64,000 nucleotides of DNA from Protonemura montana (Eukaryota; Arthropoda; Insecta; Plecoptera; Nemouridae): contig OX387609.1 in the NCBI GenBank assembly GCA_947568835.1, forward strand, positions 15,518,708 to 15,582,707, written 5' to 3'. Below, piece by piece: positions 1-64,000 of the stretch. Made by a program: the position numbers and the translations under genes. The stretch's first letter is position 1. Each line of letters begins with the position of its first letter. Below the pieces are notes generated by a model. It worked only from the letters and a program-made list of their open reading frames with translations, had not been told where the DNA came from and did not search any database.

Positions 1-421
1 GTGACACTGGTCTATTGGCTATCTCTGTGACACTGGTCTATTGACTGTCTCTGTGACACTGGTCTATTGGCTGTCTCTGTGACACTGGTCTATTGGCTGT
101 CTCTGTGACACTGGTCTATTGACTGTCTCTGTGACACTGGTCTATTGGCTGTCTCTGTGACACTGGTCTATTGACTGTCTCTGTGACACTGGTCTATTGG
201 CTGTCTCTGTGACACTGGTGTATTGGCTGTCTCTGTGACACTGGTCTATTGGCTGTCTCTGTGACACTGGTCTATTGACTGTCTCTGTGACACTGGTATA
301 TTGACTGTCTCTGTGACACTGGTCTATTGGCTGTCTCTGTGACACTGGTCTATTGGCTGTCTCTGTGACACTGGTCTATTGGCTGTCTCTATGACACTGG
401 TCTATTGGCTGTCTCTGTAAC
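1..421. repeat. 26-bp minisatellite
   Basis: About 16 head-to-tail copies of a 26-bp unit built on gtgacactggtctattggct followed by gtctct. Units differ by single bases (ggct/gact, tct/tgt). The array is cut by the window start, so its true length is unknown. It decays at about 415-430 into unique sequence. Open frames through it come only from the lack of stops in the unit. Confidence 0.95.
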
Positions 422-635
422 ACTTTGACACTTATCGGAAATAACTCCCGGATGTCGCTCCTGTTTGCTGGCCTCGTTCCCTATTTTCTTTGCACTTAAC
501 ATTTTGGCAACTGTTTAAAAAGCTTTGCGCTACATTTTTGCAAAGTGATTATTAAATAAATGTGACAGGTCGTCACTTTGCCTTGCAAGCTTCTCATTGG
601 CCAGTCGCCCGGGACACTGTTCTGTCTAGGGAGCC
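422..635. other. Unique spacer between arrays
   Basis: This AT-rich spacer shows no coding pattern or recognisable element. It joins the 26-bp array to the 70-bp array. Confidence 0.5.
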
Positions 636-1441
636 TTAAACGTCGCTCCTTTGCGTGGAGCGAAACAAGCACCCTGTCATGGAATGTCCAGCACAGAGGC
701 GACAGCGAGTGTCCGCTCCTTTGCTTGGAGCAAAACAAGCGCCCTGTCACGGAATGTCCAGCACAGAGGCGACGGCGAGTGTCCGCTCCTTTGCGTGGAG
801 CGAAACAAGCACCCTGTCACGTAATGTCCAGCACAGAGGCGACGGCGAGTGTCCGCTCCTTTGCGTGGAGCGAAACAAGCGTCCTGTCACGGAATGTCCA
901 GCACAGAGGCGACGGCGAGTGTCCGCTCCTTTGCGTGGAGCGAAACAAGCGTCCTGTCACGGAATGTCCAGCACAGAGGCGACGGCGAGTGTCCGCTCCT
1001 TTGCGTGGAGTGAAACAAGCACCCTGTCATGGAATGTCCAGCACAGAGGCGACGGCGAGTGTCCGCTCCTTTGCATGGAGCGAATCAAGCACCCTGTCAC
1101 GGAATGTCCAGCGCAGAGGCGACGGCGAGTGTCCGCTTCTTTGCGTGGAGCGAAACAAGCACCCTGTCACGGAATGTCCAGCACAGAGGCGACGGCGAGT
1201 GTCCGCTCCTTTGCGTGGAGTGAAACAAGCACCCTGTCACGGAATGTCCAGCACAGAGGCGACGGCGAGTGTCCGCTCCTTTGCGTGGAGCGAAACAAGC
1301 GCCCTGTCACGGAATGTCCAGCACAGAGGTGACGGCGAGTGTCCGCTCCTTTGCGTAGAGCGAAACAAGCGTCCTGTCACGGAATGTCCAGCACAGAGGC
1401 GATGGCGAGTGTCCGCTCCTTTGCGTGGAGCGAAACAAGCT
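636..1441. repeat. 70-bp minisatellite, first array
   Basis: About 11.5 copies of a 70-bp unit containing ctcctttgcgtggagcgaaa and gtccagcacagaggcgacgg. The same unit forms a much larger array at 23517-26465 in the same orientation. The array is open in all three + frames because the unit has no stops; 70 is not a multiple of 3, so a 70-residue pseudo-repeat cycles through the frames. I do not regard these frames as genes. Confidence 0.95.
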
Positions 1442-1824
1442 ACGGTTTAGTCAACTTAATTGAGCGTTTAGCATTGTGAAAAATACACAGTGTTTATACC
1501 ACTTATTTCGGCAAGATGTTGAAACAATGCTAAGCGTTGGCTGGGCGTTGGCCAGCGCTCATGCAGCTGTCAGCGCTGTCAGCTGTTCTTATAAGCACCC
1601 GTCCGGTCGTACGATAGGTGAGCAAGGTTTATAATACATTGACGTCACAATGCTTTGCTTACAACGGGTGTCTTCTCTCTTCTTCAACCAACTCTTGGCA
1701 ACGCCGTTAAGACCTGGTCATCATTTATCAAGCGTCATTTTAAAGAAAATAATTAAAATTCGTAAGACCATCGATTCAAACGAGAAATCGGAATAAATCA
1801 TAGTAATACTAGGATTACGTATCA
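1442..1824. other. Unique spacer, no gene seen
   Basis: This AT-rich single-copy-looking sequence contains a TGACGTCA palindrome (near 1640), a CRE/ATF-type site by sequence alone. No exon or RNA is supported. Confidence 0.4.
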
Positions 1825-1827
1825 CCG

Positions 1828-4657
1828 CTCTGGGTCGGGGTTACTGCTTGTTGCTATGGTGGTGCTAGTTAGCACAGTGCTACTGACAGTAATGCCAGGG
1901 TCACTGCTTGGTGCTATGGTGGTGCTAGTTAGCACGGTGCTACTGACAGTAATACCAGGGTCACTGCTTGGTGCTATGGTGGTGCTAGTTAGCACGGTGC
2001 TACTGACAGTAATACCAGGGTCACTGCTTGGTGCTATGGTGGTGCTAGTTAGCACGGTGCTACTGACAGTAATACCAGGGTCACTGCTTGGTGCTATGGT
2101 GGTGCTAGTTAGCACGGTGCTACTGACAGTAATACCAGGGTCACTGCTTGGTGCTATGGTGGTGCTAGTTAGCACGGTGCTACTGACAGTAATACCAGGG
2201 TCACTGCTTGGTGCTATGGTGGTGCTAGTTAGCACGGTGCTACTGACAGTAATACCAGGGTCACTGCTTGGTGCTATGGTGGTGCTAGTTAGCACGGTGC
2301 TACTGACAGTAATACCAGGGTCACTGCTTGGTGCTATGGTGGTGCTAGTTAGCACGGTGCTACTGACAGTAATACCAGGGTCACTGCTTGGTGCTATGGT
2401 GGTGCTAGTTAGCACGGTGCTACTGACAGTAATACCAGGGTCACTGCTTGGTGCTATGGTGGTGCTTGTTAGCACGGTGCTACTGACAGTAATACCAGGG
2501 TCACTGCTTGGTGCTATGGTGGTGCTAGTTAGCACGGTGCTACTGACAGTAATACCAGGGTCACTGCTTGGTGCTATGGTGGTGCTAGTTAGCACTGTGC
2601 TACTGACAGTCATACCAGGGTCACTGCTTGGTGCTATGGTGGTGCTAGTTAGCACGGTGCTACTGACAGTAATACCAGGGTTACTGCTTGGTGCTATGGT
2701 GGTGCTAGTTAGCACGGTGCTACTGACAGTAATACCAGGGTCACTGCTTGGTGCTATGGTGGTGCTAGTTAGCACGGTGCTACTGACAGTAATACTAGGG
2801 TCACTGCTTGGTGCTATGGTGGTGCTAATTAGCACGGTGCTACTGACAGTAATACCAGGGTCACTGCTTGGTGCTATGGTGGTGCTAGTTAGCACGGTGC
2901 TACTGACAGTAATACCAGGGTCACTGCTTGGTGCTATGGTGGTGCTAGTTAGCACGGTGCTACTGACAGTAATACCAGGGTCACTGCTTGGTGCTATGGT
3001 GGTGCTAGTTAGCACGGTGCTACTGACAGTAATACCAGGGTCACTGCTTGGTGCTATGGTGGTGCTAGTTAGCACGGTGCTACTGACAGTAATACCAGGG
3101 TCACTGCTTGGTGCTATGGTGGTGCTAGTTAGCACGGTGCTACTGACAGTCATACCAGGGTCACTGCTTGGTGCTATGGTGGTGCTTGTTAGCACGGTGC
3201 TACTGACAGTAATACCAGGGTCACTGCTTGGTGCTATGGTGGTGCTAGTTAGCACGGTGCTACTGACAGTAATACCAGGGTCACTGCTTGATGCTATGGT
3301 GTTGCTTGTTAGCACGGTGCTTCTGACAGTAATACCAGGGTCACTGCTTGGTGCTATGGTGGTGCTAGTTAGCACGGTGCTACTGACAGTCATACCAGGG
3401 TCACTGCTTGGTGCTATGGTGGTGCTAGTTAGCACGGTGCTACTGACAGTAATACCAGGGTCACTGCTTGGTGCTATGGTGGTGCTAGTTAGCACGGTGC
3501 TACTGACAGTAATACCAGGGTCACTGCTTGATGCTATGGTGTTGCTTGTTAGCACGGTGCTACTGACAGTAATACCAGGGTCACTGCTTGGTGCTATGGT
3601 GATGCTAGTTAGCACGGTGCTACTGACAGTAATACCAGGGTTACTGCTTGGTGCTATGGTGGTGCTAGTTAGCACGGTGCTACTGACAGTAATACCAGGG
3701 TCACTGCTTGGTGCTATGGTGGTGCTAGTTAGCACTGTGCTACTGACAGTAATACCAGGGTCACTGCTTGGTGCTATGGTGGTGCTAGTTAGCACGGTGC
3801 TACTGACAGTAATACCAGGGTTACTGCTTGATGCTATGGTGTTGCTAGTTAGCACGGTGCTACTGACAGTAATACCAGGGTCACTGCTTGGTGCTATGGT
3901 GGTGCTAGTTAGCACGGTGCTACTGACAGTAATACCAGGGTTACTGCTTGGTGCTATGGTGGTGCTAGTTAGCACGGTGCTACTGACAGTAATACCAGGG
4001 TCACTGCTTGGTGCTATGGTGGTGCTAGTTAGCATGGTGCTACTGACAGTAATACCAGGGTCACTGCTTGGTGCTATGGTGGTGCTAGTTAGCACGGTGC
4101 TACAGACAGTAATACCAGGGTCACTGCTTGGTGCTATGGTGGTGCTAGTTAGCACGGTGCTACTGACAGTAATACCAGGGTCACTGCTTGGTGCTATGGT
4201 GGTGCTAGTTAGCACGGTGCTACTGACAGTAATACCAGGGTCACTGCTTGGTGCTATGGTGGAGCTAGTTAGCATGGTGCTACTGACAGTAATACCAGGG
4301 TCACTGCTTGGTGCTATGGTGGTGCTAGTTAGCACGGTGCTACTGACAGTAATACCAGGGTCACTGCTTGGTGCTATGGTGGTGCTAGTTAGCACGGTGC
4401 TACTGACAGTAATACCAGGGTCACTGCTTGGTGCTATGGTGGTGCTAGTTAGCACGGTGCTACTGACAGTAATACCAGGGTCACTGCTTGGTGCTATGGT
4501 GGTGCTAGTTAGCACGGTGCTACTGACAGTAATACCAGGGTCACTGCTTGGTGCTATGGTGGTGCTAGTTAGCACGGTGCTACTGACAGTAATACCAGGG
4601 TTACTGCTTGGTGCTATGGTGGTGCTAGTTAGCACGGTGCTACTGACAGTAATACCA
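1828..4657. repeat. 60-bp minisatellite open on both strands
   Basis: About 47 copies of a 60-bp unit (ggtgctagttagcacggtgc, then actgacagtaataccagggt, then cactgcttggtgctatggt). The unit length is a multiple of three and most copies differ by zero to three bases. It is open on + (hydrophobic 20-residue repeat, VVLVSTVLLTVIPGSLLGAM) and on - (946 residues, Ser/Thr/Pro-rich repeat, TTIAPSSDPGITVSSTVLTS). Variant units with gatgctatggtgttgct recur at about 3291 and 3531, four units apart, so local blocks have been duplicated. The - frame resembles a mucin PTS domain, but I see no signal peptide or flanking exon. Coding status is unresolved. Confidence 0.9.
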
Positions 4658-5469
4658 GCCATGGTCTCGCTGATTCTTCAAGATTGTCGGAATGTCATCT
4701 TCTGTACTCTTGGCATGTTACTTCCCACGTCGCTTGGACGGCTTCCCACACACTCTCGAGTTTCCTGCCCAGCTTTTATGACAAACCTCTTCGAATGGAG
4801 CGCCGTGTCGCTTACCCTATATTTAATATGGTTTCTCGTGGCAACCATATTTGACACAGAGCGGCGCGTTGTGTGGGCAAGGATCGAGCTCGAGTTGGTC
4901 CACGGTTCGAGCCTCGATTTATCGTTTCTCGTCGAGTTCGCATCGAGATACTCAACTTACGCTGATTTGTCCGCGTTATTCCCTCGCTGTGCGTGGTCTA
5001 GCTCGTGACGTTATTACAAACAAAATGTCTACCATCTGCTTGGCGATTAAATGCTGTGCCAAATGCTCTAATTATTTCTTCAATCGCGAAATTTGTGCGT
5101 CCAAGAATATCCCGGCGCCATTTTGTTTCGTGGGAGGCAAGAATAATAATAAAAACTATCTGACTGCCAGGAAACCGTGAATACTTTTTATATTTTCGAC
5201 CATGCCGTGCATTTGCAACAAGTATTTAAAAGTTTTTTCTATGAAATCACAAGAATTTAAATGTTTGTATTCTAAATAATCTCCCCCGCGTATCCAGCGA
5301 CTCTGCCATGGTGCGTGGATGACACAGAATTAACACTTTTCAAGACATTCCTGAGAATGAAACTGTTAATCTGCCACTGGCTGGCGTTTTAAGGATGGTT
5401 CAATTCTATACGACGCTGAAAAAAGAATCTAATCGTGGAAATATCAACCCAAAAGTGGGTCAAAATAAG
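4658..5469. other. Unique region after the 60-bp array
   Basis: The + open frame of the array runs on to 5008 without looking protein-like. The region after 5010 is AT-rich. No exon, RNA or element is recognised. Confidence 0.4.
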
Positions 5470-5640
5470 GATGAAATCTTAAAAAATTGCAAACGCTTGC
5501 AATGCGCGGGGTATTTTATTATTATGAACACTATAACCGTCTCAAAAATTGATGCCTAAACGCGGACTCGAACCCCGCGGGTGTTGCTCTGAACCATTTG
5601 GGCATCAATTTTTGAGACGGTTATAGTGTTGTTAACAATA
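5470..5640 (-). mobile_element. tRNA-SINE fragments in inverted pair
   Basis: A - strand piece of the tRNA-headed SINE (tail end, quasi-palindrome attgcaaacgcttgcaat, and part of the T-arm) is followed by a + strand tail fragment. The 28 bases at 5529-5556 are exactly the reverse complement of 5601-5628, so the locus can fold into a hairpin with a loop of about 44 bases. The anticodon-side tRNA sequence is truncated. Confidence 0.75.
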
Positions 5641-6096
5641 AAATGGGTCAAAATTTATCTGTATCCGAGATCTCAATTAAAACAATTCCCTGGGACCAAA
5701 ATATTTAAAATCAGACCACTCAGATCATTCTTATCACAGCTGCGAGCGCAGCGGGTCACATCTAGTCATCACTGCAAACACATCGGAATCAAATAGGCGT
5801 TGAATTCTGACAGCTCTAGGTTATGACGCGACTGTCAAACATGATTGACACCTCGACGCCGGCACTGACCCCGTCCAACCGACGCCGACGCTGCAGACAA
5901 AGCGATGTCGTCACGGCGTCGTGGGTCAAGCGACCGACGACGAGATAAACATCTGATCGACGTCGTGGGTGACAAAAGCTTGTCGTTGAATTGCACGGCG
6001 TCCGTTGTTTCGGAGAGATCGACCTCTATTCATTCACGAGGATCGAACTCATGTCGGCCATTTTGTAAACACGTGACATATCGGCCATCTTGTATA
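5641..6096. other. Unique sequence, no gene supported
   Basis: A short open frame at 5905-6105 is Arg/Ser-rich and runs into the MITE. It shows no homology I recognise. Several CGACG-rich stretches are present. Confidence 0.35.
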
Positions 6097-6551
6097 CAGT
6101 GGTGAAATCCTACATTTTTTTTGGGTATACGCTGGGTTATCAGGCTTTGAGTTCCAAATGCCGCGGTCATCACTAGGTTAGGTACTGGGTGGTGGTGTTT
6201 CTAATTCTTTACCTTTAGTCTATTCGCTAGTTTATAGTTCTTAGATAGTTCATTCCAATCAACACTAAAACTACTACTTGGTGTTGGGGTAGCTGCAATC
6301 GCGCTTTCCTCGGGTGGGTTGAATGAGTACGTTGACTGCTTGGAAAAACCATTGCATACCCATCCCGATCATACGAACCCCTACTATACACGGACTACCC
6401 CACTTCTCGGAATAAACTTTGCTTTTCCAGGTTTTATAGTGCAGGTTGTAGGGAGATTAAGAATTGTCGTTGCAAAACACATTTTAAAGTTTGGCAAAGA
6501 ATATTTATTGGGCGTATACCTGCGTTGTACCGTATCTCGACTACACCACTG
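6097..6551 (+). mobile_element. hAT-like MITE, copy 1
   Basis: A 455-bp dispersed repeat begins CAGTGGTG and ends CACCACTG. Subterminal gtatacgc motifs sit inside both ends (gggtatacgctggg on the left, gggcgtatacc on the right). The 8 bp outside each end (cttgtata, gttgtacc) share TTGTA, as a decayed 8-bp target duplication would. A second copy lies inverted at 53523-54028. Termini of the CAGTG type plus an 8-bp duplication fit the hAT superfamily. No transposase is encoded, so it is non-autonomous. Short open frames at 6319-6677 are shadows. Confidence 0.75.
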
Positions 6552-6827
6552 GTTGTACCATCTCAGGAGGCGCGAGGTTCGATCGCATTTAAACAAACCT
6601 GTAAACAGCTCAAAAAAAGCTCTGAAAGCTGAAACAAATGAAACTTCTAAACGCTGATAAAACTGAAAAAAGTTCAATGATTTGAAAGCGGTTTTGTGCA
6701 GTGAGTTGCGTTGAAATGGCGGCGTAAAAAAGAAGTAAAGCAGTTAACATATATTCGATTGTAGGTATATTCTTCATAAGTATATTCTTCATAAGTATAT
6801 TCTTTATAGGTGCATTATTTATAGGTG

Positions 6828-8061
6828 TTCTGTTCGGGAGAGAGGTTGGAGGGATGAAAGCTAAGCAACACTGCGCTGGGTCAGGTATTGGATGGGTTAC
6901 CATCATACACATGACCAGTTCTGTTCGAGAGAGAGGTTGGAGGGATGAAAGCTAAGCAACACTGCGCTGGGTCAGGTATTGGATGGGTTACCATCATACA
7001 CATGACCAGTTCTGTTCGGGAGAGAGGTTGGAGGGATGAAAGCTAAGCAACACTGCGCTGGGTCAGGTATTGGATGGGCGACCACCATACACATGACCAG
7101 TTCTGTTCGGGAGAGAGGTTGGAGGGATGAAAGCTAAGCTACACTGCGCTGGGTCAGGTATTGGATGGATGACCATCACACACATGACCAGTTCTGTTCG
7201 GGAGAGAGGTTGGAGGGATGAAAGTTAAGCTACACTGCGCTGGGTCAGGTATTGGATGGGTGTCCATCATACACATGACCAGTTCTGTTCGGGAGAGAGG
7301 TTGGAGGGATGAAAGTTAAGCAACACTACGCTGGATCAGATATTGGATGGGTGACCATCATACACATGACCAGTTCTGTTCGGGAGAGAGGTTGGAGGGA
7401 TGAAAGTTAAGCAACACTGCGCTGGGTCAGGTATTGGATGGGTGACCATCATACACATGACCAGTTCTGTTCGGGAGAGAGGTTGGAGGGGTGAAAGTTA
7501 AGCAACACTGCGCTGTGTCAGGTATTGGATGGATGACCATCATACACATGACCAGTTCTGTTCGGGAGAGAGGTTAGAGGGATGAGAGTTAAGCAACACT
7601 GCGCTGAGTCAGGTATTGGATGGATGACCATCACACACATGACCAGTTCTGTTCGGGAGAGAGGTTGGAGGGATGAAAGTTAAGCAACACTGCGCTGAGT
7701 CAGGTATTGGATGGATGACCATCATACACATGACCAGTTCTGTTCGGGAGAGAGGCTGGAGGGATGAAAGTTAGTACAGCAACTTCACTCGCCTTGCTTA
7801 TCAACCTCTCGACAGCATGGATTTGTGGAGGAATCCTGTTGTTCGCGTTGAACTGTCCTTCGGAAGGGACGTTAAGCCGGTGATCCCCTTGGTGCTCTTC
7901 GACAGGAGTAGGCTACGTGCCAGCACCGAGTTTCCCCTCCTCCCTTCTAGGCTAGGTTAGGTTCATCATCATCCACTCATTCACCGACGCCATTAGACCA
8001 GTGCCGCATGGCCAGATGTCGAAACAGTGCGTCGTTAAACACCACAAATAATAATAATAAT
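6828..8061 (+). mobile_element. 5S-derived SINE with 91-bp internal array
   Basis: This copy is truncated at its 5' end. About ten 91-bp units (6828-7770) carry the 5S-like segment (gttaagcaacactgcgctgg, then tattggatgggtgacc) and the linker gagaggttggagggatgaaa. They run into the intact body (ttagtacagcaacttcactc, then cctcggaaggga-type core) and the tail, ending gtgcgtcgttaaacaccac and (AAT)n. The unit-to-body junction shows that the array is an expansion inside one SINE rather than separate insertions. Confidence 0.9.
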
Positions 8062-8436
8062 CTTTATGGGTTCGTTGAAACGATTGTTATTGTTGCTTCT
8101 TCCACTGCATGGTGTTGTTGTCATGGAATGATGCTGCGTTCTGATTGGCTGACAACATCGAACTGCGATGTTAACTTCACCCTCGTGACCCACGCAAGCT
8201 TACACATGTCAGTGCTGACCGACGCCGAAGCGCTGCCGACGTCGACGTCGGTCTTGGCACGAGCGTCGGGACGCCCTACAAGGCGCGAGCTGCGGCGTCG
8301 CTGTCACAGGCTCGGGTTGCGTCGTTCGGCGTCGAAAACATCGACGCCGGGTGACGGCGCAACTGCAGGCGGACGCCCACTCAAGCGATCTGAGCCAGAG
8401 TTCGATGACTTCTCTGAGTTGATTAAGAGACGTTGA
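8062..8436 (+). other. Weak possible coding stretch
   Basis: An open frame from ATG 8206 to the stop at 8434 encodes about 76 residues, Arg/Ser/Thr-rich, ending in a mixed acidic/basic stretch. The GC content is higher than that of its neighbours. No family is recognised, no convincing splice sites are seen, and it abuts SINE sequence. Probably non-coding. Confidence 0.15.
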
Positions 8437-9390
8437 TGCAATTGTTTGGGCATCAATTTTTGAGACGTTTATAGTGTTCATGATAATAAATTACCCCGCG
8501 CATTGCAAGCGTTTGCAATTTATATAAGATTTCATCCTAATACAGCAACGAATCCAACGTCAAATTGGAGTTATTCAAGTTTGACAGGTTGTGACGTGAT
8601 ATAGCGTCACTAGAATCAGAGTGACTGTGAGTATTCACAGCCTCATGGTTCTACTCCTTGGAGATCCGTCATTCTCATCAAATACACTAAAATCGTCTAA
8701 AAAGCTTGTGTCCAAGTAGCTCAATTGGTTTGAGCAACACCCGTGACACGTGGAGATCGGGGTTCGAGTAGCTCAATTGGTTAGAGCAACACCCGCGACA
8801 GGTGGAGATCGGGGTCCAAGTAGCTCAATAGCTTAGAGCAACACCCGCGACAGGTGGAGATCGGGGTCCAAGTAGCTCAATTGGTTAGAGCAACACCCGC
8901 GACAGGTGGAGATCGGGGTCCAAGTAGCTCAATTGGTTAGAGCAACACCCGCGACAGGTGCAGATCGGGGTCCAAGTAGCTCAATTGGTTAGAGCAACAC
9001 CCGCGACAGGTGGAGATCGGGGTCCAAGTAGCTCAATTGGTTAGAGCAACATCCGCGACAGGTGGAGATCGGGGTTCAAGTAGCTCAATTGGTTAGAGCA
9101 ACACCCGCGACAGGTGGAGATCGGGGTCCAAGTAGCTCAATTGGTTAGAGCAACACCCGCGACAGGTGGAGATCGGGGTCCAAGTAGCTCAATTGCTTAG
9201 AGCAACACCCGCGACAGGTGGAGATCGGGGTCCAAGTAGCTCAATTGGTTAGAGCAACACCCGCGACAGGTGGAGATCGGGGTCCAAGTAGCTCAATTGG
9301 TTAGAGCAACACCCGCGACAGGTGGAGATCGGGGTTCGAGTCCCCGTTTGGGCTTCAATTTTTGAGACGGTTATAATGTTGATAATAATA
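8437..9390 (+). mobile_element. tRNA-derived SINE with 52-bp array
   Basis: In order: tail-type sequence with the quasi-palindrome gcattgcaagcgtttgcaat (about 8498), a body including gtgactgtgagtattcacag, about 12 copies of a 52-bp tRNA-like unit (8708-9345), then the T-arm ccccgtttggg and the tail aatttttgagacggttataa. The unit holds an A-box-like tagctcaattggttagagc. Only the last unit continues into a full B box (ggttcgagtcc) and T-stem. Pol III transcription is inferred from these boxes. Confidence 0.88.
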
Positions 9391-9481
9391 TAAAAATGTG
9401 ACATTACTGTCCAACACCTCTCAACTGAAGAAATCCATGCTTCAATGTTCCACCATCTTGCAATTCACCAGTTTGCTATGA

Positions 9482-9497
9482 GGGGGGGGGGGGGGGG
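9482..9497 (+). repeat. Poly-G run
   Basis: An uninterrupted run of about 16 G residues. Similar runs lie near 19501 and 61908. Such tracts can form quadruplexes and are prone to length error in sequencing. Confidence 0.8.
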
Positions 9498-9682
9498 ATC
9501 CTGAAAACAGATTTAGTGAATGGATCTCAACGCCTTCACACATTCGATGGTCACTGTCTGAAGTCTCTTAAATACTTTTGTTGTGTTGGTGCCAGTGGGT
9601 GGGGTCACTCGAACAAACAGGTGGTCGCTCACCTGTTCGTACAGGCTCAGTGACGTCATGATACTGGCTGTCTAGTTTAGTT

Positions 9683-9794
9683 AGGATGAAATCTGATTCA
9701 AATTGCAAACGCTTGCAATGCGCGGGGTATTTTATTATTACCAACACTATAAACGTCCCGAAAATTGATGTCCAAACCGGGACACGAACCCGGA
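9683..9794 (-). mobile_element. tRNA-SINE tail, truncated by 13-bp array
   Basis: A - strand copy of the SINE tail reads as far as the B-box/T-arm (gacacgaacccgg on +). The head sequence that should follow is replaced by the 13-bp array. Confidence 0.8.
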
Positions 9795-10230
9795 GAAGCT
9801 CAGAGAAGCTGCATAGAGAAGCTGCATAGAGAAGCTGCATAGAGAAGCTGCATAGAGAAGCTGCATAGAGAAGCTGCATAGAGAAGCTGCATAGAGAAGC
9901 TGCATAGAGAAGCTGCATAGAGAAGCTGCATAGAGAAGCTGCATAGAGAAGCTGCATAGAGAAGCTGCATAGAGAAGCTGCATAGAGAAGCTGCATAGAG
10001 AAGCTGCATAGAGAAGCTGCATAGAGAAGCTGCATAGAGAAGCTGCATAGAGAAGCTGCATAGAGAAGCTGCATAGAGAAGCTGCATAGAGAAGCTGCAT
10101 AGAGAAGCTGCATAGAGAAGCTGCATAGAGAAGCTGCATAGAGAAGCTGCATAGAGAAGCTGCATAGAGAAGCTTCATAGAGAAGCTGCATAGAGAAGCT
10201 GCATAGAGAAGCTTCATAGAGAAGCTTCAA
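9790..10230. repeat. 13-bp minisatellite
   Basis: About 33 copies of agaagctgcatag, nearly perfect, with a few gcttcatag variants at the right end. It begins exactly inside the tRNA-like head of the SINE at 9683-9794. Open frames on the - strand (13-residue repeat MQLLYAASLCSFS) are a by-product of 13 bp having no stop in those frames. Confidence 0.95.
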
Positions 10231-10521
10231 TGGCCGCCAAACCATCTCAGATGGAAACAGTAAAGATACAATCATTTACATTTTCCAATCTGTTAAATAA
10301 CACGACAGCACCGACGTCATTCAAACAGTGCGTCGTAAATCACGTCACAATCATCAACGTCATTTTACACCGTCTCGTTTCGCCGCGTTACGCAATTTCC
10401 AAGTCTATTTCCGCTGATTCGGACCACAAAAACATTAAACAACTCCGCGCTGCGAAACCGCGGCACGCTGTCATTTCTGAAAATAATCCTCCGCGAGGCC
10501 CAATCCGTGTCCCACTTGTGG

Positions 10522-10556
<35 letters not shown>

Positions 10557-10985
10557 AGGCCGCTTATCGTCGGTCTATTGGCAGCCATGGCATAACGCTT
10601 TGCCACTTGGCCTGATCGCAGAAGCACGGCTTCGAACTGGAATATTAATTTATAGAAAAGATGATTCAAAAACGCGTCGACACCGCCTGCTATATTGTCG
10701 ACACGCCCACATGCAGCGCCCTCTAGAGCGTGGCACAGTTTCTAAAGTTAAATCGGTTGAGATATTGCAACTCTGAAAACGATCCACTTGAGCGTACCTA
10801 AGTCTCAATTGGACCATGCACCACTGGGATATTAACTGTTGGTTATTATAGAACATCGCCGCTGACGTGAGTGGCTTGTGTATCTTGGCCTAGACCCACA
10901 AGTCACAGACACAAGCATTCTTTGTAACTCGATGCCGAGGAATCTCTTCTGTGCCAGCTCGTTTGTCAGAATCTACCGTCAGCTC
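10231..10985. other. Unique region with CT microsatellite
   Basis: A (CT)n run of about 27 bases lies at about 10526-10552. The rest is single-copy-looking, and no exon is supported. A short partial start of the 114-bp repeat lies just before 10986. Confidence 0.5.
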
Positions 10986-11962
10986 GTTGAATCTACCATT
11001 GAGCCTCCTATGCTAGGCCATGATATACCCGTGGTAACATAAGATAGCAGAATTGAGAAGCTCTGTCAGGCGATCTCAGCATCTCCGTGGCTACCAAACG
11101 TTGAATCTACCATTGAACCTCCTATGCTAGGCCATGATATACCCGTGGTAACATAAGATAGCAGAATTGAGAAGCTCTGTCAGGCGATCTCAGCATCTCC
11201 ATGGCTACCAAACGTTGAATCTACCATTGAACCTCCTATGCTAGGCAATGATATACCCGTGGTAACATAAGATAGCAGAATTGAGAAGCTCTGTCAGGCG
11301 ATCGCAGCATCTCCATGGCTACCAAACGTTGAATCTACCATTGAACCTCCTATGCTAGACCATGATATACCCGTGGTAACATAAGATAGCAGAATTGAGA
11401 AGCTCTGTCAGGCGATCTCAGCATCTCCATGGCTACCAAACGTTGAATCTACCATTGAACCTCCTATGCTAGGCCATGATATACCCGTGGTAACATAAGA
11501 TAGCAGAATTGAGAAGCTTTGTCAGGTGATCTCAGCATCTCCATGGCTACCAAACGTTGAATCTACCTTCGAACCTCCTATGCTAGGCCATGATATACCC
11601 GTGGTAACATAAGATAGCAGAATTGAGAAGCTCTGTCAGGTGATCTCAGCATCTCCATGGCTACCAAACGTTGAATCTACCATTGAACCTCGTATGCTAG
11701 GCCATGATATACCCGTGGTAACATAAGATAGCAGAATTGAGAAGCTCTGTCAGGTGATCTCAGCATCTCCATGGCTACCAAACGTTGAATCTACCATTGA
11801 ACCCCCTATGCTAGGCCATGATATACCCGTGGTAACATAACATAGCAGAATTGAGAAGCTCTGTCAGGCGATCTCAGCATCTCCATGGCTACCAAACGTT
11901 GAATCTACCATTGAACCTCCTATGCTAGGCCATGATATAACCGTGGTAACATAAAAACAAGG
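10986..11962. repeat. 114-bp tandem repeat
   Basis: About 8.5 copies of a 114-bp unit (gttgaatctaccattgaacc, then gatatacccgtggtaacata, then agcatctccatggctaccaa). Copies are more than 95% alike. The unit has stops in most frames and is not coding. Confidence 0.95.
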
Positions 11963-12564
11963 ACATCCGTTCAAAGGCAGGACACAGAAGCTTTTGTTTA
12001 CGAACTCTTTAAACAAACCGTCGCGAAAATAACTGCCAGTCGTTTATAATGTCGGCCATAATGTTGGCAACACCCGCACGAAGTGACGGCTCGTAAATTT
12101 AACCAATCGTTAACCCTTTGTGTTGCGTTACCATGGTACCTAACGCAGAGATATCCAGCATGCCGGTCAAACTAGGAGATTCCAATCCATGGCATGTGAC
12201 TTCTTCTGCTTGGAGGTCGCTTGAATAGAGCGCCCTCTAGCGGTATGCCTTGTCATGCCATGCCATGTCACTCTGCCCAGTGCAAGAATAGGTGCGCCGA
12301 GCCGCGCGTTCGACCTGCTGTGCCCGAAATAAAACACCTGGGTCGGTGTTCGCTGCCAACTCTAGGCTCGTCAAACAGTTGGGGTCGGTGCACACCGATA
12401 CATCGCCGTGTGCGTCGTTAAGAACACGAGGGCCGTGATTTCAGGGCGACTTTCAAGCGACTTGCGCCCTTAACGTCGCGTGTGGTCAACAATGACAAGG
12501 GTTTAGTGCTTGTGTCACGTGTGTTCCTACCTGTACCGAGTCCAGGTGGCCGTGGGTTTTTGTT
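11963..12564 (+). promoter_or_regulatory. Upstream region of the long acidic ORF
   Basis: This 600-bp single-copy-looking stretch lies immediately upstream of the start at 12565. GC content rises towards the ATG, and a CACGTG E-box lies near 12518 (tgtcacgtgtgt context). It probably holds the 5' UTR or an upstream intron. No TATA box is obvious. The assignment rests on position only. Confidence 0.3.
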
Positions 12565-15534
12565 ATGGGGCTGCTTCTGTCTATTCTCGTCGTCTGTGTC
12601 GGCGTCTTAGAGGCAGTGTCTTGCTTCCGTCACATCCAACATGGCTACCTGCCGTTCTGGATGCCACGTGCTCGCCCGAGCTTGCACGAACGTCGCCGGA
12701 GAAAGCCGAGCGACGCGAGTTCCTCTTCGGATGACGAGCTGTCGCTGTTGATGGGTAATGACGTCATGTTGTCGCCGCCGCGGGCCGAGCCGCACTACGG
12801 GCTGACACCGATATTGGCCGAACATCGCCGAAACACCCCGATCTTGCACGAGGAGGACGAGGACAAGTATGACGCTGGTTTGATCGATTATTGCCATGGC
12901 AACCGCTCTTCGGAAGTAATCGAGCGTTTCCGTCCGATTTCCCCGACAGACTCGAGACAAGATGGCGCTAGCGAGGTGGGCGTGGCTTCGGACACGCTCG
13001 GCTCGCCTCGGGACGCGGCGGAAACACACGAACGCAGCGAGTCCGAGGTGACCTTGGAAGGTGACCTTGACCTTGACGCCGAGTCTGACGTAAAGCCATC
13101 TCATTTTGAAGCTTTAGTAGAACCAGTAGAACCAGTAGAACGTCTAGAACCGCTAGAACTGCTAGAACCGCTGGAACCGCTGGAACCGCTGGAACCGCTG
13201 GAACCGCTAGATACGACGGCAGCGCTAGAAGTAGACGTGCCAATTTCTGAAACTATGACAGTCACGACCAAACAAACAAACGAAACAAACGAAACAAACG
13301 AACCGACTTCTCCGGAAGAACCTGCTAAACGCCCCGAGTTCGACGGGCCGCCGTCACGACCCTCCACCCCGTCCACCCCCCGCAAGGTCAGGGCCGACAT
13401 CAGCTGGCCCGTATCACATCCTGACGCTCCCGTCATAAAACGCCTCTCCTCTGAGCTGGGACGCTCCCTGAGACTCAGTCTGTCCAGGGACGACAGCATC
13501 GACGAGGACCTCCTCGACGCCGACCTCCTCGACGCCGACCTCCTCGACGCCGACCTCGAGCCGTGGCGGACTGAGACGACGTCGCCGTCGCAGAGTCAAG
13601 AAGAGTTAAGCGAGGTTTTGCCGATGAAACCGCAGTCCAAGCCAAGCTTAGATATGTTTTTACAAAGTTTGGAACGGTTGGACAGTTCTTTGGAGGGGAA
13701 CGATGACGAGGACGCCGTCGTTGTTAGCCCGTCAGAGACAAAACCCGAACAGGAAGAACCCTTTCACTTCGATCCACTCCCAATCCCGACCCACATTCCC
13801 AGCATTCCAGTTATTCCAGACCCCGAGGCGTTTGGGTCATTGCCCTTGGACTTCCAAACCGTCGACGATTTCTTCTCGAAGACGGTTGTTGAGGACCCCG
13901 TCGAGCTGTGCACGCCCTACGTCGAGGTCGAGGCCGTGCCGCCGCCGCCGCCGCCGCGGTCCTCCACGCACACCCAAGACGTCGTAACGCCCCGGGGGAG
14001 GGCGATGGTCGACGGGTTCGGTCGGATCGTCGGCGTTGAGACGGACGAGGAGGTGGCGCGTCGTCTGGAGGCGTTGATCGAACCCAGGGGCGTTGAGTCA
14101 GCTTGGAGCGTGGAGAGGGCGTTTGACAGGAAGGTGGTCGACGCCTCGGAGAGGATGGTCTCGCTTCAGGACATCTTCGAACCGGTGTGCAAGAAGACGA
14201 CGGCGTTCTGCGTGTCCGGCGTCCAAGAGGTTGACATTTCCGCCACTGAACCGGAAGTCACTGCCAACAAGATCACTGAACCGGAAGTCACTGCCAACAA
14301 GATCACTGAACCGGAAGTCACTGCCACTAATATCGCCGAACCGGAAGTCACTGTCACCAAGATCACCGAACCGGAAGTCACTGCCACCAAGATCACCGAA
14401 CCGGAAGTCACTGCCAACAAGATCGCCGAACCGGAAGTCACTGCCACCAAGATCACCGAACCGGAAGTGACTGCCACCAAGATCGCCGAACCGGAAGTCG
14501 CTGCCAACAAGATCACCGAACCCAGTGACCTTCAGTCCTACCCTTCAAACGAAGCCGACTTACCGAGTGACGTCACAAAGCCTATTGAATCCGTTGCCAT
14601 GGCAACCCCTCCATGCCCCGCCCACTCAGCAACCCCTCCAAGCCCCGCCCACCCAGCAACCCCTCCAAGCCCCGCCCACCCAGCAACCCCTCCAAGCATT
14701 GAGGTGGCCAGGGCGGAGGATGACGATGACGAGGTCAGGGAGGCGTTGGAGAGCGTCGCACTCGGCAAGGACATCACCTCCAAGGAGTCGAGCATCAAGC
14801 GACGCAAGAGCTACAAGAAACGGAGTCCACGAACATCGACGGAGACCCTCGGAGGCGACGATCACGTGCATGCCAAGGAGCGTAGGCGCGAGCTGACGGC
14901 GTCCAGGGAGGAGGTGGAGGTCGTCCCGAAGTCGGCCGAAGATAACCGAGACGAAGAAGTGACTCTCGAGGAATTCCTCACCAAGCAGTTGGTGAGGAAA
15001 GAGGTCGATGAACTCGCTCCAGCGAAGAATGTCAAGCTGACAGAACTCTCCCCCAGCGAAGAGGTGCGTCTAGCCTACACGTCACCTGACGACCCCGTCG
15101 ACCGTGTCCCAGCTCGAGACGAGTCCTGTTCAACGCCTCCACCCAGCACACATCGCCGCGAGTCGGCCGCGGAGGCGATCTCCAACAACGCCCTCCTGCC
15201 AGTCGAGATTCTTCATGTTGACGTCGGCGCCGTCAAAGAGGCGGCGGTGTTCGCGACGTCCAGCAAGGAGGTGGTCAAGCTGAAACGACCTGCCAGAGCG
15301 GAGTCCTTCGAGGAGGCGTTTGTCGAGGTGAAAAAAGAAGTCGAGGGGAAACCAAGTTGTGATCCGGAAACGGAAGCTGCGGAGCGGAGGTGCACCGATC
15401 CCGGAAGTGGCGATAGCGAATCCGGAAGTGAGCGAATCGAAACGAACCCGAACTTAGTCGTGAAGGAGGAGGATGGTGAAGTGAAACGCCCTACGCAGGC
15501 TTCGAACCCGGCCTTCTGGGTGAGAAACTTCTAG
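12565..15534 (+). CDS. Long acidic, repeat-rich hypothetical protein exon
   Basis: A 989-residue open frame starts at ATG 12565. Residues 1-21 form a hydrophobic signal or anchor segment. The rest is low-complexity and acidic: a Glu-Pro-Leu repeat (about 182-213), a thrice-repeated LLDAD motif (about 315-330), nine or ten copies of TEPEVTANKI-type decapeptides (about 560-650), Pro-Ala-His repeats (about 682-712), and a basic patch KRRKSYKK near 745. Its length, lack of stops and non-repetitive stretches between the repeats support real coding. Near the end, TGG|GTGAGA (donor at 15520) could splice the frame onward in phase 0, leaving only four codons before the stop. It may therefore be a large 5' exon, conceivably of the LIM gene on the same strand. 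I do not recognise a family. Confidence 0.7.
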   Translation: MGLLLSILVVCVGVLEAVSCFRHIQHGYLPFWMPRARPSLHERRRRKPSDASSSSDDELSLLMGNDVMLSPPRAEPHYGLTPILAEHRRNTPILHEEDEDKYDAGLIDYCHGNRSSEVIERFRPISPTDSRQDGASEVGVASDTLGSPRDAAETHERSESEVTLEGDLDLDAESDVKPSHFEALVEPVEPVERLEPLELLEPLEPLEPLEPLEPLDTTAALEVDVPISETMTVTTKQTNETNETNEPTSPEEPAKRPEFDGPPSRPSTPSTPRKVRADISWPVSHPDAPVIKRLSSELGRSLRLSLSRDDSIDEDLLDADLLDADLLDADLEPWRTETTSPSQSQEELSEVLPMKPQSKPSLDMFLQSLERLDSSLEGNDDEDAVVVSPSETKPEQEEPFHFDPLPIPTHIPSIPVIPDPEAFGSLPLDFQTVDDFFSKTVVEDPVELCTPYVEVEAVPPPPPPRSSTHTQDVVTPRGRAMVDGFGRIVGVETDEEVARRLEALIEPRGVESAWSVERAFDRKVVDASERMVSLQDIFEPVCKKTTAFCVSGVQEVDISATEPEVTANKITEPEVTANKITEPEVTATNIAEPEVTVTKITEPEVTATKITEPEVTANKIAEPEVTATKITEPEVTATKIAEPEVAANKITEPSDLQSYPSNEADLPSDVTKPIESVAMATPPCPAHSATPPSPAHPATPPSPAHPATPPSIEVARAEDDDDEVREALESVALGKDITSKESSIKRRKSYKKRSPRTSTETLGGDDHVHAKERRRELTASREEVEVVPKSAEDNRDEEVTLEEFLTKQLVRKEVDELAPAKNVKLTELSPSEEVRLAYTSPDDPVDRVPARDESCSTPPPSTHRRESAAEAISNNALLPVEILHVDVGAVKEAAVFATSSKEVVKLKRPARAESFEEAFVEVKKEVEGKPSCDPETEAAERRCTDPGSGDSESGSERIETNPNLVVKEEDGEVKRPTQASNPAFWVRNF

Positions 15535-15548
15535 AAGTTGGTAGCACT

Positions 15549-15970
15549 GTTGAGTGCAGGTTCTAGGTAGAGAAACAACGTCAATGTTTCAGTCTCTGCG
15601 TGAAAGATGGCCGCCAAATGACTACCTTACCGACAAAAATGCAGAGTACCGGAACATTGCGTTAAGTGGAGCCACTGTCGTATGAATTTTAATTTCGATA
15701 TTTCTCGTAGGTTAACTCGCTTTTGAGACTTTTCATGCTTAAAAAATCTCCATCAATGTTTACCTCAACGATTGATAAACACATAACGATATTAAAAAGT
15801 GAGTAAGCTGACGAGAAATATCGAAATTAAATTTCATACGACAGTGGCTCCACTTAACGTGATGTTCCGGTACTCTGCATTTTTGTCGGTAAGGTAGTCA
15901 TTTGGCGGCCATCTTTCACGCAGAGACTGTAACATTAACGTTGTTTCTCTACCTATAACCTATACTCAAC
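15549..15970. mobile_element. Foldback MITE, copy 1
   Basis: A 422-bp near-perfect inverted repeat with ends GTTGAGTGcaggttctagg and its complement. The arms carry agatggccgccaaatgacta and atttcgatatttctcg, with a short loop around 15750-15790. It lies 14 bp beyond the stop of the long ORF, so it sits in a 3' UTR or intron. The same element recurs at 35129-35390 and 54037-54459. No transposase is present. Confidence 0.88.
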
Positions 15971-16786
15971 GCTGAAACTGACACAAAATCATGGGCTGCT
16001 TTATGTTTTATCTTGGAATTAGAGTCTCGCCTCGGGCGGCCATTTTGTTAGTGACAAGCTTAAAATGGCCGCGATCACACAAACATTCTTACAACGTTCA
16101 GCCATTGGTCAGCGCCGTGTGTTCGGCCATTTTAATAGGCGTTACTTTCTCTGCTCATGCTTACAAAATGGCGGTCGCTCGAGGTCAGATTTTAGTTCCG
16201 TTAAAGTTGGCGCAACTGTCAGTAACTGACACCTGACTCGTCATTCTGGTAAACTCACCAAGTTTTAGGTTTGTTTTTTATTAATTTTTAGTCACAAAGA
16301 ATTTTTGTTTCAATCGACTTTTTGTTTTCAACAACTGTCACGTTTTGTTAAATTGTGCAAAGTTCACATTTTTTAATTTTTCTTTTCATTTCTGCACACG
16401 AATTGTTGAGTTTTTTTGTTATGAAAATATTGGTGACTGTGTTTTTCTTTGACAGACAACAGAATATACAAGTTTTGTTTTGTACGTCACGACTCACGGT
16501 GCATGGAGTGTTTTCAGAGTGAAATTAACCCACAGTTTTCACATCGAATTAAAACATTCTACAAAATGAATTGTTTTGTCTTTTTGTGATTTTACTTTTT
16601 GCCAACCTTTGTCGACCACTCGATTCAAATGTTCCCGCCAAAACGAGCGACATTCAAACGGTTTGACAGCTATTCAAGGTCACGCTAAGCTAGCAGCTGT
16701 CAAACAAAATGTCGGCATTAATTCCTGTCCAGGCATAAAACACTGGAGGGACGCCACTGAAAACAATTACCATCTCGGTTTATTAG
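15971..16786. other. Unique region, no gene supported
   Basis: The left part has several ATGGC(C/G)GC-type motifs on both strands, which resemble YY1 sites. The right part is T-rich. Open frames at 15991 and 16576 show no protein-like features. Confidence 0.35.
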
Positions 16787-17007
16787 AAAAACTATTTCAA
16801 CTGGGTTTTGAATGCTAAGTAAAGGGCTACTAAATTTCCCAACGTTTCGCAACATAAACTAGTTACTTCTTCAAGGCTCAAACCTCTGAAGAAGTAACTA
16901 GTATATGTTACGAAACGTCGGGAACTTTAGTAGCCCTTTACTTAGCATTCAAAACCTAGTTCAAATAGTTTTTTTAAAAACTTGTGCTAAGGATAAATCA
17001 AGTAGAC
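16787..17007. mobile_element. Foldback repeat, 16787 family
   Basis: The arms at 16787-16872 and 16888-16975 are inverted repeats sharing gaatgctaagtaaagggcta and gaagaagtaactagt. The right arm plus its flank (cttgtgctaaggataaatca) is found again as a single half-copy at 32469-32586. It is a non-coding, MITE-like dispersed element of unknown superfamily. Confidence 0.75.
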
Positions 17008-17072
17008 ATGAGTCTTAAAACCATTAAAAACCATCTCGGTTTCATCCTGGAAAAATATCTGCCAAAACATGA

Positions 17073-18362
17073 ATTTGTGGTGTTAAACGACGCACTTTTT
17101 TGACATCTGGTCATGCGGCACTAGTCTAATGGCGTCGGTGAATGAGTGGATGATGATGAGGATGATGATGAACCTAACCTAGCCTAGAAGAGAGGAGGGG
17201 AAACCTGGTGCCGGCACGTAGCCTACTCCTGTCGAAGAGCACCAAGGGGACCACCGGCTTAACGTCCCTTCCGAAGGACGGTACAACGCGAACAACAGGA
17301 TTCCTCCACAAATCCATGCTGTCGAGAGGTTGATAAGCAAGGCGAGTGAAGTTGCTGTACTAACTTTCATCCCTCCAACCTCTCTCCCGAACAGAACTGG
17401 TCATGTGTATGATGGTCACCCATCCAATACCTGACCCAGCACAGTGTTGCTTAACTTTCATCCCTCCAACCTCTCTCCCAAACAGAACTGGTCATGTGTA
17501 TGATGGTCACCCATCCAATACCTGACCCAGCGCAGTGTTGCTTAACTTTCATCCCTCCAACCTCTCTCCCGAACAGAACTGGTCATATGTATGATGGTCA
17601 CCCATCTAATACCTGACTCAGCGCAGTGTTGCTTAACTTTCATCCCTCCAACCTCTCTACCGAACAGAACTGGTTATGTGTATGATGGTCACCCATCCAA
17701 TACCTGACTCAGCGCAGTGTTGCTTAACTTTCATCCCTCCAACCTCTCTCCCGAACAGAACTGGTCATGTGTATGATGGTCACCCATCCAATACCTGACT
17801 CAGCGCAGTGTTGCTTAACTTTAATCCCTCCAACCTTCCTCCCAAACAGAACTGGTCATGTGTATGATGATCACCCATCCAATACCTGACCCAGCGCAGT
17901 GTTGCTTAACTTTCATCCCTCCAACCTCTCTCCCGAACAGAACTGGTCATGTGTATGATGGTCACCAGCCAATACCTGACCCAGCGCAGTGTTGCTAAAC
18001 TTTCATCCCTTCAACCTCTCTCCCGAACAGAACTGGTCATGTGTATGATGGTCACCAGCCAATACCTGACCCAGCGCAGTGTTGCTTAACTTTCATCCCT
18101 CCAACCTCTCTCCCAAACAGAACTGGTCATGTGTATGATGATCACCCATCCAATACCTGACCCAGCGCAGTGTTGCTTAACTTTCATCCCTCCAACCTCT
18201 CTCCCGAACAGAACTGGTCATGTGTATAATGGTCACCAGCCAATACCTGACCCAGCGCAGTGTTGCTTAACTTTCATCCCTCCAACCTCTCTCCCAAACA
18301 GAACTGGTCATGTGTATGATGGTCACCCATCCAATACCTGACCCAGCGCAGTGTTGCTTAAT
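17073..18362 (-). mobile_element. 5S-derived SINE with 91-bp array
   Basis: On the - strand: tail (17073-17160), body (17161-17370), then about 11 copies of the 91-bp unit (17371-18362). The outer 5S head is missing. Individual units vary at tgactcagcg/tgacccagcg and at a 2-bp deletion (gtcaccagcc). Confidence 0.9.
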
Positions 18363-18802
18363 TTTAATTTAAAAAAAATGCTACACCAATATGGCTGCCA
18401 TTAACGGGTTTCTATGGCGACAAGAGAGTCTGAAAGAGGAGGGGGATTTATAACCTCCCCCCCTCCCTTCATCCTTCAAAGGTCACCGAGCTCGTGAAAC
18501 AATAAAACTACGATCCAGACACCTGACATTTCTAAAGCCACCTGGAATTTGTGACCCAAATCACGCTGCACCAACCTTGACTCCTCCCCCTACAAACTGA
18601 CGTCACGGACTGTGTCGGTCACCCACCCGCTGAGTGGACCAACACATTGTTGCTTAACTTGAAGGTTCACAAGATTATTAGACGGTCTCGGGGCTCAAAC
18701 TGGCCGTTGTCTTCGATTGCACAAAAACAGTCAAAATGGCCGACCTTCCAGATTTTAGCTCGGAGTTGTTTTATTTCAATTTTGAAGCTCAAAGCTTGAA
18801 TT
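18363..18802. other. Spacer with decayed 5S-like fragment
   Basis: Mostly unique sequence. Around 18618-18651 a decayed 5S-SINE fragment is visible on the - strand (ttgttgcttaacttg). No gene is seen. Confidence 0.45.
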
Positions 18803-19140
18803 TTTTATTATTAACAACACTAAAACCGTCTCAAAAATTGATGCCCAAACGGGGACTCAAACCCCGATCTCCACCTATCGCGGGTGTTGCTCTAACCAAT
18901 TGAGCTACTTGGACACTGGCTTCTTGAGACGATTTTAGTGTATTTGATGAGAATGACAGTTCTCCAAGGAGTAGAACCAAGAGGCTGTGAATACTCACAG
19001 TCACTCTGATTCTAGTGACGCTATATCACGTCACAACCTGTCAATCTCGAATAACTCCAATTTGACGTTAAATGTGTTTTATTTATTTGAAATCTGATTT
19101 AAAATTGCAAACGCTTGCAATGCGCAGGGTATTTTATTTG
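18803..19140 (-). mobile_element. tRNA-derived SINE, single head unit
   Basis: A - strand copy without tandem expansion: tail, T-arm and B box (ggggactcaaaccccgatct on +), one tRNA-like unit ending gagctacttggac, then body and terminal quasi-palindrome (attgcaaacgcttgcaat). It shows the unexpanded order for this family: terminal sequence, body, head, tail. Confidence 0.85.
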
Positions 19141-19142
19141 TA

Positions 19143-19298
19143 TGTCCAAGTAGCTCAATTGGTTAGAGCAACATCTGTGACAGGTGGAGATCGGGATTCG
19201 AGTCCCTGTTTGGGCATTAATTCTTGAGACGGTTATAGTGTTGATAATAATAAAATACCCCGCGCATTGCAAGCGTTTGCAATTTAAATAAGATTGCA
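19143..19298 (+). mobile_element. tRNA-derived SINE, + copy abutting
   Basis: Head, T-arm and tail of the same family in + orientation, adjoining the preceding - copy. The A box (tagctcaattggttagagc) and B box (gattcgagtcc) are both kept, followed by gagacggttatagtgttg and the quasi-palindrome. No body precedes it. Confidence 0.85.
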
Positions 19299-19969
19299 TC
19301 AAAATATTCTCAAAGCTTTCGGATTTATCCTCAACATGACTCCCAGACGTTCGAGGACGGTAGGAATACACCCGGTGCTGACTCCGTGAATTCATTCGTT
19401 ACCATGGATATTAATCAGCTGTTTAACACGTGTTTGTTGAAGTAATGACGTTGAACACGAAGGGGTGCGTCTGGGGCGTGGACAGGAACTGGGTCATCAA
19501 GGGGGGGGGGGGGGGGGCGTTTAGACACCTCGAGGCCGACTCCGGGAAATGACGGTCTTGAACTTTGAAAGGCGAGCTTCGTGCCTCGAAGGGTGTCTAC
19601 CAGAATCGGCCTTGGCACTTTCCATGAAATGGACTGTAAGGGGATGAGAGGTGGACCCAGGGGGCCGTGGGTTCGCTCCTCCTATTAATAGACGAGGAAC
19701 GCCATGACTCACGTGGCTTGCTGTTCAAATAAATATCTTTTCTAAGCGAGGATGAACTCGGTGACGATGAAACACATAGAAACGGGCTGATTTTGTTTAG
19801 TCTTTCCGTCTCTTTCCTATTTTCATTCTATTTTCAAGTATTCTACAAAATGTCTTTCCATTTTGCGGCTCTTTCTCTCATAACCGCTTCTACTTCCTCC
19901 GCTCATCTTTGTATTCGTCGTCCACCCAGACTTGACTTGTCACAGAAAACATTCTACAGTTAAAAAGAT
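19299..19969. other. Unique region with poly-G tract
   Basis: A poly-G run lies at about 19501-19517. Other sequence is single-copy-looking. Open frames on the - strand at 19415-19712 read through the G tract and look spurious. Confidence 0.4.
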
Positions 19970-20866
19970 TTATTATTATTTGTGGTGTTTAACGACGCAC
20001 TGTTTTGACATCTGGTCATGCGCCACTGGTCTAATGGCGTCGGTGAATGAGTGGATGATGATGATGATGATGATGAACCTAACCTAGCCTAGAAGGGAGG
20101 AGGGGAAACCCGGTGCCGGCACGTAGCCTACTCCTGTCGAAGAGCACCAAGGGGACCACCGGCTTAACGTCCCTTCCGAAGGACGGTACAACGCGAACAA
20201 CAGGATTCCTCCACAAATCCATGCTGTCGAGAGGTTGATAAGCAAGGCGAGTGAAGTTGCTGTACTAACTTTCATCCCTTCAACCTCTCTCCCGAACAGA
20301 ACTGGTCATGTGTATGATGGTCACCCATACAATACCTGACCCAGCGCCGTGTTGCTTAACTTTTATCCCTCCAACCTCTCTCCCAAACAGAACTGGTCAT
20401 GTGTATGATGGTCACCCATCCAATACCTGACCCAGCGCAGTGTTGCTTAACTTTTATCCCTCCAACCTCTCTCCCGAACAGAACTGGTCATGTGTATGAT
20501 GGTCATCCATCCAATACCTGACCCAGCGCAGTGTTGCTTAGCTTTCATCCCTTCAACCTCTCTCCCGAACAGAACTGATCATGTGTATGATGATCACCCA
20601 TCCAATACCTGACCCAGCGCAGTGTTGCTTAACTTTCATCCCTCCAACCTCTCTCCCGAACAGAACTGGTCATGTGTATGATGGTCACCCATCCAATACC
20701 TGACCCAGCGCAGTGTTGCTTAACTTTCATCCCTCCAACCTCTCTCCCGAACAGAACTGGTCATGTGTATGATGGTCACCCATCCAATACCTGACCAAGC
20801 GCAGTGTTGCTTAACTTCGGTGATCTAACGAGAACCGGTGTTTCCAACACGCCAAACCGTTCGGTA
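19970..20866 (-). mobile_element. Full-length 5S-derived SINE with 91-bp array
   Basis: All parts are present on the - strand: (TTA)n tail, body, about six 91-bp units (20275-20815) and the outer head, which reads ccgaacggtttggcgtgttg on - and continues into the 5S segment. This shows that the amplified unit begins inside the 5S sequence, not at its outer edge. Confidence 0.92.
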
Positions 20867-20897
20867 GTTGAAAAGATTACTAGACTGGAAAATGTAT

Positions 20898-20962
20898 TGT
20901 CGAACCGGGATACGAACCCGGGACCTCCCTATTGCCGGTCTACCAACTGTGCTATCCGGGCA
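20898..20962 (-). tRNA. tRNA-like sequence or tRNA pseudogene
   Basis: On the - strand a 65-base tRNA-like sequence has a D-arm-like tagcacagttggtag, a perfect 5-bp T-stem (ccggg, loop ttcgtat, cccgg) and a B box. The anticodon arm is too short and the acceptor pairing is partial, so it is not a working tRNA. It lies just upstream, in the same direction, of the 5S-SINE ending at 20866. It could be a decayed third SINE head. Confidence 0.55.
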
Positions 20963-21185
20963 AACATATTCCTGCTTTCATCGGGTGGGTGGGATGAAGG
21001 TTCCTCTCAAGGGAGAAGAGACCGAGGTGACTCGTATGAACGAGTTTTTAACAACTCCATAATGAGATGCTAATTCAACGGCCACATGGACAAAATGGTT
21101 TGTCACTTTAACTCGAAGCCCGTTTTTATCTCAAAAGATTGACGGTCGTTGCAGGTTTTTGCTTTTTCTTTCATTTCCACGCAGA

Positions 21186-23142
21186 AGCTGAAACCAGCAA
21201 GCGATGGATGGGAGGGAAGCTGGAACCAGCAAGCGGTGGATGGGAGGGAAGCTGGAACCAGCAAGCGGTGGATGAAACCAGCAAGCGGTGGATGGGAGGG
21301 AAGCTGAAACCAGCAAGCGGTGGATGGGAGGGAAGCTGAAACCAGCAAGCGGTGGATGGGAGGGAAGCTGGAACCAGCAAGCGGTGGATGGGAGGGGAGC
21401 TGAAACCAGCAAGCGGTGGATGGGAGGGAAGCTGAAACCAGCAAGCGGTGGATGGGAGGGAAGCTGAAACCAGCAAGCGGTGGTTGGGAGGGAAGCTGAA
21501 ACCAGCAAGCGGTGGATGGGAGGTAGCTGAAACCAGCAAGCGGTGGATGGGAGGGAAGCTGAAACCAGCAAGCGGTGGATGGGAGGGAAGCTGAAACCAG
21601 CAAGCGATGGATGGGAGGGGAGCTGAAACCAGCAAGCGGTGGATGGGAGGGAAGCTGGAACCAGCAAGCGGTGGATGGGAGGGAAGCTGAAACCAGCAAG
21701 CGGTGGATAGGAGGGGAGCTGAAACCAGCAAGCGGTGGATGGGAGGGAAGCTGAAACCAGCAAGCGGTGGATGGGAGGGAAGCTGAAACCAGCAAGCGGT
21801 GGATGGGAGGGAAGCTGGAACCAGCAAGCGGTGGATGGGAGGGGAGCTGAAACCAGCAAGCGGTGGATGGGAGGGAAGCTGAAACCAGCAAGCGGTGGAT
21901 GGGAGGGAAGCTGAAACCAGCAAGCGGTGGTTGGGAGGGAAGCTGAAACCAGCAAGCGGTGGATGGGAGGTAGCTGAAACCAGCAAGCGGTGGATGGGAG
22001 GGAAGCTGAAACCAGCAAGCGGTGGATGGGAGGGAAGCTGAAACCAGCAAGCGATGGATGGGAGGGGAGCTGAAACCAGCAAGCGGTGGATGGGAGGGAA
22101 GCTGGATCCAGCAAGCGGTGGATGGGAGGGAAGCTGAAACCAGCAAGCGGTGGATAGGAGGGGAGCTGAAACCAGCAAGCGGTGGATGGGAGGGAGCTGA
22201 AACCAGCAAGCGGTGGATGGGAGGGAAGCTGAAACCAGCAAGCGGTGGATGGGAGGGAAGCTGGAACCAGCAAGCGGTGGATGGGAGGGAAGCTGAAACC
22301 AGCAAGCGGTGGATGGGAGGGGAGCTGAAACCAGCAAGCGGTGGATGGGAGGGAGCTGAAACCAGCAAGCGGTGGATGGGAGGGAAGCTGAAACCAGCAA
22401 GCGGTGGATGGGAGGGAAGCTGAAACCAGCAAGCGATGGATGGGAGGGGAGCTGAAACCAGCAAGCGGTGGATGGGAGGGAAGCTGGAACCAGCAAGCGG
22501 TGGATGGGAGGGAAGCTGAAACCAGCAAGCGGTGGATGGGAGGGAAGCTGGAACCAGCAAGCGGTGGATGGGAGGGAAGCTGAAACCAGCAAGCGATGGA
22601 AGGGAGGGGAGCTGAAACCAGCAAGCGGTGGATGGGAGGGAAGCTGGAACCAGCAAGCGGTGGATGAAAGGGAAGCTGAAACCAGCAAGCGATGGATGGG
22701 AGGGGAGCTGAAACCAGCAAGCGAAGGATGGGAGGGAAGCTGAAACCAGCAAGCGGTGGATGGGAGGGAAGCTGAAACCAGCAAGCGGTGGATGGGAGGG
22801 AAGCTGAAACCAGCAAGCGGTGGATGGGAGGGAAGCTGAAACCAGCAAGCGGTGGATGGGAGGAAGCTGAAACCAGCAAGCGATGGATGGGAGGGAAGCT
22901 GAAACCAGCAAGCGGTGGATGGGAGGGAAGCTGAAACCAGCAAGCGGTGGATGGGAGGGAGGCTGAAACCAGCAAGCGGTGGATGGGAGGGAAGCTGAAA
23001 CCAGCAAGCGGTGGATGGGAGGGAAGCTGAAACCAGCAAGCGGTGGATGGGAGGGAGCTGAAACCAGCAAGCGGTGGATGGGAGGGAAGCTGAAACCAGC
23101 AAGCGATGGATGGGAGGGAGCTGAAACCAGCAAGCGATGGAT
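21186..23142. repeat. 32-bp minisatellite
   Basis: About 61 copies of a 32-bp unit (aagcggtggatgggagggaa, then gctgaaaccagc), with 31- and 29-bp variants. A distinctive aggtagctga variant occurs at 21521 and again at 21968, 447 bp apart with matching neighbours, showing a block duplication of about 14 units. All three - frames are open for nearly 2 kb because the unit lacks stops. These are not genes. Confidence 0.95.
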
Positions 23143-23165
23143 GGGTCGAGACTGGACTGGATTTA

Positions 23166-23310
23166 TTTCTTAATCACGAACATTCCGTCCGATGCATTCA
23201 AAATGTCGTCTACGCGGTTTGACTTCTTGTCCCCGATCAGCAACTGGACTCGATGGATACGATCCAGGTTTATTCCTGGATGGCGCCATCTTGAATCATA
23301 AACACCTCGA
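23166..23310 (-). CDS. Possible last coding exon, hypothetical
   Basis: On the - strand a frame of about 38 residues ends at a stop near 23163 and reads as ordinary mixed protein (contains RIHRVQLLIGDKKSN and VDDILNASDG). A possible acceptor (catccag, complement of + ctggatg) stands just upstream near 23285. No family is recognised and no partner exon is known. The 32-bp array begins right after the stop. Low confidence. Confidence 0.22.
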
Positions 23311-23516
23311 GACAGGCGGCGCTGCCTGAGCAAGAGAGATAGCGACACATGCCCGTGGGATTAACAACTTGAGTAATGGTTTAATATATGAGTCTGAGAG
23401 AGACAACACTATACGGTATCTAATGGGAGGGAGAGAGAAACAAAGACAAGCCGTATTTTTAACAGATTGGTTACGCAGTCTTACGCCATGCTACACTCCA
23501 TTTCGCCTTGAAAAAC

Positions 23517-26466
23517 ATCTTGAGCGAAACAAGCGCCCAGTCACGGAACGTCCAGCACAGAGGCGACGGCGAGTGTCCGCTCCTTTGCGTGGAGCGAAAC
23601 AAGCGCCCAGTCACGGAATGTCCAGCACAGAGGCGACGGCGAGTGTCCGCTCCTTTGCGTGGAGCGAAACAAGAACCCTGTCACGGAATGTCCAGCACAG
23701 AGGCGACGGCGAGTGTCCACTCCTTTGCGTGGAGCGAAACAAGCACCCTGTCACGGAATGTCCAGCACAGAGGCGACGGCGAGTGTCCGCTTCTTTGCGT
23801 GGAGCGAAACAAGCGCCCTGTCACGGAATGTCCAGCACAGAGGCGACGGCGAGTGTCCGCTCCTTTGCGTGGAGCGAAACAAGCGCTCTGTCACGGAATG
23901 TCCAGCACAGAGGCGACGGCGAGTGTCCGCTCCTTTGCGTGGAGCGAAACAAGCACCCTGTCACGGAATGTCCAGCACAGAGGCGACGGCGAGTGTCCGC
24001 TCCTTTGCGTGGAGCGAAACAAGCACCCTGTCACGGAACGTCCAGCACAGAGGCGACGGCGAGTGTCCGCTCCTTTGCGTGGAGCGAAACAAGCACCCTG
24101 TCACGGAACGTCCAGCACAGAGGCGACGGCGAGTGTCCGCTCCTTTGCGTGGAGCGAAACAAGCGCCCTGTCACGGAATGTTCAGCACTGAGGCGACAGC
24201 GAGTGTCCGCTCCTTTGCGTGGAGCGAAACAAGCGCCTAGTCACGGAATGTCCAGCACAGAGGCGACGGCGAGTGTCCGCTCCTTTGCGTGGAGCGAAAC
24301 AAGCACCCTGTCACGGAATGTCCAGCACAGAGGCGACGGCGAGTGTCCGCTTCTTTGCAGGGAGCGAAACAAGCACCCTGTCACGGAATGTCCAGCACAG
24401 AGGCGACGGCGAGTGTCCGCTTCTTTGCGTGGAGCGAAACAAGCACCCTGTCACGGAATGTCCAGCACAGAGGCGACGGCGAGTGTCCGCTTCTTTGCGT
24501 GGAGCGAAACAAGCACCCTGTCACGGAACGTCCAGCACAGAGGCGACGGCGAGTGTCCGCTTCTTTGCGTGGAGTGAAACAAGCGCCCTGTCACGGAATG
24601 TCCAGCACAGAGGCGACGGCGAGTGTCCGCTCCTTTGCGTGGAGTGAAACAAGCGCCCTGTCACGGAATGTCCAGCACAGAGGCGACGGCGAGTGTCCGC
24701 TCCTTTTCGTGGAGCGAAACAAGCGCCCTGTCACGGAATGTCCAGCACAGAGGCGACGGCGAGTGTCCGCTCCTTTGCGTGGAGCGAAACAAGCGCCCTG
24801 TCACGGAATGTCCAGCACAGAGGCGACGGCGAGTGTCCGCTTCTTTGCGTGGAGGGAAACAAGCACCCTGTCACGGAATGTCCAGCACAGAGGCGACGGC
24901 GAGTGTCCGCTCCTTTGCGTGGAGCGAAACAAGCGCCCTGTCACGGAATGTCTAGCACAGAGGCGACGGCGAGTGTCCGCTCCTTTGCGTGGAGCGAAAC
25001 AAGCACCCTGTCACGGAATGTCCAGCACAGAGGCGACGGCGAGTGTCCGCTTCTTTGCGTGGAGGGAAACAAGCACCCTGTCACGGAATGTCCAGCACAG
25101 AGGCGACGGCGAGAGTCCGCTCCTTTGCGTGGAGCGAAACAAGCACCCTGTCACGGAATGTCCAGCACAGAGGCGACGGTGAGTGTCCGCTCCTTTGCGT
25201 GGAGCGAAACAAGCACCCTGTCACGGAATGTCCAGCACAGAGGCGACGGCGAGTGTCCGCTCCTTTGCGTGGAGCGAAACAAGCACCCTGTCACGGAATG
25301 TCCAGCACAGAGGCGACGGCGAGTGTCCGCTCCTTTGCGTGGAGCGAAACAAGCGTCCTGTCACGGAATGTCCAGCACAGAGGCGACGGCGAAAATCCGC
25401 TCCTTTGCGTGGAGCGAAACAAGCGTCCTGTCACGGAATGTCCAGCACAGAGGCGACGGCGAGTGTCCGCTCCTTTGCGTGGAGCGAAACAAGCACCCTG
25501 TCACGGAATGTCCAGCACAGAGGCGACGGCGAGTGTCCGCTCCTTTGCGTGGAGCGAAACAAGCACCCTGTCACGGAATGTCCAGCACAGAGGCGACGGC
25601 GAGTGTCCGCTCCTTTGCGTGGAGCGAAACAAGCACCCTGTCACGGAATGTCCAGCACAGAGGCGACGGCGAGTGTCCGCTCCTTTGCGTGGAGCGAAAC
25701 AAGCGCCCTGTCACGGAATGTCCAGCACAGAGGCGACGGCGAGTGTCCGTTCCTTTGCGTGGAGCGAAACAAGCACCCTGTCACGGAATGTCCAGCACAG
25801 AGGCGACGGCGAGTGTCCGCTCCTTTGCGTGGAGCGAAACAAGCACCCTGTCACGGAATGTCCAGCACAGAGGCGACGGCGAGTGTCCTCTCCTTTGCGT
25901 GGAGCGAAACAAGCGTCCTGTCACGGAATGTCCTGCACAGAGGCGACGGCGAGTGTCCGCTCCTTTGCTTGGAGCGAAACAAGCACCATGTCAAGGAATA
26001 TCCAGCACAGAAGCGACGGCGAGAGTCCGCTCCTTTGCGTGGAGCGAAACAAGCACCCTGTCACGGAATGTCCAGCACAGAGGCGACGGCGAGAGTCCGC
26101 TCCTTTGCGTGGAGCGAAACAAGCGCCCTGTCACGGAATGTCCAGCACAGAGGCGACGGCGAGAGTCCGCTCCTTTGCGTGGAGCGAAACAAGCGTCCTG
26201 CCACGGAATGTCCAGCACAGAGGCGACGGCGAGTGTCCGCTCCTTTGCGTGGAGCGAAACAAGCGCCCTGTCACGGAATGTCCAGCACAGAGGCGACGGC
26301 GAGTGTCCGTTCCTTTGCGTGGAGCGAAACAAGCGCCCTGTCACGGAATGTCCAGCACAGAGGCGACGGCGAGTGTCCGCTCCTTTGCGTGGAGCGAAAC
26401 AAGCACCTTGTCACGGAATGTCCAGCACAGAGGCGACGGTGAGTGTCCGCTCCTTTGCGTGGAGGG
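23517..26466. repeat. 70-bp minisatellite, second array
   Basis: About 42 copies of the same 70-bp unit as at 636-1441, same orientation, 22 kb away. Variation is concentrated at gcaccctg/gcgccctg/gcgtcctg and gagtgtcc/gagagtcc. Long open frames of up to 612 residues in every + frame reflect the unit, not coding. The array ends at ggagggaatactgcg. Confidence 0.95.
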
Positions 26467-26692
26467 AATACTGCGTCGGTTTAGGCTCCCTAATCTCGAC
26501 AATGTCTCTAAGCTTTGTCGATGCTCCGTGACTCGGCAATCAACGAGCGGTTGCCAAGAGCAACAAAACAAAGCCAAACGACACGCGTCGTGTTTAGCGC
26601 TAACAAGCGGCTGTTAATTGAGCGGCTAAAAGCTTAACTTTGACGATTAACGACGCAACGACGACGCAGGTGGTGGACTGATACGGAGCACG

Positions 26693-27372
26693 TGGTCACT
26701 CATTCAAAGCCCGATCCAGCTCAGTGTCGCTTAACTTTCATCCCTCCAACCTCTCTCCCGAACAGAGCTGGTTATGTGTATGATGGTCACCCATTCAATA
26801 CCTGACTCAGCGCAGTGTTGCTTAACTTTCATCGCTCCAACCTCTATCCCGAACAGAACTGGCCATGTGTATGATGATCACCCATTCAATACCTGACTCA
26901 GCGCAGTGTCGCTTAACTTTCATCCCTCCAACCTCTCTCCCGAACAGAACTGGTCATGTGTATGATGGTCACCCATCCAATACCTGACTCAGCGCAGTGT
27001 CGCTTAACTTTCATCCCTCCAACCTCTCTCCCAAACAGAACTGGTCATGTGTATGATGATCACCCATCCATTACCTGACCCAGCGCAGTGTCGTTTAACT
27101 TTCATCCCTCCAACCTCTCTCCCGAACAGAACTGGTCATGTGTATGATGATCACCCATCCAATACCTGACTCAGCGCAGTGTTGCTTAACTTTCATCCCT
27201 CCAACCTCTCTCCCGAACAGAACTGGTCATGTGTATGATGATCACCCATCCAATACCTGACCCCGCGCAGTGTTGCTTAACTTTCATCCCTCCAACCTCT
27301 CTCCCGAACAGAACTGGTCATGTGTATGATGATCACCCATCCAATACCTGACCCAGCGCAGTGTTGCTTAAC
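26693..27372 (-). mobile_element. 5S-derived 91-bp array, no body
   Basis: About 7.5 copies of the 91-bp unit in - orientation. Neither SINE body nor tail is attached. The right edge stops inside the 5S-like sequence (gttgcttaac). Confidence 0.88.
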
Positions 27373-27922
27373 CCGCGAGACAGAGATGGCATGATGCATA
27401 TTACGACCAGCATTGAATACTTTTGAATGTTGGAAACGAAAAAAAATATCGCGGGGAGAAAGAGAGACAGAGTATGATGAGCTTCTGACATTCAAAGGAG
27501 ATGCCCCAAAGCTTGGAAAGCGACAGAAATAAACGACGGTGGCATGAGTTCAGAGTGAGACAGAACATGTCTTAACTTACGTGTAAGAGTGAGACGGAAC
27601 GTGTTATTTTGCCAGATTACCACACATTCCCCTTCAGGGCGAACCAGCGAGGTTTATCACCACCTCACGATCTCAGTTTCGGGCGAGCTCGGAGATGTTC
27701 GGCTCGGGGTGGTGTAAACATGACGCCTCCAATACCCCGCCGCGACGCCGACCCCAGCACGATCGACGCCGACCTCGTCAGTCGCACGTAGTCGCGTTTC
27801 AGAGCAGCAAGCTCACCGGTAGCTGATTCTTGCAAGGGGAGGCGTTTCACTGTCACGGTTTAGAGCAGTATCGTCGGGTTAAGCGGTCTCTTTCGAAGGC
27901 GTTTCACAAGCTTTGTTTAGCG
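27373..27922 (+). other. Region upstream of candidate exon
   Basis: GC content and CpG density rise from about 27600. Short open frames on both strands are not protein-like. This could be the promoter and 5' UTR of the exon at 27923, an inference from position and composition only. Confidence 0.25.
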
Positions 27923-28153
27923 ATGGCGGACGTTGAAGTTCAGATGCAGTTTTCTACGACTGAGAGGAAGACCCGTAAGGTGAAGACGTCGAAGACGAGC
28001 AAACGGCGCGAGTCTACGGAGGACGGCGGCGAAGTTCAGATCACCGAGATTGAGAACCATGTCACGACGACGACCAGCGAGCCTGGGTACGCCGTCAAGA
28101 GGACGCCGTCGAGAGGACGGGACGTGTGCCGACCACTGGCTTGGGGTGGCTAG
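27923..28153 (+). CDS. Candidate first coding exon, hypothetical
   Basis: ATG 27923 lies in a favourable context (gcgATGgcg) and opens a 76-residue frame: an acidic/polar start (MADVEVQMQF), a Lys/Arg-rich run (RKTRKVKTSK), then EVQITEIENH and a Thr-rich stretch, ending at a stop at 28151. The codon pattern is like real coding up to about residue 63. Splice donors are possible at 28086 (ctgg|gtacgc) or 28120 (gac|gtgtgc). It lies on the same strand as the LIM exons, 11 kb upstream. It may be an alternative 5' exon of that gene, but nothing in the sequence proves the link. Confidence 0.4.
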   Translation: MADVEVQMQFSTTERKTRKVKTSKTSKRRESTEDGGEVQITEIENHVTTTTSEPGYAVKRTPSRGRDVCRPLAWGG

Positions 28154-28638
28154 GGCTGTGTGAACGTGGAAAGCCTGGGAAAATGGGGAAATAAATTTGG
28201 TTGGGTAAAAATGAAAAATAAAATACTTTTAAAAGCACAGAAATTGGTTAAAAATTCGATGAAAATGCGCCAAAATTTGCTTGTCGTGCTAAGTCGTGAA
28301 AACTTATGGAAAATACGGCTAAACGTAAAGAAAATGTCTCTCGTGTCAGCGTCTTGGGAAAGCGGTCGGAAAATGCGCGGGAAAACGGTGGAAAGTGAAC
28401 GTGCGTTGCGTGGTTTCGGTATTGAGCGGGTTTTTTTAACCTGAAATCGAGGAAAAAATCCGGAAAATCTTGAAAATGTGAAGGAAATGTGGAAAAATGT
28501 TTAGCTGTAGATCGTCTGTGTTGACCGGCAACTGCAAAGAGTTGGAAGTTGGAAGCCGCAGATCAATAATTTGCCATTAGAGTGATTTATTATAAACATG
28601 ATTCAATCTGATTTATAATTAACTCAAATAACGCGTAA
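28154..28638. other. AT-rich sequence after candidate exon
   Basis: A-rich sequence with many aaaat runs. The open frame at 28160-28444 is Lys/Asn-biased and probably chance. Confidence 0.4.
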
Positions 28639-29166
28639 ATATTCGCCTTGCTTATCAACCTCTCGACAGCAACTTCACTCGCCTTGCTTATCAACCTCTC
28701 GACAGCAACTTCACTCGCCTTGCTTATCAACCTCTCGTCAGCAACTTCATTCGCCTTGCTTATCAACCTCTTGACAGCAACTTCACTCGCCTTGCTTATC
28801 AACCTCTCGACAACAACTTCACTCGCCTTGCTTATCAACCTCTCGACAGCAACTTCACTCGCCTTGCTTATCAACCTCTCGTCAGCAACTTCATTCGCCT
28901 TGCTTATCAACCTCTCGACAGCAACTTCACTCGCCTTGCTTATCAACCTCTCGACAGCAACTTCACTCGCCTTGCTTATCAACCTCTCGTCAGCAACTTC
29001 ACTCGCCTTGCTTATCAACCTCTCGACAGCATGGATTTGTGGAGGAATCCTGTTGTTCGCGTTGTACCGTCCTTCGGAAGGGACGTTAAGCCGGTGGTCC
29101 CCTTGGTCTTCGACAGGAGTAGGCTACGTGCCGGCACCGGGTTTCCCCATCTCCCTTCTAGGTTAG
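28639..29166 (+). mobile_element. 5S-SINE body with 36-bp array
   Basis: About 11 copies of a 36-bp unit (aacttcactcgccttgctta, then tcaacctctcgacagc). The unit is the first segment of the 5S-SINE body, and the array continues without a break into the rest of the body (catggatttgtggaggaatc, then cggaagggacgttaagccgg). The tail is missing. The 5S head is also absent. Confidence 0.92.
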
Positions 29167-29208
29167 ACAGAAAGCTACCGAAACGCATAGAACGAAGCTA
29201 GATGCATA

Positions 29209-29480
29209 CCGAACGGTTTCGCGTGCTGGAAACACCGGTTCTCGTGAGATCACCGAAGTTAAGCAACACTGCGCTGGGTCAGGTATTGGATGGGTGACCA
29301 TCATACACATGACCAGTTCTGTTCGGGAGAGAGGTTGGAGGGATGAAAGTTAGTACAGCAACTTCACTCGCCTTGCTTATCAACCTCTCGACAGCATGGA
29401 TTTGTGAAGGAATCCTGTTGTTCGCGTTGTACCGTCCTTCGGAAGGGAAGTTAAGCCGGTGGTCCCCTTGGTGCTCTTCG
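29209..29480 (+). mobile_element. 5S-SINE with a single head unit
   Basis: The outer head (ccgaacggtttcgcgtgctg), 5S segment, linker and first half of the body follow one another with only one copy of the 91-bp segment. It ends inside the body at gtgctcttcg. This is the unexpanded form against which the arrays can be compared. Confidence 0.9.
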
Positions 29481-29904
29481 AGCAGACGACAATTTTGGTT
29501 GTAATTTCAAACTTTGGAGCTCGAAATCTCCCCGGTCCCACAAATTCGAAGAAAAGTGATAAAGTCTACTTCCTGTCGAGATTACTTAGCTTCCTGTGGG
29601 AGCCACACGTCCTAATAGCGAACAATTAGTGAAGCAACGAGCAGGGAAAACAAGGTCACCACATTCACCCACACGGCACCCTAAACTCACACCTGCTCTG
29701 TAGACTAAACCCAGGCGCTACTGACAATATCAAGACAGCAGGCACTAGGTATAAATAACAAACATATATTTCATTGAAATAACAATCCTGAAATAACTCG
29801 GCTTACTCTGCGGCGGTCTTGTGGGCGAAATGACTTTGTTCTTAACTCAGAGTTAAAAAAAAATATAAATATATATCACGAACATTCCCTTTGTAAGGTG
29901 CCAA
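29481..29904. other. Unique region, no gene supported
   Basis: AT-rich with a short (ATAT) run at about 29860. No exon or element is recognised. Confidence 0.4.
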
Positions 29905-30749
29905 GCCGAACGTTTTGTAAACACAGATCCTCGTGAGATCACTGAAGTTAAGCAACACTGCGCTGGGTCAGGTATTGGATGGGTGACCATTATACACATG
30001 ACCAGTTCTGTTCGGGAGAGAGGTTGGAGTGATGAAAGTTAAGCAACACTGCGCTGGGTCAGGTATTGGATGGGTGACTATCATACACATGACCAGTTCT
30101 GTTCGGGAGAGAGGTTGGAGGGATGAAAGTTAAGCAACACTGCGCTGAGTCAGGTATTGGATGGGTGACCATCATACACATGACCAGTTCTGTTCGGGAG
30201 AGAGGTTGGAGGGATGAAAGTTAAGCAACACTGCGCTGGGTCAGGTATTGGATGGGTGACCATCATATACATGACCGGTTCTGTTCGGGAAAGAGGTTGG
30301 AGGGATGAAAGTTAAGCAACACTGCGCTGGGTCAGGTATTGGATGGGTGACCATCTTACACATGACCAGTTCTGTTCGGGAGAGAGGTTGGAGGGATGAA
30401 AGTTAAGCAACACTGCGCTGGGTCAGGTATTGGATGGGTGACCATCATACACATGACCGGTTCTGTTCGGGAGAGAGGTTGAAGGGATGAAAGTTAAGCA
30501 ACACTGCGCTGGGTCAGGTATTGGATGGGTGATTATCATACACATGACCAGTTCTGTTTGGGAGAGAGGTTGGAGGGATGAAAGTTAAGCAACACTGCGC
30601 TGGGTCAGGTATTGGATGGGTGACCATCATATACATGACCGGTTCTGTTCGGGAGAGAGGTTGGAGGGATGAAAGTTAAGCAACACTGCGCTGGGTCAGG
30701 TATTGGATGGGTGACCACCGAACGGTTTGGCGTGTTGGAAACACCGGTC
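29905..30749 (+). mobile_element. 5S-derived array with both junction types
   Basis: It starts with an outer head (ccgaacgttttgtaaacac), then about nine 91-bp units. At the right edge the last unit runs directly from ggtgacc into a second outer head (accgaacggtttggcgtg), the junction type used at 56204-57076. No body or tail follows. Confidence 0.88.
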
Positions 30750-31435
30750 TTTACCCACACGCACGTGCGTATAGCCAGGCACACAAAACGCAGAGTTATT
30801 TCCATCTTCCTGGCTTGGCTCACTGCCATCTTGAGATTCCCTCCCGAAAGCAACTCAGTGTTCACCAGCCTCTGCTTTGTACAGACCTGTATTTCCCTCG
30901 TTAGACCGGACAGTGCGTCGTTAAACCAACGTGCGTGCGTCGTTAAACCAACGTGCGTGCGTCGTTAAACAGACCGCTGCAGTTGTGCGAAGTGAAAGCC
31001 GGTATTTTTTTCAACGGAAAAGCTTTTTAAGGCGAGAAAATCGCTGGTTTGGTGAAAAACAAGCGACGATTTGAAAGTTTGTGAGTCGATTAAAGCGACT
31101 AAACCTCGTGAAAACTCGATAGGTTCGATAACAGAACAGGTTGTGTCTTGAATAATCTCACATTACCTATAAAAGCACAGAAAACAACGAGACTTTTGTA
31201 GTTTTTATAATTTACCAATCAGGGCAAGCCACGTTCACACGCTTACACCCCGAAACAGCCGATCCTCGCCTCGTTGTCGGCACACGTCCCAAAAGAAGAC
31301 TCTGACTCGAGGTAAATATACTGTCTCTAACGCCTACCCCTCCCCCCCTGGAATGTTTCCCCCCTCCCATCCCTAGGGTCGCAAGGAATCTTATAAGGAT
31401 TTTACCACGTGCTTTTCAAAACACATATGGCACCC
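30750..31435. other. Unique region, short SINE-tail repeat
   Basis: Three copies of cgtgcgtcgttaaac at about 30920-30970 match the 5S-SINE tail. A possible small coding stretch before a donor-like gag|gtaaat at about 31311 is too weak to call. Confidence 0.35.
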
Positions 31436-32285
31436 TCCATTGCCTTTACCTGCATTGCCTTTACCTGCATTGCCTTTACCTGCATTGCCTTCACCTGCAT
31501 TGCCTTTACCTGCATTGCCTTTACCTGCATTGCCTTTACCTGCATTGCCTTTACCTGCATTGCCTTTACCTGCATTGCCTTTACCTGCATTGCCTTTACC
31601 TGCATTGCCTTTACCTGCATTGCCTTTACCTGCATTGCCTTTACCTGCATTGCCTTCACCTGCATTGCCTTTACCTGCAATGCCTTTACCTGCATTGCCT
31701 TTACCTGCATTGCCTTTACCTGCATTGCCTTTACCTGCAATGCCTTTACCTGCATTGCCTTTACCTGCATTGCCTTTACCTGCATTGCCTTTACCTGCAT
31801 TGCCTTTACCTGCATTGCCTTTACCTGCATTGCCTTCACCTGCATTGCCTTTACCTGCATTGCCTTTACCTGCATTGCCTTTACCTGCATTGCCTTTACC
31901 TGCATTGCCTTTACCTGCATTGCCTTCACCTGCATTGCCTTTACCTGCATTGCCTTCACCTGCATTGCCTTTACCTGCAATGCCTTTACCTGCATTGCCT
32001 TTACCTGCATTGCCTTTACCTGCATTGCCTTTACCTGCATTGCCTTTACCTGCATTGCCTTTACCTGCATTGCCTTTACCTGCATTGCCTTTACCTGCAT
32101 TGCCTTTACCTGCATTGCCTTTACCTGCATTGCCTTTACCTGCATTGCCTTTACCTGCATTGCCTTCACCTGCATTGCCTTTACCTGCATTGCCTTTACC
32201 TGCATTGCCTTTACCTGCATTGCCTTTACCTGCATTGCCTTTACCTGCATTGCCTTTACCTGCATTGCCTTTACCTGCATTGCCA
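31436..32285. repeat. 15-bp minisatellite
   Basis: About 56 copies of tgcctttacctgcat, with ttcacc and gcaatg variants. It is open on both strands in several frames (pentapeptides such as GNAGK on -, CIAFT on +). 15 is a multiple of three, so each frame yields a perfect five-residue repeat. No start, signal or flanking exon supports a gene. Confidence 0.95.
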
Positions 32286-32468
32286 ACCACTACTCGCACC
32301 TGTATATCTATGCAGGGATCGTATTTCTTAAACAACTGCTGCCAATTGTGCCTTACCTCAGTGAAAGGAGCTTAGATGCATTTAGGAAGTTGAACTTGGT
32401 AATTGTTATAATTGTATGTGGTTCTTTTGTTATCGGAAAATTGTCAGGACTGCTCTTACCCTTGATAA
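32286..32468. other. Spacer, no gene supported
   Basis: A + frame continuing from the array encodes a hydrophobic stretch to a stop near 32471. It has no independent start. Confidence 0.3.
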
Positions 32469-32586
32469 AGTAACAGGTACAAGTTACGAAACGTAGGGAA
32501 ATTTAGTTGTTCTTCACTTAGCATTCTAGCCCCAGTTGAAATAGTTTTTTGTTAAAACTAGTGCTAAGGATAAATCAAGTCTAAAT
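32469..32586 (+). mobile_element. Half-copy of the 16787 foldback repeat
   Basis: It matches the right arm and flank of the element at 16787-17007 (gttacgaaacgt, ttcacttagcattct, gtgctaaggataaatcaagt). The left arm is missing. Confidence 0.7.
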
Positions 32587-32769
32587 ATCATCATAAAGGG
32601 CTCAGTATTTGATCTCATTCCACGTGTTCAACCCAATTAGTTGGCGTTGTGAATTGAATCTAAATTCTCTTGAATTATAACCTAAATCTCCGTCCAATGC
32701 AACTGTTTAACATTTCAACACACAGCAAATTGAATTTCAAAACCCGTAAATGCTGTCCGCACCGCAGCC

Positions 32770-32917
32770 GTGCATCGCGGGTTGCCAATGCATTGCAATC
32801 AGTAACTGCAGGGTAAACTAGCCCGCCGTGCATGCATGTACCACAGGTTGTATAGCCAGAGAGGTATTTAGTAACTGCAAAGTAGACTAGCCCGCCGTGC
32901 ATACATGTACCAGTGGT
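32770..32917. repeat. Two-copy direct repeat of about 66 bp
   Basis: Two copies of a segment including actagcccgccgtgcat and catgtaccac/agt lie next to each other. It directly precedes the tRNA-SINE array. Confidence 0.7.
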
Positions 32918-32925
32918 TCTCTACC

Positions 32926-33710
32926 TGTCGCGGGTGTTGCTCTAACCAATTGGGCTACTTGGACCCCGATCTCCACCTGTCGCGGGTGTTGCTCTAACCA
33001 ATTGAGCTACTTGGACCCCGATCTCCACCTGTCACGGGTGTTGCTCTAACCAATTGAGCTACTTGAACCCCGATCTCTACCTGTCGTGGGTGTTGCTCTA
33101 ACCAATTGAGCTACTTGGACCCCGATCTCCACCTGTCGCGGGTGTTGCTCTAACCAATTGAGCTACTTGGACCCCGATCTCCAGTTGTCGCGGGTGTTGC
33201 TCTAACCAATTGAGCTACTTGGACCCCGATCTCCACCTGTCGCGGGTGTTGCTCTAACCAATTGGGCTACTTGGACCCCGATCTCCACCTGTCGTGGGTG
33301 TTGCTCTAACCAATTGAGCTACTTGAACCCCGATCACCACCTATCGCGGGTGTTGCTCTAACCAATTGAGCTACTTGGACCCTGATCTCCACCTGTCGTG
33401 GGTGTTGCTCTAACCAATTGAGCTACTTGAACCCCGATCTTCACCTGTCGCGGGTATTGCTCTAACCAATTGAGCTACTTGGACACTTGCTTTTTGAGAC
33501 GATTTTAGTGTATTTGATGAGAATGACGGATCTCCAAGGAGTAGAACCAAGAGGCTGTGAATACTCACAGTCACTCTGATTCTAGTGACGCTATATCACG
33601 TCACAACCTAGAAAACGTCCAATTGGACGTTGGATGCGTTGCTGTTTTAGGATGAAGTCTTATTTAAATTGCAAACGCTTGCAATGCGCGGGGTATTTTA
33701 TTATTATAAT
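32926..33710 (-). mobile_element. tRNA-SINE with 52-bp array
   Basis: On the - strand, about 10.5 tRNA-like units (32926-33480) join a body (33481-33650) and end in the quasi-palindrome. In element orientation the array lies at the 3' side and the distal T-arm and tail are missing. CpG positions differ between units (tgtcgcggg/tgtcgtggg). Confidence 0.88.
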
Positions 33711-34002
33711 TATAGTGAGTTTACAGATTTATGAGATTATATTTAGCCTGGCATGAATTTGTTCGCTACACTTTGTATCTGATGAACCGCGAGCAAAAGT
33801 TAAGCCAAGTCTGTTTAGGAAATGTATCAACTTTCTGTGGTGAAATCTCGGGCTTGAGTCGATCAAACAGTCTTCTGTTTCGCTTTTTCCCGTTCCAAAC
33901 TTTGCCGTGTTTCGTCGAATTCAATTCGATTGTCTTTCCAGCATTAAAAATACACGAAAATGTTGCACTGTGACGTTGATCTCAGTGAAAACATTGTGTC
34001 TT
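33711..34002. other. AT-rich spacer
   Basis: The open frame at 33731-33973 has no recognisable features. Confidence 0.35.
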
Positions 34003-35128
34003 TAAGTTAAACCGTTGAGTGTGCAGGTTCTAGGTAGAGACAGAACGTTAATGTTAAACCGTTGAGTGTGCAGGTTCTAGGTAGAGACAGAACGTTGATG
34101 TTAAACCGTTGAGTGTGCAGGTTCTAGGTAGGGACAGAACGTTAATGTTAAACCGTTGAGTGTGCAGGTTCTAGCTAGAGACAGAACGTTAATGTTAAAC
34201 CGTTGAGTGTGAAGGTTCTAGGTAGAGACAGAACGTCAATGTTAAACAGTTGAGTGTGCAGGTTCTAGGTAGAGACAGAACGTTAGTGTTAAACCGTTGA
34301 GTGTGCAGGTTCTAGGTAGAGACAGAACGTTAATGTTAAACCGTTGAGTGTGCAGGTTCTAGGTAGAGACAGAACGTTGATGTTAAACCGTTGAGTGTGC
34401 AGGTTCTAGGTAGGGACAGAACGTTGATGTTAAACCGTTGAGTGTGCAGGTTCTAGGTAGAGACAGAACGTTAATGTTAAACCGTTGAGTGTGCAGGTTC
34501 TAGGTAGAGACAGAACGTTGATGTTAAACCGTTGAGTGTGCAGGTTCTAGGTAGGGACAGAACGTTAATGTTAAACCGTTGAGTGTGCAGGTTCTAGCTA
34601 GAGACAGAACGTTAATGTTAAACCGTTGAGTGTGAAGGTTCTAGGTAGAGACAGAACGTCAATGTTAAACAGTTGAGTGTGCAGGTTCTAGGTAGAGACA
34701 GAACGTTAGTGTTAAACCGTTGAGTGTGCAGGTTCTAGGTAGAGACAGAACGTTAATGTTAAACCGTTGAGTGTGCAGGTTCTAGGTAGAGACAGAACGT
34801 TAATGTTAAACCGTTGAGTGTGCAGGTTCTAGGTAGAGACAGAACGTTAATGTTAAACCGTTGAGTGAGCAGGTTCTAGGTAGAGACAGAACGTTAATGT
34901 TAAACCGTTGAGTGTGCAGGTTCTAGGTAGAGACAGAACGTTAATGTTTAACCGTTGAGTGTGCAGGTTCTAGGTAGAGACAGAACGTTAATGTTAAACC
35001 GTTGAGTGTGCAGGTTCTAGGTAGAGACAGAACGTTAATGTTAAACCGTTGAGTGTGCAGGTTCTAGGTAGAGACAGAACGTTAATGTTAAACCGTTAAG
35101 TGTGCAGGTTCTAGGTAGAGACAGAACG
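34003..35128 (+). repeat. 47-bp array, left arm of foldback MITE
   Basis: About 24 copies of a 47-bp unit (cgttgagtgtgcaggttcta, then ggtagagacagaacgttaat, then gttaaac). The unit is the outermost segment of the MITE terminus seen singly at 15549 and 54037. Variant ctagctagag at 34171 recurs at 34594, 423 bp (nine units) later with matching neighbours, so a nine-unit block was duplicated. Confidence 0.93.
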
Positions 35129-35390
35129 AGAATTTAATTTCGATATTTCTCGTAGGTTAACTCGCTTTTGAGACTTTTCATGCTTAAAAAATCTCCATCA
35201 ATGTTAACCTCAACGATTGATAAACATGTAACGATATTAAAAAGCGAGTAACCTACGAGAAATATCGAATAAAATTTCATACGACAGTGGCTCCACTTAA
35301 CGTGATGTTCCGGTACTCTGCATTTTTGTCGGTAAGGTAGTCATTTGGCGGCCATCTTTCACGCAGAGACTGTAACATTAACGTTCTGTC
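35129..35390. mobile_element. Foldback MITE core, copy 2
   Basis: The core of the family seen at 15549. The left arm has lost about 110 bp relative to the right arm (no gatggccgcc segment on the left). The right arm is intact. Both outer ends run into 47-bp arrays in opposite orientation. Confidence 0.88.
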
Positions 35391-35603
35391 TCTACCTAGA
35401 ACCTGCACACTCAACGGTTTAACATTAACATTCTGTCTCTACCTAGAACCTGCACACTCAACGGTTTAACATTAACGTTCTGTCTCTACCTAGAACCTGC
35501 ACACTTAACGGTTTAACATTAACGTTCTGTCTCTACCTAGAACCTGCACACTCAACGGTTTAACATTAACGTTCTGTCTCCACCTAGAACCTGCACTCAA
35601 CGC
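35385..35603 (-). repeat. 47-bp array, right arm of foldback MITE
   Basis: About 4.5 copies of the 47-bp unit in inverted orientation (gttctgtctctacctagaac, cacactcaacggtttaaca). The two arrays and the core form one foldback structure of about 1.6 kb. Confidence 0.92.
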
Positions 35604-36564
35604 CAACACCCTTCCCTCGGGGTCAAATCCATGTCCCGTCTCATTCTCTCGCCGCCGGGCGTGTAATTAACAGCCTGTTAGCCGAGGTTGTCATGGTGAT
35701 TAATGTGGGATGAGCGTAAACAAGAAGTGTGTCAGTCTAGTTTATAGGTTATGTCAGCCAGGTCGTCTAGAATGAGTTTATTGTTGAGATGTTGGCTGCA
35801 TTGGGAATGTGTCCCGCTAATTATTAATAACCTTGCAACTTGGTAAACAAATGCTTGGCAACTTTCAAGCTTCCCGGAGCGACGGCGTTGAATGGGAGAG
35901 AACAATCGTCAACAAAAATATTTACAAATTTGTTACATTTGTCACATTTGCCATATTTCATTAATTACTTTAACTTAATTACCAAAGAAACTTACATTTT
36001 GTCAATTTTAGGTGCTTATCCGTTCATTAAACATGTTTTAAGTAAGATCTGGTGGAGATGTAAAAGGTATTTCACAAGTTTTACTCTCTAAGAAAAATTT
36101 TAAGAAATCATACACGGAAATCTTTTGACAGCCAACGTCGTTTGTTTTCGAAATTGTCATCGTGGTCACTTTGGAATTCACAGAGTTTCCACAATGCAGT
36201 GACCCCGAGTGACATAAGCGGCAAATTTCAAATACAATAAATGGGGGTACTTTTGGTATTGCATGGTACTTTTGGTTGTGGTCCCATTTAAACCAAAATG
36301 CCCACTCCCTCAAAATCTTAAGCGGCCGTTAGGCAGCGGGTCATCTCTGCTACATTGTCAATTCAAGTTGCTGTCAAATGTGGAAACAGCTGTTTTTGAT
36401 ATTTAAGGCCCCCTTAACGCCAAAAAAGAGCCTAAATATGAATTACCCCGCGCATTGAAAGTGTTTGCAATTTGAATCAGTTTTTACGTGTAAAAACAGC
36501 TGATTTTGACAAGTTCTAGGTGGTCATGTGCGCCCTAGCGGCAGAGCTGCGTACTAAGCGGTGA
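35604..36564. other. Unique region with SINE-tail scrap
   Basis: No gene is supported. A tRNA-SINE tail fragment (accccgcgcattgaaagtg) is visible at about 36443-36480. Open frames at 35840 and 36038 are AT-rich and not protein-like. Confidence 0.4.
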
Positions 36565-37904
36565 AATTATGTGTCATGACATGTCAGAGTCACTGTACCG
36601 TGATGCTAGCATGACATGTCAGAGTCACTGTACCGTGATGCTGTCATGACATGTCAGAGTCACTGTACCGTAATGCTGCCATGACATGTCAGAGTCACTG
36701 TACCGTGATGCTGCCATGACATGTCAGAGTCACTGTACCGTGATGCTAGCATGACATGTCAGAGTCACTGTATCGTGATGCTGCCATGACATGTCAGAGT
36801 CACTGTACCGTGATGCTGTCATGACATGTCAGAGTCACTGTACCGCGATGCTGGCATGACATGTCAGAGTCACTGTATCGTGATGCTAGCATGACATGTC
36901 AGAGTCACTGTACCGTAATGCTGCCATGACATGTCAGAGTCACTGTACCGTGATGCTGCCATGACATGTCAGAGTCACTGTACCGTGATGCTAGCATGAC
37001 ATGTCAGAGTCACTGTATCGTGATGCTGCCATGACATGTCAGAGTCACTGTACCGTGATGCTGTCATGACATGTCAGAGTCACTGTATCGCGATGCTAGC
37101 ATGACATGTCAGAGTCACTGTATCGTGATGCTGTCATGACATGTCAGAGTCACTGTACCGTGATGCTGTCATGACATGTCAGAGTCACTGTACCGTGATG
37201 CTATCATGACATGTCAGAGTCACTGTACCGTGATGCTAGCATGACATGTCAGAGTCACTGTACCGTGATGCTAGCATGACATGTCAGAGTCACTGTACCG
37301 TGATGCTGTCATGACATGTCAGAGTCACTGTACCGCGATGCTGCCATGACATGTCAGAGTCACTGTACCGTGATGCTAGCATGACATGTCAGAGTCACTG
37401 TACCGTGATGCTAGCATGACATGTCAGAGTCACTGTACCGTGATGCTAGCATGACATGTCAGAGTCACTGTACCGTGATGCTGCCGTGACATGTCAGAGT
37501 CACTGTACCGTGATGCTGACATGATATATCAGAGTCACTGTACCGTGATGCTGTCATGACATGTCAGAGTCACTGTACCGTGATGCTAGCATGACATGTC
37601 AGAGTCACTGTACCGTGATGCTGCCATGACATGTCAGAGTCACTGTACCGTGATGCTAGCATGACATGTCAGAGTCACTGTACCGTGATGCTGTCATGAC
37701 ATGTCAGAGTCACTGTACCGTGATGCTGGCATGATATGTCAGAGTCACTGTACCGTGATGCTGCCATGACATGTCAGAGTCACTGTACCGTGATGCTGCC
37801 ATGACATGTCAGAGTCACTGTACCGTGATGCTGCCATGACATGTCAGAGTCACTGTACCGTGATGCTAGCATGACATGTCAGAGTCACTGTACCGCGATG
37901 CAGT
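36565..37904. repeat. 35-bp minisatellite
   Basis: About 38 copies of a 35-bp unit (atgacatgtcagagtcactg, then taccgtgatgctNNc). Almost all variation falls in the last bases (ctagc, ctgtc, ctgcc, ctggc) plus c/t at taccg/tatcg. The unit contains the near-palindrome gtcatgacatgtc. Confidence 0.95.
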
Positions 37905-38438
37905 CAAGCAAACCTGGACAGCAGACACCTGAAGAAATGAAATCCCAAGAATAGATTTTAATCACCCCTTCCCCTTTAAATCAGGTCGAGGTCATGACCT
38001 TTACCCCCTCCACTCTAACGAAGTCGCTACTAGGGCGTCGGCGTGCTCGTGACGTCGTGACAATGACGTCACAGAGTTTGCGCGATGAGTTTCAATTCTT
38101 CGCTAATTTTAGCAATGAACTCGCGGTAGTAGATGGAGCGGGGGAGGGGCATGAGTCACGAGTTCGAGGAGAATAACATTCGATCCAATGAAACGTTTGA
38201 AGTTAAGCAACATCGTGCCGATTCAAGCCGTGGATGGCCAACCAAATAACCAGCGCATTTGAATTTTAATCACACATTCATCTTCTACAGAAATAATGCT
38301 CGCCTATGAACAGACCTTCTCTGCGTCCCCTTATCTCTCGCCCATTAGAACCAGTGCCGCATGGCCAGTTGTCAAAACAGTGCGTCGTTAAACACTACAA
38401 ATAAATAAATATAAATAATCCTCTCGACCGACGGAAAC
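37905..38438. mobile_element. Divergent 5S-SINE, otherwise unique
   Basis: A decayed 5S-like segment (gaagttaagcaacatcgtgc) at about 38199 and a SINE tail (gccgcatggccagttgtcaa, cgtcgttaaacac) at 38346-38406 bracket unrelated sequence. This looks like an older, divergent member of the 5S family. No gene is seen. Confidence 0.55.
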
Positions 38439-39328
38439 CGAACGGTTTGGCGTGTTGGAAACACCGGTTCTCGTTAGATCACCGAAGTTAAGCAACACTG
38501 CGCTGGGTCAGGTATTGGATGGGTGACCATCATACACATGACCAGTTCTGTTTGAGAGAGAGGTTGGAGGGATGAAAGTTAAGCAACACTGTGCTGAGTC
38601 AGGTATTGGATGGGTGACCATCATACACATGACCAGTTCTGTTCGGGAGAGAGGTTGAAGGGATGAAAGTTAAGCAACACTGCGCTGGGTCAGGTATTGG
38701 GTGGGTGACCATCATACACATGACCAGTTCTGTTTGTGAGAGAGGTTGGAGGGATGAAAGTTAAGCAACACTGCGCTGGGTCAGGTATTGGATGGGTGAC
38801 CATCATACACATGACCAGTTCTGTTTGGAAGAGAGGTTGGAGGGATGAAAGTTAAGCAACACTGCGCTGGGACAGGTATTGGATGGGTGACCATCATGAC
38901 CAGTTCTGTTCGGGAGAGAGGTTGGAGGGATGAAAGTTAAGCAACACTGCGCTGGGTCAGGTATTGGATGGGTGACTATCATACACATGACCAGTTCTGT
39001 TCGGGAGAGAGGTTGGAGGGATGGAAGTTAGTACAGCAACTTCACTCGCCTTGCTTATCAACCTCTCGACAGCATGGATTTGTGGAGGAATCCTGTTGTT
39101 CGCGTTGTTCCGTCCTTCGGAAGGGACGTTAAGCCGGTGGTCCCCTTGGTGCTCTTCGACAGGAGTAGGCTATGTGCCGGCACCAGGTTTCCCCTTCTCC
39201 CTTCTAGGCTATTTTAGTTTCATCATCATCATCCACTCATTCACCGACGCCATTAGACCAGTGCCGCATGGCACGTTGTCAAAACAGTGCGTCGTTAAAC
39301 ACCACAAATAATAATAATAATAATAATC
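38439..39328 (+). mobile_element. Full-length 5S-derived SINE before LIM exon
   Basis: Outer head (ccgaacggtttggcgtgttg), about six 91-bp units, body, and tail ending in (AAT)n at 39328. The tail lies only about 30 bases before the acceptor of the LIM exon at 39359, so the element fills the intron right up to the splice signals. Confidence 0.93.
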
Positions 39329-39358
39329 GACTGACGGAGTTCTCTTGTTTGCTTTCAG
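39329..39358 (+). promoter_or_regulatory. 3' splice site of LIM exon
   Basis: A branch-point-like ctgac and a pyrimidine-rich stretch (ttctcttgtttgctttcag) precede the exon. A second AG at 39368-39369 would put the LIM sequence out of the conserved start, so the first is preferred. Confidence 0.75.
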
Positions 39359-39559
39359 CTTATTTTCAGCGGAGAGTACACCAAGGCGATGTCCAAGGAT
39401 TGGCACTCCGGGCACTTCTGCTGCTGGCAGTGCGATGAATCGCTCACTGGACAGCGCTACGTGCTACGTGACGACCACCCGTATTGCATCAAGTGCTACG
39501 AGTCTGTCTTTGCTAATATGTGCGAGGAGTGCAGCAAGACCATCGGCATTGACTCCAAG
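39359..39559 (+). CDS. FHL/Limpet-type LIM protein, exon with LIM1
   Basis: A 67-residue phase 0/0 exon opens with LIFSGEYTKAM and carries the second half of zinc finger 1 and all of finger 2 of a LIM domain: WHSGHFCCWQC (H-x2-H-x2-C-x2-C), then YCIKCYES. It continues with CEEC, the first two zinc ligands of the next LIM domain. These match the FHL/Limpet family almost residue for residue. Family members are cytoskeletal and nuclear adaptor proteins, prominent in muscle, built of four and a half LIM domains. The CxxC that opens LIM1 must lie on an upstream exon that I could not find. The donor is aag|gtaccg. Confidence 0.95.
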
Positions 39560-40197
39560 GTACCGTGTTCGATCCTTCTTGCATTCTGTAGGTCCCAGGT
39601 TCGATCCTTCCTGCATTCTGTAGGTCCCAGGTTCGATCCTGGTGGTCGGCTATCCTGGTAGTGAGAGCGCCATATCTGCCTTGCATTCGGGTGGTCCCAG
39701 GTTCGATCCTGGTGGCCGGCTATCCTAGTAGTGAGAGCGCCATGTCTGCCTTGCATTCGGGAGGTCCCAGGTTCGATTCTGGTGGCCGGCTATCCTGGTA
39801 GTGAGAGAGCCATGTCTGCCTTGCATTCGGGAGGTCCCAGGTTCGATCCTGGTGGCCGGCTATCCTAGTAGTGAGAGCGCCACGTCTGCCTTGCATTCGG
39901 GAGGTCCCAGGTTAGATCCTTCCTGCATTCCGTAGGTCCCAGGTTCGATCCTGGTGGCCGGCTATCCTAGTAGTGAGAGCGCCATGTCTGCCTTGCATTC
40001 GGGAGGTCCCAGGTTCGATCCTGGTGGCCGGCTATCCTAGTAGTGAGAGCGCCATGTCTGCCTTGCATTCGGGAGGTCCCAGGTTTGATCCTGGTGGCCG
40101 GCTATCCTGGTAGTGAGAGCGCCATGTCTACCTTGCATTCGGGAGGTCCCAGGTTTGATCCTGGCAGTTGTGACTCACGCCTCTGTTTATCCTGCAG
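39560..40197 (+). repeat. tRNA-like 70-bp array filling LIM intron
   Basis: Almost the whole intron consists of about eight copies of a 70-bp unit with a tRNA-like make-up: tagtgagagcgcc (A-box-like), a ccttgcattcggg stretch where an anticodon arm would be, and ggtcccaggttcgatcctgg (B box and T-arm), then tggccggctatcc. The anticodon-like tgc and overall form resemble tRNA-Ala. Truncated units lie at the left edge (39570-39640) and about 39910. The acceptor is ctgcag|gac at 40197. Confidence 0.85.
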
Positions 40198-40372
40198 GAC
40201 TTGAGCTACAAGGACAAGCACTGGCACGAGGCCTGCTTCCTGTGCAACAAGTGCAGAGTATCGCTGGTTGACAAGCAGTTTGGCTCCAAGGCGGATAAAA
40301 TCTACTGCGGTAACTGCTACGACTCGCAGTTCGCATCCCGGTGCGATGGATGCGGAGAGATCTTCCGTGCAG
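40198..40372 (+). CDS. FHL/Limpet-type LIM protein, exon with LIM2
   Basis: A 175-base exon of 58 residues plus one base. It begins DLSYKDKHWHEACFLCNKC (H-x2-C-x2-C-x2-C) and continues to YCGNCYDSQFASRCDGCGE, where CDGC opens LIM3. It ends FRAG with the Gly codon split after its first base (gcag|gtcagt). In the family the next residues belong to LIM3, so the following exon must begin in that phase. I searched the rest of the window for it and did not see it. The gene therefore continues past the right edge or has a very long intron. Confidence 0.95.
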
Positions 40373-41275
40373 GTCAGTAGCCAGGTCAACCTTGATAATC
40401 AACCTACTATCGAAGAGTCGGGAATGTCAGGATGCACGGGGATACGAACCCTGCCGGTTTTGTTTGAAAAGAGAGCTTGATTTCGGTTTCGGCGAGTTCA
40501 GACATAAACATGGGTCAGTTAAGTTAGTCCAGCCCAGAAACGAAAGTCAATTCTGATTGTCTTAGAATATTTCACTAATTATGCACCACTTTTCATCATC
40601 AACTTTGAATTTTGCAACCCTACCCAAAACCAAGATAATCACATTCGTAGTGGGTTGGGCTATCCTAATGATAGACCAACCCATTCATCGGCCAAAACTG
40701 GGGTCAGGCTCATAATTTTGCACTAATTTTGTACCAGTTTGCACCACCAATTACAAAATTTTCACCCCAAAATTACGGGGTCCAAAGCCAAAATAAGTGG
40801 GTTCTTTCGTTTCTGGGATAGGCTAACTTAATTGAGCCCATAGACATTTCGATTGGACAGTTTGTATTCGCAGAACTAACATCTGTAATTAGTAAACATG
40901 GTGGACACGGAGCTGTCTAGAGCTACTTCCACCAGCTCTATTAACCATCTTTCAAGATGTCTTGGAACAAGCACTAGCAATTAACTGTTTCGGTTATCCA
41001 TATTTAGTTTTGGTAAATACATCTTCAAGACGATGGATTCAGCTCAGCGCTTTAAACTGTTCTCTCTTAAATTCAGTTAATATCGGCAGCCATCTTAAAC
41101 CGCCCGATGCTCACTTTAATATTTTCACTACTGGTGCTGCCATCTAGTTGTTCGGTGGGAGTTTAAATACAGACACAGATCGTACGAATCAATGCTGCAA
41201 GGCTGTGAGTTCTGCTCATGAAGATATCGCAATTTGAAGTTGAATTCAACCTGATTTTGCTCTGAAACTATTCTT
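40373..41275 (+). other. Intron sequence after LIM2
   Basis: Single-copy-looking, AT-rich, with cccaaaa-type runs. No LIM3 exon and no repeat is recognised. Confidence 0.5.
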
Positions 41276-41813
41276 ATTATTATTATTATTATTTGTGGTG
41301 TTTAACGACGCACTGTTTTAACATCTGGTCATGCGGCACTGGTCTAATAGCGTCGGTGAATGAGTGGATGATGATGAGGATGATGATGAACCTAACATAG
41401 CTTGGAAGGGAGGAGGGAAACCCGGTGCCGGCACGTAGCCTACTCCTGTCGAAGAGCACCAAGGGGACCACCGGCTTAACGTCCCTTCCGAAGGACGGTA
41501 CAACGCGAACAACAGGATTCCTCCACAAATCCATGCTGTCGAGAGGTTGATAAGCAAGGCGAGTGAAGTTGCTGTACTAACTTTCATCCCTCCAACCTCT
41601 CTCTCGAACAGAACTGGTCATGTGTATGATGGTCACCCAGTCAATACCTGACCCAGCGCAGTGTTGCTTAACTTTCATCCCTCCAACCTCTCTCTCGAAC
41701 AGAACTGGTCATGTGTATGATGGTCACCCATTCAATACCTGACTCAGCGCAGTGTTGATTAACTTCGGTGATCTAACGAGAACCGGTGTTTCCAGCACGT
41801 CAAACCGTTTGGT
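41276..41813 (-). mobile_element. Full-length 5S-derived SINE, two units
   Basis: All parts are on the - strand: (TTA)n tail, body, two 91-bp units and the outer head (ends at about 41813). It is a short array and close to the single-unit form. It lies in the intron after LIM2, in opposite orientation to the gene. Confidence 0.92.
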
Positions 41814-42033
41814 GCTCTGAAACTGTTAGACGAGGTTGAAGTTTGTGTGCAACAAGTATTTAATGAACACGTGGAGCTCTCGATTGCCCAGAGGCACAAT
41901 TTCTTCATGACAAAGTCTGAAGCCATACCTCGAGATCCTGGGGTCTTCCCTACCCACGTGGTCAGCTTCCCACGTCACCTGCCAAGTATCCATTGCCAGG
42001 CTACCGCAGGCAATCACGTGTCATTGAACGTGC
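41814..42033. other. Short spacer between SINEs
   Basis: Short open frames on both strands show no recognisable features. Confidence 0.3.
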
Positions 42034-42765
42034 AGCGGAGTTGAGCAACACTGCACTGGGTCAGGTATTGGATGGGTGACCATCATACACATGACCAGTT
42101 CTGTTCGGGAGAGAGGTTGGAGGGATGAAAGATAAGCAACACTGCGCTGGGTCAGGTATTGGATGGGTAACCATCATACACATGACCAGTTCTGTTTGGG
42201 AGAGAGGTTGGAGGGAAGAAAGTTAAGCAACACTGCGCTGGGTCAGGTATTGGATGGGTGATCATCATACACATGACCAGTTCTGTTTGGGAGAGAGGTT
42301 GGAGGGATGAAAGTTAAGCAACACTGTGCTGGGTCAGGTATTGGATGGGTGACCATCATACACATGACCAGTTCTGTTCGGGACAGAGGTTGGAGGGATG
42401 AAAGTTAAGCAACACTGCGCTGGGTCAGGTATTGGGTGGGTGACCATCATACACATGACCAGTTCTGTTCGGGAGAGAGGTTGGAGGGATGAAAGTTAAG
42501 CAACACTGCGCTGAGTCAGGTATTGGATGGGTGACCATCAGACACATGACCAGTTCTGTTCGGGAGAGAGGTTGGAGGGATGAAAGTTAAGCAACACTGC
42601 GCTGGGTCAGGTATTGGATGGGTGACCATCATACACATGACCAGTTCTGTTCGGGAGAGAGGTTGGAGGGATGAAAGTTAAGCAACACTGCGCTGAGTCA
42701 GGTATTGGATGGGTGACCATCATACACATGACCAGTTCTGTTCGGGAGAGAGGTTGTAGGGATTA
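42034..42765 (+). mobile_element. 5S-derived 91-bp array
   Basis: About eight units in + orientation. It lacks the outer head, body and tail. The last unit has gagaggttgtagggatta before unique sequence. Confidence 0.88.
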
Positions 42766-43430
42766 AACCAAGTTTAGATCGGGAGATTATCAGTCACGTG
42801 ACAGAGGTCATATATTTGTTCAAAACACCAAGCGGTGGAATATTAAACCGCTTTGCGAACTGCGATTGTGCCACGAGCTCAATTTTGGGAAGAAACACAG
42901 AGCGGGACCAGTGGTTCCCACGCAGCATCGCACGACTCCAACATGCACTAAACACGTTCAACAAATTCACTTTCAAACAAATCTAGTCGGCCAATTACTT
43001 GTCCTGAGTGCGTTTTTTTGTTCCCATTGTTATTGTTTGCTATTCTGCAAGCTCGTGTGGGCCGCATCAGCCGCAAGTCCCTGGCCCATATCTCCATGAC
43101 AACCGCTGCCCACAGCCCTCGAGATCGTAGCCATCGCGTTCCACCGCCTTGCGTGTGTCAATCACTTACTAGACGCCGAACTGACATACAAGGCGGTGCT
43201 TTTGATCATTATCGTTATGATTGCGATCAGCGGGGCGAATTAAGGCCAATCTGGTCGCTATCATGCAGTCTGGCCCACGTCGTCCTAATCACGTTGGAAG
43301 ACCTTTTTTTTTGTAATTAGCTGCATTTTAAATGAAAATTATTTGGTTTTGTTGGATATTATCCAAGTAGCATCTCGTAGATTGTTGCGTGGTTGTTTTT
43401 ATAGCAATGCTTTGATGTTCTGATGTTTTC
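42766..43430. other. Intron or intergenic sequence
   Basis: Short open frames at 42794-43320 show no family match. No splice sites of good quality frame them. Confidence 0.3.
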
Positions 43431-43552
43431 TCCGGTTTTGCTCTGCGTTGAAGAGGTTTGCGGTCCTAGAAAGGGTCTAACTTTTGATACCCTTTATAAG
43501 TTAGACCCTTTAAAGGGCCGCAAATATCATTAACACAGAGCAATACCGAAAA
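43431..43552. other. Imperfect hairpin of about 120 bp
   Basis: The arms cggttttgctctgcgtt ... ggtttgcggtcct ... aaagggtctaac and their complement face each other around a loop at 43482-43500. The inner stem (aaagggtctaac / gttagaccctt) is perfect. It may be a MITE remnant or a structured RNA. Confidence 0.55.
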
Positions 43553-43794
43553 ACACTTCATAACATCTCTAAGATTGAGCAATAATCTTGAATTATCACA
43601 TGAACCAACTTACATAGTAATTCCTGGACAAATAGAGTAAATGATAATCAAGCCAGAATCACCACCCACTGCCATTTATTATATTTTTCTATTATTTTTT
43701 TATTAGTGTCTTAAAATTCTCATACTATAGGACGGTATATCTTCAGCAGAATGTACAGACTAACTTCTAAAATGAACATGAATTCAAAGTATTA
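43553..43794. other. AT-rich spacer
   Basis: No gene or element is recognised. Confidence 0.4.
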
Positions 43795-43846
43795 TTATTT
43801 TATTATTATCAACGCTATAACCGTCTCAAAAATTGATGCCCAAACT
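43795..43846 (-). mobile_element. tRNA-SINE tail fragment, inverted
   Basis: A - strand tail (aacgctataaccgtctcaaa) joins directly to the + strand body of the following copy. Confidence 0.75.
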
Positions 43847-44800
43847 CCTTGGAGATCTGTCATTCTCATCAAATACACTAAAATCGTCTCTAAAAGCCGG
43901 TGTTCAAGTAGCTCAATGGTTCAGAGCAACACCCGCGACAGGTGGAGATCGGGGTCCAAGTAGCTCAATTGGTTAGAGCAACACCCACGACAGGTGGAGA
44001 TCGGGGTCCAAGTAGCTCAATTGGTTAGAGCAACACCCGCGACAGGTGGAGATCGGGGTCCAAGTAGCTCAATTGGTTAGAGCAACACCCGCGACAGGTG
44101 GAGATCGGGGTTCGAGTAGCTCAATAGGTTAGAGCAACACCCACGACAGGTGGAGATCGGGGTCCAAGTAGCTCAATTAGTTAGAGCAACACCCGCGACA
44201 GGTGGAGATCGGGGTCCAAGTAGCTCAATTGGTCAGAGCAACACCCGCGACAGGTGGAGATCGGGGTCCAAGTAGCTCAATTGGTTAGAGCAACACCCGT
44301 GACAGGTGGAGATCGGGGTCCAAGTAGCTGAATTGGTTAGAGCAACACTCGTGACAGGTGGAGATCGGGGTCCAAGTAGCTCAATTGGTTAGAGCAACAC
44401 CCGCGACAGGTGGAGATCGGGGTCCAAGTAGCTCAATTGGTTAGAGCAACACCCGTGACAGGTGGAGATCGGGGTCCAAGTAGCTCAATTGGTTAGAGCA
44501 ACACCCGCGACAGGTGGAGATCGGGGTCCAAGTAGCTCAATTGGTTAGAGCAACACCCACGACAGGTGGAGATCGGGGTCCAAGTAGCTCAATTGGTTAG
44601 AGCAACACCCGCGACAGGTGGAGATCGGGGTCCAAGTAGCTCAATTGGTTAGAGCAACACCCGCGACAGGTGGAGATCGGGGTTCGAGTCCGCGTTTGGA
44701 CATCAATTTTTGAAACGGTTATAGTGTTGATAATAATAAAATACCCCGCGCATTGCAAGCGTTTGCAATTTAAATAAGATTTCATCCTAACAAAGTATAA
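43847..44800 (+). mobile_element. tRNA-SINE with 52-bp array
   Basis: A short body (ggagatctgtcattctcatc) is followed by about 15.5 tRNA-like 52-bp units (43885-44690), then B box, T-arm and full tail with quasi-palindrome (about 44750-44790). This is the longest tRNA-SINE array in the window. Only the terminal unit and a unit near 44107 (ggggttcgagtagctc) keep the B-box start. Confidence 0.9.
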
Positions 44801-45132
44801 TTAATTAAAGTGCCTTATAATAATAATTAAGTTAAAGATGGTTTGCCAATATAAAGTTGCGATATCAATGAGGCTTGCATTTTCACTAAACAAATCGGTG
44901 CCCGACTCTAGTATTTGGCCGGACTCGGCAACAATGAGTATTGTTCTCCGTTGTTTCCCTTGTACGGGGTGAAAGTCCCCTACGAGAGATTACTATCACA
45001 GACACGTGACGACGCCATCTTGTAGCCACGTCTTGCAATCGATGCGCCTGATTTGGGCGTCGGTCAAAGACAACGGCGTCGTTGAGGATTTCACGTAGCA
45101 GACTTTCGTAGTTTGTTTCGTTTAAAAGTTAT
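44801..45132. other. Unique spacer
   Basis: No gene is supported. Mixed composition. Confidence 0.4.
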
Positions 45133-46339
45133 TTATTATTATTATTAATTGTAGTGTTTAACGACGCACTGTTTTGGCAACGTGCCGTGCGGCACTGGTC
45201 TAATGGCGTCGGTGAATGAGTGGATGATGATGATGAGGATGATGATGAACCTAACCTAGCCTAGAAGTGAGGAGGGGAAACCCGGTGCCGGCACGTAGCC
45301 TACTCCTGTCGAAGAGCACCAAGGGGATCACCGGCTTAACTTCCCTTCCGAAGGACGGTACAACACGAACAACAGGATTCCTCCACAAATCCATGCTGTC
45401 GAGAGGTTGATAAGCAAAGCGAGTGAAGTTGCTGTACTAACTTTCATCCCTCCAACCTCTCTCCCGAACAGAACTGGTCATGTGTATGATGGTCACCCAT
45501 CCAATACCTGACACAGCGCAGTGTTGCTTAACTTTCATCCCTCCAACCTCTCTACCGAACAGAACTGGTCATGTGTATGATGGTCACTCATCCAATACCT
45601 GACTCAGCGCAGTGTTGCTTAACTTTCATCCCTCCAACCTCTCTCCTGAACAGAACTGGTCATGTGTATGATGGTCACCCATCCAATACCTGACCCAGCG
45701 CAGTGTTGCTTAACTTTCATCCCTCTAACCTCTCTCCCGAACAGAACTGGTCATGTGTATGATGGTCACCCATCCAATACCTGACCCAGCGCAGTGTTGC
45801 TTAACTTTCATCCCTTCAACCTCTCTCCCGAACAGAACTGGTCATGTGTATGATGGTCACTCATCCAATACCTGACTCAGCGCAGTGTTGCTTAACTTTC
45901 ATCCCTCTAACCTCTCTCCCGAACAGAACTGGTCATGTGTATGATGGTCACCCATCCAATACCTGACCCAGCGCAGTGTTGCTTAACTTTCATCCCTCCA
46001 ACCTCTCTCCCAAACAGAACTGGTCATGTGTATGATGGTCACCCATCCAATACATGACTCAGCGCAGTGTTGCTTAACTTTCATCCCTCCAACCTCTCTC
46101 CTGAACAGAACTGGTCATGTGTATGATGGTCACCCATCCAATACCTGACCCAGCGCAGTGTTGCTTAACTTTCATCCCTCTAACCTCTCTCCCGAACAGA
46201 ACTGGTCATGTGTATGATGGTCACCCATCCAATACCTGACCCAGCGCAGTGTTGCTTAACTTTCATCCCTCCAACCTCTCTCCCAAACAGAACTGGTCAT
46301 GTGTATGATGGTCACCCATCCAATACCTGACCCAGCGCA
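45133..46339 (-). mobile_element. 5S-derived SINE with 91-bp array
   Basis: On the - strand: (TTA)n tail, body (45250-45440) and about ten 91-bp units, cut at the right within the 5S segment (cccagcgcat). The outer head is missing. Confidence 0.9.
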
Positions 46340-46590
46340 TAGTTTGAAAGTAAAACCCTGGAGATACAAAGCGACGACATGAGACATGCACTTTATATGC
46401 AGTTTCTTTGCTGCACTCGCTTGATGGTCACGTGATTATCATGATTTGATTGATTCCACGAACCGGAATGAGGTTGGCGTCGAACACGCGACGACGGCGA
46501 CCTCTTTCCAGCCAGACGCCCGACTCGACCGGGGCGTTGCACTGCCTTCACGACTGGACTTTTCTGCCATGTGCCATTATTAAACTTCCA
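46340..46590. other. Spacer between opposed arrays
   Basis: About 250 bp of unique sequence separates a - strand array from a + strand array of the same unit, giving a large inverted arrangement. Confidence 0.5.
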
Positions 46591-48914
46591 CCATGACCAG
46601 TTCTGTTCGGGAGAGAGGTTGGAGGGATGAAAGTTAAGCAACACTGCGCTGGGTCAGGTATTGGATGGGTGACCATCATACACATGACCAGTTCTGTTCG
46701 GGAGAGAGGTTGGAGGGATGAAAGTTAAGCAACACTGCGCTGGGTCAGGTATTGGATGGGTGACCATCATACACATGACCAGTTCTGTTCGGGAGAGAGG
46801 TTGAAGGGATGAAAGTTAAGCAACACTGCGCTGAGTCAGGTATTGGATGGGTGACCATCATACACATGACCAGTTCTGTTCGGAAGAGAGGTTGAAGGGA
46901 TGAAAGTTAAGCAACACTGCGCTGGGTCAGATATTGAATGAGTGACCATCATACACATGACCAGTTCTGTTTGGGAGAGAGGTTGGAGGGATGAAAGTTA
47001 AGCAACACTGCGCTGGGTCAGGTATTGGATGAGTGACCATCATACACATGACCAGTTCTGTTCGGGAGAGAGGTTGGAGGGATGAAAGTTAAGCAACACT
47101 GCGCTGGGTCAGGTATTGGATGGGTGACCATCATACACATGACCAGTTCTGTTCGGGAGAGAGGTTGGAGGGATGAAAGTTAAGCAACACTGCACTGAGT
47201 CAGGTATTGGATGGGTGACCATCATACACATGACCAGTTCTGTTTGGGAGAGAGGTTGGAGGGATGAAAGTTAAGCAACACTGCGCTGGGTCAGGTATTG
47301 GATGGGTGACCATCATACACATGACCAGTTCTGTTCGGGAGAGAGGTTGGAGGGATGAAAGTTAAGCAACACTGCGCTGGGTCAGGTATTGGATGGGTGA
47401 CCATCATACACATGACCAGTTCTGTTCGGGAGAGAGGTTGGAGGGATGAAAGTTAAGCAACACTGCACTGAGTCAGGTATTGGATGGGTGACCATCATAC
47501 ACATGACCAGTTCTGTTTGGGAGAGAGGTTGGAGGGATGAAAGTTAAGCAACACTGCGCTGGGTCAGGTATTGGATGGGTGACCATCATACACATGACCA
47601 GTTCTGTTTGGGAGAGAGGTTGGAGGGATGAAAGTTAAGCAACACTGCGCTGGGTCAGGTATTGGATGGGTGACCATCATACACATGACCAGTTCTGTTT
47701 GGGAGAGAGGTTGGAGGGATGAAAGTTAAGCAACACTGCGCTGGGTCAGGTATTGGATGGGTGACCATCATACACATGACCAGTTCTGTTTGGGAGAGAG
47801 GTTGGAGGGATGAAAGTTAAGCAACACTGCGCTGGGTCAGGTATTGGATGGGTGACCATCATACACATGACCAGTTCTGTTTGGGAGAGAGGTTGGAGGG
47901 ATGAAAGTTAAGCAACACTGCGCTGGGTTAGGTATTGGATGGGTGACCATCATACACATGACCAGTTCTGTTTGGGAGAGAGGTTGGAGGGATGAAAGTT
48001 AAGCAACACTGCGCTGGGTCAGGTATTGGATGGGTGATCATCATACACATGACCAGTTCTGTTTGGGAGAGAGGTTGGAGTGATGAAAGTTTAGCAACAC
48101 TGCGCTGGGTCAGGTATTGGATGGGTGACCATCATACACATGACCAGTTCTGTTTGGGAGAGAGGTTGGAGGGATGAAAGTTAAGCAACACTGCGCTGGG
48201 TCAGGTATTGGATGGGTGCCCATCATACACATGACCAGTTCTGTTCGGGAGATGGGTTGGAGGGATGAAAGTTAAGCAACACTGCACTGGGTCTGGTATT
48301 GGATGGGTGACCATCATACACATGACCAGTTCTGTTCGGGAGAGAGGTTGAAGGGATGAAAGTTAAGCAACACTGCGCTGGGTCAGGTATTGGATGGGTG
48401 ACCATCATACACATGACCAGTTCTGTTCGGGAGAGAGGTTGAAGGGATGAAAGTTAAGCAACACTGCACTGGGTCAGGTATTGGATGGGTGGCCATCATA
48501 CACATGACCAGTTCTGTTTGGGAGAGAGGTTGAAGGGATGAAAGCTAAGCAACACTGCACTGGGTCAGGTATTGGATGGGTGGCCATCATACACATGACC
48601 AGTTCTGTTCGGGAGAGAGGTTGGAGGGATGAAAGTTAAGCAACACTGCGCTGGGTCAGGTATTGGATGGGTGACCATCATACACATGACCAGTTCTGTT
48701 CGGGAGAGAGGTTGGAGGGATGAAAGTTAAGCAACACTGCGCTGGGTCAGGTATTGGATGGGTGACCATCATTCACATGACCAGTTCTGTTCGGGAGAGA
48801 GGTTGGAGGGATGAAAGTTAAGCAACACTGCGCTGGGTCAGGTATTGGATGGGTGACCATCATTCACATGACCAGTTCTGTTCGGGAGAGAGGTTGTAGG
48901 GATGAAAGTTAAGT
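46591..48914 (+). mobile_element. Largest 5S-derived 91-bp array
   Basis: About 25.5 units with no head, body or tail attached. Blocks of neighbouring units share variants: a run with ctgtttggg from about 47515 to 48165, and a tgcactgag unit at 47191 repeated at 47464 (273 bp, three units). This indicates recent local duplication. Confidence 0.92.
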
Positions 48915-49298
48915 CCAGCTGCTTACAAGTAAAGTCAGTGTCTTCTATGCTACGCTGGTCCCGATCCACGCATGCGCGGTAAGACCCGACATGGGCCAAG
49001 CAGTCAAGTCAGTATGCAGTGGGTCAGTCGCGCTCTAAGCTCGTCGAGAGAAGGTCGACAACAATCCGAGCTCGAACCAAGGACTACGGTCACTTAAAAT
49101 ACAAGACAGTGCGTGTCGGGCCAAGGGTTGGGACGAAGCCATCGGCGTCCAGGGTGGCCGTTAAGAGTAAAAAAACTTCTGTTGTTTTAAAGTGCGGTTT
49201 TTTTAAAGTGTTTGCGCCGGATCTTTGATCTGAAACCCGCGTGCGGATTCGTATAATAGTGAACTTACCCCGACATCGGCGATCTCTAGCTAGTTGCC
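48915..49298. other. Region upstream of candidate exon
   Basis: Possible 5' UTR or promoter for the exon at 49299, by position only. An open frame at 49019-49228 is Arg/Lys-rich and not recognised. Confidence 0.25.
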
Positions 49299-49517
49299 AT
49301 GGCGACTGACTTGCTATCCGAGAAGCTGGAGTCACGGCTTCACCTGTCCAACACTAAGGTGGTCGGCGAGGATAGAATCCGCAAGGCGCGTGAAAACAAC
49401 GAAGATGTTGCCGTCCTCTCGACGTTTATGCCATCACTAGACCCCAAGGTTAAGAAGCCACCGTTTGAGTGTTCGCTGAGATCGCGTTGTCTTCTGGGAG
49501 ACTCCAAGCTGGCCACC
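49299..49517 (+). CDS. Candidate first coding exon, hypothetical
   Basis: ATG 49299 in good context (gccATGgcg) opens a frame starting MATDLLSEKLESRL, followed by RIRKARENNEDVAVL and DPKVKKPPFECSL. A consensus donor (accacag|gtagat) cuts it just before an in-frame stop, as expected of a real exon. Exon length would be about 220 bases. No family is recognised. It lies on the same strand as and downstream of the two LIM exons, so it could be an alternative start inside that gene or the start of another gene. Confidence 0.45.
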
Positions 49518-49610
49518 ACAGGTAGATAAACGCCTCTCCTAAGGTAGACCAGAAAGTCTAGTCGAAAATCAACGGTTTAAAGTCACTAGTTCACAATTTG
49601 CCTTTCTGCT

Positions 49611-50275
49611 AAGTTAAGCAACATATCGCTGAGTCGGGCGTTGGGTAGGTGACCACATGCACACTTTAAGGCACAGAAGTCTAACAAAACTTGGATAAGT
49701 AGAAGAATATACCAACAGCCAATAGACCAGTGGTCCTTGGTGCTGTTGGACAGGAGCAGCCAACACAGTGTGTCAAAGTGACAAGGCTAAGCGGTGGCCG
49801 GTCCTTGGTGCTGTTGTACAGGAGCAGCCAACACAGTGTGTCAAAGTGACAAGGCTAAGCGGTGGCCGGTCCTTGGTGCTGTTGGACAGGAGCAGCCAAC
49901 ACAGTGTGTCAAAGAGACAAGGCTAAGCGGTGGCCGGTTCTTGGTGCTGTTGGACAGGAGCAGCCAACACAGTGTGTCAAAGTGACAAGGCTAAGCGGTG
50001 ACCGGTCCTTGGTGCTGTTGGACAGGAGCAGCCAACACAGTGCGTCAAAGTGACAAGGCTAAGCGGTGGCCGGTCCTTGGTGCTGTTGGACAGGAGCAGC
50101 CAACACAGTGTGTCAAAGTGACAAGGCTAAGCGGTGGCCGGTCCTTGGTGCTGTTGGACAGGAGCAGCCAACACAGTGTGTCAAAGAGACAAGGCTAAGC
50201 GGTGGCCGGTCCTTGGTGCTGTTGGACAGGAGCAGGCTTCGTGCCGGCACCGGGTTCACCCTCGGATTCCTGCCA
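49611..50275 (+). mobile_element. Divergent 5S-SINE with 68-bp body array
   Basis: A diverged 5S-like head (aagttaagcaacatatcgct, gttgggtaggtgaccac) is followed after a gap by about 7.4 copies of a 68-bp unit (49732-50235). The unit (ggtccttggtgctgttggac, aggagcagcc, then caaggctaagcggtggcc) matches the central SINE body (ggtgctcttcgacaggag). The last copy continues into body sequence gtgccggcaccgggtt. Confidence 0.8.
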
Positions 50276-51328
50276 TGACAGGCTGGCTGCATCCGATCCA
50301 CGGCCTCCTTGTTCATCTCAAGTAGTTCTTGTCTCAGCCAACTCCAATTGTGGCTCGCCGCTAGGAGGTCCCGGCATCGAAGCCAGCGTGCGCCGAGATC
50401 GCCTTGTTTGGCCAGACAAGGACGCTGCCATGGCGACCGCCGTTAGTGCGAGTCGGTGCATCCTGATGCACTTTCGGATGCATCGTGACACTCTGCGAAG
50501 GGAAAGCACTTGCGGTGGTTTAGTGAACTAGGTCGGGTCGTTGCCCGGAAGTCAGTCCTGGGGTGGAGCAGAGCAGCCTTGTTAGGTTTGTTGTCATGCC
50601 AACCAGCTGACCGTTAACCAAGTTAACGAGAGTCTCGCAACTCGAATCGTAATCAATCGATGCCCGCCACGCCTGGAAGTCTTGGTGACATTCGGAGCCA
50701 CTTTAAGTGCGTTAACAGTCCGTTAGCCAGGCGTCGCCTAGGGCAACGAGCGATTACATAGTGAAGGAAAGAGAGTTAGCAATCGTGCTGTCAAATCTGT
50801 GGCTTGGCACATTAAAAAACAGATGCGTTCCCAAGGGATACGGGAGACAAACATGGCAAGCAACTTCATCGTTGTCCGAGGCGGTGATTTTAATAGCTAA
50901 GAAAACACTTGTTGCATTCCTAACATGGTAACTCTCCAACCAGTTCGTTAAGTCAACCGTCCGTTATTGCCAGCAAACCGTTCGTCAAGATCGCCGTCTG
51001 TTTCCGAGCGACCCAATCATTGAATTAGCATGCCGTGCCAGCCCACTATGTTACCATGACAACGCGCCTTGTAAGGATCAGCGGCAAAGCGTCGAGGAAA
51101 CAAGCAATTAACAGGCGGTCGCCTAGCAACGCGCTGTGATTGGGAACGGGTGGGACTTTAATCAGAGCTGGCTAAACAATGGGACGTCATTGCCCGTTGC
51201 CGGGCTCCCGTATCGCATGGGTTGCCATAGCGACAGCTGATTACCTTGGAAGGAAATGATCTTGCCGAGCTAACCGGGCCATAGAGGGAGATGTGATACT
51301 GACTTGTCTTATGTCTATGTCCAACGTC
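50276..51328. other. Unique region, no gene supported
   Basis: About 1 kb, moderately GC-rich. The open frame at 50202-50531 begins in the array and is not convincing. No RNA or element is recognised. Confidence 0.4.
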
Positions 51329-52105
51329 CCATGTCCTACGTCCCATGCCCCATGCCCCATGCCCCATGCCCCATGCCCCATGCCCCATGCCCCATGCCCC
51401 ATGTCCCATGCCCCATGTCCCATGTCCCATGCCCCATGTCCCATGTCCCATATCCCATGTCCCATGTCATATGTCACATTTCCCATGTCCCATGTCCCAT
51501 GCCCCATGTCCCATGCCCCATGTCCCATGTCCCATGTCCCATGTCCCATGTCCCATGTCCCATGTCCCATGTCCCGTGTCCCATGACCCATGTCCCATGC
51601 CCCATGTCCCATGTCCTATGTCCCGTGTCCCATGTCCCATGTCCCATGCCCCATGTCCCATGTCCCATGTCCCGTGTCCCATGACCCATGCCCCATGTCC
51701 CATGTCCCATGCCCCATGTCCCATGTCCCATGTCCCATGCCCCATGTCCCATGTCCCATGTCCCATGTCCCATGTCCCATGTCCCATGCCCCATGTCCCA
51801 TGTCACATGTCCCATGCCCCATGTCCCATGTCCCATGTCCCGTGTCCCATGTCCCATGCCCCATGTCCCATGTCCCATGTCCCGTGTCCCATGCCCCATG
51901 CCCCATGCCCCATGTCCCATGCCCCATGTCCCATGCCCCATGCCCCATGTCCCATGCCCCATGTCCCATGTCCCATGTCCCATGCCCCATGTCCCATGTC
52001 CCATGTCCCATGCCCCATGTCCCATGTCCCATGTCCCATGCCCCATGTCCCGTGTCCCATGTCCCATGTCCCATGCCCCATGTCCCATGCCCTATGTCAT
52101 ATACC
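51329..52105. repeat. 7-bp satellite-like array
   Basis: About 110 copies of cccatgt/cccatgc. All frames of both strands are open for long stretches. The mixture of -t and -c versions forms an irregular two-letter pattern. It is not telomeric. Confidence 0.95.
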
Positions 52106-52159
52106 CTATGACAATTTACTCTTGGACAAAGAGTACATGTGTAATCGCAAGGAAGGCAA

Positions 52160-52206
52160 CGTCCCATGCAACGTCCCATGCAACGTCCCATGCAACGTCC
52201 TATGCC
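52160..52206. repeat. 14-bp short repeat
   Basis: Four copies of cgtcccatgcaa with small changes. It may derive from the adjacent 7-bp array. Confidence 0.7.
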
Positions 52207-52285
52207 ACAAAGTTACCATAAAGGTCATCTACTAGTTTGTGTTTCACTCCCGGGTCGTTGGTCTGTGCGTATTTATACGTTTAAA

Positions 52286-52366
52286 ATGACAAACATGGCG
52301 GACTGTTTGGCAAACATGGCGGACTGTTTGGCAAACATGGCGGACTGTTTGGCAAACATGGCGGTT
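52286..52366. repeat. 21-bp repeat with ATGGCGG core
   Basis: 3.7 copies of aaacatggcggactgtttggc. The aacatggcgg core resembles a YY1 site by sequence; function is not shown. Confidence 0.85.
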
Positions 52367-52579
52367 GTTACGGTTGAATGTACGAGGTTCGTGCCAGTGT
52401 TTAACCTGACTGACAGTTTTCACTGGGCCGTGGTGAAATTGTATACTAATTCAATTAGACGCCGCCATTGCATCGACTCGGCGCTGGATTTTGTATCTGC
52501 AAGGCGGTGGAAAGTTCTGCCTAGAGGCTGGAGGCAACGTTCACCTCGACATTTCAGCCCACAACAAGATGGACGTATT

Positions 52580-53083
52580 TATTTGAGGTGTTTAACGACG
52601 CACTGTTTTGACAACTGGCAATGCGGCACTGATCTAATGGCGTCGGTGAATGAGTGGATGATGATGAGGATGATGATGAACCTAACCTAGCCTAGAAGGA
52701 AGGAGGGGAAACCCGGTGCCGGCACGTAGCCTACTCCTGTCGAAGAGCAAGGGGACCACCGGCTTAACGTCCCTTCCGAAGGACGGTACAACGTGAACAA
52801 CAGGATTCCTTCACAAATCCATGCTGTCGAGAGGTTGATAAGCAAGGCGAGTGAAGTTGATGTACTAACTTTCATCCCTCCAACCTCTCTCCCAAACAGA
52901 ACTGGTCATGTGTATGATGGTCACCCATCCAATACCTGACTCAGCGCAGTGTTGCTTAACTTTCATTCCTCTAACCTCTCTCCCGAACAGAACTGGTCAT
53001 GTGTATGATGGTCACCCATCCAATACCTGACCCAGCGCAGTGTTGCTTAACTTTCATTCCTCTAACCTCTCTCGCGAACAGAA
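52580..53083 (-). mobile_element. 5S-derived SINE with short array
   Basis: On the - strand: tail, body and about 2.4 units of 91 bp, ending at ctctcgcgaacag. The outer head is missing. Confidence 0.88.
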
Positions 53084-53522
53084 AAAGATAGACTTGCCAT
53101 GCAATTTGTAATCAATCCTTTCAGCCGTGAAACAAGCCGGGGGACAAGTCAAGCTGATATTACTAACCGCCATGATAGCGAGCTGAGCAATGGCCTGCAC
53201 CAGAGATGCATGGGCAAGATTTATCCGTTATTTTCCTGTCAAGTAATAAACCTCTGGACCATCGCTAGTCTGGCCTTGCGGAGATCGGGGCTTCAGAGCG
53301 CAGTTCAGTGATATAACTAGATTAGCACCTTGACTCGGAGTTGCTTCACATTGAAAGATCTCTAGTGTTTTGACAGGTAGAAGTAGGGTTATGTCGTTTT
53401 CAAACATAGTGTTTCAAAGGAGCTTCTGTGGGATAACCACGCTTGGATGCCGACAATATGTAACGTTGCTGAGATCCAATAGGTAAACCTAGCGAAACAA
53501 TCCTGTTGGGAGGAAGAACAGG
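53084..53522. other. Unique spacer
   Basis: No gene is supported. Confidence 0.4.
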
Positions 53523-54028
53523 CAGCGGTGTAGTCGAGGGTATCCGCGGGTATACCCAAAAAACTTTTTGACACCGAGCGTATACCCAAAAAAATATATA
53601 TACAGGGTATACGCCCAGTAAATACTCTTTGCAAAACTTTAAAATGCGTTTTGCTACGACAATTCTTAATCTCCCTACAACCTGCACTATAAAACCTCGA
53701 AAAGCAAAGTTTATTCTAAAAAGTGGGTAGTCCGTGTATAGTAGGGGTTCGTATGATCTGGATGGGTATGCAATGGTTTTTCCAAGCAGTCAACGTACTC
53801 ATTCAACCCACCCGAGGAAAGCGCGATTGCAGCTACCCCAACACCAAGTAGTAGTTTTAATGTTGATAGGAATGAACTATCTAAGAACTATAACTAGTGA
53901 ATAGACTAAAGGTAAAGAATTAAAAACACCCCCCACCCAGTACCTAACCTAGTGATGACCACAACATTTGGAACTCACAGCCTGATAACCCAGCGTATAC
54001 CCAAAAAGAATGTAGGACTACACCACTG
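53523..54028 (-). mobile_element. hAT-like MITE, copy 2
   Basis: Inverted relative to the copy at 6097. The ends are CAGCGGTGTAGTC on the left and GACTACACCACTG on the right. The flanking octamers agaacagg and ggtacagg match at six of eight positions. Three gtatac motifs crowd the left end (53548-53605), one more than in copy 1, giving about 50 bp of extra length. Confidence 0.78.
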
Positions 54029-54036
54029 GGTACAGG

Positions 54037-54459
54037 CGTTGAGTGTAGGTTCTAGGTAGAGAAACAACGTTAATGTTACAGTCTCTGCGTGAAAGATGGC
54101 CGCCAAATGACTACCTTACCGACAAAAATGCAGAGTACCGGAACATCACGTTAAGTGGAGCCACTGTCGTATGAAATTTAATTTCAATATTTCTCGTAGG
54201 TTACTCGCTTTTTAATATCGTTACGTGTTTATCAATCGTTGAGGTAAACATTGATGGAGATTTTTTGAGCATGAAAAGTCTCAAAAGCGAGTTAACTTAC
54301 GAGAAATATCGAAATTAAATTTCATACAACAGTGGCTCCACTTAACGTGATGTTCCGGTACTCTGCATTTTTGTCGGTAAGGTAGTCATTTGGCGGCCAT
54401 CTTTCACGCAGAGACTGAAACATTGACGTTGTTTCTCTACCTAGAACCTGCACTCAACG
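54037..54459. mobile_element. Foldback MITE, copy 3
   Basis: The complete 420-bp inverted repeat, intact on both arms, with single termini (cgttgagtgtagg, cctgcactcaacg). It lies 8 bp from the hAT-like MITE. Confidence 0.88.
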
Positions 54460-55137
54460 GTATTATGATTTAGCGACACTCGTCCTCTTCTCTGTACCAA
54501 ATAAGAGCAAGAGATGGAAGCCGTTGTCCCGCCATCCGGCCAATGATAAGCTGTCTCTTTGACTCACTGACCAGGCTATTTACAGCCAAGAACCGTCTCG
54601 CCGGTATGAAGGGGGGAAGGGGGGAAGGATTGTGAAAGTGAATCAACAGGTGTGCTAACTAGATGCTGCGATGCGATCTCGGAGGCACTAGATGACGTCA
54701 TAACTACATCCCACTCGCACGTGACCAGGTGCCGTATCACCCAGAAAGTGCATGAGACAGACGAGGATAGCGATACGCGACTAACCGTGAGTGCAAGAGA
54801 GACAACACAATGTTAGCGATGGGTTGTTGTGCGGCGATTAAGAAGGGCGTGATTAGGGATTTAAGGAAGAGAGTTTCTGGGCTTGACGTGTTTAGCCAGT
54901 TGGGAGTGGTTCGGGTACATGCACTCGCATGTACCTACAAGTTGCGAAACTATTTCAATCGCCGATAACTATCATTATTTTAATTTTATTTCACATTATT
55001 TGTTGACGATTGCGTAGGTATAAGATTTTATCCGCTGTGATGCAATCTCTTTTGATTCTTGTGTTTGCAAGTTTATTTAGTAGCAGATTGACCGTCAAGT
55101 TTGCGGTCTCATAAATATGAGAATCCCTGTTATTTAA
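54460..55137. other. Unique region
   Basis: No gene is supported. Confidence 0.4.
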
Positions 55138-55235
55138 TTATTATGAACACTGTAAACGTCTCAAAAATTGATCATAATAATAAATTACCACCGCGTATTG
55201 CAAGCGTTTGCAATTTAAATAAGATTTCATCTTTA
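55138..55235. mobile_element. tRNA-SINE tail fragments, inverted pair
   Basis: A - strand tail piece (cactgtaaacgtctcaaaaa) joins a + strand tail piece with the quasi-palindrome gtattgcaagcgtttgcaat. Confidence 0.75.
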
Positions 55236-55355
55236 CCTGTCACTTCTTCACGACTTCTAAGGGCATGAGTGGGCAGTCATAAGCTTATTTAATTGTTTGT
55301 CGACTTCCGTTTGGTTCTGTCCCCCGATTCGGAGGTTGAACAAATCTGTGCTCAT

Positions 55356-55409
55356 CACGTTAAGCAATACTGCCTGGGATAATCTGGTGGATGGTTACCA
55401 TGACCACAA
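55356..55409 (+). mobile_element. Degenerate 5S-like segment
   Basis: cacgttaagcaatactgcc and tggatggttaccatgacca resemble the 5S head with several changes. It lies just upstream of another 5S-SINE. Confidence 0.5.
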
Positions 55410-55453
55410 GCCTCTAGCTCGTCTTCTATTGTGAATAAGTGAAGACACAGATC

Positions 55454-55936
55454 AAGTTAAGTAACACTGCGCTGGGTCAGGTATTGGATGGGTGATCATC
55501 ATACACATGACCAGTTCTGTTCGAGAGAGAGGTTGGAGGGATGAAAGTTAAGCAACACTGCGCTGAGACAGGTATTGGATGGGTAACCATCATACACATG
55601 ACCAGTTCTGTTCGGGAGAGAGGTTGGAGGGATGAAAGTTAGTACAGCAACTTCACTCGCCTTGCTTATCAAACTCTCGACAGCATGGATTTGTGGAGGA
55701 ATCCTGTTGTTCGCGTTGTACTGTCCTTCGGAAGGGACGTTAAGCCGGTGGTCCCCTTGGTGCTCTTCGACAGGAGTAGGCTACCCGGTGCGGGTTTCCC
55801 CTCCTCCCGTCTAGGCTAGGTTCATCATCATCCTCATCATCATCCACTCATTCACCGACGCCATTAGACCAGTGCCGCATGACCAGTTGTCAAAACAGTC
55901 CGTCGTTTAACACTACAAATATTGATAATAATAATA
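55454..55936 (+). mobile_element. 5S-derived SINE, two units
   Basis: Two 91-bp units, body and full tail, ending tacaaatattgataataata. The body has lost a few bases at ggctacccggtgcggg. Confidence 0.9.
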
Positions 55937-56203
55937 TTCCAGCAGAAATCTTGGTTTGGCCAGCGTTTGCCTTGCACTTACAAAGTCACGTGTAGGTTGC
56001 GTGTTGACTCGGACTGGTCTGGGGTTGACGTTGAAATAATGGGGTGCCAGCACGCGAGGGTGTCTGGGGTTAATGCACGTCTCACAAAACTCACATGTCG
56101 CATAGACATGAGGGGCGTTAACATCGACCTGTTTCCACCCAGACATTTAGTCTGGCTACCACCGGACACTGGCCGAGCTCACAGCTGTCTTGCAACATTA
56201 TCC
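55937..56203. other. Unique spacer
   Basis: Short open frames on both strands are not recognised. Confidence 0.35.
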
Positions 56204-57076
56204 TCCATCCAATACCTTAACCAGCACAGTGTGCCTTAACTTTCATCCCTCCAACCTCTCTCCCGAACAGAACTGGTCATGTGTATGATGGTCACCCATC
56301 CAATACCTGACCCAGCGCGGTGTTGCTTAACTTCGGTGATCTCACGAGGACCGGTGTTTCCAACACGCCAAACCGTTCGGTGGTCACCCATCCAATACCT
56401 GACCCAGCGCAGTGTTGCTTAACTTCGGTGATCTCACGAGGACCGATGTTTCCAACACGCCAAACCGTTCGGTGGTCACCCATCCAATACCTGACCCAGC
56501 GCAGTGTTGCTTAACTTCGGTGATCTCACGAGGACCGGTGTTTCCAACACGGCAAACCATTCGGTGGTAACCTATCCAATACCTGACCCAGCGCAGTGTT
56601 GCTTAACTTCGGTGATCTCACGAGGACCGGTGTTTCCAACACGCCAAACCGTTCGGTGGTCACCCATCCAATACCTGACCCAGCGCAGTGTTGCTTAACT
56701 CCGGTGATCTCACGAGGCCCGGTGTTTCCAACACGGCAAACCGTTCGGTGGTCACCCATCCAATACCTGACCCAGCGCAGTGTTGCTTAACTTCAGTGAT
56801 CTCACGAGGACCGGTGTTTCCAACACGCCAAACCGTTCGGTGGTCACCCATCCAATACCTGACCCAGCGCAGTGTTGCTTAACTTCGGTGATCTCACGAG
56901 GACCGGTGTTTCCAACACGCCAAACCGTTCGGTGGTTACCCATCCAATACCTGACCCAGCGCAGTGTTGCTTAACTTCGGTGATCTCACGAGGACCGGTG
57001 TTTCCAACACGCCAAACCGTTCGGTGGTCACCCATCCAATACCTGACCCAGCGCAGTGTTGCTTAACTTCGGTGAT
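56204..57076 (-). mobile_element. 92-bp array of the complete 5S head
   Basis: About nine copies of a 92-bp unit on the - strand, of which all but the first carry the outer head (ccgaacggtttggcgtgttg), ctcgtgagatcaccg, the 5S segment and ggtgacc. The linker and body are absent except at the left edge, where a linker of the 91-bp type joins. The same SINE has thus been amplified here in a different register from the other loci. Confidence 0.93.
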
Positions 57077-57500
57077 TGAAGAGAGAAATGTCCGAATTCT
57101 TCCTGATCTTTATCCCTAGAATCTGAGAGTTCAAAACAGAAGCTTCTGTTTATTCCCATTTGACGATTGGTCATTATTTTAGTCTCAAGCTGGATCCTGA
57201 GCGACCCAATTCATGTAGGTTTTTATGTATGTTCTTGGCACACAACGATGCATACAGAGGCTCCATTATGAGTCAACCTTCCTTCCCGACATTCCTCTTT
57301 CCACTACAAACAAGTCACGTGGTCGCAGCTGGAATGACGTCACTAATTAGCCGGTCTCGTTTGTGTACGCTCGTGACGTCACGGTTTTTAAAAAAATCAT
57401 TTCCGTGAGATTTTGTGCGACAAAAACCAGATCCGGTCGCATCTTTAAATTTATAAAACTCTTACAACTGGGTTGGTAACTATGACAGCAGCTGATAAAG
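57077..57500. other. Unique spacer
   Basis: TGACGTCA-type sites lie near 57334 and 57372. No gene is supported. Confidence 0.35.
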
Positions 57501-57504
57501 CTCA

Positions 57505-59866
57505 GTCAACATTGGGTTTACAGGTTTAGTCAGAATCACAGCGCTAATGTTAAACGTCCTGTCATTGGGTTTACAGGTTTAGTCAGAGTCACAGCGCTAA
57601 TGTTAAACGTCCTGCCATTGGGTTTACAGGTTTAGTCAGAGTCACAGCGCTAATGTTAATCGTCCTGTCATTGGGTTTACAGGTTTAGTCAGAGTCACAG
57701 CGCTAATGTTAAACGTCCTGTCATTGGGTTTACAGGTTTAGTTAGAGTCACAGCGCTAATGTTAAACGTCCTGTCATTGGGTTTACAGGTTTAGTCAGAG
57801 TCACAGCGCTAATGTTAAACGTCCTGTCATTGGGTTTACAGGTTTAGTTAGAGTCACAGCGCTAATGTTAAACGTCCTGTCATTGAGTTTACAGGTTAAG
57901 TCAGAGTCACAGCGCTAATGTTAAACGTCCTGCCATTGGGTTTACAGGTTTAGTCAGAGTCACAGCGCTAATGTTAAACATCCTGTCATTGGGTTTACAG
58001 GTTTAGTCAGAGTCACAGCGCTAATGTTAAACGTCCTGTCATTGGGTTAACAGGTTTAGTCAGAGTCACAGCGCTAATGTTAAACGTCCTGTCATTGGGT
58101 TTACAGGTTAAGTCAGAGTCACAGCGCTAATGTTAAACGTCCTGTCATTGGGTTTACAGGTTTAGTCAGAGTCACAGCGCTAATGTTAAACGTCCTGTCA
58201 TTGGGTTTACAGGTTTAGTCAGAGTCACAGCGCTAATCTTAAACGTCCTGTCATTGGGTTTACAGGTTTAGTCAGAGTCACAGCGCTAATGTTAAACGTC
58301 CTGTCATTGGGTTTACAGGTTTAGTCAGAGTCACAGCGCTAATGTTAAACGTCCTGTCATTGGGTTTACAGGTTTAGTCAGAGTCACAGCGCTAATGTTA
58401 AACGTCCTGTCATTGGGTTTACAGGTTTAGTCAGAGTCACAGCGCTAATGTTAAACGTCCTGTCATTGGGTTTACAGGTTTAGTCAGAGTCACAGCGCTT
58501 ATGTTAAACGTCCTGTCATTGGGTTTACAGGTTTAGTCAGAGTCACAGCGCTAATGTTAAACGTCCTGTCATTGGGTTTACAGGATTAGTCAGAGTCACA
58601 GCGCTAATGTTAAACGTCCTGTCATTGGGTTTACAGGTTTAGTCAGAGTCACAGTGCTAATGTTAAACGTCCTGTCATTGGGTTTACAGGTTTAGTCAGA
58701 GTCACAGCGCTAATGTTAAACGTCCTGTCATTGGGTTAACAGGTTTAGTCAGAGTCACAGCGCTAATGTTAAACGTCCTGTCATTGGGTTTACAGGTTAA
58801 GTCAGAGTCACAGTGGTAATGTTAAACGTCCTGTCATTGGGTTTACAGGTTTAGTCAGAGTCACAGCGCTAATGTTAAACGTCCTGTCATTGGGTTTACA
58901 GGTTTAGTCAGAGTCACAGCGCTAATGTTAAACGTCCTGTCATTGGGTTTACAGGTTTAGTCAGAGTCACAGCGCTAATGTTAAACGTCCTGTCATTGAG
59001 TTTACAGGTTTAGTCAGAGTCACAGCGCTAATGTTAAACGTCCTGCCATTGGGTTTACAGGTTTAGTCAGAGTCACAGCGCTTTTGTTAAACGTCCTGTC
59101 ATTGGGTTTACAGGTTTAGTCAGAGTCACAGCGCTAATGTTAAACGTCCTGCCATTGGGTTTACAGATTTAGTCAGAGTCACAGCGCTAATGTTAAACGT
59201 CCTGTCATTGGGTTTACAGGTTTAGTCAGAGTCACAGCGCTAATGTTAAACGTCCTGCCATTGGGTTTACAGGTTTAGTCAGAGTCACAGCGCTAATGTT
59301 AAACGTCCTGTCATTGGGTTTACAGGTTTAGTCAGAGTCACAGCGCTAATGTTAAACGTCCTGCCATTGGGTTTACAGATTTAGTCAGAGTCACAGCGCT
59401 AATGTTAAACGTCCTGTCATTGGGTTTACAGGTTTAGTCAGAGTCACAGCGCTAATGTTAAACGTCCTGTCATTGGGTTTACAGGTTTAGTCAGAGTCAC
59501 AGCGCTAATGTTAAACGTCCTGTCATTGGGTTTACAGGTTTAGTCAGAGTCACAGCGCTAATGTTAAACGTCCTGTCATTGGGTTTACAGGTTTAGTCAG
59601 AGATACAGCGCTAATGTTAAACGTCCTGTCATTGGGTTTACAGGTTTAGTCAGAGTCACAGCGCTAATGTTAAACGTCCTGTCATTGGGTTTACAGGTTT
59701 AGTCAGAGTCACAGCGCTAATATTAAACGTCCTGTCATTGGGTTTACAGGTTTAGTCAGAGTCACAGCGCTAATGTTAAACGTCCTGTCATTGGGTTTAC
59801 AGGTTTAGTCAGAGTCACAGCGCTAATGTTAAACGTCCTGTCATTGGGTTTACAGGTTTAGTCAGA
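57505..59866. repeat. 53-bp minisatellite
   Basis: About 44 copies of a 53-bp unit (gttaaacgtcctgtcattgg, gtttacaggtttagtcagag, tcacagcgctaat). It is very uniform; variants are ccattggg, ttaacagg and ttagttag. Stops occur in all frames. Confidence 0.95.
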
Positions 59867-60427
59867 GAAGTATGAGGCATGGTGTCAAAGTTTAAGAAGT
59901 TTAAGAAGTTTAAGATCCCATCTCCGTCTCGCCGGAGCTAAAAGTTTGAAAGTATCGCAACCTTAATTATTAATAATTCCGTTCGTTGTATTCTTTAATT
60001 GCACGCGTGCATTCTGATCGAGTCAGTGATTGTTTTCCACTGCACAGTTTATGCATTGGTGACAATTCCATGGCAAGGTCGCTGTAGCCAAGCGGCCGAT
60101 TGCACCTTACAAGGCGTGGCCTGACGACATGCATTCCCAGAGAAATGCATCTCTTCGATAACTGCAATTCATTCATAATATCACTGCAAGTGCGAGTGAG
60201 ATGGAGATATCACCGTCCCGTTAGAGCAAGAGAGCGCGATATATGTGTTTAGTTATTTATTCATGTCGCTGCCAATGTTGTATGCACTTTCGGTTTCTTG
60301 GTGCAACTGCATTCTGGTGCATGTGCAGCATTGCACTTTAGAGGAAAGTTTCCCACGCGTATTTGTCCCAGCGCTTGACAGTATTCTATATTGTCATATA
60401 TTGTTTATAGGTTTATACATATCCACT
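59867..60427. other. Unique region
   Basis: Three copies of agtttaag lie at the left edge. No gene is supported. Confidence 0.4.
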
Positions 60428-61424
60428 GACCTCAATTAACCTGGATAGAGCATAGGATCCTGCCAGCTGATCTCAAATAACCTGGATAGAGCATAGGATC
60501 CAGCCAGCTGATCTCAAATAACCTGGATAGAGCATAGTATCCAGCCAGCTGATCTCAAATAACCTGGATAGAGCATAGGATCCAGCCAGCTGATCTCAAA
60601 TAACCTGGATAGAGCTTAGGATCCAGCCAGCTGATCTCAAATAACCTGGATAGAGCATAGGATCCAGCCAGCTGATCTCAAATAACCTGGATAGAGCATA
60701 GGATCCAGCCAGCTGATCTCAAATAACCTGGATAGAGCATATGATCCAGTCAGCTGATCTCAAATAACCTGGATAGAGCATAGGATCCAGCCAGCTGATC
60801 TCAGATAACCTGGATAGAGCATAGGATCCAGCCAGCTGATCTCTAATAACCTGGATAGAGCAGAGGATCCAGCCAGCTGATCTCAAATAACCTGGATAGA
60901 GCATAGGATCCAGCCAGCTGATCTCAAATAACCTGGATAGAACATAGGATCCAGCCAGCTGATCTCAAATAACCTGGATAGAGCATAGGATTCAGCCAGC
61001 TGATCTCAAATAACCTGGATAGAGCATAGGATCCAGCCAGCTGATCTCAAATAACCTGGATAGAACATAGGATCCAGCCAGCTGATCTCAAATAACCTGG
61101 ATAGAGCATAGGATCCAGCCAGCTGATCTCAAATAACCTGGATAGAGCATAGGATCCAGTCAGCTGATCTTAAATAACATGGATAGAGCATAGGATCCAG
61201 CCAGCTGATCTCAAATAACCTGGATAGAGCATAGGATCCAGCCAGCTGATCTCAAATAACCTGGATAGAGCATAGGATCCAGCCAGCTGATCTCAAATAA
61301 CCTGGATAGAGCATAGGATCCAGCCAGCTGATCTCAAATAACCTGGATAGAGCATAGGATCCAGCAAGCTGATCTCAAATAACCTGGATAGAGCATAGGA
61401 TCCAGCCAGCTGATCTCAAATAAC
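60428..61424. repeat. 41-bp minisatellite
   Basis: About 24 copies of a 41-bp unit (gatctcaaataacctggata, gagcataggatccagccagct). Near-identical units, each with a BamHI-type ggatcc. Confidence 0.95.
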
Positions 61425-62301
61425 TGATTTTTTCCACCCGTAGACTTGATAAGTAAGCAATGAATATAGTTTTTCTTGTCAATAAAATCACGATTATCAT
61501 TTGAGAACAAGTCCTATTCTTTTAAGTTTATTTTTTCAAACGCTAGAGTAAATATAGTGAATGGCCGTGCGGCCTAAAAAAGAAAAATATATTGTTCTTC
61601 CATCCCCTGCCACGGGCAAACCGCTAGGCGTATGCCAAAAAAATTTTACAACTAATTTTTATTTCCGGTGCTTTAAACCTCCTGAAAATTTCGTCAAATT
61701 CTGAGCAAGTGAATGTTTTGAGTGACAGGCACTTGATATGGAATGACCCAAATATACCTCCCATTATCTCCTCGTATACTTCGTTGACAACGGATCGTTA
61801 ATTTTGCCAGCTGGTAACTACCCGAGTTGGTAACGATTCTGTTTTGGATAATGATAGGGCAACGGTTTGATTCTAGACATAATTACAAGATGGCGGGGAG
61901 GTGGGAGGGGGGGGGGCGTTGCACCATCTCTGTGACGGAGCCGGTACTTACATGGATGTTCCACAAAGAATGTCTAGCCATTTCGTGACGTCATAGCGAG
62001 GGTCTTCTGTGTCGTCACTCATTCGATGGAAGGAATTGTTGAAAATGTTGACCCTGCTCAGATCTAGACTCGGATGGTTGAGCAACTTAAAGAATAATTC
62101 TCATGAGACAGACTCTGTCTTTGTTGATTGACAACGGTTGCCATGGCGACGTCCAGTCGAATTCCGCTGAATTCAGATTGTCTTGGCATAGAATCTTGCA
62201 ATTCTACACAGAAACGAAGGTTACCGAAAATTGCCGAAGATCTGTCCATTCATCTTTTTTTGTGTGACGATCTCCAGTATCACCTTTATTTAAACAAAAC
62301 C
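61425..62301. other. Unique region with poly-G tract
   Basis: A G-rich run at about 61899-61917. Open frames around 62128 have no recognised features. Confidence 0.4.
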
Positions 62302-62834
62302 ATGCCCTATCCATGCCCTATTCCTACCCTATCCATGCCCTATCCATGCCCTATCCATGCCTTATCCCTGCTCTATTCATGCCTTATCCCTGCTCTATCC
62401 CTGCCCTATCCCTGCCTTATCCCTGCCCTATCCATGCCCTACCCCTGCCCTATCCCTGTCCTATCCATGCCCTACCCCTGCCCTATCCATGCCCTATCCC
62501 TGCCCTATCCATGCCCTACCCCTGCCCTATCCCTGCCCTATCCCTGCCCTATCCCTGCTCTATCCCTGTCCTATCCCTGCTCTATCCCTGCCCTATCCCT
62601 GCCCTATCCCTGCCCTATCCCTGCTCTATCCCTGCCCTATCCCTGCCCTATCCATGCTCTATCCCTGCCCTATCCCTGCCCTATCCATGCCCTATCCCTG
62701 CCCTATCCCTGCCCTATCCCTGCCCTATCCATGCTCTATCCCTGCTCTATCCCTGCCCTATCCCTGCCCTATCCCTGCCCTATCCATGCCCTATTCATGC
62801 CTTATCCCTGCCCTATCCCTGCCGTATCCCTGCC
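62302..62834. repeat. 11-bp minisatellite
   Basis: About 48 copies of ccctatccctg, with catg, ctct and acccc variants. All + frames stay open (33 bases, 11 residues per cycle, for example PYPCPIPALSL). Not a gene. Confidence 0.95.
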
Positions 62835-63002
62835 CAAAATCTCCCTGGCGACCGTCTACGTCACGACTGTCCCCTCGTACGTGCGACCCGTGCGTTCCGA
62901 CCCGCGACTTATTTGGTCATCATATGTCGTCTGTGACGTCACAGTCGCTCGTGACGTCACTACATGTGCCTCACGCACCTCGCTTCTACCGACCGCTGTC
63001 AG

Positions 63003-63596
63003 GTGGTTTAACAGACCGTTAACATAGAGACAGGCTTCTACTGGCAGCTGTCAGGCGGTTTAACAGACCGTTAACATAGAGACAGGCTTCTACTGGCAGC
63101 TGTCAGGCGGTTTAACAGACCGTTAACATAGAGACAGGCTTCTACTGGCAGCTGTCAGGCGGTTTAACAGACCGTTAACATAGAGACAGGCTTCTACTGG
63201 CAGCTGTCAGGTGGTTTAACAGACCGTTAACATAGAGACAGGCTTCTACTGGCAGCTGTCAGGTGGTTTAACAGGCCGTTAACATGAGATAGGCTTCTAC
63301 TGGCAGCTGTCAGGTGGTTTAACAGACCGTTAACATAGAGACAGGCTTCTACTGGCAGCTGTCAGGTGGTTTAACAGACCGTTAACATAGAGACAGGCTT
63401 CTACTGGCAGCTGTCAGGCGGTTTAACAGACCGTTAACATAGAGACAGGCTTCTACTGGCAGCTGTCAGGCGGTTTAACAGACCGTTAACATAGAGACAG
63501 GCTTCTACTGGCAGCTGTCAGGTGGTTTAACAGACCGTTAACATAGAGACAGGCTTCTACTGGCAGCTGTCAGGTGGTTTAACAGGCCGTTAACAA
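63003..63596. repeat. 52-bp minisatellite (63 kb)
   Basis: About 11.4 copies of a 52-bp unit (ggtttaacagaccgttaaca, tagagacaggcttctactgg, cagctgtcaggc). Unrelated to the tRNA-SINE unit of the same length. Confidence 0.95.
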
Positions 63597-64000
63597 GGAT
63601 AGAGGGGAATTCCTTCCCTGTTTTGAGTGATTGGGAGGAAAGAAAGTATGGTTGGGAAAATTTGGCGCCTGGCGCTTGGTTTTCGATCTCAATTCAAACT
63701 TCAAGCCAAACTAAATTGCAATGTCAGTACACATCTTGATATGAAAATTAGAGACAAAATAAATAAATGAGCTGTCAGCTGTCAGCTGTCAGCTGTCAGT
63801 GCTGGAAGAGTGGTGACAGCTGATCATGTTCTTGTATCTAACCGGCCGTGTTTTGCTGACGTCTTAGCAATGTCTTGAGCTGTCACCGAGAGCTTCTTGC
63901 AAACAAACAACAAGCATTTGAAAACGTGATACAATTATCTCTCCTGACATTAAAAACCATTCTTCTTAAATGCACTTTTAAAAATAACTGTCTAACTTTC
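63597..64000. other. Unique end region
   Basis: Four to five copies of gctgtca lie at 63770-63800. No gene is supported. Confidence 0.45.

What the first reader, a model, noticed from the sequence alone, without database searches (positions are those of the whole stretch)
6828..48914. 5S-rRNA-headed SINE repeatedly turned into 91-bp satellite arrays
At least ten loci carry the same 91-bp unit in 2 to about 25 copies, several of them still joined to one SINE head, body and tail (38439-39328, 19970-20866, 41276-41813). The unit spans box A- and box C-like parts of 5S rRNA (gttaagcaac, attggatgggtgacc) plus the SINE linker. Single-unit form: 29209-29480. The sequence shows expansion inside individual insertions rather than one array broken up. 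I know of no description of this for a 5S SINE, but cannot search.
Basis: partly seen in the sequence, partly recalled or inferred. Interest (0 to 1): 0.75.

Follow-up and report, generated by a model that had tools for sequence, protein, structure and literature searches.

The report
5S-headed SINE with tandem repeat core
A small jumping element with a 5S-RNA-like front end carries a 91-letter segment in one to about 25 copies; the copies in one element are often of different subtypes, so these arrays were not simply grown from a single local copy.

Summary
The window has 98 full 91-bp units at 14 loci, 12 of them with 2-25 units, several joined to a 5S-derived head and a SINE body. The whole assembly has 25,143 unit-unit junctions.

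Multi-unit elements are separate insertions (target-site duplications 16/35 versus 16/36 in single-unit ones) and local growth occurs. But units of different loci largely intermix, 1 of 34 arrays has a locus-fixed change, first and second units match in subfamily type no more than by chance (6/38, expected 5.8), and the first-unit/body linkage of single-unit elements is absent (0/8 versus 7/7). Many elements thus look like mosaics of different SINE copies joined at a 6-bp repeat, later remodelled in place. Arrays concentrate near chromosome ends where tested.

SINE-derived subtelomeric satellites are described for squamate tRNA SINEs (PMC10702118), microhomology-driven VNTRs for SVA/LAVA (PMC4432496). 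This is a 5S-headed variant in an unidentified animal. Whether mosaics form during reverse transcription or by recombination is open.

The parts
6827..8049 (+). partial unit + 10 full 91-bp units + SINE body, no head
17073..18364 (-). 11 units + SINE body, no head
19978..20865 (-). complete element: 5S head, 6 units, body; 13-bp target-site duplication with 1 mismatch
26693..27372 (-). 7 units + a partial, diverged unit, no head or body
28643..29031 (+). 36-bp array made of a segment of the same SINE's body; unit bounded by the direct repeat ACAGCA
29208..29481 (+). single-unit element (head, one unit identical to the array consensus, truncated body)
29256..29261 (+). AAGTTA, left copy of the 6-bp direct repeat bounding the 91-bp unit (box A region of 5S; box name recalled)
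29347..29352 (+). AAGTTA, right copy of the direct repeat, at the start of the SINE body
29911..30748 (+). partial head, 8 units, then the 92-bp-type junction to a second partial head
38437..39309 (+). complete element: head, 6 units, body; 12-bp target-site duplication with 1 mismatch
41291..41813 (-). complete element: head, 2 units, body; 14-bp target-site duplication with 1 mismatch
42039..42763 (+). 8 units, no head or body
45149..46339 (-). partial unit + 9 units + body, no head
46592..48905 (+). largest array of the window: partial unit + 25 units, no head or body
52581..53083 (-). partial unit + 2 units + body (outside the stated range)
55454..55920 (+). 2 units + body, no head (outside the stated range)
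56205..57069 (-). 92-bp array: repeated 5S head + first 45 bases of the unit, plus one full 91-bp unit (outside the stated range)

Best explanation
A 5S-rRNA-headed SINE (head about 48 bp, a 91-bp segment holding the 5S box A to box C part plus a linker, then body and tail) exists with one or with many copies of the 91-bp segment. Shown on the samples named below: the segment is bounded by a 6-bp direct repeat (AAGTTA); multi-unit elements are individual insertions with target-site duplications; in many of them head-side unit, inner units and body are of different subfamily types; arrays also change by local block duplication and unit loss; they concentrate near the ends of the large contigs tested. 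Inferred: extra units are gained by template switching or ectopic recombination between different SINE copies at the AAGTTA repeat, giving mosaics, and these are then remodelled in place by slippage or unequal exchange, as in SVA/LAVA VNTRs and squamate SINE-derived satellites. No host function is implied; each unit would still carry the 5S internal promoter boxes (box names recalled, transcription untested).
For: First and second unit share the three-site haplotype (columns 22, 34, 47) in 6 of 38 multi-unit elements, 5.8 expected from random pairing; body type TC goes with T47 units in 7 of 7 single-unit elements but with T47 first units in 0 of 8 multi-unit ones (p 1.6e-4); target-site duplications in 16/35 multi versus 16/36 single, null 0.3-0.8%. 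In 15 elements fetched for an A34 or T47 first unit, 2 of 33 further units have the first unit's haplotype (my count). Column 22: A/G 636/218 in single-unit elements, 435/801 in head-adjacent units followed by a unit (both include some 92-bp arrays), 54/156 (and 5 T) in 215 inner units of the sample. Locus-fixed change in 1 of 34 arrays (segmental copies L064 and L066 both counted). Unit and body divergence decoupled: of 23 arrays with 4+ units, 6 have too few unit changes for their body (P<0.01) and 5 too many (P 0.99 or more as printed). L064/L066 share flanks but have 10 and 9 units, with a 4-unit block repeated; L103/L104 share a target-site duplication but differ by a fusion of two units.
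Against: Inner units differ in make-up from head-adjacent ones, so units are not free draws from one pool. Last unit and body are not linked either (T47 last unit with TC body 1 of 6), which a single jump between two RNAs would predict. Nearby arrays are not more alike than distant ones and rare variant pairs are not shared in excess (6 versus 5.6 expected), so ongoing exchange between arrays is not seen. Locus clustering, though weak, is significant, and 22 of 34 arrays have locus-private shared variants. The three marker changes are all G>A or C>T, the class in excess in arrays, so recurrent mutation may blur them. All 8 T47-first multi-unit elements come from the 15 picked for their first unit (of 41 multi-unit elements), and region is not matched: only 3 of the 7 T47 single-unit elements lie within 5 Mb of an end. 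SINE repeats longer than 6 bp exist (7-8 bp) without an array seen in the window.
Confidence: 0.6

Rival explanations
1. Independent expansion of each insertion's own unit by replication slippage or unequal exchange between the AAGTTA repeats.
For: The 6-bp repeat bounds the unit, and a second, 36-bp array in the same SINE is bounded by another 6-bp repeat, ACAGCA. Local duplication is seen, 22 of 34 arrays carry variants private to the locus in two or more units, and the position bias suits a local DNA process.
Against: Founder changes should be fixed locus by locus: seen in 1 of 34 arrays with four or more units. First and second units are unrelated and body/first-unit linkage is absent. L065 has 19 rare body changes in 238 bases but 15 unit changes where 59.5 are expected, none fixed.
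Confidence: 0.15
2. A multi-unit master subfamily (SVA-like VNTR SINE) that retroposes as a whole, with 5' chimaeras made by reverse-transcriptase template switching.
For: Target-site duplications around whole arrays; W19978 has 1 rare change in 249 body bases but 9 in its units where 1.4 are expected; L070 has seven near-consensus units and a perfect 12-bp duplication; body subfamily CT enriched among multi-unit elements; multi-unit elements have younger bodies on average (rare changes 3.7% versus 5.5%).
Against: Multi-unit elements occur on several body types (11 label changes on the poorly resolved body tree versus 22.4 shuffled). L070's body (9 rare changes in 246) looks older than its units. 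Retroposition alone does not explain concentration at chromosome ends while near-identical T47 single-unit copies are scattered along C1 and C2.
Confidence: 0.3
3. Assembly or sequencing artefact.
For: Array units show excess transitions (Ti/Tv 2.57 versus 1.25 in single units and 1.14-1.31 in bodies); reads were not available.
Against: Many units within arrays are distinguishable, L070 is almost free of differences, elements have target-site duplications, and multi-unit elements are listed on several chromosomes.
Confidence: 0.04

Closest known systems
SINE-derived satellites (sSats) of squamate reptiles, Squam1/2/3 (PMC10702118; abstract, Background, start of Results, Squam3, localization and Discussion sections read)
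   Same: Tandem unit is an internal part of a SINE (in snakes from the head into the body); a terminal unit continues into the SINE; a few to many copies per locus; one genome can hold several unit types; subtelomeric preference.
   Different: Those SINEs have tRNA heads and arrays can reach hundreds of units; here the head is 5S-derived and the unit holds the 5S box A to C part. Unlinked unit types within one element, found here, are not described in the sections I read.
SVA/LAVA VNTR composite retrotransposons of hominoids (PMC4432496; passages read)
   Same: VNTR inside a non-autonomous retroposon; copy number differs between insertions; remodelling at DNA level with microhomology at breakpoints.
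   Different: Composite Alu-containing elements moved by L1; different sequence origin. That paper saw no VNTR change in new integrants and judged RNA-level change unlikely.
5S-derived SINEs (SINE3 class; known to me by recall and from the listing)
   Same: 5S-like head, body, short-repeat tail, target-site duplications.
   Different: None of my searches listed one with an internal array; the listed papers on 5S SINEs were not read.

Membership tests
SINE-derived satellite | tandem unit is a portion of a SINE present elsewhere in single form | tested here: met
   929 single-unit elements by exact pattern; alignment of 19 single-unit copies
SINE-derived satellite | arrays with four or more middle units | tested here: met
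   for example 10, 11 and 25 units in the window
SINE-derived satellite | terminal unit continues into the SINE terminus | tested here: met
   head or body (one of them a partial head) joined to 9 of 12 multi-unit arrays of the window; 4 of 12 lack a body
SINE-derived satellite | subtelomeric preference (reported property) | tested here: met
   C1 and part of C2; two-unit elements listed on C1-C5. Other chromosomes and telomere positions not tested
5S-derived SINE | 5S rRNA-like head | tested here: met
   Rfam RF00001 up to 68.8 bits
5S-derived SINE | target-site duplications | tested here: met
   16/36 single and 16/35 multi with score 9 or more, null 0.3-0.8%
5S-derived SINE | RNA polymerase III transcription | not testable with these tools
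   no RNA data
5S-derived SINE | 3' end shared with a partner LINE | not tested
   partner LINE was not searched
SVA-like VNTR retroposon | VNTR copied as a whole by retroposition | tested here: inconclusive
   young insertion with diverse units (W19978) for; decoupled ages and position bias against
SVA-like VNTR retroposon | Alu-like and SINE-R domains | not tested
   not searched for; the head is 5S-like
functional 5S rDNA array | complete 5S gene in each unit | tested here: not met
   the 91-bp unit lacks the first 48 bases of the head

The most novel reading that the evidence does not exclude
Arrays are built in a single retroposition event: reverse transcriptase copies one SINE RNA up to the AAGTTA repeat, then jumps repeatedly to other SINE RNAs at the matching repeat, so that each insertion is a concatemer of units from different subfamilies, seeding a satellite at birth.
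Probability: 0.25. Interest if true: 0.75.

Novelty: new variant of a known kind. Interest (0 to 1): 0.5.

Why it matters
It extends SINE-to-satellite conversion from squamate tRNA SINEs to a 5S SINE in another animal and, because subfamily markers survive inside the units, it separates two routes that are usually confounded: growth of one local unit versus assembly from different copies. The data favour assembly first and local growth second, near chromosome ends.

Tried and rejected
Considered and rejected: one array broken up by insertions (many elements have their own target-site duplication); true 5S rDNA (units lack the 5' part); exchange between neighbouring arrays (no distance effect: 287 of 2000 permutations as low; rare variant pairs 6 versus 5.6, 50 loci with L066 dropped); growth of arrays with age of the insertion (copy number versus body divergence among multi-unit elements, rho -0.03); a single body clade for multi-unit elements (11 label changes, but 1 of 65 inner branches starred, so one origin is not ruled out); first or last units more diverged than inner ones (not significant). 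Species: the chaetognath P. gotoi (257 Mb, 9 chromosome-size scaffolds; passages) was considered from genome size and dropped because at least 11 contigs here exceed 10 Mb; 200 bases of contig C20 were looked at as a possible mitochondrial contig and are mostly tandem repeat. No species was identified. The composition script failed on one array and was rerun. A DNA search with the 91-bp unit gave nothing, probably because common words are skipped; patterns were used instead. Paper searches gave listings only; none of those papers was read.
Full report
What is there. The window (contig C12, bases 15518708-15582707 of an 18.2-Mb contig in a 258-Mb assembly) is packed with tandem arrays. That it is an animal is my reading of the FHL-type LIM exons and genome size; the tools name no species. 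A 91-bp unit occurs as 98 full copies at 14 loci, 12 with two or more. Decomposition with head, unit and body gives complete elements HU6B, HU6B and HU2B at 19978-20865, 38437-39309 and 41291-41813, five headless arrays with a body, and four arrays without a body. The head and the first part of the unit match Rfam 5S_rRNA. The unit runs from the box A to the box C part of 5S plus further sequence (box names recalled).

Genome-wide. Patterns with up to two mismatches count 8508 head-unit, 25143 unit-unit and 8119 unit-body junctions, with 0 for reversed controls. Exact patterns count 929 single-unit and 230 two-unit elements. The first 60 loci came from exact matches on C1 up to 15.2 Mb, and the next 20 were picked on C1 from the listings, so the sample is not random.

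Why this unit. The unit starts with AAGTTAAGCAAC and the body with AAGTTAGTACAGCAAC, so a 6-bp direct repeat lies 91 bp apart. A 36-bp array in the body of the same SINE (28643-29031) is bounded by the repeat ACAGCA, 36 bp apart. The joined 433-bp SINE holds 25 direct-repeat pairs of 6 bp or more (15 on average in shuffles). By my rough estimate, not a tool result, a random duplication would end in such a pair about once in a thousand. Against this, six 7-bp pairs and one 8-bp pair have no array in the window, and the 92-bp array (56289-57076) has a junction with at most one shared base (read by eye), so microhomology is neither sufficient nor required.

Do units cluster by locus? In 321 units of 51 loci, within-locus difference is 3.53% and between-locus 4.28%; no permutation of 500 reaches this. 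The nearest neighbour is in the same locus for about 79 of 321 units (9 expected). Neighbouring units are slightly more alike than shuffled ones (0 of 300). Of 34 arrays with four or more units, 22 share private variants and 1 has a change fixed in all units (the segmental copies L064 and L066 are both in). So there is local duplication on top of a common pool. L064 and L066 show it directly: same flanks 1.44 Mb apart, 10 and 9 units, units 2-5 nearly repeated as 6-9. L103 and L104 have the same target-site duplication and differ by fusion of two units inside the unit.

Mosaics. Single-unit elements mostly carry A at unit column 22 (636 A, 218 G). Head-adjacent units followed by another unit are 435 A, 801 G (some of these are 92-bp arrays). 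In the sample, inner units are 54 A, 156 G, 5 T of 215 and head-adjacent ones in arrays of three or more 14 A, 8 G of 22. I then fetched 15 elements whose first unit had A34 or T47 or both, types also found in single-unit elements. Of their 33 further units 2 have the first unit's haplotype (my count). Over 38 multi-unit elements (41 less three segmental copies; 13 of them from the picked set), first and second unit share the haplotype at columns 22/34/47 in 6 (5.8 expected by random pairing), second and third in 13 of 26 (10.3 expected). T47 goes with a TC body in 7 of 7 single-unit elements and, by first unit, in 0 of 8 multi-unit elements, p 1.6e-4; by last unit in 1 of 6. All 8 are from the picked set, and regions are not matched: three of the seven single-unit T47 elements (L042, L080, L120) lie within 5 Mb of an end. 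The three marker changes are G>A or C>T, the class in excess in arrays, so some differences may be recurrent mutation.

Insertions. Target-site duplications pass the threshold in 16 of 35 multi-unit and 16 of 36 single-unit elements, against 0.3-0.8% for mismatched flanks. Multi-unit elements are therefore separate insertions as much as single-unit ones are.

Ages. Rare changes in body and unit correlate in single-unit elements (rho 0.55, p 0.002) but not significantly in multi-unit ones (rho 0.21, p 0.21). Of 23 arrays with four or more units, 6 have fewer unit changes than the body predicts (P<0.01) and 5 have more (printed P 0.99 or 1). Rare body subfamilies could mimic old bodies. The mean unit-to-body ratio does not differ between single and multi-unit elements (0.64 and 0.63).

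Position. With the A22 patterns, 29 of 33 multi (three 92-bp-type matches dropped) versus 17 of 45 single lie within 4 Mb of an end of C1 (p 7e-6), and on C2, up to 20.67 Mb where the single list stops, 16 of 18 versus 7 of 55 lie below 4.1 Mb (p 6e-9). Of the two-unit elements listed on C1-C5, 94 of 99 lie within 6 Mb of an end (my count); for A22 single-unit elements on C1 this is 29 of 45. The window itself is 2.65 Mb from the end of its contig. That contig ends are chromosome ends is assumed.

A further oddity. Array units have a transition excess: Ti/Tv 2.57 versus 1.25 in single units and 1.14-1.31 in bodies. In the window eight 91-bp arrays together have 3.79 and 18 other arrays 2.02. 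I have no explanation.

Comparison. The closest published case is the SINE-derived satellites of squamates: same architecture and subtelomeric preference, tRNA heads. Its authors invoke initial duplication by unequal recombination and later homogenisation. SVA/LAVA VNTRs are remodelled at DNA level with microhomology, and new LAVA integrants showed no VNTR change (passages), which argues against, but does not exclude, a reverse-transcriptase origin here. My searches listed no title on a 5S SINE with such arrays; the library holds open-licence papers only and the listings were capped.

Verdict. A real, abundant, 5S-headed member of a known kind, with a mosaic make-up that I did not find described. 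Retroposition of mosaics versus ectopic recombination near chromosome ends remains open: target-site duplications fit the first, the position bias fits the second.

Noticed in passing
8710-9335, 32918-33484, 43898-44683: A tRNA-like element (tRNA-Ser by ARAGORN at two of these) has 52-bp arrays of its 5' part; 13,517 such junctions in the assembly, and none of the exact ones listed on C1 lies between 2 and 19 Mb. Near 8760 one junction differs from the rest (by eye).
   Followed up: partly
18780-18960 and 19095-19291: Single copies of the tRNA-like sequence look flanked by inverted repeats (by eye; the second has a sub-threshold Rfam hairpin hit); possibly a foldback element carrying a tRNA-like segment.
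   Followed up: no
39567-40164: A 70-bp tRNA-like tandem array (resemblance by eye) lies between two FHL-type LIM exons (about 39359-39562 and 40198-40372; Pfam), so probably in an intron.
   Followed up: partly
49611-50262: A diverged relative of the 5S SINE with a 68-bp array in its body.
   Followed up: partly
whole window: Minisatellites with at least a dozen different units (13 to 114 bp); the 26 arrays tested are 96-99% identical between copies. Array formation is general here, not a property of one SINE.
   Followed up: partly
15665-15855, 54153-54342, 36575-37901: Rfam microRNA-precursor hits below the gathering score (MIR4208, MIR4371); probably inverted-repeat or tandem elements rather than microRNA genes.
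   Followed up: no
L102/L105 and L103/L104 (C2 near 18.56 Mb, C4 near 1.56 Mb): A pair of multi-unit SINEs in opposite orientation about 3.4 kb apart occurs on two chromosomes with matching unit types, so a duplicated or mobile larger segment may carry them.
   Followed up: no
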